Assembly (NCBI RefSeq): GCF_037392515.1
Contig: NC_090281.1
Location: 45,918,645 to 45,982,644, forward strand
Direction: 5' to 3'
Source of the DNA: Haliotis asinina
Lineage: Eukaryota; Mollusca; Gastropoda; Lepetellida; Haliotidae
Length of the DNA: 64,000 bases
In this document: positions 1-64,000 of the stretch, in pieces
Layout: the number at the start of each line of letters is the position of its first letter
Position numbering within the stretch: the stretch's first letter is position 1
The notes under the pieces: model-generated
What the model was told of the DNA's origin: nothing
Seen by the model: only the letters and a program-made list of their open reading frames with translations
Database searches by the model: none
Translations under genes and position numbers: made by a program

Positions 1-155
1 AAGTATCCACTCGGTTGGATAGACATTACCTTCTTCTAAAGTGTAGTGTGTAAAATTTCATGCACTAAACTCTATTTCTGGACGAGTTATACATGTTTGA
101 AAATACAACATTTTCGCAACAGATTTCTCGTGTATACGTTTCTTTTTGGGATAGT
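1..155. repeat. Dispersed repeat, second copy at 48597-48735
   Basis: The first ~155 bases (GTATCCACTCGGTTGGATAG onward, through TACCTTCTTCTAAA, GACGAGTTATACATG and ATTTCTCGTGTATACGTTTC) match 48597-48735 in intron 8 of gene C with a few substitutions and short indels. At the gene C site the repeat lies directly downstream of a Tc1-like transposase fragment, so the element probably continues to the left of this window. No gene is seen here. Confidence 0.7.
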
Positions 156-1085
156 ATACAAGGGGAATACATACAAAAAGGATACTTGGATTTCAGAAGG
201 AAGTTGGCAAAGAGTCTTGTTAATCCTCCTCATGTGTCACTTAAATGAGCTTTACAATGGCTAATTGATTAAATAATGTATGTAATGTCATTTGAACATT
301 TCTATTTGTCAAATTATTAAAAGACATTCTGGACCTCCTGCTATGACCACTATGTTCACTGGGCCATTTGTTATTATATTTATCCTTGTTCAAAATATGA
401 TTTTAGTCATCTGGCAAAGTCTCAGTGAATTATTTAATTGATTATTATTTAATTAATTCTGTTCCGGTGTTTGAAAAGGAAACGACATGATTGGCAGTCT
501 TCTAATGAAATCAGGACCACTTCTTGTGGCTCTGTATGATCATATTACGGGTGTCAGATTGTTTCCCCTGATAAACTTAATGATATTTAAAGGCTGTAAC
601 AAGCACACCGGACGGATATAACGATTTTAGGGGTCCAATCAGCTTCCAGTAAATCTTAATCGAAATTCAAGTAACGAATTACGGACATAGCGAACTAAGA
701 TTAGCGTTACCTCTCAGATCGTAATAAAAGCATAAACTGTACAGGTGACTGATAATATAACATTCATATCGCAAAATTCAAGTGGTTTCACTGAAAATGT
801 TTATACTGCAAAATATTTCGAATTAAAAAAAATGAATTATGTAATAATTTACATTTTTCTGATTTTATGTTGCAGTTTTTAACTGATTGACAAGTGTTAT
901 TACAGGACGGGTCACCTTACTTCTATTGCTCCCATGTCTAGGTATTTTGACCCCGACTTGGTAGGTGGGATGTCATCCTACCCGGATACTTTGCTCGTGG
1001 CATCAGCCACTTTATTTTGGCTGATATTTTATGGCTGGGACTTTTCATGATCGACATGGGTGAATAACATAAAGACAAAATTATA
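156..1085. other. Intergenic, no gene recognised
   Basis: AT-rich sequence. No ORF with recognisable protein similarity, splice structure or repeat family was found in either strand. Confidence 0.5.
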
Positions 1086-1089
1086 TTTA

Positions 1090-1180
1090 TAGGATATGAA
1101 ACGAGCTTCCCCTTTCATATCAAGTTTATTTCAAGAGGGACATACACTTGACATGAAAGGGGAACGAGTTTTGTATCCTA
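1090..1180. repeat. Inverted repeat / hairpin
   Basis: The left arm 1090-1125 starts TAGGATATGAAACGAG. It is the near-perfect reverse complement of the right arm 1146-1180, which ends GTTTTGTATCCTA. The arms are about 35 bp and the loop about 20 bp. A CCCCTTTCAT/ATGAAAGGGG core lies inside the stem. It could be a tiny foldback element or a structured-RNA locus; no transposase is associated. Confidence 0.75.
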
Positions 1181-1189
1181 TTTATTAGC

Positions 1190-1860
1190 CACGTTCTAAA
1201 AAAAGAACATATCGTTAAAATAAAGCAATGTTTTACTTTCCTGTATAGAACCGTACAACGCGGATTAATACATCATATTGGTGACAGGAATGTCAACCGC
1301 TTCACTCCAGGAAAACGTGCGCCACGAGAGGCAATACCAAAAGTCATTGTGTTCTGTAATCTGATAAGTTGAAAAACATGACCAAATGGTATTTGATTCC
1401 CGGAAACTGCAAGTCTGTTCGCTGCGTATTGACACGTAGAAACATCGCAAACAATTGTTTTGTTGTGTCATCAACAGTGGAGTGGTGACGTCATTCAAAT
1501 CTTATTGTAACGTAAAGTCAGAATGACGTCACAAATGAGCACCTCTAGATGCTACCATGGGAACTAGCTGAAACGGCCAGCTGATGACACTTCACTGCTG
1601 TACCCGAATTCGATGTAAACGAGTGCGGACAGTAAAACAAACCCTTTGGTTTATTGTTTTGTTTACAACGTCGATTCCAAATGCATTCCCGTGCTTCAAA
1701 TACTCAATAACACCCAGAAATTGGCCAAAACGTGATGTTTATCTCTAAAATACAACATAGATATAGATAGATATGACGGGAGTGGGTGCGGCTGACAGTG
1801 GCAGTGATCGAGGTACAAGAGCGCAGCTCATCTTTTGATGTGTGTTATTGTGCAGTCCTG
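1190..1860. other. Intergenic, no gene recognised
   Basis: Short open frames only, with no similarity I recognise. The sequence runs up to the left end of the mariner remnant. Confidence 0.5.
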
Positions 1861-1864
1861 ACAG

Positions 1865-2415
1865 CATGGGGATGTCAATAAGTTTTGAGCCTTGAGCAAT
1901 TTTCATACCCAGGTGTCACAGCCTATGGTACGACATTGAACCTTGGGGTGTAGCTGATATGATATATAAGTTTTGGTATCCTACTCTCAGAAGTTATTGA
2001 ACAGCTCACATTGACAGAAAGAGAAAATCGTCGAATCACACTCCACGAGTTAGAGGAGACCACAGACATTTCACACGGATCCATCGACACAATTCTTCAT
2101 GAACATCTCGTCATGTCTAAGGTGTGCGCAAGATGGGTGCCAAGAATGCTTACAGATGAAATGAAACAAACAAGGGTCACCATAAGCAACTCCATGCTAA
2201 CCAGATACAACAAGAATCCAGAAGATTTTCACTTTAGGCTAGTAACCTGTGATGAAACCTGGATCCACCACTATGATCCTGAGGGCAGCGACTGGCAGAA
2301 AAGATGGAACAAGTGTCTTGACTCACAAGGGGACTATGTTGAAAAATAAATGTGGTTCATACCAATATTTTGTGTTTTTCTATGCAAGGCTCAAAACTTA
2401 TTGACATCCCCTCGT
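1865..2415 (+). mobile_element. Internally deleted mariner (DD34D) element
   Basis: The terminal inverted repeats share GGGGATGTCAATAAGTTTTG at 1868 onward and its complement at 2385-2411. Between them is a 112-codon open stretch (2011-2349) encoding a middle piece of mariner transposase. It contains an HTH-like segment (SHGSIDTILHEHL), the linker and the first catalytic block VTCDETWIHHYDPE. The second and third acidic blocks are missing, so the ~550-bp copy is a non-autonomous deletion derivative of a normal ~1.3-kb mariner. The start of the protein is not in the open frame. Confidence 0.85.
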
Positions 2416-2763
2416 ACACGATCAAGGTATTCAATCTCCTGATTCTATTCACAACTCTTCCAGCTAATTGTCCGTCAGTGTTGACGAAACCAATTACCTT
2501 TCCACGTCGTATTTGTTTACACTGACGAGACCTACTAGACGTATTTTTTACTTATTTAGATTGCTTTGTTTTCGTTTTTAATACAAAAACTTGATTTATT
2601 ATAGGATTGAGAAAATGCTTGTAACCACACTAAATGAAATACATGCTCTTTAATTCCATAGTTGTGTTTTCGTTTTGCATGCTCTCAGAAGGTGTGAAAA
2701 CTTCTGAATTAAAAGCATGTGTGGAATGAGTGAAGTAATGTCAAAGTTCCAATTTCCCTCTCC

Positions 2764-2891
2764 GTGATGTTGCTGGAATATTGCCAAATGCGGCGTACAA
2801 GTAAATTCACTCACTCACACTGGGGTTACTCATGTGATATTGCTGGAATATTGCTAGAAGCGGCGGAAAATGGTGTTAAATCCTCCTGACA
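2764..2891 (-). repeat. Two SINE tail remnants in tandem
   Basis: Two copies of the tail of the window's main SINE family lie side by side: GCTGGAATATTGCCAAATGC then GGCGTACAAGTAAATTCACT, and GCTGGAATATTGCTAGAAGC. The SINE body is missing. CA-rich simple sequence follows the second tail. Confidence 0.6.
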
Positions 2892-3733
2892 CACACACTC
2901 ATACTTGCACTGAACGCCACCTATACAGTTTCTCCGTCTCTCTGACTGTCTTGTGTGTTGGTCGGGTCATCAAGGTTCATGTATGACACAGGGGATTTCC
3001 CCCTCATTTCCTGACAGAGCTCGAGACCATAGGGATCAATAACCCCTAACTAATTATCGATCGAATATCCATAAGTATAGGATAAGTCACTTTGAGCAAA
3101 CGCTTCATACGCTTTGAAGGAAATTAATATATCTCACTGATGAGGGAGACATAATTAGTAACAAAACATTACCCTGAACATTTTTCAGAATCCATGCTTT
3201 AAAAAACTAACTGTGCATTGTGTGTGAGTAAATTAAAACCTTTTCCCATCACTACGGGGAATATAGACTCTTACCTATCATTTTTTATCGATAATCATAA
3301 ATATTTTTTTTTAACATCGACGATATTTCTGTTCATATTATCTAACATAGATAGCACGTATAAAGTTTGCAATAGCACAATAACATGAAAACATGCTCAC
3401 CTGGCGTACTTTCAATCGACACCGTATTCTGGAGCAGTACAACACCGCAACAATCTACCAGCTACTAAACACAGTACACGGATAACTACCTGATTTTGTT
3501 AGTTACTGTCCCGTTGCCACCACATCGATTCATTGAGATATCTTTTGCCTAGCTATTTGGAGCGTGTCTGGACTCACTTTGTCTGAACAATGACAATTTG
3601 TAATATCATATCCTTTACCGACAAAGTTGCTATTTTGGTATCACTTCCTGCATGCCAATCTGGTAAAAATGTTAGTGTGATTGTGTGACTCTGTGTGTAC
3701 GTACTTTTTAACTGTCCCTTGTATACAAATACC
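2892..3733. other. Intergenic, no gene recognised
   Basis: No coding or repeat signal was recognised, apart from short A/T runs near 3300. Confidence 0.45.
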
Positions 3734-3739
3734 AATAAC

Positions 3740-4262
3740 TACGGAAGCGTATTAAAGTTTTTTGGTGTCACTATCTCCTACGTAGGACATACTATCTCCT
3801 ACGGAGGACTTAATATCTCCTATGTAGGACTTATTATCTCCTACGTAGGACATACTATCTCCTACGTAGGACATACTATCTCCTACGGAGGACTTAATAT
3901 CTCCTACGTAGGACTTATTATCTCCTACGTAGGAGATAGTATTCCTAACTCCTACGTAGGAGATACTAAGTCCTACGTAGAAGATAGTATTCCTAACTCC
4001 TACGTAGGAGATACTAAGTCCTACGTGGGTGATGATAAGTCCTACGTAGGAGATGTTAAGTACTAAGTCCTACGTATGAGATACTAAGTAGTAAGTCCTA
4101 CGTAGGAGATACTAAGTCCTACGTAGGAGATACTAAGTTCTACGTAGGAGATACTACGTCCTACGTAGGTGATATTAAGTCCTACGTAGGAGATAGTAAG
4201 TCCTACGTTGGAGGTAGTGACACCAAAAAACATTTTCACCGTGGCCCTAATACGCTTCCGTA
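3740..4262. mobile_element. Foldback element made of TCCTACGTAGGA palindromes
   Basis: The ends are inverted repeats: TACGGAAGCGTATTA at 3740 and its complement TAATACGCTTCCGTA ending at 4262. Further in come matching TTTTTTGGTGTCACTA and TAGTGACACCAAAAAA blocks. A 6-bp direct repeat AATAAC flanks both sides (3734-3739 and 4263-4268), as expected of a target-site duplication. The interior is an array of ~21-bp units centred on the 12-bp palindrome TCCTACGTAGGA. The spacer orientation flips near 3930, so the element can fold into one long hairpin. It encodes no protein; the long open frame across it is a by-product of the repeat. The family is not recognised. Confidence 0.8.
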
Positions 4263-4499
4263 AATAACATATGTTAAGTTTAAGTTCAGTTTTATTAAAC
4301 GATTTTAATTGTATGTCATCTGTGATTAGTTTGCTCGTGTGTTGTCAAACGCAGGTGTTTGAAAATGTAGTGCCAAAGTCTGTCAGTCCCAATTTCACAT
4401 CGTACTACAAATCTCAGCTCCCCGGGGCTCATACAACTCGTGCTGCCACTAGGCGCACCGAGTAAATGTGGCTTTCCAATCCTTACAAGGAACTCATCG

Positions 4500-4785
4500 A
4501 CAGTTGAGTGGACTGGGACACATAGTCACAGTACTTTGTCTATGTTTACTGTAGGTAGTTGTACCTGCAACTAGATGTTTGCATGTATTCATGAGGCACT
4601 ACCTGGTCATATACCACCCGATTCGTTTTGTTTTAAGTACACAGAGTAGTGTACTAAACACTAGTGGTTCTGACAACACTGAAAGCTTTTACACCCGGTC
4701 ACATTTGGGGTTGACCCCGACACCTCACCCTCGCTGATCACAAGCCTGGCGCCTCAGCCAGGTCGCCCACCATCGTGCATAAATA
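4500..4785. repeat. Dispersed repeat shared with 38407-38690
   Basis: Patchy similarity to 38407-38690: AACTAGATGT plus a TGCA-containing stretch, a later TTTTTACACCCGG block, and a terminal CGCCCACCAT. It is probably an old interspersed element; its class is not determined. Confidence 0.4.
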
Positions 4786-5815
4786 TTGTATATGTGTTGT
4801 ACGTGTATGTGACACTTTAATAAGACATCTGTCTTTAATTCCCAAGCTGTTCAAATCCGTATACCTGGAATAATTGCTTGGCTCGTTTGTACACACTTAA
4901 CGTACCTCAACAGTGCCAGTAATTCCATTTCACTTCCTGGGGGTAATTTTACCTTCGTACAACGTTAAAGAATGGGACTTAAGGTTAACGTTAGTGAAGG
5001 TTGTGTCGTGAAAGGAACCCCTGGTAAGCCCGTCTGGCCTGTGCTTGAGTAAATATTGCAGTGTGTTTGCGGATAACTTGTTTTCTCTTTTGCTGTTAAG
5101 CTCGCGCAACACTATTGTACAATATATCATTAAAAGAACATAACTGGACTGTTATTGCACCACACGCGATCTTTCTTAATAGTTTCGCAGCCTATAATGT
5201 TATGCCGCCATAAATTAAATATGTCTACAGTTCTTACAATAACAAAAAAGTATAAGATGACAAACAATGTCCTCTCAGCTAATTACACAAGTCATTACAC
5301 AAGTACACGATATACCATCTACACTATCAATATCAATGAAACTCAGGGACTTTATTATGGCTAAAACATATTTTTATTTCGGAGGCGAGAAAGCTAATGT
5401 ACAAAATGAATGATTTGACCTAAATGACAAAACAAAATAATAAAATAACAGAAAAATGATTGAATGATAAATATCTTCGTTATGGTGTTGATTATGCCTA
5501 GCAACGAATAAGTTGCCACAGAACATAAAGTTCTACAAAACCTGTTTTACCTTTCTGCATATATTTAGTGGTGATAATCACGGAAAGTGGTTACTTTCAG
5601 GAACGAACTGGTTTAATGAGATTGGAATTTCACTATTTGTTGAGGTATTGAATGCGCCGTTACCGTATCAAATACTTTCAATATCACATTGTTGAATATG
5701 AAAATACACAGTTGTTATTAATTTAATATTTTGAGAGTTCTAACGTGCGAAAAGGTAGGGAATAACGTCTTCGTTATAATGACCACATGAACACCTGGAT
5801 GTTTCCGATGCATGT
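4786..5815. other. Intergenic, no gene recognised
   Basis: AT-rich. Short open frames on both strands show no recognisable domain. Confidence 0.45.
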
Positions 5816-5823
5816 TGATTATA

Positions 5824-7325
5824 CACACTCAAGTCCAAAAGAAACTTGATCCCTAACAAAGTTGATTAAAATTAAAAGTTTAATTTTGAATAAAGCAAAA
5901 TACGACGTTATAACATTTCCTTTCTTCACAGACACTGACAACATAGTGCAGAAACGCAACATTTCAAAATCATGCTGTACAAGTGAAGTTTTCAAAAAAT
6001 TGGTTTTCTTGCTTGTGCACGAAACCCACGTGCAATTGTGAGTATAAAAAGAGAGTGCACACCTCACTGTCATTGCAGTAACCAGAAAACCACCGAAACA
6101 ATGCCAAGCCTTACAGTGGAGCAACGTGAAAGAGCTATCGGTATGTTCCGAATGGGGGCTTCTCGAGGCCATGTTGTAAGAACCTTCAGCTGCTCGACCA
6201 CAGCGGTATCCAACCTGATCCAGCGGTACCAACAGACTGGCCAAACAATGGACCGTCCCAGATCACGGAGACCACGAATCACAACCGCACAGGAAGACCG
6301 GTACATCCGTATTCTTCATCTACGTAACCGTTTCCTGACGGCAACGTCAACAGCAGCAACAGGGTTAGGTCGCCGCCTCAGTCGACAGACCGTGGCTAGA
6401 CGTCTTCGTTCCTTTGGCGTCAGGAACTACAGACCCTACAGAAAAACGTTGCTAACCCTTGCACATCGGCAGCAGAGACAACGTTGGACACGTCAAGTAC
6501 GACGTTGGCAGATTCGTGACTGGCGGAGGGTATTCTTCTCGGACGAGAGCAGGTTCAATCCGTTCCAGAACGATGGCAGGAGACGAGTTTATCGCAGAGC
6601 GGGTGAAAGGATGGCTCCTTGCTGCATTCAGGAGACTGAACCTTTCGTCAGAGGAAGTGTTATGATCTGGGGAGACATAATGGGAGATCAGACCACTGGA
6701 CTCGTTGTCTTTGATCGGAACCTGACTGGACAACGCTACATTGACCAGGGTTTGAGACCAGTAGTTCTTCCTTTCCTCCGTCAACAGCAGCGAGGCACTC
6801 TACTTCAACATGACAACGCCAGGCCCCACGTTGCTCGAGTTGTTCAGGTCTTCTTAAATCGCAATAACGTCAACGTTCTGCCTTGGCCTCCACGTTCTCC
6901 TGAAATGTCTCCGATCGAGCACCTGTGGGACCACCTGGATCGTCGTATCAGACAGCGTCAAGCACCTCCACAAACCCGTCAACAGCTGATTCAAGCGCTC
7001 AGAGAGGTGTGGCAGAGAATCCCTAACAACGTCATCAGACGGGTGACGTCATCAAAGCGCAGGCGTGTGTTTGCATGCATCCAGGCACAGTGAGGACTCG
7101 TTACTGACATTCACTTAAACCAGTCTGAGAGCTTTTGTGTGATTGAAGTCTGTGTCCATTCTACCATGTAAATTTCACCCTCTCTTTAAAGATTACGTCA
7201 CATCATCATTAACTTTCGTTGCAACGCCATAAGAGTTTGATACATAAGGTTTCAGTGGCATTGTGCCAATAATGCACACACGATCAATATTTTAGCGGGT
7301 ATCAAGTTTGTTTTGGACGTGAGTA
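5824..7325 (+). mobile_element. Complete Tc1-like transposon
   Basis: The terminal inverted repeats are about 28 bp. The left end (5826-5853) reads CACTCAAGTCCAAAAGAAAC and continues to CTTGATCCC; the right end (7297-7325) is its near complement ending GGACGTGAGTA. Both ends abut TA dinucleotides, matching Tc1/mariner target choice. The ~1.5-kb length and one uninterrupted transposase gene are the standard layout of a full-length Tc1 element. It sits just beyond the 3' side of the inverted pseudogene, where that copy's last exon would be expected. Confidence 0.85.
6101..7093 (+). CDS. Tc1-family transposase (DD34E), intact ORF
   Basis: A 330-aa cut-and-paste transposase acting on its own terminal repeats in the nucleus. 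The ATG at 6101 (MPSLTVEQRERAIG) is chosen because the family starts just before the first helix-turn-helix; the frame is open upstream to 6038 without another ATG. Residues ~5-50 form the first HTH (MGASRGHVVRTFSCSTTAV). A GRPR-like hinge variant (RPRSRRPR) follows, then a second HTH (LSRQTVARRLRSFGVRNYRP). The DDE domain has catalytic Asp in FFSDESRF, Asp in LQHDNARPHVA and Glu in EMSPIEHLWD, with 34 residues between the last two. Length and catalytic triad are complete, so activity is possible; mobility cannot be judged from sequence alone. Confidence 0.92.
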   Translation: MPSLTVEQRERAIGMFRMGASRGHVVRTFSCSTTAVSNLIQRYQQTGQTMDRPRSRRPRITTAQEDRYIRILHLRNRFLTATSTAATGLGRRLSRQTVARRLRSFGVRNYRPYRKTLLTLAHRQQRQRWTRQVRRWQIRDWRRVFFSDESRFNPFQNDGRRRVYRRAGERMAPCCIQETEPFVRGSVMIWGDIMGDQTTGLVVFDRNLTGQRYIDQGLRPVVLPFLRQQQRGTLLQHDNARPHVARVVQVFLNRNNVNVLPWPPRSPEMSPIEHLWDHLDRRIRQRQAPPQTRQQLIQALREVWQRIPNNVIRRVTSSKRRRVFACIQAQ

Positions 7326-7329
7326 TATC

Positions 7330-7740
7330 TGTCTGCGTTTAGGTCACCACAGCCGAGCTTGAGGGACAATGGATGATTAAACAAAATCTTGCCCCAAGAT
7401 TTAAATCAAAGTACTTGTGAATTTCTTCTTGGTTTATTATGGTTTGAAATTGATTCAGGGAAGTAGCATTAACAAATCCATCGGACAATACATTCCACGA
7501 CATAATCGTGCTCGTTAAATGACTGAGATTACCGTTGCGTTCTACAGGTAATAGTTTGAATAAAAGCAAAAACAAACTGTATTACAAGTTTCCAAAATTG
7601 TAATCAGAGTGGAGGAGAGTATCTCCAAATATCAGTACAAACAATGAATGCTCACAAGGTACAGGTATAGGCCTATTGGTAGGTCCTTACCTAAATCTCC
7701 TTATAGGTTTATTTCAAACAGTATACAAACTGACAGCAAT
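7330..7740. other. Intergenic, no gene recognised
   Basis: No exon 17-like sequence of the adjacent pseudogene could be found here, and no other coding signal was seen. Confidence 0.45.
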
Positions 7741-7744
7741 CAGC

Positions 7745-7910
7745 TGTACAGGTACGGGTGGTCAGACTCACTGACTTGGAGTGGAGGACACATGTCATTG
7801 AATCACAGTTGCGTAGATGTGACGATCTGGACCAGACAATTCAGAGATCAACAGCATGCGCATCAATATTTCTGAGTGCGGCGTCTAACTAAACTCACCC
7901 ACTCCCTCAT
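7745..7910 (-). repeat. Degraded SINE (minus orientation)
   Basis: It contains GGGTGGTCAGACTCACTGAC, then a GACACATGTCATTG segment and GATCTGGACCAGACAATTCA, and ends TGAGTGCGGCGTCTAACTAA. These are body and tail blocks of the common SINE, with internal loss. Confidence 0.6.
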
Positions 7911-8222
7911 TACGGTAAATCCTCTTTATGTCTGGGATCTCGATGAAAGTGCACGAATGAAAATCTGCATGATCTGAAATGAAGTAATACACCTACCCAC
8001 TGGTGGTCAGTACAGGCGATACATAGAAGTCAGTATTGGTACAGCCACACATTGTCAAAGGCTGGATCTGATTGGGACTGTTGGCTGGGAAAACCATAGA
8101 TGTAGGCAACTGGAGATACCAACGTCCATTTTAGCTGCATGCATCGCTATATTTACGGATGTATGTATTCTATGGGAATGATGTGACAGTAGAAATAAGG
8201 AAGAGAAATCGTTATGTCCTAC

Positions 8223-8447
8223 CAACTGAAATCCAGCCATGCATGGAGTCATGGTGTAGCTTCCCTGTAGTTCAACAGCAAGAATGATACCGTACTTGTT
8301 TTTTCCTCCATTGATGGTCAGGACAGGAGATACATAGAAGAGACAGAAGTCAGTCATGGTACAGCCACTCATTGTCAAAGGCTGAGGGTCTGTCAAGGGC
8401 TGGATCTTGTTGGGATTGTTGGCCGGAAAAAACATGGATGTAGGAAA
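8223..8447 (-). pseudogene. Fused exon 16 / exon 15 of the inverted copy
   Basis: Reading on the minus strand, exon 16 starts after a normal CAG at 8448-8450 and runs to the codons for VLTIN. The expected GG|GTAGGT donor is replaced near 8308 by the GGAAAAAACAAGTACGG block from the middle of exon 15. The frame continues across the joint (TINGGKNKYGIILAVE) to a TTG|GTAGGA donor. The joint has a few bases of microhomology around TGG. The exon 15 part and following intron resemble gene B, whereas the exon 16 part resembles gene A, so this marks an illegitimate or unequal crossover between A-type and B-type genes. Confidence 0.8.
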
Positions 8448-9019
8448 CTGGAAACATTAACTTTCATTTTAGGAGCATACCTGACTTATTGCAGGTAAAC
8501 TGAAACAGTAATCTACAGGAATAATATGACAGCAGAAACATGGAAGAGAAAACGTTATGTCCTACCCCTTGAAATCCGGCCATGCACGGGGTCATGGTGT
8601 AGCTTCCTTGGAGATCAGCAGCAAGGACGATACCATACTTGTTCTTTCCACCAAAATCTGAATACGTGGACCACACCTCCCCATCAGGACCCTCAAAGTC
8701 TGGCCACGCCATCTTGAAAACATGCATGATAATAACATTCTATTCTATAAAAGTACATATTTCATGCCAGTGTGTAAAAGTCTGCCTTTCTCTTTCATTT
8801 AAGTAGGCATAAACCACTGCGATGTAGCACAAAACACTCTCTTGATCATACCTTGTTACTATTACATTTAAACATTTAAACCAGCAGTTCTCTGTTGGTT
8901 GAAACATGACATTGCTGAGATGTATTGTGGAATCTGTTTTAAGAGTTTAATACTCGTGGACGGTTTGCAGAACTGGGGGTATTGATGTGGAGGGTGATTG
9001 TGAGTTTATTATGTTTTAC

Positions 9020-10005
9020 ATATTAGAATAAAATCCAGCAGAGAGGGTTCGGGTGATCCTGGCACAATCGGGCTGGTAAAGCTCATCATCAGCTCAGGGC
9101 CCTCGACCCCTCTACACGCAGCCCAGACAGTGAATGGGATTTCTCCCAGGAAACACTGCCTAGTCGAACCCACCAAGAACTTTCCGGAGAATATGGAGGC
9201 TCCCCAACACTGCAGTCTTCTGCATTACCCAGATTGTCAGAAAAGTTGTGCTCCCGGTGGAGAACCCGGGCACTCTCCTGAGATTAGGAGGTACCAAACC
9301 AAGGGCACCGAGAACAATGGGGAGCCTGACGACAGTGTACTTGGGATGCAAGCGAGACATTTCAAAGGCGAGGTCCGTATATTTATCATGCTTTTCCTGA
9401 ATCTTACCAATCACACTGCTGTCAAAACGGACAGAAAATTCTATCATATAAATAATTTCATTAGTTTTATCAAAAGTGACAAGATCAGGTTTGTTGGCTG
9501 GAATTCGTCTCAGGCTGTATATTGGCCTATTCCAGAGAAGCTTAAAAGCATCATTTTCCAGGACACCTTGGACATGTTCAGGGTCGTACCATGGATGGAC
9601 CTCTGGATCAAAGCCACAGGTGTGGCGGAGACGATAATAAAAGCAGCGAGCCATGCCATCATGGCTTTTAAGATATGCTGTTTGTGCCAAGGAAGGGCAT
9701 CCACTGACAAGGTGTTGGACAGTCTCTGTAAATTCATTGCAAAGACCACATTTTATTTTGATATTTATGGTTTTTAAGAATAACATTCTGGCGATTGCGA
9801 GTGGAAAGTAACTCGTCCTGAGCAGCAAAAAGGAAGCCTTCAGTTTCATATTTGAGATCAGCCGACTTCATCCAGGCAAAGGAGTCAGTTGGATTGCTGT
9901 TCTGTTCCACACACTGCATGTAAACACGATGCAATGGTTTCTCAGACAGCTTCTCCACAAAGGACCGACTCTGGGCAGACTTGGTGAAAAAAAGACATTA
10001 TATAT
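9020..10005 (-). mobile_element. 5'-truncated LINE, R2/NeSL-like endonuclease end
   Basis: The minus strand encodes the C-terminal part of a non-LTR retrotransposon protein, in two overlapping frames (9958-9734 and 9849-9160). In order it shows an AAQDELLSTRNRQNVILK segment, a CGLC-x-HLVSGC zinc-binding knuckle, SLAQTAYLKSHDGMAR, and a restriction-like endonuclease core KPDLVTFDKTNEIIYMIEFS. This layout is that of RLE-type LINEs (R2, R4, NeSL group). The switch of frame near 9800 shows at least one frameshift. The reverse transcriptase domain is absent. Insertion edges are set by where homology to gene A introns stops (~9020) and resumes (~10005). Confidence 0.75.
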
Positions 10006-11038
10006 CTGGTCTGTTTTCAAGACGAGGGTGTTGACAAAAGGCTGAACAAATACTCATGCTTCTTCTTCAGCAAGAGAAATCGCTAAGTAGTTCATATCAT
10101 GATGTCTCTCTGATGCATATAGCTGTCAGTGGAATTCCACATATTTTTACTCCACGATATCATTCTATTTTGTGGACAACCATACTCAGCTCAATTCACT
10201 CTCAACTATGTGACAATAGATATTTTCAGAAATCCATAGTCCAAAATCTCTAACAAAACAGTACATTAGCATTTCTGTGACATTGCTAATGTCAACATAT
10301 AGAGACATTTGTTCTTACCTGTGTGACGACAGGTATTTCCAGAGATTGCAGCATATGTCGCGGGTAGGACATGCAGTACTGAATGGTCAGTCCGTTCTTG
10401 GCGGCACCATTGCCCATGTGAGTCAGTGGCCAAGGTCAATGTCAGAAGGAGTTCTCGAATTTGTTCAAATTCTTCCTTCAGATAACCCTTCAGAAAAAAG
10501 GATTGCACAAAAAGCAATGCAATGAATTTGTAATGAAATGTTGAACATTATATTGGCTTATACTTGGTCTTACCTGTTCGTGAACAAACAGAACGCAATC
10601 CCTTGACTCAGCGAACAGGTCATTCCAAAATCTCTGAAGTGAGAAAGATTGTCTAAGCGTTTAGGGTAATGAATGGAACAAACGATGATCAGGCGAAGAA
10701 GCTAAGGATTATATTGCACCTACTGAACAAAATATGAATGCCATATCCAGCAGCGTGAGTACGTCTTCAAGCGGTGAAGTCTTGTGACCATCAATAAGGA
10801 AGTCATAATCTCCCCCATTAGCCTTTCCATAAGTTGTGTTACATGACCTACAATGTTAACAAACCATCAAACATTTTGTGATGCAGAGCTTTCATGTACA
10901 TATATGTGGGCTTCACGAATAGAAGCAACTCATTTCGACGTATCAAACCTAACAAAACCATCTTATGTTTTTCTCTTGACTATGATTGACTTCTTTGATA
11001 CGGACTTACCCTTCTCTTTGAGCAGTTGTTTTTGTGTA

Positions 11039-11129
11039 ACTACCCAGATAGCATGCATAGTGTGCCCAACATTGGCCCAACCTTTCCCAAAGTTAGGCCA
11101 ACGTCTGCCAAAGTTGGTATTTGGGTAGT
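11039..11129. mobile_element. 91-bp MITE
   Basis: It has 12-bp terminal inverted repeats, ACTACCCAGATA on the left and the complement of ACTACCCAAATA on the right. The interior repeats CCCAAC/GCCCAAC/GGCCAAC motifs. It sits in what was intron 8 of the inverted pseudogene, since flanking sequence aligns with gene A intron 8. There is no coding capacity. Confidence 0.6.
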
Positions 11130-11789
11130 ATTGATATTAAAACTTTTTACAGATTTGAGAAAAGTTAATGATTTCCGCATTTAAAATGCATCTAAAGCCG
11201 CCTTGAGTCAAACTGTTTTGAAAGATGAACTTGCATGCACGAGCAGATGGTTACATTTGTCATTAACAGGCATTAGAGGATTTACCCTTCAACACGTACA
11301 ATATCATTAGTGCGAGCATTGTCTGGCGTAAACTCCATGATCTTTGAAACCAAACACCAGTCCTCCATAAATAAGAAACATTTGCATATCTGGATAACTG
11401 ATAAGAACTGCACGAAAGAGCAGTTGCTAGCTGGGGACGTTGACCATATGTTCTGGCATAACAACTGACATGCGAGGCTTATGTTTGGTCCTGTCATAAT
11501 ATTATGATTATTTACGCTAACTACGAGTACTTACTGCCCTGCCATGAGATCCACTCTCCCGGACACGAGTCCTGCATAACTGAGATATCCCAATGGAATG
11601 GTTGATTCTTGAATTCGAAATCCAGGCAAGCGGTGTTGTTTGCTCCATTGATGAAACACTGTTGTCGTCATTAATGAAAAACAAGGGACAGCGGAATAAA
11701 TATGAAGAGTCAGCGACTGTCAGCAAAAACCTTGGGAGAAGCTTTAAGTACAAAATTAACTCGTTGTAATACAGGGTTGACACTGTTTG

Positions 11790-13130
11790 CTTGATCTGGT
11801 TTGGTTGACGTGAACAGGATTGTCACTGCTGGGCATGACAATGTTTGGTTGACCTGACCAGGGCTGTCACTGCTGGGCGTGACACTGGTTGGTTGACCTG
11901 AACAGGGCTGTCACTGCTGGCCGTGACACTGGTTGGTTGTCCTGATTGGTTGACCTTGTTGGTTGATCTGATCCAGTGCTGTTACTGCTGGACATGACAC
12001 TGGTTACTTGACCTGAAAAGGGCTCTCGCTGATGGACATGAGACTGTTTGGTCGACCTGAACAGTGCTGTCGCTGCTGGGCGTGACACTGGTTGCTTGAC
12101 CTGAACAGGGATCTCTCTGCTGGTCATGACGTGAACAGGTTTATCACTGCTGGGCATGACAATGTCTGGTTGATTTGAATAGTGCTGTCACTGCTGGGCA
12201 TGACACTGGTTGCTTGACCTGAACAGGGCTGTCACTGCTGGGCGTGACACTGGTTGGTTGACCTGAACAGGGCTGTCACTGCTGGGCGTGACACTGGTTG
12301 CTTGACCTGAACAGGGCTGTCACTGCTGGGCATGACACAGGTTGGTTGACCTGAACAGGGCTGTCACTGCTGGGCGTGACACTGGCTTGTTGATCTGAAC
12401 AGGACTGTCACTGCTGGGCGTGACACTGGCTTGTTGATCTGAATAGTGCTGTCACTGCTGGGCATGACACAGGTTGGTTGACCTGAACAGGGCTGTCACT
12501 GCTGGGCGTGACACTGGTTGGTTGACCTGAACAGGGCTGTCACTGCTGGGCGTGACACTGGTTGCTTGACCTGAACAGGGCTGTCACTGCTGGGCATGAC
12601 ACAGGTTGGTTGACCTGAACAGGGCTGTCACTGCTGGGCGTGACACTGGCTTGTTGATCTGAACAGGACTGTCACTGCTGGGCGTGACACTGGCTTGTTG
12701 ATCTGAATAGTGCTGTCACTTCTGGGCATGACACAGGTTGGTTGACCTGAACAGGGCTGTCACTGCTGGGCGTGACACTGGTTGGTTGACCTGAACAGGG
12801 CTGTCACTGCTGGGCGTGACACTGGTTGGTTGACCTGAACAGGGCTGTCACTGCTGGGCATGACACAGGTTGGTTGACCTGAACAGGGCTGTCACTGCTG
12901 GGCGTGACACAGGTTGGTTGACCTGAACAGGGCTGTCACTGCTGGGCGTGACACTGGTTGGTTGACCTGAACAGGGCTGTCACTGCTGGGCGTGACACAG
13001 GTTGGTTGACCTGACCAAGGCTGTCAGTGCTGAGCATGACACGGGTTGGTTGACCTGAACACGGCTCTCTCTGATGGGCATGACAGTGGTCGGTTGACCT
13101 TGACAGGTGTCTTACTGCTGGCTATGATAC
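11790..13130. repeat. 44-bp minisatellite with 264-bp higher-order repeat
   Basis: About 30 tandem copies of a 44-bp unit (GGTTGGTTGACCTGAACAGG, then GCTGTCACTGCTGGGCGTGA, then CACT). Central copies are nearly identical and the edges (11790-12170 and 13000-13130) are degenerate. Variant units recur in fixed order: GAATAGTGCT variants start at 12177, 12441 and 12705, exactly 264 bp apart, i.e. six-unit blocks. There are no unique spacers, so this is not CRISPR-like. The array begins about 130 bp upstream (minus strand) of pseudogene exon 3, where intron 2 and exons 1-2 would lie. Open frames across it are by-products. Confidence 0.93.
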
Positions 13131-13139
13131 TGATAACAC

Positions 13140-15690
13140 ATTTTGCGCTCATCCGTATTGCCTACACAGCAAATGTCTATAAAGATATGTGTCACACTCA
13201 GCTATGCGCCCATCTGTGTCACACTCAGTGTAAGATACAAGAGAACGAAATTCGAATTTACCTGGAGAGAGCGAGGGATATTTATGAATCCCGACAACTT
13301 TTGTAAAGTCAGTATATGAGACTGTAATGCATTATTTGTTGATCATACTCCATCTGATCTTCCCTAAGAAACGCCATAGAGAACATCAACTGACTTCAGC
13401 CTTTATGCTGTTTCTCATATGACGTCAGCCTTACCTTAGGACGTATTAAAATTCGAATGACCTCAACATTGCCGTCAAGATTACGTAATAAATACACGTA
13501 CACAGTGCACTTGCGATGTTTATCACGGGGTAATTGTAACCCTGCTGTAACTAACTATAACAGAAGGTTATAAATCTGCAGAAAACTTTAACTTTAACGT
13601 CAAGTGACTTAAAAACTGTTCAACCCCATGTACAGCCACTGTCACGCCATGCAATGCAGCATGACCGTACGCTTGTTAAATACAAGAGACAAGACAGACC
13701 AAAATATTGCTCACTTTCAGTAAATCTTACTGACCGGCAAATACTATAATTTTTTTTTTTTAAAAAAAACAACGTTTTATTCAGTGTTAGTATTAAAACA
13801 CGATAGAGTACCGGGAAGTGCCGAATATCGAGCTGTTAGGCTCAATAACGCTGAATGTTTGAATTCTGCTATACGCTTGTTACAAGTCTAAGTTATGAAT
13901 TAAAACTTGTAGCTTTTATGTGATAACTTGTTTGCTCAAATGTCGTTATTTATGCAGAATTTCACTCAACGGGGACACTTTCAATAAATAATAATAATGC
14001 TTTTTCTTAGTAAAAGCCGCACGAGGCTTGGGTACATGAAATCACGCAGGACATGATAACTTGGCTCTTATTGGTCTGTAATATTCTGGACATATTAATC
14101 ATAAATCTTGCCTTCATGTCTGGTTGTTTTAAAAATATCGAGACATCCTATTTATGTTTTTACTTTGTGATATCTATCCACATGCGATATGTAAGACACT
14201 ATATTGGAAGCCGCGTAAATATACCCTTGACCTGAGGGCAACAACCCCTGACCTCTTGACATCATGGTGATATAGCGTGCTACCAGAATAAGGTCAGTCA
14301 GTTGTCAATCAAATATTGCTGTAATCTACAGCTGAGGCTGTGCTCCGAACAGGGACGTACTTATATGAACCCCCATGTCTCAAAAGCAAAAATGTACACA
14401 CTGTTACGCCCCGGAGAGTATAACACTCAAGTAGCTGTAGTAGGCTCTAGACGAATTTAAAAAACAATGTTATCTGATTCTCTGTTGCCAAAAGAAAGCC
14501 ATGTTGTCAACAAAGATTCTTTAAGAGGACACCAAACAGAATCTGTGTTACAGCGTGAGGTACGAATATAGCCCTAGACGTTCAGGTAACAGATAACGAT
14601 GTTCTTGAAATATGGTATGAACACCTAACTAAACCCCACAAAAGCATGTACTGTTGAAAGATCGAGAGGAACCGTTTTAAACTTTTCCTGTATTTCAACA
14701 ATTGTGACGCTGATTTAGCAGCTGACGTCATGTCTGATTATGATGTCACAAATTGATATCATTATATCATCTAAACCAAGACTGTCCTCAGCAAGGTTTA
14801 ACAAGGTTCAGTTATATTTAGTACGTTAAGGTGACAATGGTAACTCCGTACAAAAATAATAACCTGAACATACTAAGAAATATACTTTTCCCTCCTTCTC
14901 ACATTTAGAATCGTCACAGCGTTTGTGTTTATCCTGAATCACTCAGATATGTAACATAACATCCAAAGAATTATGTCACATCAAATTCTGTCCGTTTTGG
15001 TCTTCGGCGTGACGAGCGAATGCTTTAAACACAAGGCAGCTCCACTGCTCCAATGTCGTTTTACATGGGAACAGTAGATGAGCTTTACAAGACGGACCGG
15101 ATGAGGATCCTCTTTGTTTCATTCATTAACTGAAATGTCTAAGTACTCTTATTCTTCTTATTATAATTACATATTCCTAGCGCATTATGCGATAGTGCTC
15201 AGTCGAATTTAGCGGGAAAGGGCGTTTGTTGTTGGAAAATTTTGAAAATTACATTTGACCTTTTATGTCGATGCAATATTTACAAAAGAATAACGTCATC
15301 TCACAGAGACTCCAGATTTTGAGCTACAATACTATCAGATTCACTGTTGGTAAGAAGGACTCCGAGGAGACACGTTACATAATCTGTATTTCAGCTGGGG
15401 ATAGGGGCAAAGCCAAAGGCATGCATATGGTCACGGGACACCATGCAGATAACAGTGTTCATGAAATGTCATGCTTTCTCCAAACTGAACCAGTCATAAA
15501 CTTCCAAAGATTCTAATTCAGTGTTTGCTCACATTGCCGTCTGAGATAGATGATGTCCCAGAATCGTTGAGCACTGACGACCAAAACGACCGTCACATTT
15601 AACCTTGACACGCAGTGACAGATTGCTGGTGACACCGCACATTATCAATGTCATTGATTTGGGTTATGTCCTGACACAGTGCTTGAAATA
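13140..15690. other. Intergenic, no gene recognised
   Basis: It separates the minisatellite from gene A. A T10/A8 run lies near 13750. No conserved coding frame, SINE or transposon signature was recognised. Confidence 0.5.
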
Positions 15691-15695
15691 GCGCC

Positions 15696-15700
15696 TATAA
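15696..15700 (+). promoter_or_regulatory. Possible TATA box of gene A
   Basis: TATAA in CGCCTATAACTC lies 43 bases before the gene A start codon at 15743, leaving room for a very short 5' UTR. The position resembles the TATATAAG found upstream of gene B. This is by position only. Confidence 0.4.
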
Positions 15701-15742
15701 CTCGACTGATACGAACACTACATCAGTCTTTAGAGAGTAAAG

Positions 15743-18700
15743 ATGTGTCTCAGGAGCTGGTTGTACGTATCTCTGGTTTCTTGGCTCTGCGTCAGTAAGT
15801 ATATATTTACACAACCATATTCTCACACCTAGAACTCACAACAATCACCCGGTTGTGTCATAACTTCATAAACATAAGCTTTCATGATTCTTGCAACTCT
15901 TAATCGAATACGTTCATGCGATGTACAACGCCGTGTTAAAACATTCATTACGTAACGATGCTTCTAGCACAATTTCTAATAACGTCATTAAATGCGGGTC
16001 TGCAAGGTAATGCAAAGCAAAGACCATTTTCAAATGTGAAACACATATTTAAACATCGAGTATTACATAAATGTGATGTTAACTGAACTTAGCACATCTG
16101 GTATTAACAGTTATTGGTGAATGGGTAAGCTTAGTTCTTCACCATTTCAACATTATGCCAGCAATATCATGTCGGGAGACACCAACTAATTTATATTGTT
16201 CCCTTTGTCTTTGGAGTGACGCTTTATTCACAGGGTTAGCTCAACGCCCCTAAATAGTATGTCGCGGCGGAACCAGAGAACACACCATGATGCCATCATT
16301 AACTAATGCATTATTAAACATATTGAACCTTTGAGTATGATGAACTCAAAGTTTTGGCAATGGGAAGCAGGTTGTTTGCTGGCCCCGTATAACATCAGGA
16401 CTCGAACCCTCACATGGGTACAACTGGTCTCTCATACAGACCCTGAAGCAAATGTATCAAAGAAAGTCCACACATGTCAAGAAAATGTGGCAAGTCTTGA
16501 TTTCCACAGCTTCAGAAAGTCTCAGGATTCCTTTTCATTAAGTTATATTATTTCACTATACACCTTTTCAGTAAGCTGTGTTCATTTCGGAGACTAGTTG
16601 TTAGTCAAGCGTTCAAAAGTTGTTAGTCTAGGGTATGTAACAGTTGTTAGTCTAGGGTATAATGTGTGGTGTCCACCGCCGTGATATTCTAGGAATGTTA
16701 CACGTCAAACCATATTCACTAACTCACTTAACGTCAAGGCATCAGACGATCCTGTGTACTGATGTGTTTGTTTCTACAGTTCACATAGTCATGAACTATT
16801 TTTAACTTCAGCAATCTCCGAGGGAAACCAAGACTTTGCTGTGAACGTCAACAGTGACGGCACCTACAACGTCGTGATTCAGGGAGATGTGTGGCTGAAG
16901 AGTGCTCCCACCTTCTTCAGAGCTGATGGTCAAGTATTCTCCTCTGCTGATGGATCTCTGAAACTGGTCAAGAACACTCAGTCCAGTGGTGAGGATGTCA
17001 TCGGGCAGTGGGAGGCCAACAACTTCTTGTACCAGGCAGGGTCCAGTCAGATCGAGGCCAGCTTTGTACAGTACACACCAGACCCAAGCATATTCACCTA
17101 CAACAATCCATCCTTACCGTTCATGTTGTTCAAACAGGTGAGGACACTCCATCTAGGATTGTAAATGTACATAAATACAAACAGAGATTACTTAAGTTCA
17201 TTAAAGATAAGCATATCAGCTTCGCCTCGTCGCCAGTGTGCCGAGAGACCTGGCACCAGTGCAACATATATAGACAATTCATGGGATAAGTTCAGTTGAA
17301 GTTTTGCCAAGACTTCGCAAACGTTTTATGCAACGAGTTACTGTCGTGTTTTTAGAAGAAAAAAACTCTTCATATTCTATCCTGTCTTTCTTTTTCTTTC
17401 ATCAATGACGACATCAGCGTTACATCAATGGAGCAAACAACACCGCCTCAAACAGCAGTGCCTTCACCATTTCTGGCTTTCCTGGGTTTCTAATTCAAGA
17501 ATCAACTATCCCACTGGGATACCTCAGTTATGCAGGGCTCATGTCTGGGAGCCTGGGTCTCATGGCAGGAGGGTACGTACTCGTAACTAAACGTAGATGA
17601 CCGTGATATTATGACAAGACCCCGCATAATGTCAGGAAATCAGTTGTTTTGCCAGAACATGCATGCGGTCACCGTCCCCAGCATGCAACTGCTCTTTCAT
17701 GCAGGTCTTATCAATTCTCCCCCTGTCGATTCCAGATACAATGACATGTCGTATTCCCGGATCGGAATATGCAAATGTTTCTTGTTAATGGAGGACTGAT
17801 GTTTGGTCTCATGAGGCTCATATCAGACAATACTCGAACTATTACTATTGATGTTGTACGTGTTGAAAGGTTCACACATAAATCTTCTGATGTCTGTTGT
17901 ATTTCCAGAAAATGCAACGGTTTATGGCAATGGCAGCCATCTGCTCATGCATGTTTTCTAAAACGATTTGAATCCCAATTACCTAAAAAATGAAATATCA
18001 AATATACCATCTGTTGCAAATGGTGTATAATAAAACAACGTTTTTACAATCAATTTCAACCTTTGTGTACTTGTTCTCAAGGTGGGGACCATCATCATTT
18101 AAAATCAACGACGGTATAGAAGGTGGACCCCTGGCTTTATTTGATCGAGTGAAGACTGCAAATACACTGATTATCTCCCCTGCCAGTCGGTTTATGTCGT
18201 CATCAATATGGCGTCAGAACTCCAGCACAGGAGGAGACAATGTCTACTGGGGGACGATGGGAGGAGTTGAAAATGTCCCTCTTGGCGTTGAGACAAGTTT
18301 TGTTCTTTTCTATGGTAACCAAGGCATTAATAAGGTAAATGTCATTCAACTTACGAATAGCCGCAAACATCACGTAAGAACATCTTATGACCATCGTATC
18401 AACCATGGTATCGTTCTGGCCTTTTTCGTAACTTTTCTGTATTTTTAGATATTATTTAAGTTAGTCGACATGTTTCCATTTCAATGTTACGCTTTGAAAC
18501 CTTTCAGACATAAACATATCCTTCAACATCATAATAATCAAATGCTTTGTACCTTTGATCACGAAATGTTTGAAAATGTTGTTGTAGGCCTTCGTCAGTT
18601 GGGGTCAGATTCTGCAACGATGGCACGGCCGTACAGATCAATATACGAAGTCCGACTTTACCATCAACTACTTAGGGTATTGGATGGACAATGGTGAGGA

Positions 18701-21700
18701 TTTCTGAAACTTCCTTTTTTACAAAACGAAACATTGTATATGTTTACCTGAAATATTCACTTTACTGGATGATTTACTGTATCCGCACATGTATACGCAC
18801 TGCTGGAGCTTGTTCACGACAGCATATTGTTGCGCACATCGACTTTGCAAAAGCGTATCTGTCACAAAGTGAAAACGTTGTCCAAAAGACCGTGTTTGTT
18901 TCGTCAGGGGCGTATTACTATTACCGGACGGAGAAAGGAAAGAACGACCAAGACACAGTATTGGATCTCAAGACCTACATGGGACAGATAGGGGTACCAG
19001 TCAGGTTGGTGGATTCACCTACTCCAAACAAGATATGTGTCATGGAAGAATGCCATAAATCAAATGTCTATACGTTTCAGGCACAGGAGCAACGTTATGT
19101 TTTTTCAGCGAGTAATATTACGGAGATGTGTATTTAAGAATCTATCTCCAATTTTGTCTAAATGCAATGGCGATTACATATTTATATAGACCATTTGAAA
19201 CGTTTCCTTATTTGATTGAACTTTTACAGCGATATATGCATGTATCACACGATATACAGCGATGATTCAACATATTACTTTATCTAGGGCAATCGATCAT
19301 CATAATATTTACTGGTTAAATTGTTGATCCCTTTGGTCAGGACGTAAACGTCGGTGGGTAATATTGGGGCGATTATCGTGTTCATTACTTTCCATGGCAA
19401 TACAGTTGGTAAATACATCACTTTTTAGCGTGCCAGATGCATCCAGTACGACAAATGATGGTACCAGTGGGACGATGCCGTTTTTCCTAACTTGCCAGGA
19501 ACATTCAGTACGGTGAACGTTGCTACTAGTAGGACCATCATCTTGTTGTTTATTTGCCAGGTTCATTCAGCACAAGGTGTTTTGGTAATTCTTGTACAAT
19601 GACCTTGTTTACTTGCCAGGTACATTCAGTACGACGAATGGTGGTACTACTGGGACAATGATCATGGTGTTGTGACGTGGACAGCTCAACCAAAGATCTT
19701 CCCAAATGGAATGGAGTGAGCTATTACTCATCTTTCATTGTACCTGTGAAAATATTAAATTACGCTGTTAGATAATATCGATAATATTATCATTCTCGTT
19801 TCCTGTTGAAATGTCATTGTATAAACAGTTCAATGTTCCAGTAACCATATATATCTTTATACGACCTTTATATGTGTGAAATCAAAACTTCACCTATATG
19901 AAATTAGTTACGTGAGTGGATATCTAAAATGATAGTGTACCATCATCCTTTTTCCAAATGATATTTTGATTTAAATCTCTGAAACTAATACATTTTCGTC
20001 TTGTTTACCTTTATCCTGGGATACAGGTGGCTTTATAACAAGACACAGTATCCCGTCGTGGCCCACAGCATGTACTGGTAAGCCGGGTGCGGGGATTAGA
20101 TTAAAACCATCAGATTAATCTAAATGCGAAATTATTATATTTAAGAAATATATTCATGTCAAAGTCATAAACGTTTCTCAAATCTGTAGGCAGGTTTAAT
20201 GTCAAATCGGTTACCCAAACCAACTGCGCAAAGAGAAAGGAAAATCCATATCAAAGAAGTCACATCATAATCAAGAGAAAAAACGATGTTTCCATTAGGT
20301 TTTATACGTCGAAATAAGTTGCTTCTGTTTGCGAAGCCTATAGATGTTTACACAAAGCTCTGTATCGTGTTTAATGGATTGTTAACATTGTAGGTCAAGC
20401 AACACAACTTACGCAAAGGCTAATGGGGGAGAGTATGACTTCCTGATCGATGGTCACAAGGCTTTGCCGCTGGAAGAGGTACTCGCGCTACTGGATATAT
20501 CACTCTTGTTTTGTTCAGCTCATACAATATGATCCTTTCCTTCCTCTCTTGGTCATCATTTGTTCCATTCATTAACCTTAACCCTTAGACATCTTTCTCA
20601 CTACATTTCAGAGGTTTTGGAATGATCTGCTCGCTGAGTCAAGAGACTGGGGTCTGTTTGTCTACGAACAGGTACGACAAATACACACACGTATACATGC
20701 ATACCTCAATATTCAGTATTTTATTATAAATTCGTTGTATTGTTTTTGTTCAATCATTTCTTTTCTGAAGGATTACCTCAATGAAGAATTTGAACAAATC
20801 CGAAAGCTCCTGTCTGACATAGACCTTGGCCGCCAATGGCTGACTCAGATGGGCAATGCTGCTGCCAAGAACGGACTGACCATTCAGTACTGCATGTCCT
20901 ACCCGCGACATATGCTGCAGTCTTTGGAAATACCTGTCGTCACACAGGTAAGTACAAATGTGTCTGTACGTCGACATTAGCAATGTCTTTATCTATTGTC
21001 ACATAGTTGAGAGTGTATTGAGCGGAGTATGCTTGTCCGATATCGTGGAGTAAAACTATCATTAAGTGTGGGTGTCCACTGATTTAGCCATTTTTGCATG
21101 AGAGAGACACCATGAGTGAATTGAGCGGAGTATGCTTGTCCACCAAATTGAATGATATCGTGGAGTAAAAATATAATCAAGTGTGGGAATGCACTGACTT
21201 AGGTATATGCACGAGAGAGACAACATGATATGAAATACCTAGCGATTACCTTGCTGAAGAATCATGAGTATTTGTTCAGCCATTTGTCAACACCATTGTC
21301 TTGAAAACAGATCAAATATATAAATGCCCTTTGTCGTTATATAACATGATTGCGTCGGTATTTAACATATGTTTCAGGCTCGTGTTAGCCATGACAACCG
21401 ACCAAACACTGACAACTGGAAGATAGGTGTGACGTCATTATTTTCATGGTCTCTTGGGGTTGCACCCTTCAAGGATAATTTTTGGACAACCAGCGTTCAA
21501 CCCGGAAATGGCTACAGTATGTACACAATAAGTTCTGAATCAACATTAATAGTAATTTTAACATCAAACACATAACTGCATTTCTGAACACACTTTGTTG
21601 ACAGGTATTGAATATGTTGCAGATTCTACAGAACCGCACACATCCCTAAACGCCGTGGTTGCAACCTTAAGTACCGGCCCAGTGGGAATCAGTGACATGG

Positions 21701-24146
21701 TGGGGGGCATGAATCGGACACTCATCATGAAGTAGGTAGTATGTTAATTCTAAATTCCAAATCCTTCTGGACAGTGGTATGCAATCCTCCATAACTATAT
21801 GTGTACTTCATGGTCTGTTTATTTATGAGTTATTACTCCTATAAGTCTTTTCATCACACTGATCAAGTTTCCCTGTATATATTATTCCCTTGCCACGTGT
21901 TGTACTATTTCCTCTTATGTATTTACTAAACACAGCTCCCGTATTTATCACGCGTTATATCTGTAGTGCTCACTCTACATCTACATCTCATCACTGTCAT
22001 TTCAACTTATCTACAGATCTGTAAATACTGACGGCCTCATATTGAAACCATCGCGACCGGCGACGTCAATTGACAACAGGATACGAAGGGTAAATGTGAT
22101 GTACATACGTATTTGTAGCGCTTAATTCATATAAGGATGTTGTTACTTTCAAGGGAACCAGTGAATTACACTGCAGAAGAAGTACTAATTTTGTAAAGTC
22201 TTAATAGTCACTAGTTTGTGAACTAAATCGACGGTTTTCAGCATATGTGATGCAAATTGTACTAATGCCATTATCTAATAAAATACCTTTTCACCTCACA
22301 TCTACATAAAACACACTCGAACACCCTTCACATCAATACCCACTGCTCCTCAAATCGTCCGTGAGCATTAAACTCTTTAAACAAAACATCTCAGCAATAT
22401 CATGTGTAAACCAACAATGGACATCGTACTGCTGGCTGAAATGTGTATGACCAAGGGAGTGTTTTGTGCTACATCGCAGTGGTTTATGCCTTAAAATTAC
22501 AGAGAACGCCGGACTCTAACATACAGGCATAAAATATGTACGTTTATGGAATGGAATATTTAGTATCATGCATGTTTTCAAGATGGCCTGGCCAGACTTT
22601 GAGGGTCCTGATGGGGAGGTGTGGTCCACGTATTCAGATTTTGGTGGAAAGAACAAGTACGGTATCGTCCTTGCTGCTGATCTCCAAGGAAGCTACACCA
22701 TGACTCCGTGCATGGCCGGATTTCAAGGGGTAGGACATAATGTTTTCTCTTCCATGTTTCTGCTGTCATATTACTCCTGTAGATTACTGTTTCGGTTTAC
22801 CTGCAATAGGTCAGGTATGTTCCTAAAATGAAAGTTAATGTTTCCAGTTTCCTACATCCATGGTTTTTCCGGCCAACAATCCCAACAAGATCCAGCCCTT
22901 GACAGACCCTCAGCCTTTGACAATGAGTGGCTGTACCATGACTGACTTCTGTCTCTTCTATGTATCTCCTGTCCTGACCATCAATGGGTAGGTGTGCTCC
23001 TTTATTTCAGATCATGCAGATATGGATGAATATCAAAACTGATACAAGCAAGCAAATCAGTAGTAAATGTGGTTTAGAAATGTGCCGTCTAAACATTATA
23101 ACCGAAAGACCATGTGTAATGTGATGAATGCTAGAACGTGAGGATTTCCTTTTGTGTACTTTCATCGAGATGATAATACTGCTAATAATAGTAGTCCATT
23201 TTTCATTCGCATTACTCCATGCACAATGCATGCTCGAAGCTCCCAATCAAATCTGATTACTATTACCCCGATTTAACCCAACCAGCCGGTTAGGCGCTAG
23301 AAGGTTACTGATCACATGACTTCACATGTGATCACAGACATTCAGAGGATTTATCTCAATGACTGAATGAGGAGTCTAGTTTTCACTCGGCAATATTCCT
23401 GCATAGATCGATGTTCATGTTGGTGATCACTGGATTTTCTGGTGCAGATCGTCACATAGGCGGTCTGCACCACAGAATCCAGTGACCAACAACATGATCA
23501 TCGATCTGCGCAAATGAGATACCATGACATGTGTCCAAGTCAGCGAGTCTGACCACCCGATCCCGTCAGTCGCCTCTTACGACATGCATGGATTACTGAA
23601 GATCAATTTTTACTGATCTTCGCGGGTCTTACTTTTATGTTTCATTGAATAGGGAATATACCTTGAAGATACTGAAGATACTGATATGTATTGGAGAATA
23701 TGATTTTACTTGAGTAGACATGATATTTTCCCAAAGTGTATGCACAGATGAGTTCAAGTGATTTCAGTCTAAACTAGGACACGTTGTAAACAAACGTTAC
23801 AAGTTCGCCTTGCATTTTTTTTAAAACCTTGCAACGTAAGAAAATAAAAGTGTAACTGAGGCATATATGTTGTGTAGACGAAATGAACAGAGGTATAATT
23901 ATTTTCCCCGACAGCAAGCAAGTTCTGATCCAAGGTGAGTTAGACAAGTGGGTGCCGATGTCACCCCAAAGAGTGACGAATATCAACATTGCCGATGACA
24001 TCACCATCAGCCTCTCTGGAGGTGTCCACGAAACTGTCTCCTTCTGGTTCAACGTGGATGGTGAATCCTCACCTGTGACCTGTACCCTCGGAGCAGCAGG
24101 TTTAGCCACTCTCAGCTTCACATCAGGCACGTGTCGTGGTACATGA
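15743..24146 (+). CDS. Gene A: secreted glycoside-hydrolase-like protein, 765 aa
   Basis: Exons: 15743-15794, 16812-17137, 17418-17572, 18082-18334, 18588-18693, 18908-19004, 19620-19715, 20027-20077, 20394-20478, 20612-20671, 20771-20947, 21378-21516, 21623-21731, 22017-22089, 22583-22729, 22848-22987, 23915-24146. All introns are GT-AG and the frame is continuous to TGA. Residues 1-18 form a signal peptide (MCLRSWLYVSLVSWLCV). Residues ~20-290 form a beta-rich region with LIISPASRFM. The barrel-like part holds YWMDNGAYYYY (~292-302), DEWWYY (335-340), PVVAHSMYWS (371-380), YEQD (425-428), IQYCMS (465-470) and ARVSHDN (487-493). A Cys-bearing beta domain ends the protein. The family occurs widely in eukaryotes, as I recall it, usually uncharacterised. 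D428 and D492 are spaced like the nucleophile and acid/base of GH27/GH36; that assignment is inference. Gene A is the paralog nearest the family consensus. Confidence 0.9.
16625..16811 (+). repeat. 3' end of gene A intron 1, shared with genes B and C
   Basis: About 190 bp of intron, including two GTTGTTAGTCTAGGGTAT direct repeats, GGTGTCCACCGCCGTG and CATCAGACGATCCT, is nearly identical to 41510-41707 in gene C. Its last ~110 bp are also nearly identical to 27937-28049 in gene B. Other introns of these genes align poorly, so this tract plus exon 2 was probably homogenised by gene conversion. Confidence 0.75.
19341..19619 (+). repeat. Ghost copies of the start of exon 7 (gene A intron 6)
   Basis: Upstream of the used exon 7 (19620) lie decayed copies of its splice acceptor plus first ~45 coding bases: at 19437 (GCCAG then ATGCATCCAGTACGACAAAT), 19499 (GCCAG then GAACATTCAGTACGGTGAAC) and 19561 (GCCAG then GTTCATTCAGCACAAGG). 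A fainter one starts near 19341 (GGTCAG then GACGTAAACG). Spacing is 62, 62 and 59 bp. The ghosts have lost codons of the YIQYDEWWYY motif and lack a donor site. Confidence 0.75.
23370..23605 (+). repeat. SINE with internal inverted segment (gene A intron 16)
   Basis: The SINE head (TAGTTTTCACTCGGCAATAT) is followed by a reversed body piece 23405-23448. The same piece then follows forward at 23464-23507, giving a 44-bp-arm hairpin with a 15-base loop. The normal body continues (GACCACCCGATCCCGTCAGT, CGCCTCTTACGACATGCATG). Confidence 0.7.
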
Positions 24147-24312
24147 TGACTATGATACATGTGCGTGAATATTTAGACATGAATATGTTACTAAGTCCCC
24201 CGTGTGTGGTTTTAGAATCTTCATAATATATAGACACTGTTTTAGTTCATTATCACTAACGCAAGTTACTACACATCTATATAGATGAAGATATGCAATA
24301 CTGCCATACTAC

Positions 24313-24655
24313 ATTTTTTTCAGTGGTGTAAAATGTGACTTTTGATCTAGTGAATGAATGATAGTATATGTGCTGAAATATAAGTTCCTCTGTTGAGTGA
24401 TCTGTAATATTTACATTTCCTACGTCCGCACTCCCCTCAATGGATGTGAATATTGGTTATATGCGGTATAAATTTACTGTGCATTTCTTTCAGTTTGTGT
24501 AAACCTGACTTTTGGTCCAGTGAATGAATGATACATGTGCCTAAGCCTAAGTTCCTGTGTTGAATGTTCTGAAATATTAACAATTCTTGCACCCATACTC
24601 CCTTGAATGAATGTGAATAAAGGTCATATGATGTATGAATTTACTTCCGTTGTTT
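24313..24655 (+). repeat. Tandem ~170-bp duplication in gene A 3' UTR region
   Basis: 24313-24482 and 24483-24655 align. Both begin with a pyrimidine tract plus CAG, then a GTGTAAA segment, GACTTTTG, AGTGAATGAATGAT, an AAGTTCCT block and a late ATGTGAATA. Only the second copy carries AATAAA. Gene C has one related block at 56257-56310 (TTTCAGTTGTTCAAAATCCT, GACTTTTGGT). The TTTCAG may be an acceptor of a 3' UTR exon. Confidence 0.6.
24616..24621 (+). promoter_or_regulatory. Probable polyadenylation signal, gene A
   Basis: AATAAA lies 470 bases after the gene A stop codon, in the second copy of the duplicated 3' block. Confidence 0.5.
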
Positions 24656-24659
24656 ATCT

Positions 24660-26880
24660 GTAAACGCGGGTGTCCTTCTGAATTCACTTCGAGGAATAAA
24701 GAATCCGGAACACGGTAAGACTGGCAAGTGCCAAGATGGATGTGGCGGCTCTTCATAGGTTTTTGGTTTTTGTTTTTTGGGTATGATAATGATCTTACAG
24801 TCTGCTTTAATCAGCAGGTGTTTCATCCCACGAATGATACAGCAAGTAAGGCAATACTGAGTCTTGTATAATGAACACGAGTGAGGTTGATGAGGGTCGA
24901 TGAGCGTCCATCACAAAGAATGTATTTAAAGCTTTCAACAATGAAAGATCATTTTAATATATATTCTCTTCTGATGATTATTTTAAAGAAATTGGTTTAT
25001 TACACAAATTGTGATTGATATGTTTTCTATATAATAGCGTAAATGAGGATTTACTGAGGAGAGATTATTGTAGAAATAAGCAATGCAACTTAATTGAACA
25101 GACTATGGCTTTATACAAATTAGAGCGCGATGATATTGTATTACAAAGGACACTTTTTAATATCCATTTTGAAATTAGACTTACCTTCATTATGAACGAT
25201 AAATGGAGTCTCACTATCTCTATAAAAACAAACAGGTAGGAGGGGGTCGTCTGAAAAGCAAAACCAGGACAGGTGTTTTATACCGTGCTTGAGGTCGGGC
25301 TGTGGTGAAGATAAATTAGCTGAGATGAGTTAATCCTGTAGGGAAATCATCTGGGGAGGACATGGCATGTCATAACAATTTACAAATGATATCCAGTCAC
25401 GTCGATCTTTTGGTGGGTAATGTTTCCTATGTATTTTGTGACATTTGATACGATGGTTGATTTAAGCTTTTCTATGGGTATCCTAAACCTTTACGCATCT
25501 CAGCATAAACTATATTAAAAAGAAAGAGAAAAGATATTAATGAATAGATGAGTCCGATGAGGAAAAGCATACAATATCTTTGAGATGACCCCTTTCGTCT
25601 GTAGGCAGCACATTCATTTAATAACAGGTGAGTCGACGGCCCATCGTTATACCTGCCTCATCGACCAAATTGCCATCTACAGTTTGATCTAATGTTTTCA
25701 GCAGCTATTCTTGTTTATTCCAAGTTTTGTCCGATTTTACGAATAAACGTTCTTTTCTTCAAATCCTATCACGCATCTCACAGAAGACCCTGTTAGGCCG
25801 ATTTAAGATATTCCTACATATGCTATTTTCGACCGTAAAATGTATTTTGTCTCTATTTCCGACAGTGCTTTAGTATGGGAATCTACTTTCGCTTGTTGGC
25901 AATCTAACGCCCATTTTTGTGTCGCACTGTTCTGTGGAAATATTGTTTTATGGACACATACTTGGTTTAAGTTTACATCTGTGATAATCTAGATATTTTA
26001 CTCTCCTTCGTTGACAGATATTCATATAGCCTGAGTTTTTATAAGCAACACTCACTCGAAACTCTGATGTCATTCAGCTCCGAGAAACATTACATGTGTA
26101 TTTCACATTATTTGAATTACACATGGGTATCCGATACTCGGTTAAGAGTTCATTAATTATATTTTTCTTATGTAAATCATTTATAATACTGTATGAAACT
26201 ATTTCATAACACAGAAAACGTATTTTCAGACTCTAAGATTAACCTTTACCTAACGATTTCTGTTTATCCCTCGGAAGAATCAATACTTTTCAATGATTTC
26301 AACATACTTTGTTCAAATGAAAAGATTAGAGCTTTTATCACAGCACGTCATACGCCCTTCCAGTGACAGTCATATTTCAAATCAAACATTGCTGGAATCT
26401 TGCCCAAAGTGGCTTAAACCCAACTCATTTATTTATTACTCCAAATCGTCATGGTACACGCAAACATCCATCCTTTCAACTGAACATTAAAATCCTGCAA
26501 GAGCGAGTCATCGATAAAGTCAACAATTCCTGTCGATAAATTGAGAAAACGTTTGTCCAAATTCAAGGAATGCCAGCTGAAAGATTTCCATGTAAATCTT
26601 GCGCATTAAGAATGAGCTGACGTCACATAAGGATTTGATCGCCGAGACAGCCACAAAATCAGTCACTGACTACACCAGGCCATAAAACAATCCATTTAGA
26701 AAGAGGTCAGATATACCATTTGGGATTACACTTTCTAAATAAAGCATGTATGCACACATTGGTGTCGTTCTTGTATATTTGACATTGACCTGGCCTCGAC
26801 CTCGGGCACTGGTGTTGGCATACATGCCTATATATTATCATGCATGTCCCAAACCATACGGACAACCTCTTAAAAACACG
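24660..26880. other. Spacer between genes A and B
   Basis: AT-rich. Only short frames without recognisable domains. No SINE or transposase was recognised. Confidence 0.5.
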
Positions 26881-26883
26881 GTT

Positions 26884-26902
26884 ATCTCAGATAGTGAACG
26901 AC
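26884..26902 (+). promoter_or_regulatory. 19-bp motif shared by gene B and gene C promoters
   Basis: ATCTCAGATAGTGAACGAC occurs here, 62 bases before the gene B ATG when measured from the motif's end. It recurs without mismatch at 40410-40428, 80 bases before the gene C ATG. Surrounding sequence is largely diverged. It was not found upstream of gene A. Confidence 0.6.
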
Positions 26903-26917
26903 ATGTTGTGAAATACA

Positions 26918-26925
26918 TATATAAG
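26918..26925 (+). promoter_or_regulatory. TATA box, gene B
   Basis: TATATAAG lies 38 bases before the gene B ATG at 26964, a plausible core promoter for a very short leader. The aligned gene C site (GTGATAAG) is weaker. Confidence 0.5.
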
Positions 26926-26963
26926 TCGTACGATCCGGTTAGGTCATTTGAAAATATTGCACT

Positions 26964-29900
26964 ATGGCCTGTATATACCTACTTCTGTATGTATCTCTTT
27001 GGGCTGGTAAGTATACTTTTTACATCAATAATGGGAAACAGTCAATCTCGCCTTGTTTGTGCACAAATATGGTTATTTTTTTTCAAAATAGAATATGTTA
27101 TCAGGTACACCTGCACATTTCTCAATGATGCATGTAGTAACATCATTCGAAGTTTTGTCGTTATTAATGACCTAAACATAATAACACCATTCCAACTTCT
27201 GTCGTAATTAATGACCTAAACGTAATGATTTTGAACAAGATTTAAACATGAGGTAGTGAACTGAAACACACCATTGGAAGCTCTTCACAAAGCAATAAAA
27301 CCAAAAACTTTGTCACTTCCTTGAGGCTCTGTTGAATAGTGATCAAAATGCTCTTACGGAAGTGCTATACAAACAGCAGATATGTGATTTTATACTATCG
27401 TAGTGTCCATGCACGCAAGTTATACGGTTGGATACACAGAAATGCCGTTACACTATACCCATCACATTGTTTTTAATGGATCAGATAAGACAATTCATTT
27501 TTTATTCAATACTGTACGTGTTCAGCTAGAGCAGGAAAGGTGTATATATTTTGGATTAAAGATATAATTCTGAATTTAGAAACCACAAATACATGCAAAA
27601 CAAGTGCCTTCCCGTTACATGTGATAACTGATGTTAGAACTCATATCGCACTGTTTAGTACTAGATATCATCAATAACAAACCAGTGTCTCCTACTGTAC
27701 ATTATGTTCGGTTAAAAAACACATTATCATCCATGTCCTGTTGACATTTCAAGTATCATCAGAATCATTTGCGTTATCAATGAACTTGTATTGTCCGCTA
27801 TCATAAACTTTATACATGCTTTCTTGCTTACTCAGTAAAGTTAAAGTATTCCTTTTACAATGAACACGCTTCCATTTTAGGTGTCTTCCAGGGAAAGCAG
27901 GACTTTGCTGTCAACGTCAACAATGACGGCACATACATACGTCAAACCATATTCACAAACTCACTTAACGTCAAGGCATCAGACGATCCTGGTGTACTGA
28001 TTATTTTGTTTCTACAGTTCACATAGTCATAAACTATTTTTAACTTCAGCAATCTCCGAGGGAAAGCAGGACTTTGCTGTCAACGTCAACAGTGACGGCA
28101 CCTACAACGTCGTGGTTCAGGGAGATGTGTGGCTGAAGAGTGCGCCCACCTTCTTCAGAGCTGATGGTCAAGTATTCTCCTCTGCTGATGGATCTCTGAA
28201 ACTGGTCAAGAACACTCAGTCCAGTGGTGAGGATGTCATCGGACAGTGGGAGGCCAACAACTTCTTATACCAGGCAGGGTCCAGTCAGATCGAGGCCAGT
28301 TTTGTACAGTACACACCAGACCCAAGCATATTCACCTACAACAATCCAGCTGTGCCGTTTATGTTGTTCAAACAGGTGACAAAAGATAGCCTAGGGTTGA
28401 AAATTTACGGCACAGTTTCTGCACATAAAATTACCGAAGGCAAGACCATTCTTTTAACGTCACATATGCCTTATTTTCACCTTTTAGTGTATGTTTTTCT
28501 TTGTTTTCATGCATTTAAATTCACATACAAATTCTTTCTCCATTGCTTTCCAATCTATATGACAATACATGTGGTATCAGTGTATCGTTAAAGACTATTT
28601 AAGTCATCAGTCGAAGATAATGCTAAAGATGATTTTGGAGATTTTTTTGTAGTTTCCGAAGAAACCGCTTCTCGACATGTAGGTATAAGTGCAAGCCACG
28701 CGTTTTATGTTTCACCAACAATGGAATCAGCGTTACATCAATGGAGCAAACACCACCGCCTCCAACAGCACTAACTTCACGATTTCTGGCTTTCCTGGTT
28801 TTCTAATTCAAGAGTCAACCATACCGTTGGGGTACCTCAGTTATGCAGGACAGATGTTTGGCAGCTACGGTCTCATGGCAGGAGAGTAAGTACTCGTGAA
28901 TAAATACGACCTGATGTCAGGACTACATAAACCAGAAAATGCCCGCTGGTCTGCCACAAAATGCATATGAATAACTTCTCAAGCAACTATATGCTCATCC
29001 ATGCCACTTAATTCGATGTAATAAGTACCACCGCATTTGCTTGAAGATGAGATGGTGTTGCACCATCTCCCAAACAGGAAGCAGATAATCTCTTTCGAAT
29101 ATGGACCTAACGACGTGTGGTATAAAGTTCTATATTGTTCAAATTTGAACTATTGCATACCTCTACTCAAGATGGGGACCATCATCCTTTAACATTGTCG
29201 ACGGGATTAAAAGTGGGCCCCTGGCTTTATTTGACCGAGTGAAGACTGCAAACACAGTGATTTTCTCCCCTGCAAATCGGTTTATGTCGTCATCAATATG
29301 GCGTCAGAACTCCAGCACCGGAGGTGACAATGTCTACTGGGGGACGATGGGTGGAGTTGAAAAAGTACCTCTTGCCGTTGAAACCAGCCATATTCTCTTC
29401 TACGGTAATCAGGGCATAAACAAGGTAACTTTCATTCTCCTTACAAATTGCTGCATGTGTTAGCCAAAGCAAGGCCTAATATTTTATTTTATTTTCATGA
29501 CTTATGCGCTTGAGTGCAAAATACAAAATCTACATACTTATTTCTCCTTCAAACAAGGAGATGTACCATAGTAAAGCCGATCATTACATTTGCAGGCATT
29601 CGTAAGCTGGGGGCAAATCTTGAAACGATGGCACGGTCGTACAGATCAATATGTCAAGTCTGACTTTACGCTCAACTATTTAGCGTACGGAACAGACAGT
29701 GGTGAGGATATTTGGATATGCATTGATTTGAGTAAACTGTTTCAACACCGAATTAAAGTGCCATATGTCACACAGGCAAATAATGCAATAGTTCTTAATC
29801 TTCGTAGAATATGCATTCTACAAATGATGAAACCTGCGATTGTTCCAGGTCATGACACAGAACTTTAGCATATTGTTGCACACGTTGTCGAATGGACGTC

Positions 29901-32900
29901 GGACTCATCATAATTCCCACAATGCCGAGATCCGCTGGCTTCTAATAATGAATGGATGGGTGACAGCGCACAACATTGTTTGCCTCTTACCTTGCCATTT
30001 TCGACAATACAGAAAGTAAACAATTGTGCCATATTGCCATGACGTTCTTTTTCCATAATGTTTGAAAACCATCCGAGAAGAACATGTTGTTTATTCAGGA
30101 GCGTACTACTGTTATCGTTCCGAGGAAGGAAAGAACTACCAAGACACAGTGTTGGATATCAAGAGCTATATGGCAGAGATAGGGGTGCCCATCAGGTTAG
30201 TAAACTTGTTCATAGTTTCTGGTTCGATGAATGAAATGTCTTTCCCCAAGCGTGCTTTCTATGACGGAATCGTTACGTTATCACTGTTTAATTTTACCTG
30301 TTGAAATCCTTTTCCGAAAGCATCACATGTGCGTTATATTTAAATGTACGGATTAATTCTGCATCTTCTAGTTACTGGTTCAATTCTTTGTGAGAAAATT
30401 AACCGAACAGTCGTCATATTGTTTTACTGCGAAACTATTGGTTCAAATCGTTATTGTGATAGGTACTACTAACACAAAGACCTTCTTAATATTTGATAGG
30501 TACATGCAGTACGACGTAACATGGTACAGTGACCTTCACAGTGGTGTTATCTCGTGGTCGAGTCCACCTGACGTTTTCCCCAATGGACCGCAGTAAGATT
30601 TCTTTATTGAACGGAGTGAATATGGTAACATTCTAAGAAATCGTACTTGAATGTTTTGCACTAAATGTTAATCACTATTATTATATATTCCTTCATCAGC
30701 AATATATGTTGATATAGAAGGATTACTATTAAGCATGATTTATATATGTCCAAGAATGTAGGAGGAGAGTGCCAGTTTTGAAATCCACTCACTGCTGATT
30801 TGACAATGATTAGTACACAACACTATGTATCACTCAAGGTTCTCTGTCACTATATACATGTACATAATACAGAATGTCTTGAAACCCAAACTTTATGTTT
30901 GTCGAAACATTCATATGAATTCTATCGAGACATAGAGGTGTGTTATTTCGCGTATGGTGGATGAAACAAGTCATTTCGTTTTGCTTTGAATCACCCCGTG
31001 ATAAAGGTGGCTCTATAACAAGACACAGATTCCTGTCTTTGGCTACAACCCGTTCTGGTAAGTCAGGTCAAAGAATCGAATCATAAGTGTCAGCTTCGTC
31101 TGCATTTTTTTCATTTTGTATTTAAGGATTATATACCTCTGAATATCTGAATCAATAAATTATAATTTTTTGTTAAACAAACTCGAAATGAGCTTGAGAA
31201 CGGATGAAAATATTTACATCAGAATGATAAGAAAATGTACTCTTCATACGTATTTTCCATATGGAATGATTTCGCTTTGAATTAGCATTTGCAAACGTTA
31301 TTCCCTTTGATATAAACGTTTATAGCTTTGCTACGTCAATATGGCTTGCTTGTATTTGTTTGTATTCATAGTGGTTTCTGAATGTCTAGGTCCTGCAATA
31401 CAACATACGCTAAGGCTAATGGAGGACAGTATGACTTCCTAATTGATGGTCGAATGGCATTACCACTGGAAGAGGTACTGATGTTACTAATTATTGCTTA
31501 TAAATTGGTTCAATGGATTACATTTCTTTAACGTCTCTTTAATTGACATTGTCTGACATTGTTTCTAATTACTCTTCAGCGATTTTGGACCGATTTGCTT
31601 GCCGGTGGACGGACATGGGGATTGATTGCCTATGAACAGGTATTATCCCTTATTACCAAACATGATACCTTTAGACTAGACTAGAGTATATTCTTATTTT
31701 AGAGACCTGTGAAGATCCTGGGGTAGAATAGGCCTTCAGCAAACTATGCTTGCCACAAAAGGTGACTATGCTTCACGAGGCGACTAACGGGATCGGGTGG
31801 TCAGGCTTGCTGACCTGGTTGACACGTGCCATCGGTTCCCAGATCGATGCTCATGTTGTTGATCACTGGATTGTCTGGTCCAGACTCGATTATTTACAGA
31901 CCGCAGCCATAGTGGAATATGTTTGAGTGCGGCGTAAAACTAAACTCACCCACTCTTATTTTAGTCTAGACTGGAGTATATTCATATTTTTGTTTGAGTA
32001 TGTTTCTTTTCTCCACAGGATTACCTCAATGATGAATTTGAAGGAATCCAAAAACTCCTGACTGACATTGATCTTGGCCGCCAATGGCTGACTCAGATGG
32101 GCAATGGGGCTGCCAAGAACGGACTGACCATTCAGTACTGCATGTCCTACCCGCGACATATGCTGCAGTCTTTGGAAATACCTGTCGTCACGCAGGTGAG
32201 AACAAATGTGGTTGTACTTCGATATAAGCTATATTGTATGTATAGTAAAACAGTTGATTGTGAGTGAAAGACTGGCAGTGATGAGTGATTGTGCTAATGC
32301 TCAGTTTGCAAGGGAACATGTAGAAGATTCAGGAATTACATCGGACATCATTCGTCAATGATGCCCACCACATGACTTCCATGAAACTTTTTGAAACTTT
32401 AAATTACTGAGGTCTTAAATTGTGAGTCTTTTGATTTGAGAAGCAATATTTGTGGTGTCAGCGTCTTTAAAACGTCGGCATTTCGTCTGCATTCCACTTC
32501 CAAATGCCCCTCAAAGATCTAGTTTTGTGACCATTGGAAAGAATATATGTCCCTCTTACCATATGCTATTGTGAAGGACGTCGGATACGTTTTTTCTTAG
32601 ACCTAAATTAAAAGCAGATGAGACTGTCTGCATGGTTACCTCCATTTCTATTTCAATGACCTCTAACTGCACTGGCATCGCTACATGTTTGGTCTTGACT
32701 GTTTCAGTTACTTACTAATATCAAAGGAGTTAACCCTTGAATAGCATCTCATACAACAGGACCGACAGTTGTTTCATGATCACTGTTTACCCTTGATACC
32801 CAGACATGGCCTAATCTGGAATAAGTGAGTTAGTTTAGTTTTACGCCGCACTTGGCAATATTACAGCCATATGGTGGCGGTCTGTGCATAATCGAGCCTG

Positions 32901-35900
32901 GACCAGTCAATCCAGTGATCAACAACATGAGCATCGATCTGCACAATTGGGAACCGATGACATGTGTCAACCAGGTCAGCGAACCTGACCAACCGATCCC
33001 GTTAGTAGCCTCTTACAACAAGTATAGTCACCTTTCGTGGCAAGCATTCGTTGCTGAAGGCCTATTCCAGGGTCCCTAATTTGGAAGTTGGATCACGTTG
33101 AATATTTCTATCTCTGTATTTTCGCTATAATCACTGTTTGAGTTTGATACGTTATTTTGCACTGAAATCGGAATCACCAGGGATATGAATTGGTCTGCAA
33201 GCTTACGTAATTCAAGGGTACTATGGTTAATGATAACACATCCCTTTGCTCTTGGTTTCACAGCAATATGGACTGATTTCCGATATTAGTTTTTCAAGTT
33301 TCAGTTATGAAGTAAAACGTAACATCTATTTGGAGATATAATATTAAGGGATAACAAAGAGGCTACGTATCCCTTCACTATAGAAAATAGTTCATGTATA
33401 ATTATTCATTTTGTCAATACAAGCAACAATTCTGATTCATACGCACAAGTAATAGCAACTAAGGGATGCTCGATTGGTGCCTTTCGGGATGACCATTTCT
33501 TGCCTAAAATGAAAGCAAATCCACTGTTGACACTCCACATTGCTGCCTAGGTTTAAGTGTGTATATTTAAATCATCGTTCCTCTTGTCACATGTCGGCGT
33601 TCTAGCAACTGTTCAAAGTAAATCATCCCTGAAATATTTTCAACAGATTCAACCGCTTTTTCAACCATTCTTCAGCAGCATCAAATACATTTACAAGTTG
33701 TTAACCCAACAGTTAGAAAGTTATATCATTTGAATGAATGGGCAATTAATGCATAAGTGATTCTTCTGGGCTTAATTATCATGGCGTGAAATATTAAATG
33801 AATTGTATCCCGTGTACGGACCGAGTCAAACGGCATTATACATATACCGATCCCAAAACCAAAGAAACCAACCAAATATGGACTTTGTCTTGTAAATCAA
33901 TGAAACAAATTTCAGGCCCGTGCAAGCCATGACAACATACCAGGCACAGACAACTGGAAGATCGGTGTGACGTCACTATTTGCATGGGCTATTGGCATTG
34001 CGCCCTTCAAGGATATTTTCTGGACGACCAGCGTTCAACCTGGAAATACTTACCGTATGGTGAAAGCTAGTTCGGAATCCACATCCATAGTTCATCTTCA
34101 CTGATTTTTTTTTCGTCTTCCCATGAGAATGTCTAGTCCATCTGAATATGTGTAATAAGTAACAATCCTGTAGAAGACTTCGTGAAAACACATCGTATAT
34201 CTTCAGTGGGTAATGTCCTGCAGATTCATCCGACCCATACACGCGCCTTAATGCTGCGGTTGCAACCTTAAGCACTGGACCAGTAGGCATTGGTGACATG
34301 GTTGGGGCTACAAACAAGACGCTCATCATGAAGTAGGTTGAAAGTTGTAATTTCATTCCAACGTATGTATATTTCCATATTTATGCACTGTTGATCCTGT
34401 AATGCACTTCTTTAGGTATTATTTTCACTTAATCAGTAATCAGTTTGCTCCACAATGGATATTCCTTACTTCGATCGATCACAAACAGTGATGTTATCGA
34501 TCACTTCTATTTTAATTATTCATTTATTTAATTATAAAATGACATCCAAAATAAGTTTTTTACCTTTCAAACTTAAAAATATCGACATCTGATACAGAAA
34601 AAAGACAGGTGAAACACATTTGATGTGAAATGCATAGTCCAAACGCAACAATGTTGTAAGTAGAATATGGTCACCGTGCACGGCATAAAACGCGAAAACT
34701 GAAAAATACGTGTTGTATCTACACCCGTAACCGCACATGCAATAAGGATATAAAAGTCATGCCGTGAGTATGTCAGACACCCGCAAAGGAAAAAGAACGC
34801 CAGAGCAATGCGACGACTGACACCAGAACAATGCGAGAGAGCCCTTGGTACGATACTCACGCAATGTTACACTACAAACAGGGCAGACATCAGACAGGCC
34901 AAAAACGTCCCATGAAGACCGGTACGCATCCTGCATCTCTGTAACCGCTTCCTGGCAGTGACGTCATCAGCGAGGAATGCCTTCGGGCACGTGGTGTGTC
35001 GACAGATAGTTGCCAGACGATTGAGAGCTCAGTAAAGGAGAGCGTACATGGGACAGCTGTTGTCAGCGCAACACCGTCTTCTGAGATTGAGAAACGTAAG
35101 ACGCCGGCAGCGAGGCAACTGGCAGAAAATCGTCTTCAGTGACGTGTGTCGATTCTGCTTATACAGGGCTGATGGTCGACAATGTGCATCGTAGGGGTGA
35201 ACTAACAACAGCTTGTTGTGTTCAAGAGGCCGTTCCGTATGGTGGAGGTGGTGTAATGGCATGGAGAGGGACTTATGGATTGGAGAGTAAACCATTGTCA
35301 TCGGAAACGGAATCTTGGCAGCTCAGGGGTACATTGACCAGATTCTTCGTCCAACCAAATACTTCGCCCTTCCATTTCTCTAGCCGCAGCCACCTGGTGT
35401 CCTTTACCAGCATGACAACACTAGGACCCATGTACCCCCAATTGGTGAGAATTTCATGGCAGCAAACAATGTCAACGTTTTGCCACGACCGGCACGATCC
35501 CCAGATTGAGCCCCTCTAGGATGCCATAGATCGACGTGTACCAACCAACCAACAGGCAAAAACTCATCCATGTCCTTCAGGAAGACAGGCATTGCATACC
35601 ACGTGGCGTCATCAGACGAATGACTTTTTCTGTGCGTCGGAGAGTTCTTGCGTGTAGAGGCACGGGAGGTCAGAGACGTGACGAATGGTCCGTGTCTCGA
35701 CGTTGAGGGATTTTCGGTTTGCTCTACCTCTTGTGCAGTTTTTGAACATTCGATTTTGACACCCCACCCCAATATCCGACCCAAATGTAATCCGATCAGT
35801 GTTAGTACTCACGTCTAGCGTTTCTCACTGTCACTTGATTTCCTCCACAGATCTGTAAATTCTGACGGCCTGATCTTGAAACCATCTCGACCAGCGACTG

Positions 35901-37980
35901 CAATTGACAACAGAATACGGAGGGTACTTGTGCACCTTTTTTTACAAATTATTCTAACAACCCAACCGTTTGGACTCTATTTCAAGCATATTTAGTCAGT
36001 TGCATTGTTCAGATGTAACAATGGACCATTAGACATGTTTGCTCTAAAGGGCGTAATGGATTCCAAAAGGCCGACTTAAGTCGTGCAAAGTATTTTATCA
36101 ACTTAACAAAGCTCCCACCTGCCCACTATAGGCTACTCTCCTGAACACCCTTCACTTCACCAGCCTCTTCTCCTCACATGTCAGTGACAAATCATAAGGG
36201 TATGACTGAATGAATGATGATGGGATTAGAGTAGAGCTTATCCAATGGCAAATAACATAAATCTGTGTATTTTATGATACTTACATGCCATGAAATGCCT
36301 TAAAAGAAATGAAAAGTTTATATGTACCAAGTTTTCAAGAAATGGCGTGAATTACCTTTATAGATTGGAAGGTATATCATGCATGTTTTCAAGATGGCCT
36401 GGTCCGACTTTGAGGGTCCTGATGGGGAGGTATGGTCCACGTATTCAGATTTTGGTGGAAAAAACAAATACGGTATCATCCTCGCTGCCGATCTTCAGGG
36501 AAACTACACCATGACTCCATGCATGGCTGGATTTCAAGGGGTAGGACATAACGATTTCTCTTCCTTATTTCTGCTGTCACATCATTCCCATAGAATATAT
36601 ACATGTGCAAATAGAACCACTCATGCAGCTAAAATGGACGTTGGTATTTCCAGTTTCCTACATCCATGGTTTTCCCGGCCAATAGTCCCAACAAGACCCA
36701 GCCCTTGACAGACCCCCAGCCTTTGACAATGAGTGGATGTACCATGGCTGACTTCTGTCTCTTCTATGTATCTCCTGTACTGACCATCAATGGGTAGGTG
36801 TATTCATTTCAAATCATACAGATGGATGTGAATACCCAAACCGTACCAAACAAATATTATGTATACTATATACCTATATACTGTAAAACAATACTGCAAT
36901 GGCACAATATTCTTTATTAATATGTCAATTAAATATGCCTATGTCAAATTTTTGGCGTGTATATATAATCAGTTTACGTAATTGGGTTGCAATAATATGT
37001 GTCAGCCAAGTCAGCGACTATATATGAAGGAGAGCTGTGAAAGGTTTTAAAGTTCTGCACCTGATTACCACCAATTTCAGTCAAAGTCAGATTTGTTGCC
37101 ATGGGCACGCAGACACTATTTTATTCAGAGAGCCCAAACCTATCAAAACGTACGAGGACAACGCAACCTTTGCGACAAGCTTGGTGAATACAGATTGAAC
37201 GGTTATTAAATTGTGCTCGGTCAAAGTCAAACATGTTGCCTTGAAAATGCAAAATGATATTTTATTCAGAAATCCAATACTGTTAAATGGTACCAGTTCT
37301 CCTCAAGACCTATCTATCTGCTAAGTTTGGTGACGAAATATTGAAGCTTTGAACTTCTGTTCCGGAAAAGATCACCAACGTTGCCTGGGATATCTAAAAG
37401 GACATGTGTCATGTGAGAAATGTGCGAACGTTTCATCAAAGTCAAACGCATTAAGGGGGTTTACTTAATCAGTTGATATAATTTGACGATATCATTAAAG
37501 ATATCACATTATCGACTGGTGGAAAGGTAGAAATGTATATGACAGTTTCCAAAAGGGTGTGTACTTTTGACATCAAGTGATTATAAAATATGCAATTGGA
37601 CTCAATGTAAACAAACGCTACAGGTATTGTGGATTAGGGTGTTTTTGCTGTTCTTTCTAATTGAAAGCTTTATTGGATTAAAATGAAATAATAAGGCATG
37701 TGTTTTGTCTGAAAGAAGTCAGCAGCGATATATTTATTTCCCCGACAGCAAACAAGTTCTCATCCAAGGTGAGTTAGACAAGTGGGTGCCGATGTCACCC
37801 CAGAGAGTGACGGCCATCAACATTGCCGATGACATCACCATCAGTCTCACTGGCGCTGCCTACGAAACTGTCTCCTTCTGGTTCAACGTGGATGGTAAAT
37901 CTTCACCTGTGACATGTACCTTGGGAGCAGCGGGACTAGCCACTCTCAGCTTCACAGCAGGCCTATGTCGTGGAGTATAA
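26964..37980 (+). CDS. Gene B: secreted glycoside-hydrolase-like protein, 761 aa
   Basis: Exons: 26964-27006, 28050-28375, 28731-28885, 29172-29424, 29596-29701, 30099-30195, 30500-30592, 31007-31057, 31390-31474, 31580-31639, 32019-32195, 33916-34054, 34224-34332, 35851-35923, 36394-36540, 36654-36793, 37749-37980. Every intron is GT-AG, with the same phases as gene A; the stop is TAA. Exon 1 encodes a hydrophobic signal peptide (MACIYLLLYVSLWAG); its start was chosen by match to gene C (MACIHLVLSLLL). Candidate catalytic Asp are D424 (YEQD) and D488 (ARASHDN). Versus gene A, YWMDNGAYYYY became a YGTDSGAYYCY form, DEWWYY became DVTWYS, and PVVAHSMYWS became PVFGYNPFWS. The candidate Asp are kept, so a changed substrate pocket is more likely than loss of the fold. 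Introns hold SINEs and a Tc1 relic. Confidence 0.9.
27881..27936 (+). pseudogene. Orphan stub of an older exon 2 in gene B intron 1
   Basis: After a good acceptor (CTTCCATTTTAG) comes GTGTCTTCCAGGGAAAGCAG and the first ~15 family codons of exon 2 (GKQDFAVNVNNDGTY). The sequence then jumps at ~27937 into the shared intron 1 tract that leads to the complete exon 2 at 28050. It looks like the original exon 2, cut off when a fresh intron-plus-exon 2 copy was inserted. It would still splice in phase to exon 1. Confidence 0.75.
31703..31953 (-). repeat. SINE in gene B intron 10
   Basis: Full-length copy of the common SINE, reverse orientation, ending TGAGTGCGGCGTAAAACTAA. It is flanked by an 11-bp direct repeat TCTTATTTTAG (31692-31702 and 31954-31964), a target-site duplication. 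Confidence 0.85.
32825..33078 (+). repeat. SINE in gene B intron 11
   Basis: Forward copy from GTGAGTTAGTTTAGTTTTAC through GCCGCACTTGGCAATATTAC and the GATCCCGTTAGTAGCCTCTT body to GCTGAAGGCCTATTCCAGGG. The rest of this 1.7-kb intron (32196-33915) shows nothing recognisable. Confidence 0.85.
34780..35680 (+). mobile_element. Degraded Tc1-like element in gene B intron 13
   Basis: Conceptual pieces match the transposase of the intact Tc1 at 6101-7093: an ACCGGTACGCATCCTGC block (DRY), CTGTAACCGCTTCCTGGCAG (NRFLA), GCATCGTAGGGGTGAACTAA and CCAGCATGACAACACTAGGA (HDNTR). Many stops and frameshifts are present. The ends were not identified. Confidence 0.65.
36960..37500 (+). repeat. Diverged tandem copies in gene B intron 16
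   Basis: TCAAAGTCAGATTTGTTGCC at 37081 and TCAAAGTCAAACATGTTGCC at 37221 begin two ~140-bp related stretches. Both later contain a TATTTTATTCAGA block. A third TCAAAGTCAAACGCATTAAG lies near 37437. Confidence 0.5.
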
Positions 37981-38031
37981 AAAACAATGGCGTTTCAGTA
38001 GTGTTTTGCAATAGTAACAGCTGAATAACTC

Positions 38032-38037
38032 AATAAA
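38032..38037 (+). promoter_or_regulatory. Polyadenylation signal, gene B
   Basis: AATAAA lies 52 bases after the gene B stop codon, an ordinary spacing for a short 3' UTR. Confidence 0.6.
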
Positions 38038-38406
38038 GGAAATATGAGTTTTTAATATGATGTATATCTCTAGGGTAGTGTGTCATTTGGAGCTCAGTTC
38101 TGGGCAGAAAAGACTCAAGGTTAGAGTAAGATAAGCAAATGCTTGAGTTTTCTGTCTCGAAAGCTCTGTTGTCATTTATCCCTTTGTTTGCCTGATACAC
38201 GTATAGTGCAATTTAACGTGTCTGGGGCTGCTATTTGGACAATGTATTTTTATTATAGGATAATTATATGGCGCATACATCCATGCAACTAGTATATGCA
38301 CAAGGCGCATGGAGTGTTCCCGTGATTCTACATTGTAACCTACAGAACTCCCTAGGGAGTATTCAACTCATGCTGTCTGTTAAGTCTTCACATAGCCTCA
38401 TCCCTA

Positions 38407-38690
38407 CCCAGTTGGATATAGTAACAGTGTTTTGTCCTGTGATACTGCACGTCACAATACACACAACTAGATGTCTGCACGTTTTCTTGTGTTCACCATC
38501 AGCTCACCTACCATCGGATGAGTGGGTTCTTTAATGTGCACTGAATTCTGTACTGCTGTAGTGGTTATGTCATCACTGAAAGAACCTGCAAGTGATGTTT
38601 TTTACACCCGGGCACAAGTGAGGATCGATGCAGGCATCTTTCGCTTACTAAACGCCTTCGCCCACCATGCCCCCAATGCGACTGTCGTTA
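38407..38690. repeat. Dispersed repeat shared with 4500-4785
   Basis: It contains AACTAGATGTCTGCACG, GGGTTCTTTAATGTGCACTG and TTTTTTACACCCGGGCACAA, ending CGCCCACCATGC. The blocks match 4500-4785 in order. The class is unknown. Confidence 0.4.
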
Positions 38691-39432
38691 ATTTATAGTG
38701 TCCAGGACTATGATATCAATCTCTCTTACCTATATAGCAACATTATCGTGGAGCTTTAAAACCCGGTGTCAAGAGAGACTATCGCGGATTCGGGATTCAA
38801 ACCAAATGTAGGCGCTACTGATGACTGGTTTTGTTAGATTTGTTTCTGGTCGCATAAGTGGAATTGTTGCTTTGTCACTTATGCCAAGCTCTGTGAGCAT
38901 ATATTTACGGTAGTAATGAATAGAGACCTTTTAGAAAATGGTCAAATGTGATGTCATTTCATATTTGAGATATCACTTCTCTGTAAAGTACATATTCTCG
39001 TTACAACATTCTCAGAACTAGGCACCAATTTGTCGCATGCAAAGTCAGCGATCTGACCCACTCACCCACCCAGACCTCCATAACGATGGACGTCTTGCAA
39101 CTTGTAGTCTGGATCACGTCCTTTATGTAGTTCTCTGATAAGTATAAATTTCCAAATTTACACTAATCACAGAGGTACACAAAGTGTACCGTCATCGTTT
39201 TCGTCATTTTACCACCATCATCACTTAATCGGTGATTAATATAATGCCATACAGTATAAACTTTGAATGATGCAGGAAATGGCAATTAGCGTGAGTGCAA
39301 GGGATTGCACGTCACATACAAAAATACAACGTAAAAAGTACTGGGACACAGCACCCAACCGTGGAAAGCGAGATGCGTTGGGAATTCGATTCGTCAATAT
39401 GAAACGCGCAAATAAATATCAATACAATCAGA

Positions 39433-39640
39433 GAATGTGAGTGAGTGATGGTCTTTTGTGCCATATTCCTGCTATCTGTCGGCGGTTTGTAAATAATCAA
39501 GTCTGGCGATCCAGTGATCAACAGTATGAGCATCGATCTACTCAATTGACATGTGTCAACTAAGTCACCGAGCTTGACCACCTGACCCCGTCCGTCGCCA
39601 ACTGCGACAAGCATGAATTATTGAAGACCAATTGTTCACA
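39433..39640 (+). repeat. Degraded SINE between genes B and C
   Basis: Body blocks GGCGGTTTGTAAATAATCAA, AGCATCGATCTACTCAATTG and CATGTGTCAACTAAGTCACC in normal order, with several small losses. The remaining spacer (38700-39430 and 39640-40400) shows no gene. Confidence 0.7.
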
Positions 39641-40409
39641 GACACAACAGGATCAAAAGAGGGCCAGATCGACTAAGGAAGGAAAACATTATACATAAAG
39701 GATAGTAACTTACCAACATAGCATAATCACATGGTGAAATGAAAACTGATAAAAGACAACAATATAAATGCGTCTACTATTTAACGTCAAATAGAACTGA
39801 ATTGGTAAGATAACAATCATATTTTGGATATTTGATTTATACGCATGGCAGTGGAAATGGTTAAATAACGTAACTGCAGCCTGTGTGTAGTCAAGTCTAG
39901 ATATTCGTACACAGTCAGTCAAGTCACACTGTCACTTCATCTGTTTACCTTGCTACTGACAGCTATTAGAACTACTTGTGAGATAGATTCTGGATTTCGT
40001 CTGAGATTATTTTCAACTTCACACAGAGCGCAATGACGTTTAATGTCACTCTTCTTTATTGGCATCACTGGCATTGATCTGACATCACGCTGAGCTTCAG
40101 GGATGTTGGCACACATGGTTAAATGTGTCATCCTTATCCAAACTTTACACCCAACCTTAACAAAGCACTGCTATCTCTGATACAGATCAACACTGTGAGC
40201 ATTACATCAAGTAGTGTTCGTTTTCTCCTCAAACATATTTAAGCACCAGTTGAGCGATGATGAAAATGAAATATATTTGCAGAACAGTTATCCAGACAGT
40301 AAGTCATTGTGTTCCTGTAGTCAGTCAATTCGGTTGGATGTAGAGAAATGCCTTTGTAAATTGACATCTGTCTAAATTATTCACACAACCTTGACATAAC
40401 TCAGATGTA

Positions 40410-40428
40410 ATCTCAGATAGTGAACGAC
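40410..40428 (+). promoter_or_regulatory. 19-bp motif upstream of gene C
   Basis: This is the same 19 bases as at 26884-26902 upstream of gene B. It is the longest exact match I noticed between the two upstream regions. Confidence 0.6.
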
Positions 40429-40507
40429 CTTGTGTCCATCAGTTACATCAAGTGATATGATATGTGATAAGTCATGTGATTTGATTGCGAGCCAGTATCA
40501 GTAGAAG

Positions 40508-43500
40508 ATGTTCTCTATGGCATGCATACACCTGGTTCTGTCTCTGTTGCTCTGTGTTGGTAAGTATACCTGTTCACATTGACAATATACACGACAATGC
40601 CCCTTTCATTATGAAAACAGTTCACCTTACAGGAAACTTAGCATATTTCTACTTGTTTGGAGATAAATGAGTTTAAATAGTGAGCGAGTGAGTTAGTTAC
40701 TTTTTACGCCACACTCAGCAATATTACAATTCTATGGTGGCGGTTTGTGAACAATCGAGTTTGGACCAGACCACCAAGTGATCAACAGCATGATCGACTT
40801 GCGCAATTGGGAACCGATGACGTGTCAGCGAGCCTGACCACCCGATCCCGTTAGTCGCCTCTTACGACAAGCATAGTTGCCTTTTATGGCAAGCATGGGT
40901 TGCTGAAGGCCTATTCTACCCCGGACCTTCACAGGTTATAAATAAGGTTAAACAAGTAGCTATAGTTCTTTTTATAAAATCTGACAAAAATGTACTTGCT
41001 CGTGAGTAAATAATACATTATTTCCATCGGTCACCATAAAATAAGTACATGCTAGGCTTGTATAAACAAATGGGATTATCATTCATTTACCATTACCATA
41101 TCAACTGAATATCTGTCGGTTAGTAAGGTCGGATACAGTCAAAGGATTTAACGTTACTGTCCTTGTTCATTCAGGACCAACCAGTTCCTATCTTATACTT
41201 GACATATGTACCCAGCAGTGAAGCGGGATATGTTTTGAATTAAACCTATTAGGCACAATGTAAAAAAGACACACCTTCCACTTTCTTTGGCAGGCAATCA
41301 CCATTGTTACAACTAAGATTACTATTTGTAAATAATGAACCTCATAGATAACAGACCAAGTGCCCGATACAGATCATAATAGTTGGAGTAAAACCCACAT
41401 TATCATCCATGTCCAAAGTATTGATTATTCAAAGTCCGTTTTGTGGCTGAAACAAAATTTCTCATTCTTTATCACTTTCCTTATGTCGTCTGCTTATCAT
41501 GATATATAACAGTTGTTAGTCTAGGGTATATAACAGTCGTTAGTCTAGGGTATAACGTGTGGTGTCCACCGCCGTGCAATTTTCCAGGAATGTTACACGT
41601 CAAACCATATTCACTAACTTACTTAACGTCAAGGCATCAGACGATCCTGGTGTACTGATTATTTTGTTTCTACAGTTCACATAGTCATAAGCTATTTTTA
41701 ACTTCAGCAATCTCTGTGGGAAAGCAGGACTTTGCTGTGAACGTCAACAATGACGGCACATACAACGTCGTGGTTCAGGGAGATGTGTGGCTGAAGAGTG
41801 CGCCCACCTTCTTCAGAGCTGATGGTCAAGTATTCTCCTCTGCTGATGGATCTCTGAAACTGGTCAAGAACACTCAGTCCAGTGGTGAGGACGTCGTCGG
41901 GCAGTGGGAGGCCAACAACTTCTTGTACCAGGCAGGGTCCAGTCAGATTGAGGCCAGCTTTGTACAGTACACACCAGATCCAAGCATATTCACCTACAAC
42001 AATCCAGCCTTACCGTTCATGTTGTTCAAACAGGTGAGTACGTCCAGCCTGGGGTTGTGAATGTACTTTACAATTTCAGTATAAACTTTTCATTTCATAT
42101 CACAAACCTTGCATTTGCACATTTAGATTTTGGCCTTAAGTTTTTAATTTCACCAGTGACTATACCTTGTCATCAGTGCAGCACTAAACACTATTTATGT
42201 GATCAGATGACTGCTATGCTGAAGATCTAAGACGTTTTGCCTCGAAATGTTGTGGAAGTGTACGCTGACGAACTGTAAGTACATGTTTTCTTTCATCAAC
42301 GTTTTCGTTCAACAGCGTTACATCAATGGAGCAAACAACACCGCCTCCAACAGCACACACTCCACCATTTCTGGCTTTCCTGGATTTCTCATTCAAGAGT
42401 CAACCATTCCAGTGGGATATCTGAGTTATGGAGGATTGATGTTTGGATTCAAGGGTCTCATGGCTGGGCAGTAAGTACTCGCATGTTAAAATGAAAATGT
42501 GTTTGACATGTTGAAGGGACGACAAACAGCCCGGCAATATCAACTGTACGTGAATGCTAGTCTATTCTTGATAAGTTAAAACCTCTTTGTTTGAGGACGA
42601 AATGGTGGCATCTTAAAAAAGCAAGTGTACCACCTCTTGCAAGTATGGTATTATTTCTTTCCATTCGAAGGACGCGATATCTCGTCTGGGGGATCACAAC
42701 CCTTCAACACGAGACTACTTTTAGCAGCTTGACACTTACATACGAGGGACGTGATATCATGTCTCCGTGGTTGCAACGGTTGACATGAACCATTCACGAG
42801 GAACAAACCATCAAAACCCATATGAACTTTTTTTTCCCAAAATATCATCATTCACATTTATTAAATTATTCCAGACTAAAAGAGAATATATTAGGTCGTC
42901 TTTAGCCCAGAAGCATTGGTAATGCAGGGTTTTCTTCAACTCAGACAACAGTGTGGCAATTGTGACAATTGTTTTCAATGCTGTGATTACACTACGGTGG
43001 AAGAACAACCATAAATTAGTAGATACAGGTCATCACTTAGAATTATAGGGTCATGACATTCGCTGAACGAATGAAACGTGTGTTGCCTGTGATAACAGTT
43101 ATAAGAGCAGTCAACAGTCAAGGAACATTGCTAACAACCAAACGTCGTAATGGCTACTCTCATCATCACAAATGGCTCATAGAACTTGACTTTCAGTCCA
43201 ATACGATTTTCACGACTAGCCATTTAACACTGTGTTGTCGCCGAATGTCGAGATCATACGTGGTTTGGGCCAGGGGAGATAATCAAGCAATTTCTAAATA
43301 ATGCACTGTCACAAAGGTACGTTAATTGCATTCGAAGGACGAGGATACACGGCTAAAACACTGTGAAACATGTTTAGTATGAGTAGGCGAGTTATCGCGT
43401 TCCTTGTATGAAAACACTGTCGAAAAATCGAAGGTAATATCTCCTTCGAAATCACAGGCTACGAATGGAAAAGTCTGGTCGTATGCAAGGGTTGTATATG

Positions 43501-45978
43501 CCTTGACTTGATATGTCGTCCTTGGGATACATGTGCATCTGTGAAAAGGTTAACTCGTATGAAAAGATTTGTACAATAACGTGTTATACAATCAATGACA
43601 ACTGTTTTATACCTTTACTAAAGATGGGGACCATCATTCAAAATCGACGACGGGATCGAAGGTGGACCTCTAGCTCTATTTGACCGAGTGAAGACTGCAA
43701 ATACACTAATTATCTCCCCTGCCAGTCGGTTTATGTCGTCATCAATATGGCGTCAGAACTCCAGCACAGGAGGAGACAATGTCTACTGGGGGACGATGGG
43801 AGGAGTTGAAAATGTTCCTCTTGGTGTTGAAACCAGTTTTATTCTTTTCTGTGGAAACCAAGGCATTAACAAGGTAACAGTTTCAGGTTTGTTTTTCAGG
43901 TTTGTTTCTGTTACAGTCGTGCATTTGATCTAAACAGATACCTACGTTTCGATGTCTGTGTTTGACTTCACACGCTTCAATACTAAAATCCATATTTCTC
44001 CTTCAAAACCTTCCAAAAACATGGTAATGTACCTTAGAAAAATACATTGATCATGGTTGCAGGCCTTCGTAAGCTGGGGGCAAATCTTGAAACAATGGCA
44101 CGGCCGTACAGATCAATATGTCAAGTCCGACTTCACGTTAAACTATTTAGCATACGGAACAGACAATGGTGAGGATATATGGGGATGCTTTGATTTGATT
44201 GTCAACATTTTGCAGTTTTGGTGCTGAACCGAAAAAAGTGCAATATATCCAGCAGACAAAAGATACCTTATCTATTATCTTTGCACAACATAATTCCACA
44301 ATTAGCGTAACCTGAGGTTGTTCCGAGTTACCACGGACATCGTTATCATATTGTTACACATGTTGCCAAGTGAAAGGCTCACTCGTCATCATTCATTTAT
44401 GGTAAACAATGCCTTTGGCTGAAAGTAAATGGACTGGTGACAGAGCTCGACATTGCGTAATTCCTGAGAGTGCCTCTCAATCTGTAACAGATCTTTAATG
44501 TGGTGCAAGAGTCTTTAATGTCATAAGGCAAGTGTCTTTGCCAAAACGATTGCTCCTTGTTGTAATTACCGGTTTTTTTTGTTTTGTCTTTTTTTTTTTT
44601 TTTTTTTTTTTGTTGTTGTTTTTTTTTGTGAACACACCCGAAGAGAACGTGTTGTTTATTCAGGGGCGTACTACTGTTGGCGTTCCGAGGAAGGAAAGAA
44701 CTACCAGGACACAGTGTTGGACATCAAGAGCTATATGGCAGAGATAGGGGTGCCTATCAAGTTAGTGAACATGTGCATGCTTTCAATACTTTTGTTACAA
44801 CACATGTAAGATGAATTAAAAGTTCTCTCCCAAAGTATGCCCCGTGAAAAAGAAACATTTAGTTATCTGTTGTCGAATCTCACATGCATGAATCGTTTTC
44901 CAAAGAATACTACCCTTACAGTATGTTTTCTACAACTAGCTGGTTGTGATTCTCTGTGTCGACTGGGAAAATGACTGGAACAATCCTCATAGCATGCTTG
45001 ACTATTAGCGGCATTTAGAATGTGTTATGGATGACCAAGATATTTCATCGATTATCTTTTTAATCTTTCCCACGCAGCGTTTCGGGGTCATTGTAGATTC
45101 CTTCATTAGGTGAAATGACAGTTGATACTACGACGTCGATCCTATGACGTCATAACAGCGCCTAAAATATCTCAGTATTCTTTATATTGTTTGCCTGCTA
45201 TAAACAGTTGGTCAGAATCTTTCTTGTATTGGGTGCCTTAGTCACAATAATAACGATGTTGTTAATTTGCTAGTTACGACCAGAACGGCATACTCCTGTG
45301 ATACTGGCCTTGCTATTTACTTGCAAGGTACATGCAATGTGACGCAACAGCACCGTGGTACGCTGACTGTTACAATGGAGATGTGAATTTTAAAACTGAA
45401 ATCTTTTTCCGAACAAAAATACATTTACGTTATGTTTTACGTGTAGGGACCAATTCTCTTTCTTCTGCTTGGTTAGTTTCTTTGAGACAAATGACGAAAT
45501 AATCCGAGAAGTCATCATATTGTTTAAATACGGCAGCGTATTAGGGCCACGGTGAAAACTTTTTTGGTGTCACTATCTCCTACCTATGACTTAGTATCTC
45601 CTACGTAGGACTTACTATTTCCTACGTAGGACTTATTATCACCTTCGTACGACTTACTATCATCTACGTAGGAGATACTAAGTCCGACATAGAAGATAGT
45701 GAGTGTTTTACCTGAGTCTAGACTTTTAATGGGTAGTATAGTTGTTGCATATTACTTTCATGTGTTGGACCGACTGTTGTACTTTATTGCCTCGCGTTCA
45801 ATTTGCCATATTGTTACGCGTTGCAGTTACATTTTTCTATTCAGCACTTTTACACTCGTGTCATAACGAGAATTTCATATCGGAAACTGCCCCCCCCCCT
45901 CCTCTCTGTGTGTGCGTTCGTGAGTGCGTGTGTGTATACCCATAACTGCAGTTAGATCAAGGTCCACGTCACCCAAAC

Positions 45979-46043
<65 letters not shown>

Positions 46044-47306
46044 CACAATAACACTGTGTAGTAACACTGCGTTATTGTCATAAATATGCATTGACGTGCA
46101 TTTCTACTATCTAACGTTCTGCATAACCAAATATTTCTCAGTAACCACACTTCATATAATCCGAACCTTTAAAAGGGTATGTACTCAAAATAAGTAGGGG
46201 AACCTGAACTTTCAATTTGGATAGGAACTGTAAACGTTAACAAACGTTTCAAGGACAGACATCTTATGAACGCACCACCATTTCCCTCTCTTACCACCCC
46301 TAAACACAACGCATGATATGCACGTGCACAACGCAGTAGTCCCATACACGTGCATGGGGTCCCATTCTTGATTTTGACGTTTTTTCAAGAAGGTCGAGAA
46401 ATCAATTAGAGCATTAAATTTGACACTCATCTTGCATCACACATTTGCTAGTATTTGTTTCTAGTGTTTTTTGTTTTTTAAAATGAAAATCGTATGCATG
46501 CAAATTACATGCCATCCACCAATCATCTTTCAAAATACATTCCAAATAACTATGGTTGTTAAGAAGTGCAGATGGTGATGCACTCTCAAAACATTCAATA
46601 ATATCATATCAACATTGACTGACTTCGATGAATCTCCTAAATATGTTTAACCATAAATAAAAAAAATGAAGATCCCCTACTTTTTTTAAAGAGTATATTA
46701 AGTACTACGTGGCAGATAGTATGTCCTACGCAGGAGATACTAAGTCCTACGTAGGAGATATTAAGTCCTACTTAATATCTCCTACATAGAACTTAGTATC
46801 TCCTACGTAGGAGATATTAAGTCCTACGTAGGAGATAGTATGACCTACGTAGGAGATAGTGACACCAAAAAAAGTTTTCACAGTGACCCTAATACGCTTC
46901 CATAGTAGATACTGCTAAGACAATGGTTAATGTTCGATAGGTACATTCAGTCCGATGCGTGCCGATGGTGATTGGACAATGACCTTGTTGTTTACTTGCA
47001 GGTACATGCAATACGACGTAACATGGTACAGTGACCTTCACAATGGTGTTGTCTCATGGTCGTGTCCACCTGATGTTTTCCCCAATGGACCGCAGTAAGA
47101 TTTCTTCCTTTATTGAACTGGATGAATATTGTAATGCTTCATTCAATTATGTTAAGATTACTTGCACTTTCGTGTTCGTCTCACTGACATTCCTTCTATA
47201 GTTTGTCGTTATGTTTATGCAAGGTTTGTATGTGTTCATGAGTATACTTTCATATTTCAAATCGAGTTAGTTTCATTAGTTTCAAAGATGGGGGTTCAGG
47301 TTAGGT

Positions 47307-47341
<35 letters not shown>

Positions 47342-47398
47342 ACGTACGTACACATACATACATACATACATACATACATACATACATACATACATACA

Positions 47399-47432
<34 letters not shown>

Positions 47433-50400
47433 CATAAGGCGTTAAACTAAACTCACTCACTCGCTTAATGTTTATTTCACTTCAACTCTGCCACTATACA
47501 CCTCATACAAATGTCTCTAGACATATGCAATTTCCTTGATGTAAGTATCTGGTTTGTGTATCAAAGTGGTGGTATTCTATCGGGACCATAACACTGTATT
47601 ATGACATTTCAAGTGTGGTTGGTGAAACCTAATAACGTAGTTTCCTTTGCTTTACTTCATCCTGTGAAAAAGATGGCTCTATAACAAGACAGAGTTACCT
47701 GTGTTTGGCTACAACCCATTCTGGTGAGTCAAGTCAAGGAATTGGGATGTAAGAGTCAGACTTGTCTACATGTAAATACGATACTTTTATATATTAGAAT
47801 TTCCTTATTCACAATCTGAGAGAAGAAGCAATACTTGCAGAACAAACACAATTATTACAAAATTATATGGAAACACACTATCCCAAAAATGAAACGCATC
47901 GGCGACTTGTATTTTGATAACCTCTTATAACTACCTCTTGTGTTCAAACAATCGTCAACATGGAACAAAAGTGTCGACAACATGAATTTACACAGCTGCA
48001 CAAGTAAACAATCGACTTTACCTGAAAATGTTGATTTTGATAATATTTCTAACAAGGATTAGAAAGGCACAACGCATCATAAATCAATTTCCAGTTGAAA
48101 TTGTGCAGCAAAGAGCATTCGCTGTCTGGCAATAAAAATCCAGATTACGTTCAGAAATTGGCATTCGTTTTGGAGGAATTTCAAGGTCAAATCATACGTC
48201 AAGTCTTGACTCTGCGACACGGAACATCGCCACTGAGCGAATGCAGCTGGAGATTACCAATCTTCTGTTGCCAGGCGTCTGAATGTTAGTCTGAGCAAGA
48301 TATCATGACTTGCAGCTCGTTGCAATCAAACAGGTATAACAAATGGCCGTCCCCGTACTGGCAGACCTCGAGTTACCACCGCAGCTCAAGATTGGTACAT
48401 CCGGGTTCAACAGTTGCGTGATCGTACGCGTACTGCCACGGGTGACAGCACAGCAGCCAGGGTGCCTGGACTCCAGAGGATATCCGGTCAAACTGTATGG
48501 AAGAGGATGAAAGAGATTGGTCTGAAAGCCAGGAAACCCGACGTTGGGGTTGTGCTGCGTCTTCACCATCGCACTCAGTGTCTCCGTTATGTAAAAGTAT
48601 CCACTTGGTTGTGTAGACATTACCTTCTTCTAAACTGGTGTAAATGCACTAAAGTCTATTTGTAGACGAGTTATACATGTGTGAAAATACAACAGATTTC
48701 TCGTCTATGCGTTTCTTTTTTGGATAGTATGCTATGACGAACGAGACCTGGCCATCAAAGGAAACGATATTCATGACGTGTATTTAAAATTATTGCACTA
48801 AGAATGGCTTTTGCAAATGATAATTCTATTCCCGCTCCATTTAGTTTGAATACGTCAACATGGACTGTTTTTAGCTGTTTCTGAGTCTTGCACATATCTG
48901 TTGGCTTGTTGTCGTTGTAGGTCCAGTAACACAACCTACGCCACTGCTAATGGAGGAAAATATCAATTCCTGATCGATGGTCCAAAGGCTCTACCACTGG
49001 AAGAGGTACCGAGACTACTAGTTATTTCATGAAAAATTGGTACAATTTAAGCTTTTCCTTTTCCGCTTTCTCCTCGTGTGAGATGTGAATTCGGGTTGTT
49101 TCATGTTAGATTCATTAACTGACATGTTTTTCTTTACGTTTCAGAGGTTTTGGACTGATTTGCTGGCCGGGGGAAGGAAATGGGGATTGATTGCTTACGA
49201 ACAGGTACCATCTCTGATTACCAAATATAATATCTTCAGACTAGACGAGAGAACATACGTATTTTCTATGAATATGTTGGGGTTTTTTTTGTTTCTGTAG
49301 GATTACCTCAATGTAGAATTTGAAGGAATACAAAAACTTCTGACTGACATTGACCTTGGCCGCCAATGGCTGACTCAGATGGGCAATGGGGCTGCCAAGA
49401 ACGGACTGACCATTCAGTACTGCATGTCTCTGCCGAGACATATGCTGCAGTCTCTGGAAATACCTGTCGTCACACAGGTAAGAGAGAATATGGTTTTGAG
49501 TTAACATACTGCTAGACACATATTAGATGATCCTGCGCACTAAACGCATTTGTGACAAGAGAGGCGGTACAACGAATTGGGCGAGTACACTTGGCTGCTA
49601 CAGGTAGCTTGACGATTATGCACGTGCAATACATGCTAACCGTGACATGAAATCAACACCGCTACTGATTAACACGTGTCTCGCTACTGTTTTACACCTG
49701 TTTCGCTACTGTTTTACACCTGTCTCAATACTGTTAAACAGATTTCAGTTGTAGTTAAAAATGTCCAAGTTAGGAAAACATGGGCAAATAGTTCATTCTC
49801 AGGCAAGGGAGATAGCATACAATGTTATCATGTATATGGACAAAAACTGTGCAACCAATTTTACAAAGTGGCCTTGCTACTGGACTCTCAACGGCAACTT
49901 TAAAGCGCATTAAGGCAGAAGGTGGTAGGAGTGCGAATGGACCTACATTTATCAGTCCCACCAAGTTGCGCAAACTCAAAACTTGCAGTTGCAAACTTGA
50001 TGATTTCGACCGGTGTGCAGTCCGTCAATTTGTACAAAGTTTATATGTCGTAAAAAAACAACTACCCACTCTGGATACGATGTATGATATGGCAAAGTGC
50101 CAGTTGAACTACGAGGGTTCTAAGGAAAGTTTTCGAAAAAAATCTCAAATACATGGGATTTAGGTGGCGAGAAACGCAGTCAAACCGTAAACTTTTAATG
50201 GAACGTAAAGACATTGTTTCCAAGCGTTTGCAATACTTGTGTGCAATAAAGAAATACAGAGAAGAAAATCGAACACTCATCTTTATCGATGAAACATGGT
50301 TGCATGTACACCACATTGTCCCAAAGGGTTGGCAAATTGAGGGTGAAGTCTTAATAAATGGGGTTCAACCTCCGTCTGGCACCAGACCTCGGCTTATTGT

Positions 50401-53400
50401 GGTTCATGCAGGGGGTGAAAACAGTTTTGTTCCAAATGCTTTGCTTGTTTTTGATTCCAAACTGAAACCAGCAGACTATCATGACGGGATGAACTTTGAT
50501 AATTTTTCCAAATGGATCCAGGAAAAGTTGATACCAAACCTTCCACTGCACTCTGTCATCGTTATGGATAATGCACCATATCATAGCAAGCAAGTGGACA
50601 AATGTCCGACAACCGCCAACTGAAAAGATGACATAAAAGCGTGGCTACAAAGGCACAATATCTCATTTGATGAGAAAATGCTTAAAGCCGAACTATTGTT
50701 TCTTGCAAAATCCATCAAATCGTGCCCTGTCTACAGAGTAGACACGATGTTGAAGTAACATGGTCATGATGTACTACGTCTCACTCCATACCACGCAGAA
50801 CTAAACCCGATTGAGTTAATTTGGGCAGATGTGAAAAATCATGTCGCTTCACAAAACTTACAGTTCACAAAAAGTTCCTTAAGAGTTGCCATAAATGAAA
50901 GGATGTCTGCAATCGGTGCAAAAGAATGGTCGGAATGTTGTAAACATGTTAAAATAATTGAAGATGGTTACTGGCAACGCGAAATCGCAATAGAAAGGGA
51001 AATTGACAGACTAGTGATTGACTTAGGACTTGCAAGTGATTCAGACACCGAGACTGATTCAGAGAGTGATAATTAAAGCTTAAATCAGTAAGTCCGCCTA
51101 ATGTTCCAGCATTGTTGTGTCTTGTATAATAATTGACATGTACTATATCAGGTTTTTACTGTTCCCATGCTTTGTCATAAAAACGAGTAATCTTTGGTGA
51201 GTTTATATTTTTTTAGTCACTGATAAATCTACTGAGTGGTACTGAGTCTGGTACTGAGTCTGGTACTGAGTAATCCCCAAACCGACAAATTTGTGTACAA
51301 AGATATTTCTCACTGACTTATCAATGTCAAAAGGTATTTTCAGTTTTCTGTACACAATTTTGGTGACCATAATGAAAATATGACAGAAATTTGGAAATAT
51401 TGTTTGAATACTAACCATTTCTCTGGAACCGGTTATATAAATTTCCAAGATATGTATTCCCGGTCGATCACCAGCGGAATTATGGACGAAAATCAGCCCG
51501 TACAGAGAAACAGGAACAAAATTATGGGATAAAAATATTTCCCCCTTGCTTCTCTGATTTAGCCACCACCATTTAGTAACAGATAACATTTAACATATTA
51601 AAAATGAAAGTTAAATGAAACACAATTAACTATATGTAGTTATTGTATATTTAATATTTAGCAGACGAAAAGTCAACTTTACCCATTAGAACAACACCGC
51701 ATATTCCTTCGAATGATAGACTTCAATTTCAGGCATAAGATACAGATATTCCACGCTAACCTGTAGTTAAGACGAAGACAAATAGATTATTGGGGCATTG
51801 ACAATCATTTTAGATATTCAACAATTTTGTTAAAAAAACAGGAAAATGTCATTTGCTTCGTGAAATGGATCGAAGGTCCTAAACATATTTGCTTAGTATA
51901 TTGTGTTGATTCAATTCGTTGGGATTGTACCTGTTCCCACATCTTGTTTCAAGTGTTCCCTCTTGTTTCAAGTGGATCGTTCTGTAGGGCGTTCCCAAGT
52001 ATGCAAATTGGGGTCATTTGTCAGGTCGTGGATCATCTTATATGTGTTTACCAGTAAGGTCGTATATTTCATGGAGAGCTTGGAATATTGGTTCTTGGAT
52101 CTAAAGAGAAAACTGCGTTTATGTGTCAGAAGAGCTAATGATGTGATGACATCTCGCATTATACCTCAAGAGCAACACTTGTATGATGATCAATGTTTTA
52201 CCTCGTTTTATTGTTGGCAATCCGTGCAAGAATTCTGGTCCATGTGAATCGGATTGAGGTTGTGAAAATGCATGGCGTCAGGAAACAGAGCAAATGTGGA
52301 CTCCATCAAGTAAAACAGTGTAAACCTGAGTAATGTACGTTTCAGGCCCGTGCAAGCCATGACAACATACCAGGAACCGACAACTGGAAGATCGGTGTGA
52401 CGTCACTATTTGCATGGGCTATTGGCATTGCACCCTTCAAGGATATTTTCTGGACGACCAGCGTTCAACCTGGGAATACTTACAGTATGGAGAAAACTAT
52501 TTCATCTTCATTGATTTCATTTTCATCCCGAGAAGGATGTCTTGTCCACTCAAAATAATAAACAGGTATAGCATCGTGATGTGTCAAGAACGTTGGTGAA
52601 AATTGATCCATGTGTTGCAGATGCATCGGAACCATATCCGTCCCTTCAAGCCGTGGTTGCAACCTTAAGTACAGGCCCAGTAGGAATTGGTGACATGGTT
52701 GGGGGCACAAACAAGACACTCATCATGAAGTAGGTTGTTGAGAGAGTACTTCCGTAAACAACTAGATTAATCCACGCCCATTCTTTGGTTTTATAGCTTG
52801 CATGGGAGTAAGTGTTTACTGTGCGTTTAGTTTATAATTTATTTATCCCTTTTTAGTAAATAGGAGATTTCATATTCGGTAGTTTTTAATTCCTTCACCC
52901 TCCATGTACCAATTTTATCCTGTATTTATTCCTGACTTAAACTCTTTTATAGATAACTTCTCAATTCTATATTTTCATTTTTCCTGTATTAAGAATGTAT
53001 ATATCCATATTTAATACTGTATTTCTTTATTAATATTTGCTGTCAGTCATTTATCATGTATTACTTCGGTAATCATTTTAGACCACGTATGTTTATCTGT
53101 ATCTCGTATGTCACTCTAGCATATAGCATCTGTCACTCCTTTTTCATTTATTATTTTTTTATCTTTATTAACTTTTAATAGTTTATTGTACCTGTTTTTC
53201 TTTACAACAAATGGAATTAGTTTCCAAAGATAATCACTATGGGTTATTTCTGTTTATATCTACTGCAGTCCGTCCATTTATTATCGAATTTACTCTCATT
53301 TTCTATTTATTTATCATGCACTAATTATTTGACCTACGTATTCATCCGTGCATTTATTCACTGACGCTTTCTACAGATCTGTAAATGCTGACGGTCTGAT

Positions 53401-56132
53401 CTTGAAACCATCTCGACCAGCGACGGCCATTGACAACAGAATACGGAGGGTATCGGTGCCTTTGTCTTTACTCCAACACAGCCCCGTTGATTGGAAGGCA
53501 TCTCCAGCAATGCATCATAAATGTCATCATTCAGTAGAAACTTGCCAGGATAACTACATCTATTAAAAAAATCTTAAATGCGACTAATTTTAATGCCATA
53601 ATTTTATTTACTTGATATTGCATCTGAAATGGAATCAAATACTTTGACAAAACCGATATGCGCTCACCATGCGTGTTTTCTAGATGGCCTGGTCCGACTT
53701 TGAGGGTCCTGATGGGGAGGTTTGGTCCACGTATTCTGATTTTGGTGGCAAGAATAAGTATGGCATCATCCTCGCTGCTGATCTTCAGGGAAGCTATAAC
53801 ATGACACCTTGCATGGCTGGATATCAAGGGGTAGGACAATAGAGTCTTTCTACCATTACTTGATTTCAGGTGGTTAGTGTGCGGGTTTTCATGTATATAA
53901 ACCGAACCACTAAAGAAACGTCACACCGATGATTACCACTCCAATTAACAAACAAAACGGAGTTCCAATTTGACACTCATGGTTAACACATTTTCGGGAA
54001 TCACTTTTTGAGGTATCCATGGACATCGATGAAAGCATTGTCTCTATATGGAATTGAAGTAGCCGGCTGGTGGAAGCCATACTCTACCAAATGCCTGATC
54101 GACTCCAGCCGCAGTTGCCAGCCTTGGTTCGAGGTCGCTTAGCCTTCCTCGAATCTCGTCCCAAAGGTTTTCTATTGAACTTAAATCCGGACTGAGTGTA
54201 GGCCACTGTAGGATTCGGATGCCATGTTGTCATAGGAAGTTCAATGCTACTCTCGCAGAATGGACACAAGCGTTGACTTGCTGGAAGATTTCTGTTACGT
54301 CTAAAATGTGATAGCACGTTGGGTCTTATGACTTAGTTAATATGGCTAGCAGGTGTCACGTCTTTATTTCACACTGGACCGAGATTCTGGGACACCACGG
54401 TAACATCGCTCTGTCTCAAACTGACTGCACCACACACCATGGTGCTAGGACCACCCCACGAGTCTCTTTCAACAATACACTACATGGAAACAGTTGCCCA
54501 CGTCGTACTCTCACTCTGCCATTAGCTGAAAATATCAGCTTCCATCAGAAATAAACAAAGTTTTCCATTGCCGATAACATCAATTTCGATGCTGACTTGT
54601 CCATTGTAGTCGATGTTGGTGGTGACAAGTTGTAAGGACAGCACTACGACGTGGTTTGTGACAGCAGAGGTTTCTTCCGCGTAAACGTGGTCGCACTACA
54701 TCGGCACTAATTGGTCTGTTGTCAACCCCAGTGGTATAGTGTGCTGTTTAAGTTGCTTTCATTGGTAGGATTGTCACGATATGATCGTGCATTTCTATAT
54801 TCAATGATGTCATTCTTACCACATCTGCCTTTTCAGGTGCGTTTGGTCGATACGTTCTCATCGGAAAACACACTGTTAGTTTTGATTGAAAAACATGTTA
54901 CGAAAACGGTACATTTCATAATAGAAACACCACATTGTAACATTTTCGTTTTGAGAGGTGGCGTTTCATTTGTGGTTCACTATACATGCGAATGGAGTCA
55001 TGTGTGCAGCAAAAATGCGCGTTATTCTTCTCAGTTCCCTAGCTCCATGGTTTTCCCGGCCAACAACCCTAACAAGACCCAGCCCTTGACGGACCCTCAA
55101 CCTTTGACAATGAGTGGATGTACCATGGCTGACTTCTGTCTCTTCTATGTATCGCCTGTACTGACCATCAGTGGGTAGGTGTATTACTTCATTCCAGTCA
55201 TAACGGACATTACGTTTCAACCAAAGAAGAAACTACAGCATCTCAGGAAACTCGGCAAAATAGATATTTATTATTTCAAGAGGCTATATACTCCAAAATA
55301 TACGAAAGGGACGTGTGTGAACTCGTTATCAAGTGCGAATCGACACTGAAGAGCGTACTAAAGGCACGAAAAGGACATGGAGTAGTGACATTTAAGAAAA
55401 TATACATTTAAGAAAATATACTGAACTGTAGTGAAAGGCAAAAGAAACATCACCGGAGACTGTGTCGTTGATCTGTCCTTAACCTTGCCATAACTGCTGT
55501 GTTCGAAAACCAAATGAATGATTGCCGGCAAGCCGGCAGTTTATGCCTGAATACAAGCATGATACCCGTTTTACTGTTGTAATGAATTTACCTACACTGA
55601 CTTCAGAGTTTCTATATGTATATGTACAGGTTACTTTAGGATATTTTTGTTTAAATAGTACACATTGTAAGCAACGTTACAAGTATTAAGCTCTTTGTTT
55701 TTTTTTTGTCCGTTTTTATTTACAACGTGAAGTAATTGAAGTAACACATTGAGTCACAAATGTTGTCTGAAAGATGAAGACAGGTGGATTATGTTCGTGC
55801 AGCAGAACCAAAGTGCTATATATGATGTCGATGGGATGATGGATGGCAATTCGATAATACTTCCTAAGTAAGTATGTATTATCAAATAATTTTCCCGCAG
55901 CAAACAAGTTCTGATCCAGGGTGAGTTGGACAAGTGGGTGCCGATGTCACCCCAGAGAGTAACGGACATCAACATTGCCGATGACATCACCATCAGTCTC
56001 ACTGGGGCTGCCGACGAAACTGTCTCCTTCTGGTTCAACGTGGATGGTAAATCCTCACCTGTAACCTGTACCCTCGGATCAGGAGGAACAGCCAGCCTTA
56101 GTTTCACAGCAGGCACGTGTCGTGGTGTATAA
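40508..56132 (+). CDS. Gene C: secreted glycoside-hydrolase-like protein, 763 aa
   Basis: Exons: 40508-40559, 41708-42033, 42316-42470, 43624-43873, 44063-44168, 44664-44760, 47002-47094, 47673-47723, 48921-49005, 49145-49204, 49301-49477, 52346-52484, 52621-52729, 53377-53449, 53684-53830, 55035-55174, 55901-56132. All introns are GT-AG and the phases are as in A and B; the stop is TAA. Signal peptide MFSMACIHLVLSLLLCVG. Exon 4 is one codon shorter than in A and B. Candidate catalytic Asp are D426 (YEQD) and D490 (ARASHDN). The active-site loops are of the gene B type (YGTDNGAYYCW, DVTWYS, PVFGYNPFWS). The gene is nearly twice the length of gene A only because introns 6, 8, 11 and 15 have taken in mobile elements. 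The poly-T tract 44590-44633 directly precedes exon 6. Confidence 0.9.
40682..40938 (+). repeat. SINE in gene C intron 1
   Basis: Near full-length forward copy: GTGAGTTAGTTACTTTTTAC start, GACCACCCGATCCCGTTAGT, CGCCTCTTACGACAAGCATA, ending CTATTCTACCCCGGACCTTC. Confidence 0.85.
45328..45385 (+). pseudogene. Ghost exon 7 start, first copy, gene C intron 6
   Basis: After TTTACTTGCAAG comes GTACATGCAATGTGACGCAA, aligned codon by codon with exon 7 (YMQCDATAPWYADCYNGDV). Homology ends near 45385 and there is no donor. It lies 1.67 kb upstream of the used exon 7, separated from it by the foldback element. Confidence 0.65.
45529..46904. mobile_element. Foldback element, TACGTA family, gene C intron 6
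   Basis: Left end at 45529 (TACGGCAGCGTATTAGGGCC, then TTTTTTGGTGTCACTA and TCCTACGTAGGA-type units to ~45700). Right end 46690-46904 (the same units reversed, GTGACACCAAAAAAAG, TAATACGCTTCCATA). The middle, 45710-46680, is unrelated sequence with a (CA)n tract. It is either one 1.4-kb element with a unique core or two half elements. No flanking duplication was evident. Confidence 0.65.
45985..46037. repeat. (CA)n microsatellite
   Basis: About 26 uninterrupted CA dinucleotides in the core of the foldback element in gene C intron 6. Confidence 0.95.
46941..46990 (+). pseudogene. Ghost exon 7 start, second copy, gene C intron 6
   Basis: TTCGATAG then GTACATTCAGTCCGATGCGT aligns with exon 7, but the frame reaches TGA after about nine codons. 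It is 61 bp before the used exon. Its acceptor context (AATGTTCGATAG) matches that of the used exon 7 in gene B (AATATTTGATAG). The used gene C acceptor (TTTACTTGCAG) instead matches gene A. Confidence 0.7.
47311..47434. repeat. (AC)n-(CATA)n compound microsatellite, gene C intron 7
   Basis: A (CA)n run, a GTACGTACGTAC bridge, then about 20 tetranucleotide CATA repeats. It is followed directly by a SINE tail fragment (AAGGCGTTAAACTAAACTCA). Confidence 0.9.
48150..48600 (+). mobile_element. Tc1-like transposase fragment, gene C intron 8
   Basis: The forward strand encodes the HTH region of a Tc1-type transposase: TGRPRVTTAAQDWYIRVQQL, RDRTRTATGDSTAAR, ISGQTVWKRMKEIGLKARKP. It ends abruptly before the catalytic domain, at the start of the repeat shared with the left edge of the window (48597-48735). 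Upstream codons are frameshifted. Confidence 0.75.
49790..51080 (+). mobile_element. Tc1/mariner-superfamily transposase, DD82E (Sailor-like), broken
   Basis: A transposase gene inside intron 11 of gene C. An N-terminal HTH stretch (GLATGLSTATLKRIKAEGG) lies in one frame to ~50160; the rest is in another (LLMERKDIVSKRLQYL). The catalytic core shows IFIDETWLH, VIVMDNAPYHS and AELNPIELIWADVK. There are 81 residues between the second Asp and the Glu, far more than the 34 of Tc1/mariner and matching the spacing I recall for the DD82E Sailor group. An acidic Asp/Ser tail (DSDTETDSESDN) ends the protein. One frameshift and two in-frame stops (near 50622 and 50756) make it inactive. Terminal repeats were not found. 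Confidence 0.75.
54060..54700 (-). mobile_element. Degraded Tc1-like element, gene C intron 15
   Basis: The minus strand carries a decayed transposase C-terminus: SARVALNFL, GIRILQWPTLSPDLS, IENLWDEIRGRLSDLEPR. Upstream of it are pieces resembling the MVWG region. Stops interrupt it throughout. It is distinct from the Tc1 families at 6101 and 34780. Confidence 0.65.
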
Positions 56133-56169
56133 TGAATAAGATATACCTTACGCCTGTTCCACTGTGTTG

Positions 56170-56175
56170 AATAAA
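56170..56175 (+). promoter_or_regulatory. Polyadenylation signal, gene C
   Basis: AATAAA lies 37 bases after the gene C stop. A second AATAAA at 56466-56471 could serve a longer 3' UTR that includes the 56257-56310 block related to gene A. Confidence 0.55.
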
Positions 56176-56519
56176 CGCTAGTTAATCCGTACCACTGATA
56201 TAATTTTTGAAATTGAGGAAACCCGGCCATCGCATCCATTCACCAACGTATTTCATTTTATTTCAGTTGTTCAAAATCCTGACTTTTGGTTCTTTGAATT
56301 CACTTGGGATATTGAACATGCCTCTATTAATATGTGACCATGTGTAGTATTTTGCGTTAAAATATGTGTGACGATGCTGCTCTATAACGAATTACGCAAT
56401 GGTTATTTGAACTGTACTTGTTTCCTCCTTTTGTATCTACTTGGACGTGTACGTCGCACATACCAAATAAAAAAACCTTTATCCATACAACTCGTCTTTG
56501 CACTTTCCATATTGGTGAA

Positions 56520-56748
56520 GATCGTCATTGATCGTCAGTAACCCATGCTTGTCGTAAGAGGTGACTAACGGGATCGGATAGGTGGTAAGGCTCGATGACT
56601 TGGTTGAGATAAGTCATCGTATTCTAAAAGGGTAGGGCAACGCTCATGCCGGAATTGTAAGGTCCAGACTAGATTATTTACACACCACCGACGTATAGCT
56701 GGAATAGATCTACTGATGAGTGTGGCGTAAAACTAAAGTCACTTCTTC
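56520..56748 (-). repeat. SINE downstream of gene C
   Basis: Reverse copy: CCATGCTTGTCGTAAGAGGT, GACTAACGGGATCGGATAGG, ending GTGTGGCGTAAAACTAAAGT. Confidence 0.75.
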
Positions 56749-56749
56749 A

Positions 56750-58690
56750 ATTCCCAGCATCTAACAGTCCCTCAAGGAAGTTGTGTAATGCGTACAGAGG
56801 ATACCGCCTTGAAAGTTTTAATGAATCGATTGAACAACAGAAATGGGTAACTGATAATAGTAACCGCCACACCAAAGTTTTGTTTAAGAGACAGAGAGAG
56901 AGAGACTAACACACACGTAGACATATAAGCACGCAAACACGAAACGATTTTCAAATTTGGATATTTCCCAGGTACGATCACTGGTAAAAAGATGATGTTT
57001 ACAAGACATTTACAATTTGTAAAAATTCACAAGGGGAGATAACTTGTGGGTGATGGTAAAACGGTCTGCAAGGCCTCAAATTCACACCTAATAAATCCCA
57101 AAGGCTAATTACAGTTTGACCCCTCGACATAATTAATGAGGTAATTGGGGCGTGAAATAAGAGTGGGACAGACCACTGTTCAGTGGACAGGGGTCACTCT
57201 GTTAGGGGTAGGATGCTGATGCTCTTACTACAGTGTTCGGTGGAGTGAAGATGCATGGGTGTGTCTTTCACTATGCGAAAGCTGTTTAGAAAAGAATTCC
57301 TACTCAGTATCCCACTTGTTTTGTGTTTGAGAACAGTGAATAACAATATCCATAAACAATATCACCTTGTCACCTCTGATAATATGCTAAATGATAGAGA
57401 TTGTGTTGTGATAACATAACACATGACAGTATATGTTGCTATGAATCATGTGGTCGATCCAACTTTTATCAATAGTATCGTAGTTAATATGGATCATGGG
57501 CCAATCTGCTAGAAATATTAATATTAATTCTTCTGCTGGAGTAGATCATCCGGGTATCCTTGATGCTGTAAGTTGGAGACCCACTTGCTTTTAGCATTGT
57601 CCTTGTGATACTCCGTGGTGGGTGGCTCGGATGATGAACCATATTACACTAACCATGGCTTACAGCTATGAAATTCCGCCCAAAAGCCCAAAATGTCCAC
57701 TTGAAATTGACCCTATTGATACTGATCACAGACCTTCTGCATCGATTGAGTATTGGCCGCTTTTCCTTGTGATCGAGACTCCTGACAAGACACCGTAAAA
57801 GGTGAACCCCTTTGCAGTATCCAAGGGTATTGAAGTAGTACAGGAGGAGGCAGCTGAAAAATCTGATGTCGTAGCCTCCCCAGTACTGAGTTTGTTTGAC
57901 ACTATCTTCAGTTGGTATGATGTCTTTGGCTCATGAAAAGGCCTTTAATACTCAGGTTTTCACTGGCCATTTTATGTGGTGGAGGTCTGTGAGCATTTTC
58001 ATGACATTTGGTTTGCTGGCCGACAACATCTCAAAGTTAGTCATGGATAGTTTTACTAATATCAATCTGATCACTGTCATTGTGACTTTTGTGTATTGCT
58101 AAAGGGTGTATATTTTTTGACAATCAGTCATATATTTGCTTTTGAAAATAGTGAAAATGACCGCCATTTTGAATTGTCTTCTCGGCAGTTACATTTACAT
58201 AAAAATTAACACCGAATGTGTCCATTTACGGCCAGTGTTGATACTTTTTATGTTTTTGTGACACTTGTATCTTCTAGAGTGGTGACTCGGGCACAAAACA
58301 GGTGATTTTGTATGGTCATGTCGGGATAATATAATGTTTTACAGCTTACTCTTACCACTGGATTGTTTAATACATAGATTGAACTAAAGGTCTGTACGAT
58401 GTGATCTAGTAATGTTGATAGGCTTTTGTATTGTAAGTTCTGGTTTGTAGACATTAGAATAAACCCTTGTATTGATCTATTGTTTTAATGTTGGACTTGT
58501 TTCGTGATGTGTTTCTGTGTTGGCGGTGTTTAGCAGTGCATGGCAGTATATGGCTAAAACAAGCACTCCTACAAGGCGATAAAGTCGTGCACATCCGATT
58601 TCCATGGACAAAAACAATTCTTCTCGAGTTCACAAGTTTCACAAACAAAACAGCAAAACAAACAAGTACAACTGGACCAGCTGTGTGGAT
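56750..58690. other. Intergenic, no gene recognised
   Basis: Only a short GA-rich run near 56890 and small frames without known domains. It separates the + strand cluster from the - strand exon array. Confidence 0.45.
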
Positions 58691-58695
58691 TATGT

Positions 58696-58701
58696 TTTAT
58701 T
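58696..58701 (-). promoter_or_regulatory. Possible polyadenylation signal for the minus-strand gene
   Basis: AATAAA on the minus strand, 262 bases beyond the stop codon at 58963-58965. Confidence 0.4.
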
Positions 58702-58962
58702 AATGTCATCATTCCCAACATGGAACAGTACCAAATCCTCGAACATAAACACCAACATTGTTGTCGCAGAATGTGTGTCTAAATTGATCTTGATCAAATT
58801 TGAGATTTGAACAAGGTCAAAGGTAACTGAAGCCCGACACGTAAAACCAGAGATAAAAAACATTTTTGAGAAAAAAAACCTCTGGAACCGTGTTCCCTCA
58901 ACGTATGCAACGCTACCTATTCTACTGGAGGGTTTACAGTAGTAGACACGCAGAGTACATTG

Positions 58963-59113
58963 TCACAAAATATCCGAACAGTGAAACATCCACATGCTGC
59001 TCCAGAAGAATCCTTGATCCACTTCTGTCCACGGAATATCTTCATGGCAGTCGTCCTGCCTCTGGGGGACTTCAGGGTCCGTTTCCGCCCCCAGGGCGAT
59101 GGCATCCACGCTC
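58963..59113 (-). CDS. Terminal exon of an unrecognised acidic repeat protein
   Basis: After an acceptor (TTTATTATCAG, minus strand) the exon opens with one split-codon base. It then encodes SVDAIALGAE, TDPEVPQRQDDCHEDIPW, TEVDQGFFWSSMWMFHC and ends SDIL plus TGA. It is homologous to four internal exons further right. Across the three sequence types, most of the differences (about 8 of 13) fall at third positions in this frame and amino-acid changes are mild (D/E, Q/H, T/I). That favours this frame over the overlapping basic frame (MPSPWGRKRTLKSPRG). The family is not recognised. The low-complexity acidic character and single conserved Cys do not give a function. If real, the gene is transcribed leftward from beyond the window. 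Confidence 0.55.
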
Positions 59114-60349
59114 CTGATAATAAAGGTAAACATATTTTACATCATTTGTACTGTGTGCATAAATGCAAAATATATGATTCCACGAGAACATATCTCAAAC
59201 ACGAAAATCAAGTTGTGACTTGAGCAGTAGACGTTATTGTACACAAGGAGGCACTTTATGTTTTCTTTAAAAGGTCGTTTGGAAGAACACAGTGGCTTCT
59301 GCTAATAAAGGTAAACAGTATTCTGTATCATAATTTATACTTCCAGCACATATTAAGACTGCATGAGTGTCGTTTTCACACTGCTTTTACCAGCATACCA
59401 GCTATATCACGGGCAGAAACAACAAATATCGGCTCCACACATCATTCAGATATGGAAAATCGAAATAGGTTTGTTTGGAGCGCCATGAGCGAACGCTTTA
59501 ACCATTCGGTTATTCGACGATCCCCCTACATTTAAATGCAAAGCAAATATGTCGGGACGTGAAAAACAAAATTTAATTTAAGTTTTAAACTGAAATAGTG
59601 AATGCTTTACCAGCAGGTGGCCAGTACACTGACTTTCAAAGTGACCATCCGGGACTTGCTTTGTCTCGAACTACCTATTGAAGGACGGAATGGTGGGTTA
59701 ACACTAAGTTATACTATCTATAGATAGCATCGTACAGGGCATGCACGAAGGGGGCCCTATCTACACTAACCCCTAATCTACCAGTCAAGTGCAGTCAGCA
59801 TTGGGTCTACTGGGGATGCTGAAAAGACTGGGGCCACAGAGTGTGCCAACCCTAAACTAGCTGGGTTGCTGTAACAACCATCCTGACTGTACAGTCAGGC
59901 CCTAGCACCGAACCTACTCCATGTACGCTCGGCAGGGGGCTACGCGGAGAGCAGACGCACAATGGAGCCACCATGAGACAAAAGCTCATCCCATCGGACC
60001 CTCGGAAAGCCAGTGTACTAAAGTCCAGGTGGAAGGGTTTAGAGGGACACAACACCAAATCCAGAGTGTGCCAGGGTTCCTGCGTCTGAAAGAAATGAGT
60101 CATGCATAAGCATCAGTAATCACATTTCTCTCGGATGAAGATTGGATTAACAAGAGCGAGTAAGTGTGGTTTTCTGCCGCTTTGGACAATTTTCCAGCGT
60201 TAACTAGACGTGGGGCATAGTATTTAAGTGAGGACTCGAACAATGGTACTGAACATGACGTGCCAACACTTGAACAACTAGGCTACACTACCACTCCGTT
60301 TACATGCAGAAACCAGTATCAACCTTTCCCATCTATACCTAAATGGCTG

Positions 60350-60562
60350 TGACTATGCTGGTCGTAAGAGGCGACTAACGGGATCGGGTGGTCAGACTCG
60401 CTGACTTCTTGGTTGAAACATGTCATCGGTTCCCATTTGCGCAGATCGATGCTCGTGTTGTTGATCACTGGATTGTCTTGTCCAGACTCGATTATTTACA
60501 GACCGTCACCTTATAGCTGAATATTGCTGAGTGCGGCGTAAAACTAAACTCACTCATTCCTA
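60350..60562 (-). repeat. SINE in tandem unit 1
   Basis: Reverse SINE: CTGGTCGTAAGAGGCGACTA, GGGATCGGGTGGTCAGACTC, ending TGAGTGCGGCGTAAAACTAA. It was inserted before the 2,029-bp duplication because unit 2 carries it at the same place. Confidence 0.85.
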
Positions 60563-60640
60563 AATGGCTGTATACTATGAGAGAATTAGTGTGCACTATA
60601 TATGAAACAAATATTTTCTTCCAAATAGAGTTGAAAACAC

Positions 60641-60778
60641 CTGCCTGTCTGGTCCTCTGTCACCCTTCCGAAGAATCCATGGTCCACGTCTATCCATGGA
60701 ATATCTTCTTGGCAGTCGTCCTGCCTCTGGGGGACTTCAGGGTCCATTTCCGCCCCCAGGACGATGGCATCCACGTTC
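60641..60778 (-). CDS. Internal exon, acidic repeat protein (type 1, unit 1)
   Basis: On the minus strand, acceptor GTTACTATTAG, one split base, then NVDAIVLGAE, MDPEVPQRQDDCQEDIPW, IDVDHGFFGRVTEDQTG and a split Arg codon before a GTGTTT donor (weak). The length of 138 bases gives phase 2 in and phase 2 out, so it can be repeated without breaking frame. The exon assignment rests on homology with 58963-59113 and 60975-61121 and on matching phases. Confidence 0.5.
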
Positions 60779-60974
60779 CTAATAGTAACGATAACGAATA
60801 GGTTAATGTTTCATATCACTGATACTTACTACATAGATAATAAATATTAAAAGCATATGCTTTTTGGTCAGGAAAACGCTGTAACCTGAAACACAAGTTG
60901 TAACTTGCTCATGACGTCATTGTCAACAAGAATATATTGTATGTTGTCTTCAAAAGATAGTTTGGAGAACTTGC

Positions 60975-61121
60975 CTTCCTGGTAGTCTGGCGGCTTTGTG
61001 GTCGTTGTCCTGCCGCCAGAAGAGACCTTGATCCACTTCTGTCCACGGAATATCTTCTTGGCAGTCCTCCTGCCTCTGGGGGACTTCAGGGTCCATTTCC
61101 GCCCCCAGGTAGATGGCATCC
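60975..61121 (-). CDS. Internal exon, acidic repeat protein (type 2, unit 1)
   Basis: On the minus strand, acceptor GTTATGAGCAG, then DAIYLGAE, MDPEVPQRQEDCQEDIPW, TEVDQGLFWRQDNDHKAAR, LPG and a split Arg codon before GCAAGT. That would be a GC-AG intron, the best-known non-GT donor class. Its 147 bases again give phase 2 to phase 2. Overlapping frames are also open, as expected of a GC-rich short exon. Confidence 0.5.
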
Positions 61122-62378
61122 CTGCTCATAACAGTAAAGAGAATATAGTTTACATCGCTGGCACTTACTGTGTGCATAAATGCAACTTATATACCTACAC
61201 GTAAAATCTCAAACATGAAACTCAAGTTGTAATTTTGCAGTAGACGTCATGATAAACAAGGATGCATTGCATGTTATGGTTTATTCAAAAGATTGTTTGA
61301 AAGGAACAGTTGCATGTGTAAGCAACGGTTCTACTTAAAAAGGCAAAGAACACTTTACATAATTTATGCTTCTCTCACAGATTATGACTGCATGAGTGTC
61401 CTTTTTACACCGCTGTAAGCAATATACTAGCTATATCACGGTGAGAAACAACAAATATATGCTTCACACATCATTCAGATATGGAAAATCGAAATCGGGT
61501 TGTTTGGAGCGTCATGAGCGAACGCTTTAACCATTCGGTTATTCGACGATCCCCCTACATTTAAATGCAAAGCAAATATGTCGGGACGTGAAAAACAAAA
61601 TTTAATTTAAGTTTTAAACTGAAATAGTGAATGCTTTACCAGCAGGTGGCCAGTACACTGACTTTCAAAGTGACCATCCGGGACTTGCTTTGTCTCGAAC
61701 TACCTATTGAAGGACGGAATGGTGGGTTAACACTAAGTTATACTATCTATAGATAGCATCGTACAGGGCATGCACGAAGGGGGCCCTATCTACACTAACC
61801 CCTAATCTACCAGTCAAGTGCAGTCAGCATTGGGTCTACTGGGGGTGCTGAAAAGACTGGGGCCACAGAGTGTGCCAACCCTAAACTAGCTGGGTTGCTG
61901 TAACAACCATCCTGACTGTACAGTCAGGCCCTAGCACCGAACCTACTCCATGTACGCTCGGCAGGGGGCTACGCGGAGAGCAGACGCACAATGGAGCCAC
62001 CATGAGACAAAAGCTCATCCCATCGGACCCTCGGAAAGTCAGTGTACTAAAGTCCAGGTGGAAGGGTTTAGAGGGACACAACACCAAATCCAGAGTGTGC
62101 CAGGGTTCCTGCGTCTGAAAGAAACGAGTCATGCATAAGCATCAGTAATCACATTTCTCTCGGATGAAGATTGGATTAACAAGAGCGAGTAAGTGTGGTT
62201 TTCTGCCGCTTTGGACAATTTTCCAGCGTTAACTAGACGTGGGGCATAGTATTTAAGTGAGGACTCGAACAATGGTACTGAACATGACGTGCCAACACTT
62301 GAACAACTAGGCTACACTACCACTCCGTTTACATGCAGAAACCAGTATCAACCTTTCCCATCTATACCTAAATGGCTG

Positions 62379-62591
62379 TGACTATGCTGGTCGTAAGAGG
62401 CGACTAACGGGATCGGGTGGTCAGACTCGCTGACTTCTTGGTTGAAACATGTCATCGGTTCCCATTTGCGCAGATCAATGCTCGTGTTGTTGATCACTGG
62501 ATTGTCTTGTCCAGACTCGATTATTTACAGACCGTCACCTTATAGCTGAATATTGCTGAGTGCGGCGTAAAACTAAACTCACTCATTCCTA
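62379..62591 (-). repeat. SINE in tandem unit 2
   Basis: Copy of the 60350-60562 SINE moved by 2,029 bases, with about one substitution noticed. Confidence 0.85.
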
Positions 62592-62669
62592 AATGGCTGT
62601 ATACTATGAGAGAATTAGTGTGCACTATATATGAAACAAATATTTTCTTCCAAATAGAGTTGAAAACAC

Positions 62670-62807
62670 CTGCCTGTCTGGTCCTCTGTCACCCTTCCGA
62701 AGAATCCATGGTCCACGTCTATCCATGGAATATCTTCTTGGCAGTCGTCCTGCCTCTGGGGGACTTCAGGGTCCATTTCCGCCCCCAGGACGATGGCATC
62801 CACGTTC
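62670..62807 (-). CDS. Internal exon, acidic repeat protein (type 1, unit 2)
   Basis: Apparently identical to the exon at 60641-60778, including acceptor and donor. It would add 46 residues per unit to the protein, upstream of the unit 1 exons. Confidence 0.5.
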
Positions 62808-63003
62808 CTAATAGTAACGATAACGAATAGGTTAATGTTTCATATCACTGATACTTACTACATAGATAATAAATATTAAAAGCATATGCTTTTTGGTCAG
62901 GAAAACGCTGTAACCTGAAACACAAGTTGTAACTTGCTCATGACGTCATTGTCAACAAGAATATATTGTATGTTGTCTTCAAAAGATAGTTTGGAGAACT
63001 TGC

Positions 63004-63150
63004 CTTCCTGGTAGTCTGGCGGCTTTGTGGTCGTTGTCCTGCCGCCAGAAGAGACCTTGATCCACTTCTGTCCACGGAATATCTTCTTGGCAGTCCTCCT
63101 GCCTCTGGGGGACTTCAGGGTCCATTTCCGCCCCCAGGTAGATGGCATCC
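63004..63150 (-). CDS. Internal exon, acidic repeat protein (type 2, unit 2)
   Basis: Copy of 60975-61121. The acceptor reads GTAATGAGCAG instead of GTTATGAGCAG; the coding bases look identical. Further exons would lie beyond the right edge. Confidence 0.5.
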
Positions 63151-64000
63151 CTGCTCATTACAGTAAAGAGAATATAGTTTACATCGCTGGCACTTACTGT
63201 GTGCATAAATGCAACTTATATGCCTACACGTAAAATCTCAAACATGAAACTCAAGTTGTAATTTTGCAGTAGACGTCATGATAAACAAGGATGCATTGCA
63301 TGTTATGGTTTATTCAAAAGATTGTTTGAAAGGAACAGTTGCATGCGTAAGGAACGGTTCTACTTAAAAAGGCAAAGAACACTTTACATAATTTATACTT
63401 TTCTCACAGACTATGACTGCATGAGTGTCCTTTTTACACCGCTGTAAGCAATATACTAGCTATATCACGGTGAGAAACAATAAATATATGCTCCACACAT
63501 CATTCAGATATGGAAAATCGAAATAGGTTGTTTGGAGCGCCATGAGCGAACGCTTTAACCATTCGGTTATTCGACGATCCCCTTACATTTAAATGCAAAG
63601 CAAATATGTCGGGACGTGAAAAACAAAATTTAATTTAAGTTTTAAACTGAAATAGTGAATGCTTTACCAGCAGGTGGCCAGTACACTGACTTTCAAAGTG
63701 ACCATCCGGGACTTGCTTTGCCTCGAACTACCTATTGAAGGACGGAATGGTGGGTTAACACTAAGTTATACTATCTATAGATAGCATCGTACAGGGCATG
63801 CACGAAGGGGGCCCTATCTACACTAACCCCTAATCTACCAGTCAAGTGCAGTCAGCATTGGGTCTACTGGGGGTGCTGAAAAGACTGGGGCCACAGAGTG
63901 TGCCAACCCTAAACTAGCTGGGTTGCTGTAACAACCATCCTGACTGTACAGTCAGGCCCTAGCACCGAACCTACTCCATGTACGCTCGGCAGGGGGCTAC

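Follow-up and report, generated by a model that had tools for sequence, protein, structure and literature searches.

A tandem array of putative secreted glycosidases of the alpha-galactosidase superfamily in the marine snail Haliotis asinina

The most probable reading of a 64,000-nucleotide stretch of the Haliotis asinina genome (hereafter the window, to which all positions refer unless given in Mb) is that it contains a section of a tandem array encoding secreted exo-glycosidases that belong to the alpha-galactosidase superfamily (clan GH-D type), in which two copies, B and C, have a remodelled pocket and whose most likely role would be digestive. We give this reading a probability of roughly 0.7. 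The family exceeds the cut-off of no Pfam model, and among the open-licence papers listed, judged by the opening of their abstracts, none was evidently about this group of snail and bacterial proteins.

A sequence-only reading of the window had proposed three intact head-to-tail genes of 17 exons with shared intron phases and open frames. These models held up throughout: A, B and C are head-to-tail paralogs of 17 exons each on the + strand, their 48 introns all have GT-AG borders in the splice models, the intron phases are identical (1,0,2,0,1,2,2,2,0,0,0,1,2,0,0,2), and the spliced frames run uninterrupted to a single terminal stop in each gene, giving products of 765, 761 and 760 aa, respectively. 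An in-frame ATG at 40508 offers an alternative start for gene C.

15743..24146, + strand: gene A (splice model and open frame, cross-prediction control)
15743-15794, 16812-17137, 17418-17572, 18082-18334, 18588-18693, 18908-19004, 19620-19715, 20027-20077, 20394-20478, + strand: gene A exons 1-9
20612-20671, 20771-20947, 21378-21516, 21623-21731, 22017-22089, 22583-22729, 22848-22987, 23915-24146 (including stop), + strand: gene A exons 10-17
26964..37980, + strand: gene B (splice model and open frame, cross-prediction control)
26964-27006, 28050-28375, 28731-28885, 29172-29424, 29596-29701, 30099-30195, 30500-30592, 31007-31057, 31390-31474, + strand: gene B exons 1-9
31580-31639, 32019-32195, 33916-34054, 34224-34332, 35851-35923, 36394-36540, 36654-36793, 37749-37980, + strand: gene B exons 10-17
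40517..56132, + strand: gene C (splice model and open frame, cross-prediction control)
40517-40559, 41708-42033, 42316-42470, 43624-43873, 44063-44168, 44664-44760, 47002-47094, 47673-47723, 48921-49005, + strand: gene C exons 1-9
49145-49204, 49301-49477, 52346-52484, 52621-52729, 53377-53449, 53684-53830, 55035-55174, 55901-56132, + strand: gene C exons 10-17

For the cross-prediction control, exons 2-17 of each gene were predicted from the other two genes using an ungapped normalised score. This gave 0.58-1.00 for 46/48 exons, versus 0.15 or less for all 96 control scores on reversed or reverse-complemented DNA. The two low-scoring exons, A exon 7 and C exon 4, differ in length from their counterparts, which an ungapped score cannot follow. 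Exon 1 was assigned in A, B and C from a hydrophobic N-terminus and a GTAAGTAT donor in phase 1. Comparable exons lie upstream of the further copies E, F, G and K described below, and hydropathy analysis indicates a hydrophobic N-terminus in all seven of these proteins; for copies D and R, neither feature was found in the short upstream DNA examined. The hydrophobic N-termini are candidates for the signal peptides proposed earlier and make secretion of the proteins that carry them likely.

Upstream of gene A, at 7.8-11.7 kb of the window, lies a broken, inverted and mosaic copy comprising the following segments.

11265..11710, - strand: exon 3 and flanking intron, A-like (blastn, 71-73% to A 17365-17898)
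9998..11040, - strand: exons 9-11 and introns, A-like (74-84% to A 20210-21323, in three pieces)
8308..9014, - strand: exons 15-16, A-like (87% to A 22304-22987; 94% over 545 b at 8308-8851)
7963..8310, - strand: second, partial exons 15-16 (81% to B versus 75% to A)
7817..7939, - strand: intron 16-like (73% to A 23330-23457)

Since A-like pieces are combined with a second exon 15-16 segment that is nearer to B, the earlier description of an inverted chimeric relic is fair. The three intact paralogs and this relic are present as claimed, but they belong to a larger array of a dozen loci or more. Exon 2 was seen at 12 loci; copies D, E, F and G follow beyond the window on the same strand, other copies are inverted, and one further copy lies 30 Mb away. 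The frames of D, F, G and R are open across exons 2-17 with the same phases as A, B and C, and all of their donors are GT except for a GC after D exon 4. Copy E is decaying: its exon 6 contains a TAA and its terminal stop comes early. A copy near 46.11 Mb carries in-frame stops. Elsewhere in the assembly, Egg_lysin matches on contig C14 give indirect support for a molluscan origin, this family being known from abalones and related top snails; the control for that search is weak, as the eight genomes named among its 14 control genomes are bacterial or archaeal. A COX1 search returned no match, so the assembly appears to lack the mitochondrion.

Relatives of these proteins were found in bacteria by tblastn, in 5/7 and 21/377 of the genomes searched (counting the two starting genomes). 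They come from 'Deltaproteobacteria' MAGs and others (L055, L060-L085) and share 26-33% identity with gene A. Profile-profile alignment (hhalign) of the snail and bacterial families gave a probability of 100 and an E-value of 2.8e-67 over 538 columns, with the N-terminal 173 residues on the snail side left unaligned. Pfam analysis of 22 of the 45 flanking frames listed, and of three beside L055 and L056, revealed no consistent partner and named no substrate, and none of 61 pattern matches in viral contigs encodes a relative. An AlphaFold2 model of the bacterial protein L055 (pLDDT 89.8, pTM 0.88) features a (beta/alpha)8 barrel with flanking beta-sandwich domains, as in the alpha-galactosidase superfamily. 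With this model, the top five Foldseek matches were chains of a plant GH36 enzyme (7EXF, 7EXG, 7EXH and 7EXJ; E 3e-26 to 8e-25, TM 0.62-0.65), followed at lower ranks by GH36, GH27 and GH31 enzymes. The snail proteins are tied to this predicted fold by the hhalign homology, which supports their membership of the alpha-galactosidase superfamily (clan GH-D plus GH31) and the original label 'GH-like'.

In this superfamily the nucleophile is found on strand 4 and the proton donor on strand 6, and GH31 belongs to the same superfamily (PMC1249566); residue roles in the plant enzyme 7EXF are from PMC9912918. D345 of L055, which shares a column with snail Asp428, directly follows strand 339-344, counted as strand 4, while D409 follows strand 401-405 (strand 6). 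Profile alignment matched the acid/base motif of the family to RASDDF of 7EXF (E 0.007); outside this strand-6 motif, pocket positions were mapped by sequence order and secondary structure rather than by superposition. Asp428 and Asp492 are designated as the putative catalytic pair, and their positions and those of three pocket residues, all with codons checked, are as follows.

A 20771..20773, B 32019-32021, C 49301-49303, + strand: Asp428, putative nucleophile (YEQ-D, end of barrel strand 4), 32/32 aligned sequences
A 21393..21395, B 33931-33933, C 52361-52363, + strand: Asp492, putative acid/base (R-x-S-x-D, after strand 6), 32/32
A 18681..18683, + strand: Trp294 (strand 1), Gly in B 29689-29691 and C 44156-44158, W in 30/30 others
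A 19639..19641, + strand: Trp337 (strand 2), Thr in B 30519-30521 and C 47021-47023, W in 30/30 others
A 20064..20066, + strand: His375 (strand 3), Tyr in B 31044-31046 and C 47710-47712, H in 30/30 others

Asp428, Asp492, Arg488, Glu426, Lys518 and Asp519 are each present in 32/32 sequences, and Arg488 corresponds to the GH36-type Arg four residues ahead of the acid/base Asp. The pocket residues of the A-type copies A, D, F, G and R are as in the bacterial relatives, and copies E and K, which are outside the 32-row alignment, also have W, W and H at the three motifs. By our preferred reading, these proteins would be retaining enzymes that act by double displacement: Asp428 would attack a terminal sugar in axial (alpha) linkage at its anomeric carbon, Asp492 would serve as acid/base and Arg488 would hold the sugar. 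The pocket would not be of the GH27/GH36 galactose type, with Glu426 in place of Lys and with His375 on strand 3 where GH36 seems, by sequence order, to have Trp. The most likely use would be the extracellular digestion of algal (dietary) glycans. Because the catalytic pair persists in B and C within a remodelled pocket, these two copies probably act on another sugar or bind one without cutting it.

This last point overlaps with the alternative that the snail family as a whole, or at least its members B and C, consists of pseudoenzymes, that is, secreted carbohydrate-binding or structural proteins (of mucus, egg coat or shell) that reuse the fold; the odds of the two readings need not sum to one. 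B and C have lost three residues kept in 30/30 other sequences and yet are under purifying selection relative to each other, with a dN/dS of 0.13. Pseudoenzymes often lose catalytic-type residues, whereas B and C retain both catalytic Asp residues, Arg488 and Glu426, and we consider this alternative rather unlikely.

Slightly less probable again is that these are ordinary GH36 alpha-galactosidases for raffinose- or floridoside-type alpha-galactosides whose differences reflect sequence drift. The nearest solved fold is that of a plant GH36 alkaline alpha-galactosidase, and sub-threshold matches to Raffinose_syn (PF05691) were obtained for 4/4 snail proteins (best E 0.004) and 3/25 bacterial proteins (best E 0.003, 15.9 bits versus a cut-off of 20), along with one to Melibiase (PF02065) for L056 (E 0.015). 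However, none of the proteins scanned (gene C, four snail and 25 bacterial proteins, a set without D, F and K) passes the cut-off of either model, gene C has no Pfam match at all, and identity to the plant enzyme is 11-13%. No match to GH31 Pfam models was seen among the proteins scanned, and a Raffinose_syn search of the snail genome was uninformative, as it returned no match there and likewise none in 14 control genomes. The Lys-x-Asp motif of GH36 and GH27 is replaced by Glu-x-Asp in 32/32 sequences; of their strand-2 Asp-Asp pair, D335 is kept in 31/32 and the second, adjacent Asp in none. Given the Glu-x-Asp motif and the absence of any match above a GH36 Pfam cut-off, the family would not be assigned to GH36 or GH27.

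Pairwise dN/dS among the snail genes is 0.11-0.22 in 21/21 pairs, and this purifying selection argues for function. It is highly improbable that the frames look intact only as an artefact of modelling silent or decaying genes, as might be supposed from the decaying neighbours (E and the copy near 46.11 Mb) and the broken relic, given this selection and the cross-prediction of 46/48 exons with 0/96 controls above 0.15. Pairwise dS values of 0.35-1.24 suggest that the duplications are not recent.

Residues specific to B and C are concentrated in exons 6-8, with 19 in 80 codons there and 14 in the 661 codons of the remaining exons (Fisher p 1e-11). Positive selection was considered for these exons and rejected: the contrast of replacement and silent changes with the rest of the genes is not significant (Fisher p 0.16), and dS is also raised there, leaving dN/dS near 0.2. 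Elevation of dS across exons 5-8 and 10 is not peculiar to B and C, as the A-D (0.58) and F-G (0.83) pairs peak there and B-C (0.38) does not. The exon blocks differ in divergence along the genes, and this unevenness suggests gene conversion among the copies, of which the tree tests give no proof. Trees of exons 2-4 and 15-17 prefer a split of B and C, with B+C monophyly not rejected (AU p 0.10 and 0.057), and when three trees were compared, each of them retaining B+C, the usual one was rejected in no exon block. A donor elsewhere in the genome for the B/C exon block was also sought; among the 42 matches listed none was seen, those outside B and C never exceeding 83% for a single piece or 66% for exons 6-7. 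On the preferred reading, gene conversion probably homogenises some outer exons while exons 5-10, the part encoding the barrel's first half, remain distinct.

A bolder extension is that this is an undescribed glycosidase family of a marine snail and bacteria that combines the fold and catalytic pair of alpha-galactosidases with a Glu-x-Asp pocket suited to some sugar besides alpha-galactose. In the snail, tandem duplication and gene conversion would form a cassette system, with homogenised outer domains, distinct pocket exons 5-10 and two specificities (A-type and B/C-type) within a secreted set that is uniform in other respects. This is a tentative proposal that we consider possible but doubtful, since the tree tests do not reject B+C monophyly.

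If active, the proteins would be animal enzymes, secreted and from a well-known clan, whose pocket is matched by no curated Pfam model tried. The bacterial relatives, as single open frames, should be easy to express, making substrate and mechanism directly testable, and A versus B/C offers a natural swap pair at three pocket residues.

Among known systems, the best solved fold match is AtAkaGal3, a plant GH36 alkaline alpha-galactosidase of the SIP/raffinose synthase group (PDB 7EXF-7EXJ). The two share the R-x-x-x-D acid/base motif, as aligned by profile, and two catalytic Asp residues in the same order, but at only 11-13% identity. Lys381-x-Asp383 of AtAkaGal3 is Glu-x-Asp in the snail and bacterial family, its Asp243-Asp244 pair is a single Asp, and its Trp307 seemingly corresponds, from sequence order, to the His on strand 3. 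The GH36 and GH27 alpha-galactosidases TmGalA (1ZY9) and the rice enzyme (1UAS) likewise have the barrel fold in common with the family and differ from it at the same pocket positions. GH31 enzymes (MYORG, 7QQF; YicI, 8T7Z) ranked lower as fold matches; their nucleophile context is W-x-D-M-N, whereas that of the family is YEQD or FEHD. A table on scallop digestive-gland extract includes one alpha-galactosidase entry (PMC5159873). The bacterial relatives are clear homologs, which carry the same motifs as the 17-exon snail genes in single, intronless open frames.

Self-comparison of six-frame pieces revealed three same-strand series of conserved segments in the window, and splice borders were chosen for consistency across the copies to give 17-exon models of three genes, A, B and C. 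All 48 introns are GT-AG, the phase series is common to the three genes, and the spliced products of A, B and C are 765, 761 and 760 aa, respectively, each with one terminal stop. These models bear out the sequence-only reading, which had proposed three 17-exon genes with identical phases and open spliced frames, and its end coordinate, 56132, is the final base of the gene C stop codon. The copies in the window are:

15743-24146, plus strand, gene A
26964-37980, plus strand, gene B
40517-56132, plus strand, gene C
7817-11710, inverted, mostly A-like pieces of a relic (71-87% to gene A, covering exons 3, 9-11 and 15-16 and some of intron 16)

When each gene was predicted from the other two, 46 of the 48 exons were regained at 0.58-1.00 of the self score, and none of the 96 control values exceeded 0.15; the two missed exons are unlike their counterparts in length, a change that the ungapped score cannot track. 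Exon 1 of A, B and C comprises a hydrophobic N-terminus, then GTAAGTAT in phase 1. Exon-1-like exons also lie upstream of paralogs E, F, G and K, outside the window, and a search upstream of paralogs D and R found none. Directly upstream of gene B exon 2, positions 27847-27936 resemble the exon 2 start (~53% of 34 residues).

The upstream copy is broken, inverted and chimeric, as had been claimed: its pieces are mostly A-like, with one more exon 15-16 segment nearer to B (81%) than to A (75%). The relic is probably interrupted by a retroelement fragment, since the gap between two of its pieces holds a 235-aa frame (9160-9867) that matches zf-RVT, though short of the cut-off (E 3e-5). A 44-bp minisatellite (11771-13121, with ~23 copies in 12127-13121 alone) adjoins its exon-3 end. 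Elsewhere in the window, a 368-aa open frame (5987-7093, plus strand) with DDE_3 and HTH_Tnp_Tc3_2 over cut-offs encodes a Tc1/mariner-type transposase, related pieces of which occur in gene B (~34.9-35.5 kb) and gene C (~48.3-48.6 and ~50.1-50.6 kb). Arrays of a 21-bp unit with the CCTACGTAGG palindrome occupy 3770-4213, 45572-45680 and 46695-46860, two of the three within gene C intron 6, and a ~2-kb tandem unit (59002-64000; offsets of 2014 and 4043 b, with 2994 b at 96% identity) continues past the window end.

A protein search of the snail genome (1.14-Gb assembly, 159 contigs; 59 of 245 candidates scored) listed 68 matches, all on C2, the contig on which the window spans 45918645-45982644, and exon 2 was matched at 11 loci among those listed. 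Flanking DNA searched by tblastn added a twelfth locus with exon 2, paralog K, on the minus strand at 46.079-46.094 Mb, as well as a broken copy at about 46.11 Mb. The cluster of three paralogs and a relic belongs to a larger array, with 12 exon-2 loci seen. Exons 2-17 are open in D, F, G and R, in the same phases as A-C, with a GC donor at D exon 4; R is remote from the array, as follows:

15.92-15.94 Mb on C2, paralog R

In K, 14 of 16 exons have exact splice sites and the other two, 2 and 15, are tblastn matches only. The frame of E is interrupted by a TAA in exon 6 and also ends early, close to its C-terminus. Several tandem exon-7-like fragments precede exon 7 of E (pieces L049-L050, C2 ~46.0124-46.0128 Mb). 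Copies near 45.86, 45.88 and 46.14 Mb are known through matches only, and weaker matches of one exon each lie at 7.77, 15.89, 34.85 and 43.56 Mb. On contig C14, six clustered matches to Egg_lysin (PF01303), a family not known outside abalones and their top-snail relatives, lie at 26.67-26.92 Mb (best E 2.9e-12) and suggest an abalone-like animal.

With Pfam, gene C gave no match at E ≤ 10, and no relative of it turned up among PDB sequences (best E 1.3). All four snail proteins scanned (A, B, G and R) matched Raffinose_syn at E ≤ 1, the best of these matches, at 0.004, falling short of the cut-off. Scanning prokaryote genomes with the snail alignment identified two 'Deltaproteobacteria' MAGs at 29-32% identity, and the family occurs in 5/7 and 21/377 genomes of the two phyla searched, starting genomes included. 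Gene A shares 26-33% identity with the bacterial proteins, and alignment of the snail profile to the bacterial one has probability 100 (E 2.8e-67, 538 columns). Three of 25 bacterial proteins scanned matched Raffinose_syn at E ≤ 1, with 0.003 as the best value, and the first piece of one relative, L056, matched Melibiase (E 0.015); NCBIfam gave no credible match to three bacterial pieces. Another relative, L079:145-3348 (minus strand), may be a fusion: the C-terminal part of its single open frame matches PEP_mutase (E 1.4e-48). In CAZy or eukaryote protein collections, the family may already be named.

The predicted structure of the bacterial member L055 (25 sequences; mean pLDDT 89.8, pTM 0.88, low confidence at residues 1-55) had Arabidopsis alkaline alpha-galactosidase chains as its top five solved matches (E 3e-26 to 8e-25, TM 0.62-0.65, 11-13% identity), followed by Thermotoga GH36, GH27 and GH31 enzymes. 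In a profile search of PDB sequences, the family R-T-S-x-D aligned with R-A-S-D-D of the Arabidopsis enzyme (E 0.007), whose -1 subsite comprises Asp243, Asp244, Trp307, Lys381, Asp383 (nucleophile), Arg443 and Asp447 (acid/base) according to PMC9912918. Across 32 aligned rows (7 snail, 25 bacterial), D428, D492, R488, E426, K518 and D519 (gene A numbering) are invariant, D428 and D492 being the putative nucleophile and acid/base. The superfamily rule given in PMC1249566, a nucleophile after strand 4 and a proton donor after strand 6, agrees with D345 and D409 in the model of L055. The earlier label of GH-like is thus upheld by the alpha-galactosidase structure matches and the invariant catalytic pair.

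A predicted secreted retaining exo-glycosidase is the best supported function; dietary algal glycans are a guess at its substrate. Bacterial gene neighbours give scattered hints on the sugar: beside L056 lies a beta-agarase relative (L056:6797-8614, minus strand; PDB match E 8e-28, no Pfam match at E 0.01), the matched beta-agarases belonging to GH50, and pectin acetylesterase-type genes lie beside L061 and L063. Beyond these types, the 22 of 45 listed flanking frames that were scanned had no evident sugar link or no match.

B and C retain D428 and D492 but differ in the putative pocket, where both have G, T and Y in place of W294, W337 and H375, which the 30 other sequences keep. B/C-specific residues number 19 in the 80 codons of exons 6-8 and 14 in the remaining 661 codons (p 1e-11). 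Contrasting replacement with silent B/C-specific changes between exons 6-8 and the rest gave no significant difference (p 0.16). For exons 5-10, B and C form a clade (100% support, stem 0.205), with a sister relationship to A+D preferred over two alternatives (AU p 0.028 for these), and for exons 11-14 their stem is 0.022 (68% support). The best trees for exons 2-4 and 15-17 separate B from C through branches at 35-79% support, with B+C monophyly not rejected in a direct test (AU p 0.10 and 0.057, respectively). Between A and B, dS is 1.00 in exons 5-8 plus 10 and 0.15, 0.49, 0.53 and 0.29 in the remaining four blocks; it is also highest in exons 5-8 plus 10 for A-D (0.58) and F-G (0.83), but not for B-C (0.38). 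The simplest reading, offered as a suggestion, is that the pocket exons diverged long ago, with gene conversion elsewhere. Alternatively, exons 5-10 may change faster in most lineages. Each of the 21 gene pairs has a dN/dS of 0.11-0.22 across exons 2-17.

With the pocket mapped by motif and strand order, the family appears to be a member of the alpha-galactosidase superfamily but neither GH36 nor GH27, because its fold and catalytic Asp residues fit, while three pocket features differ: the Lys of the GH36/GH27 Lys-x-Asp is replaced by Glu in 32/32 sequences, the strand-2 Asp pair is a single Asp, and, outside B and C, strand 3 carries His in 30/30 sequences. Its fold and catalytic machinery are known ones; it has no Pfam family, an altered pocket and two pocket types within one array.
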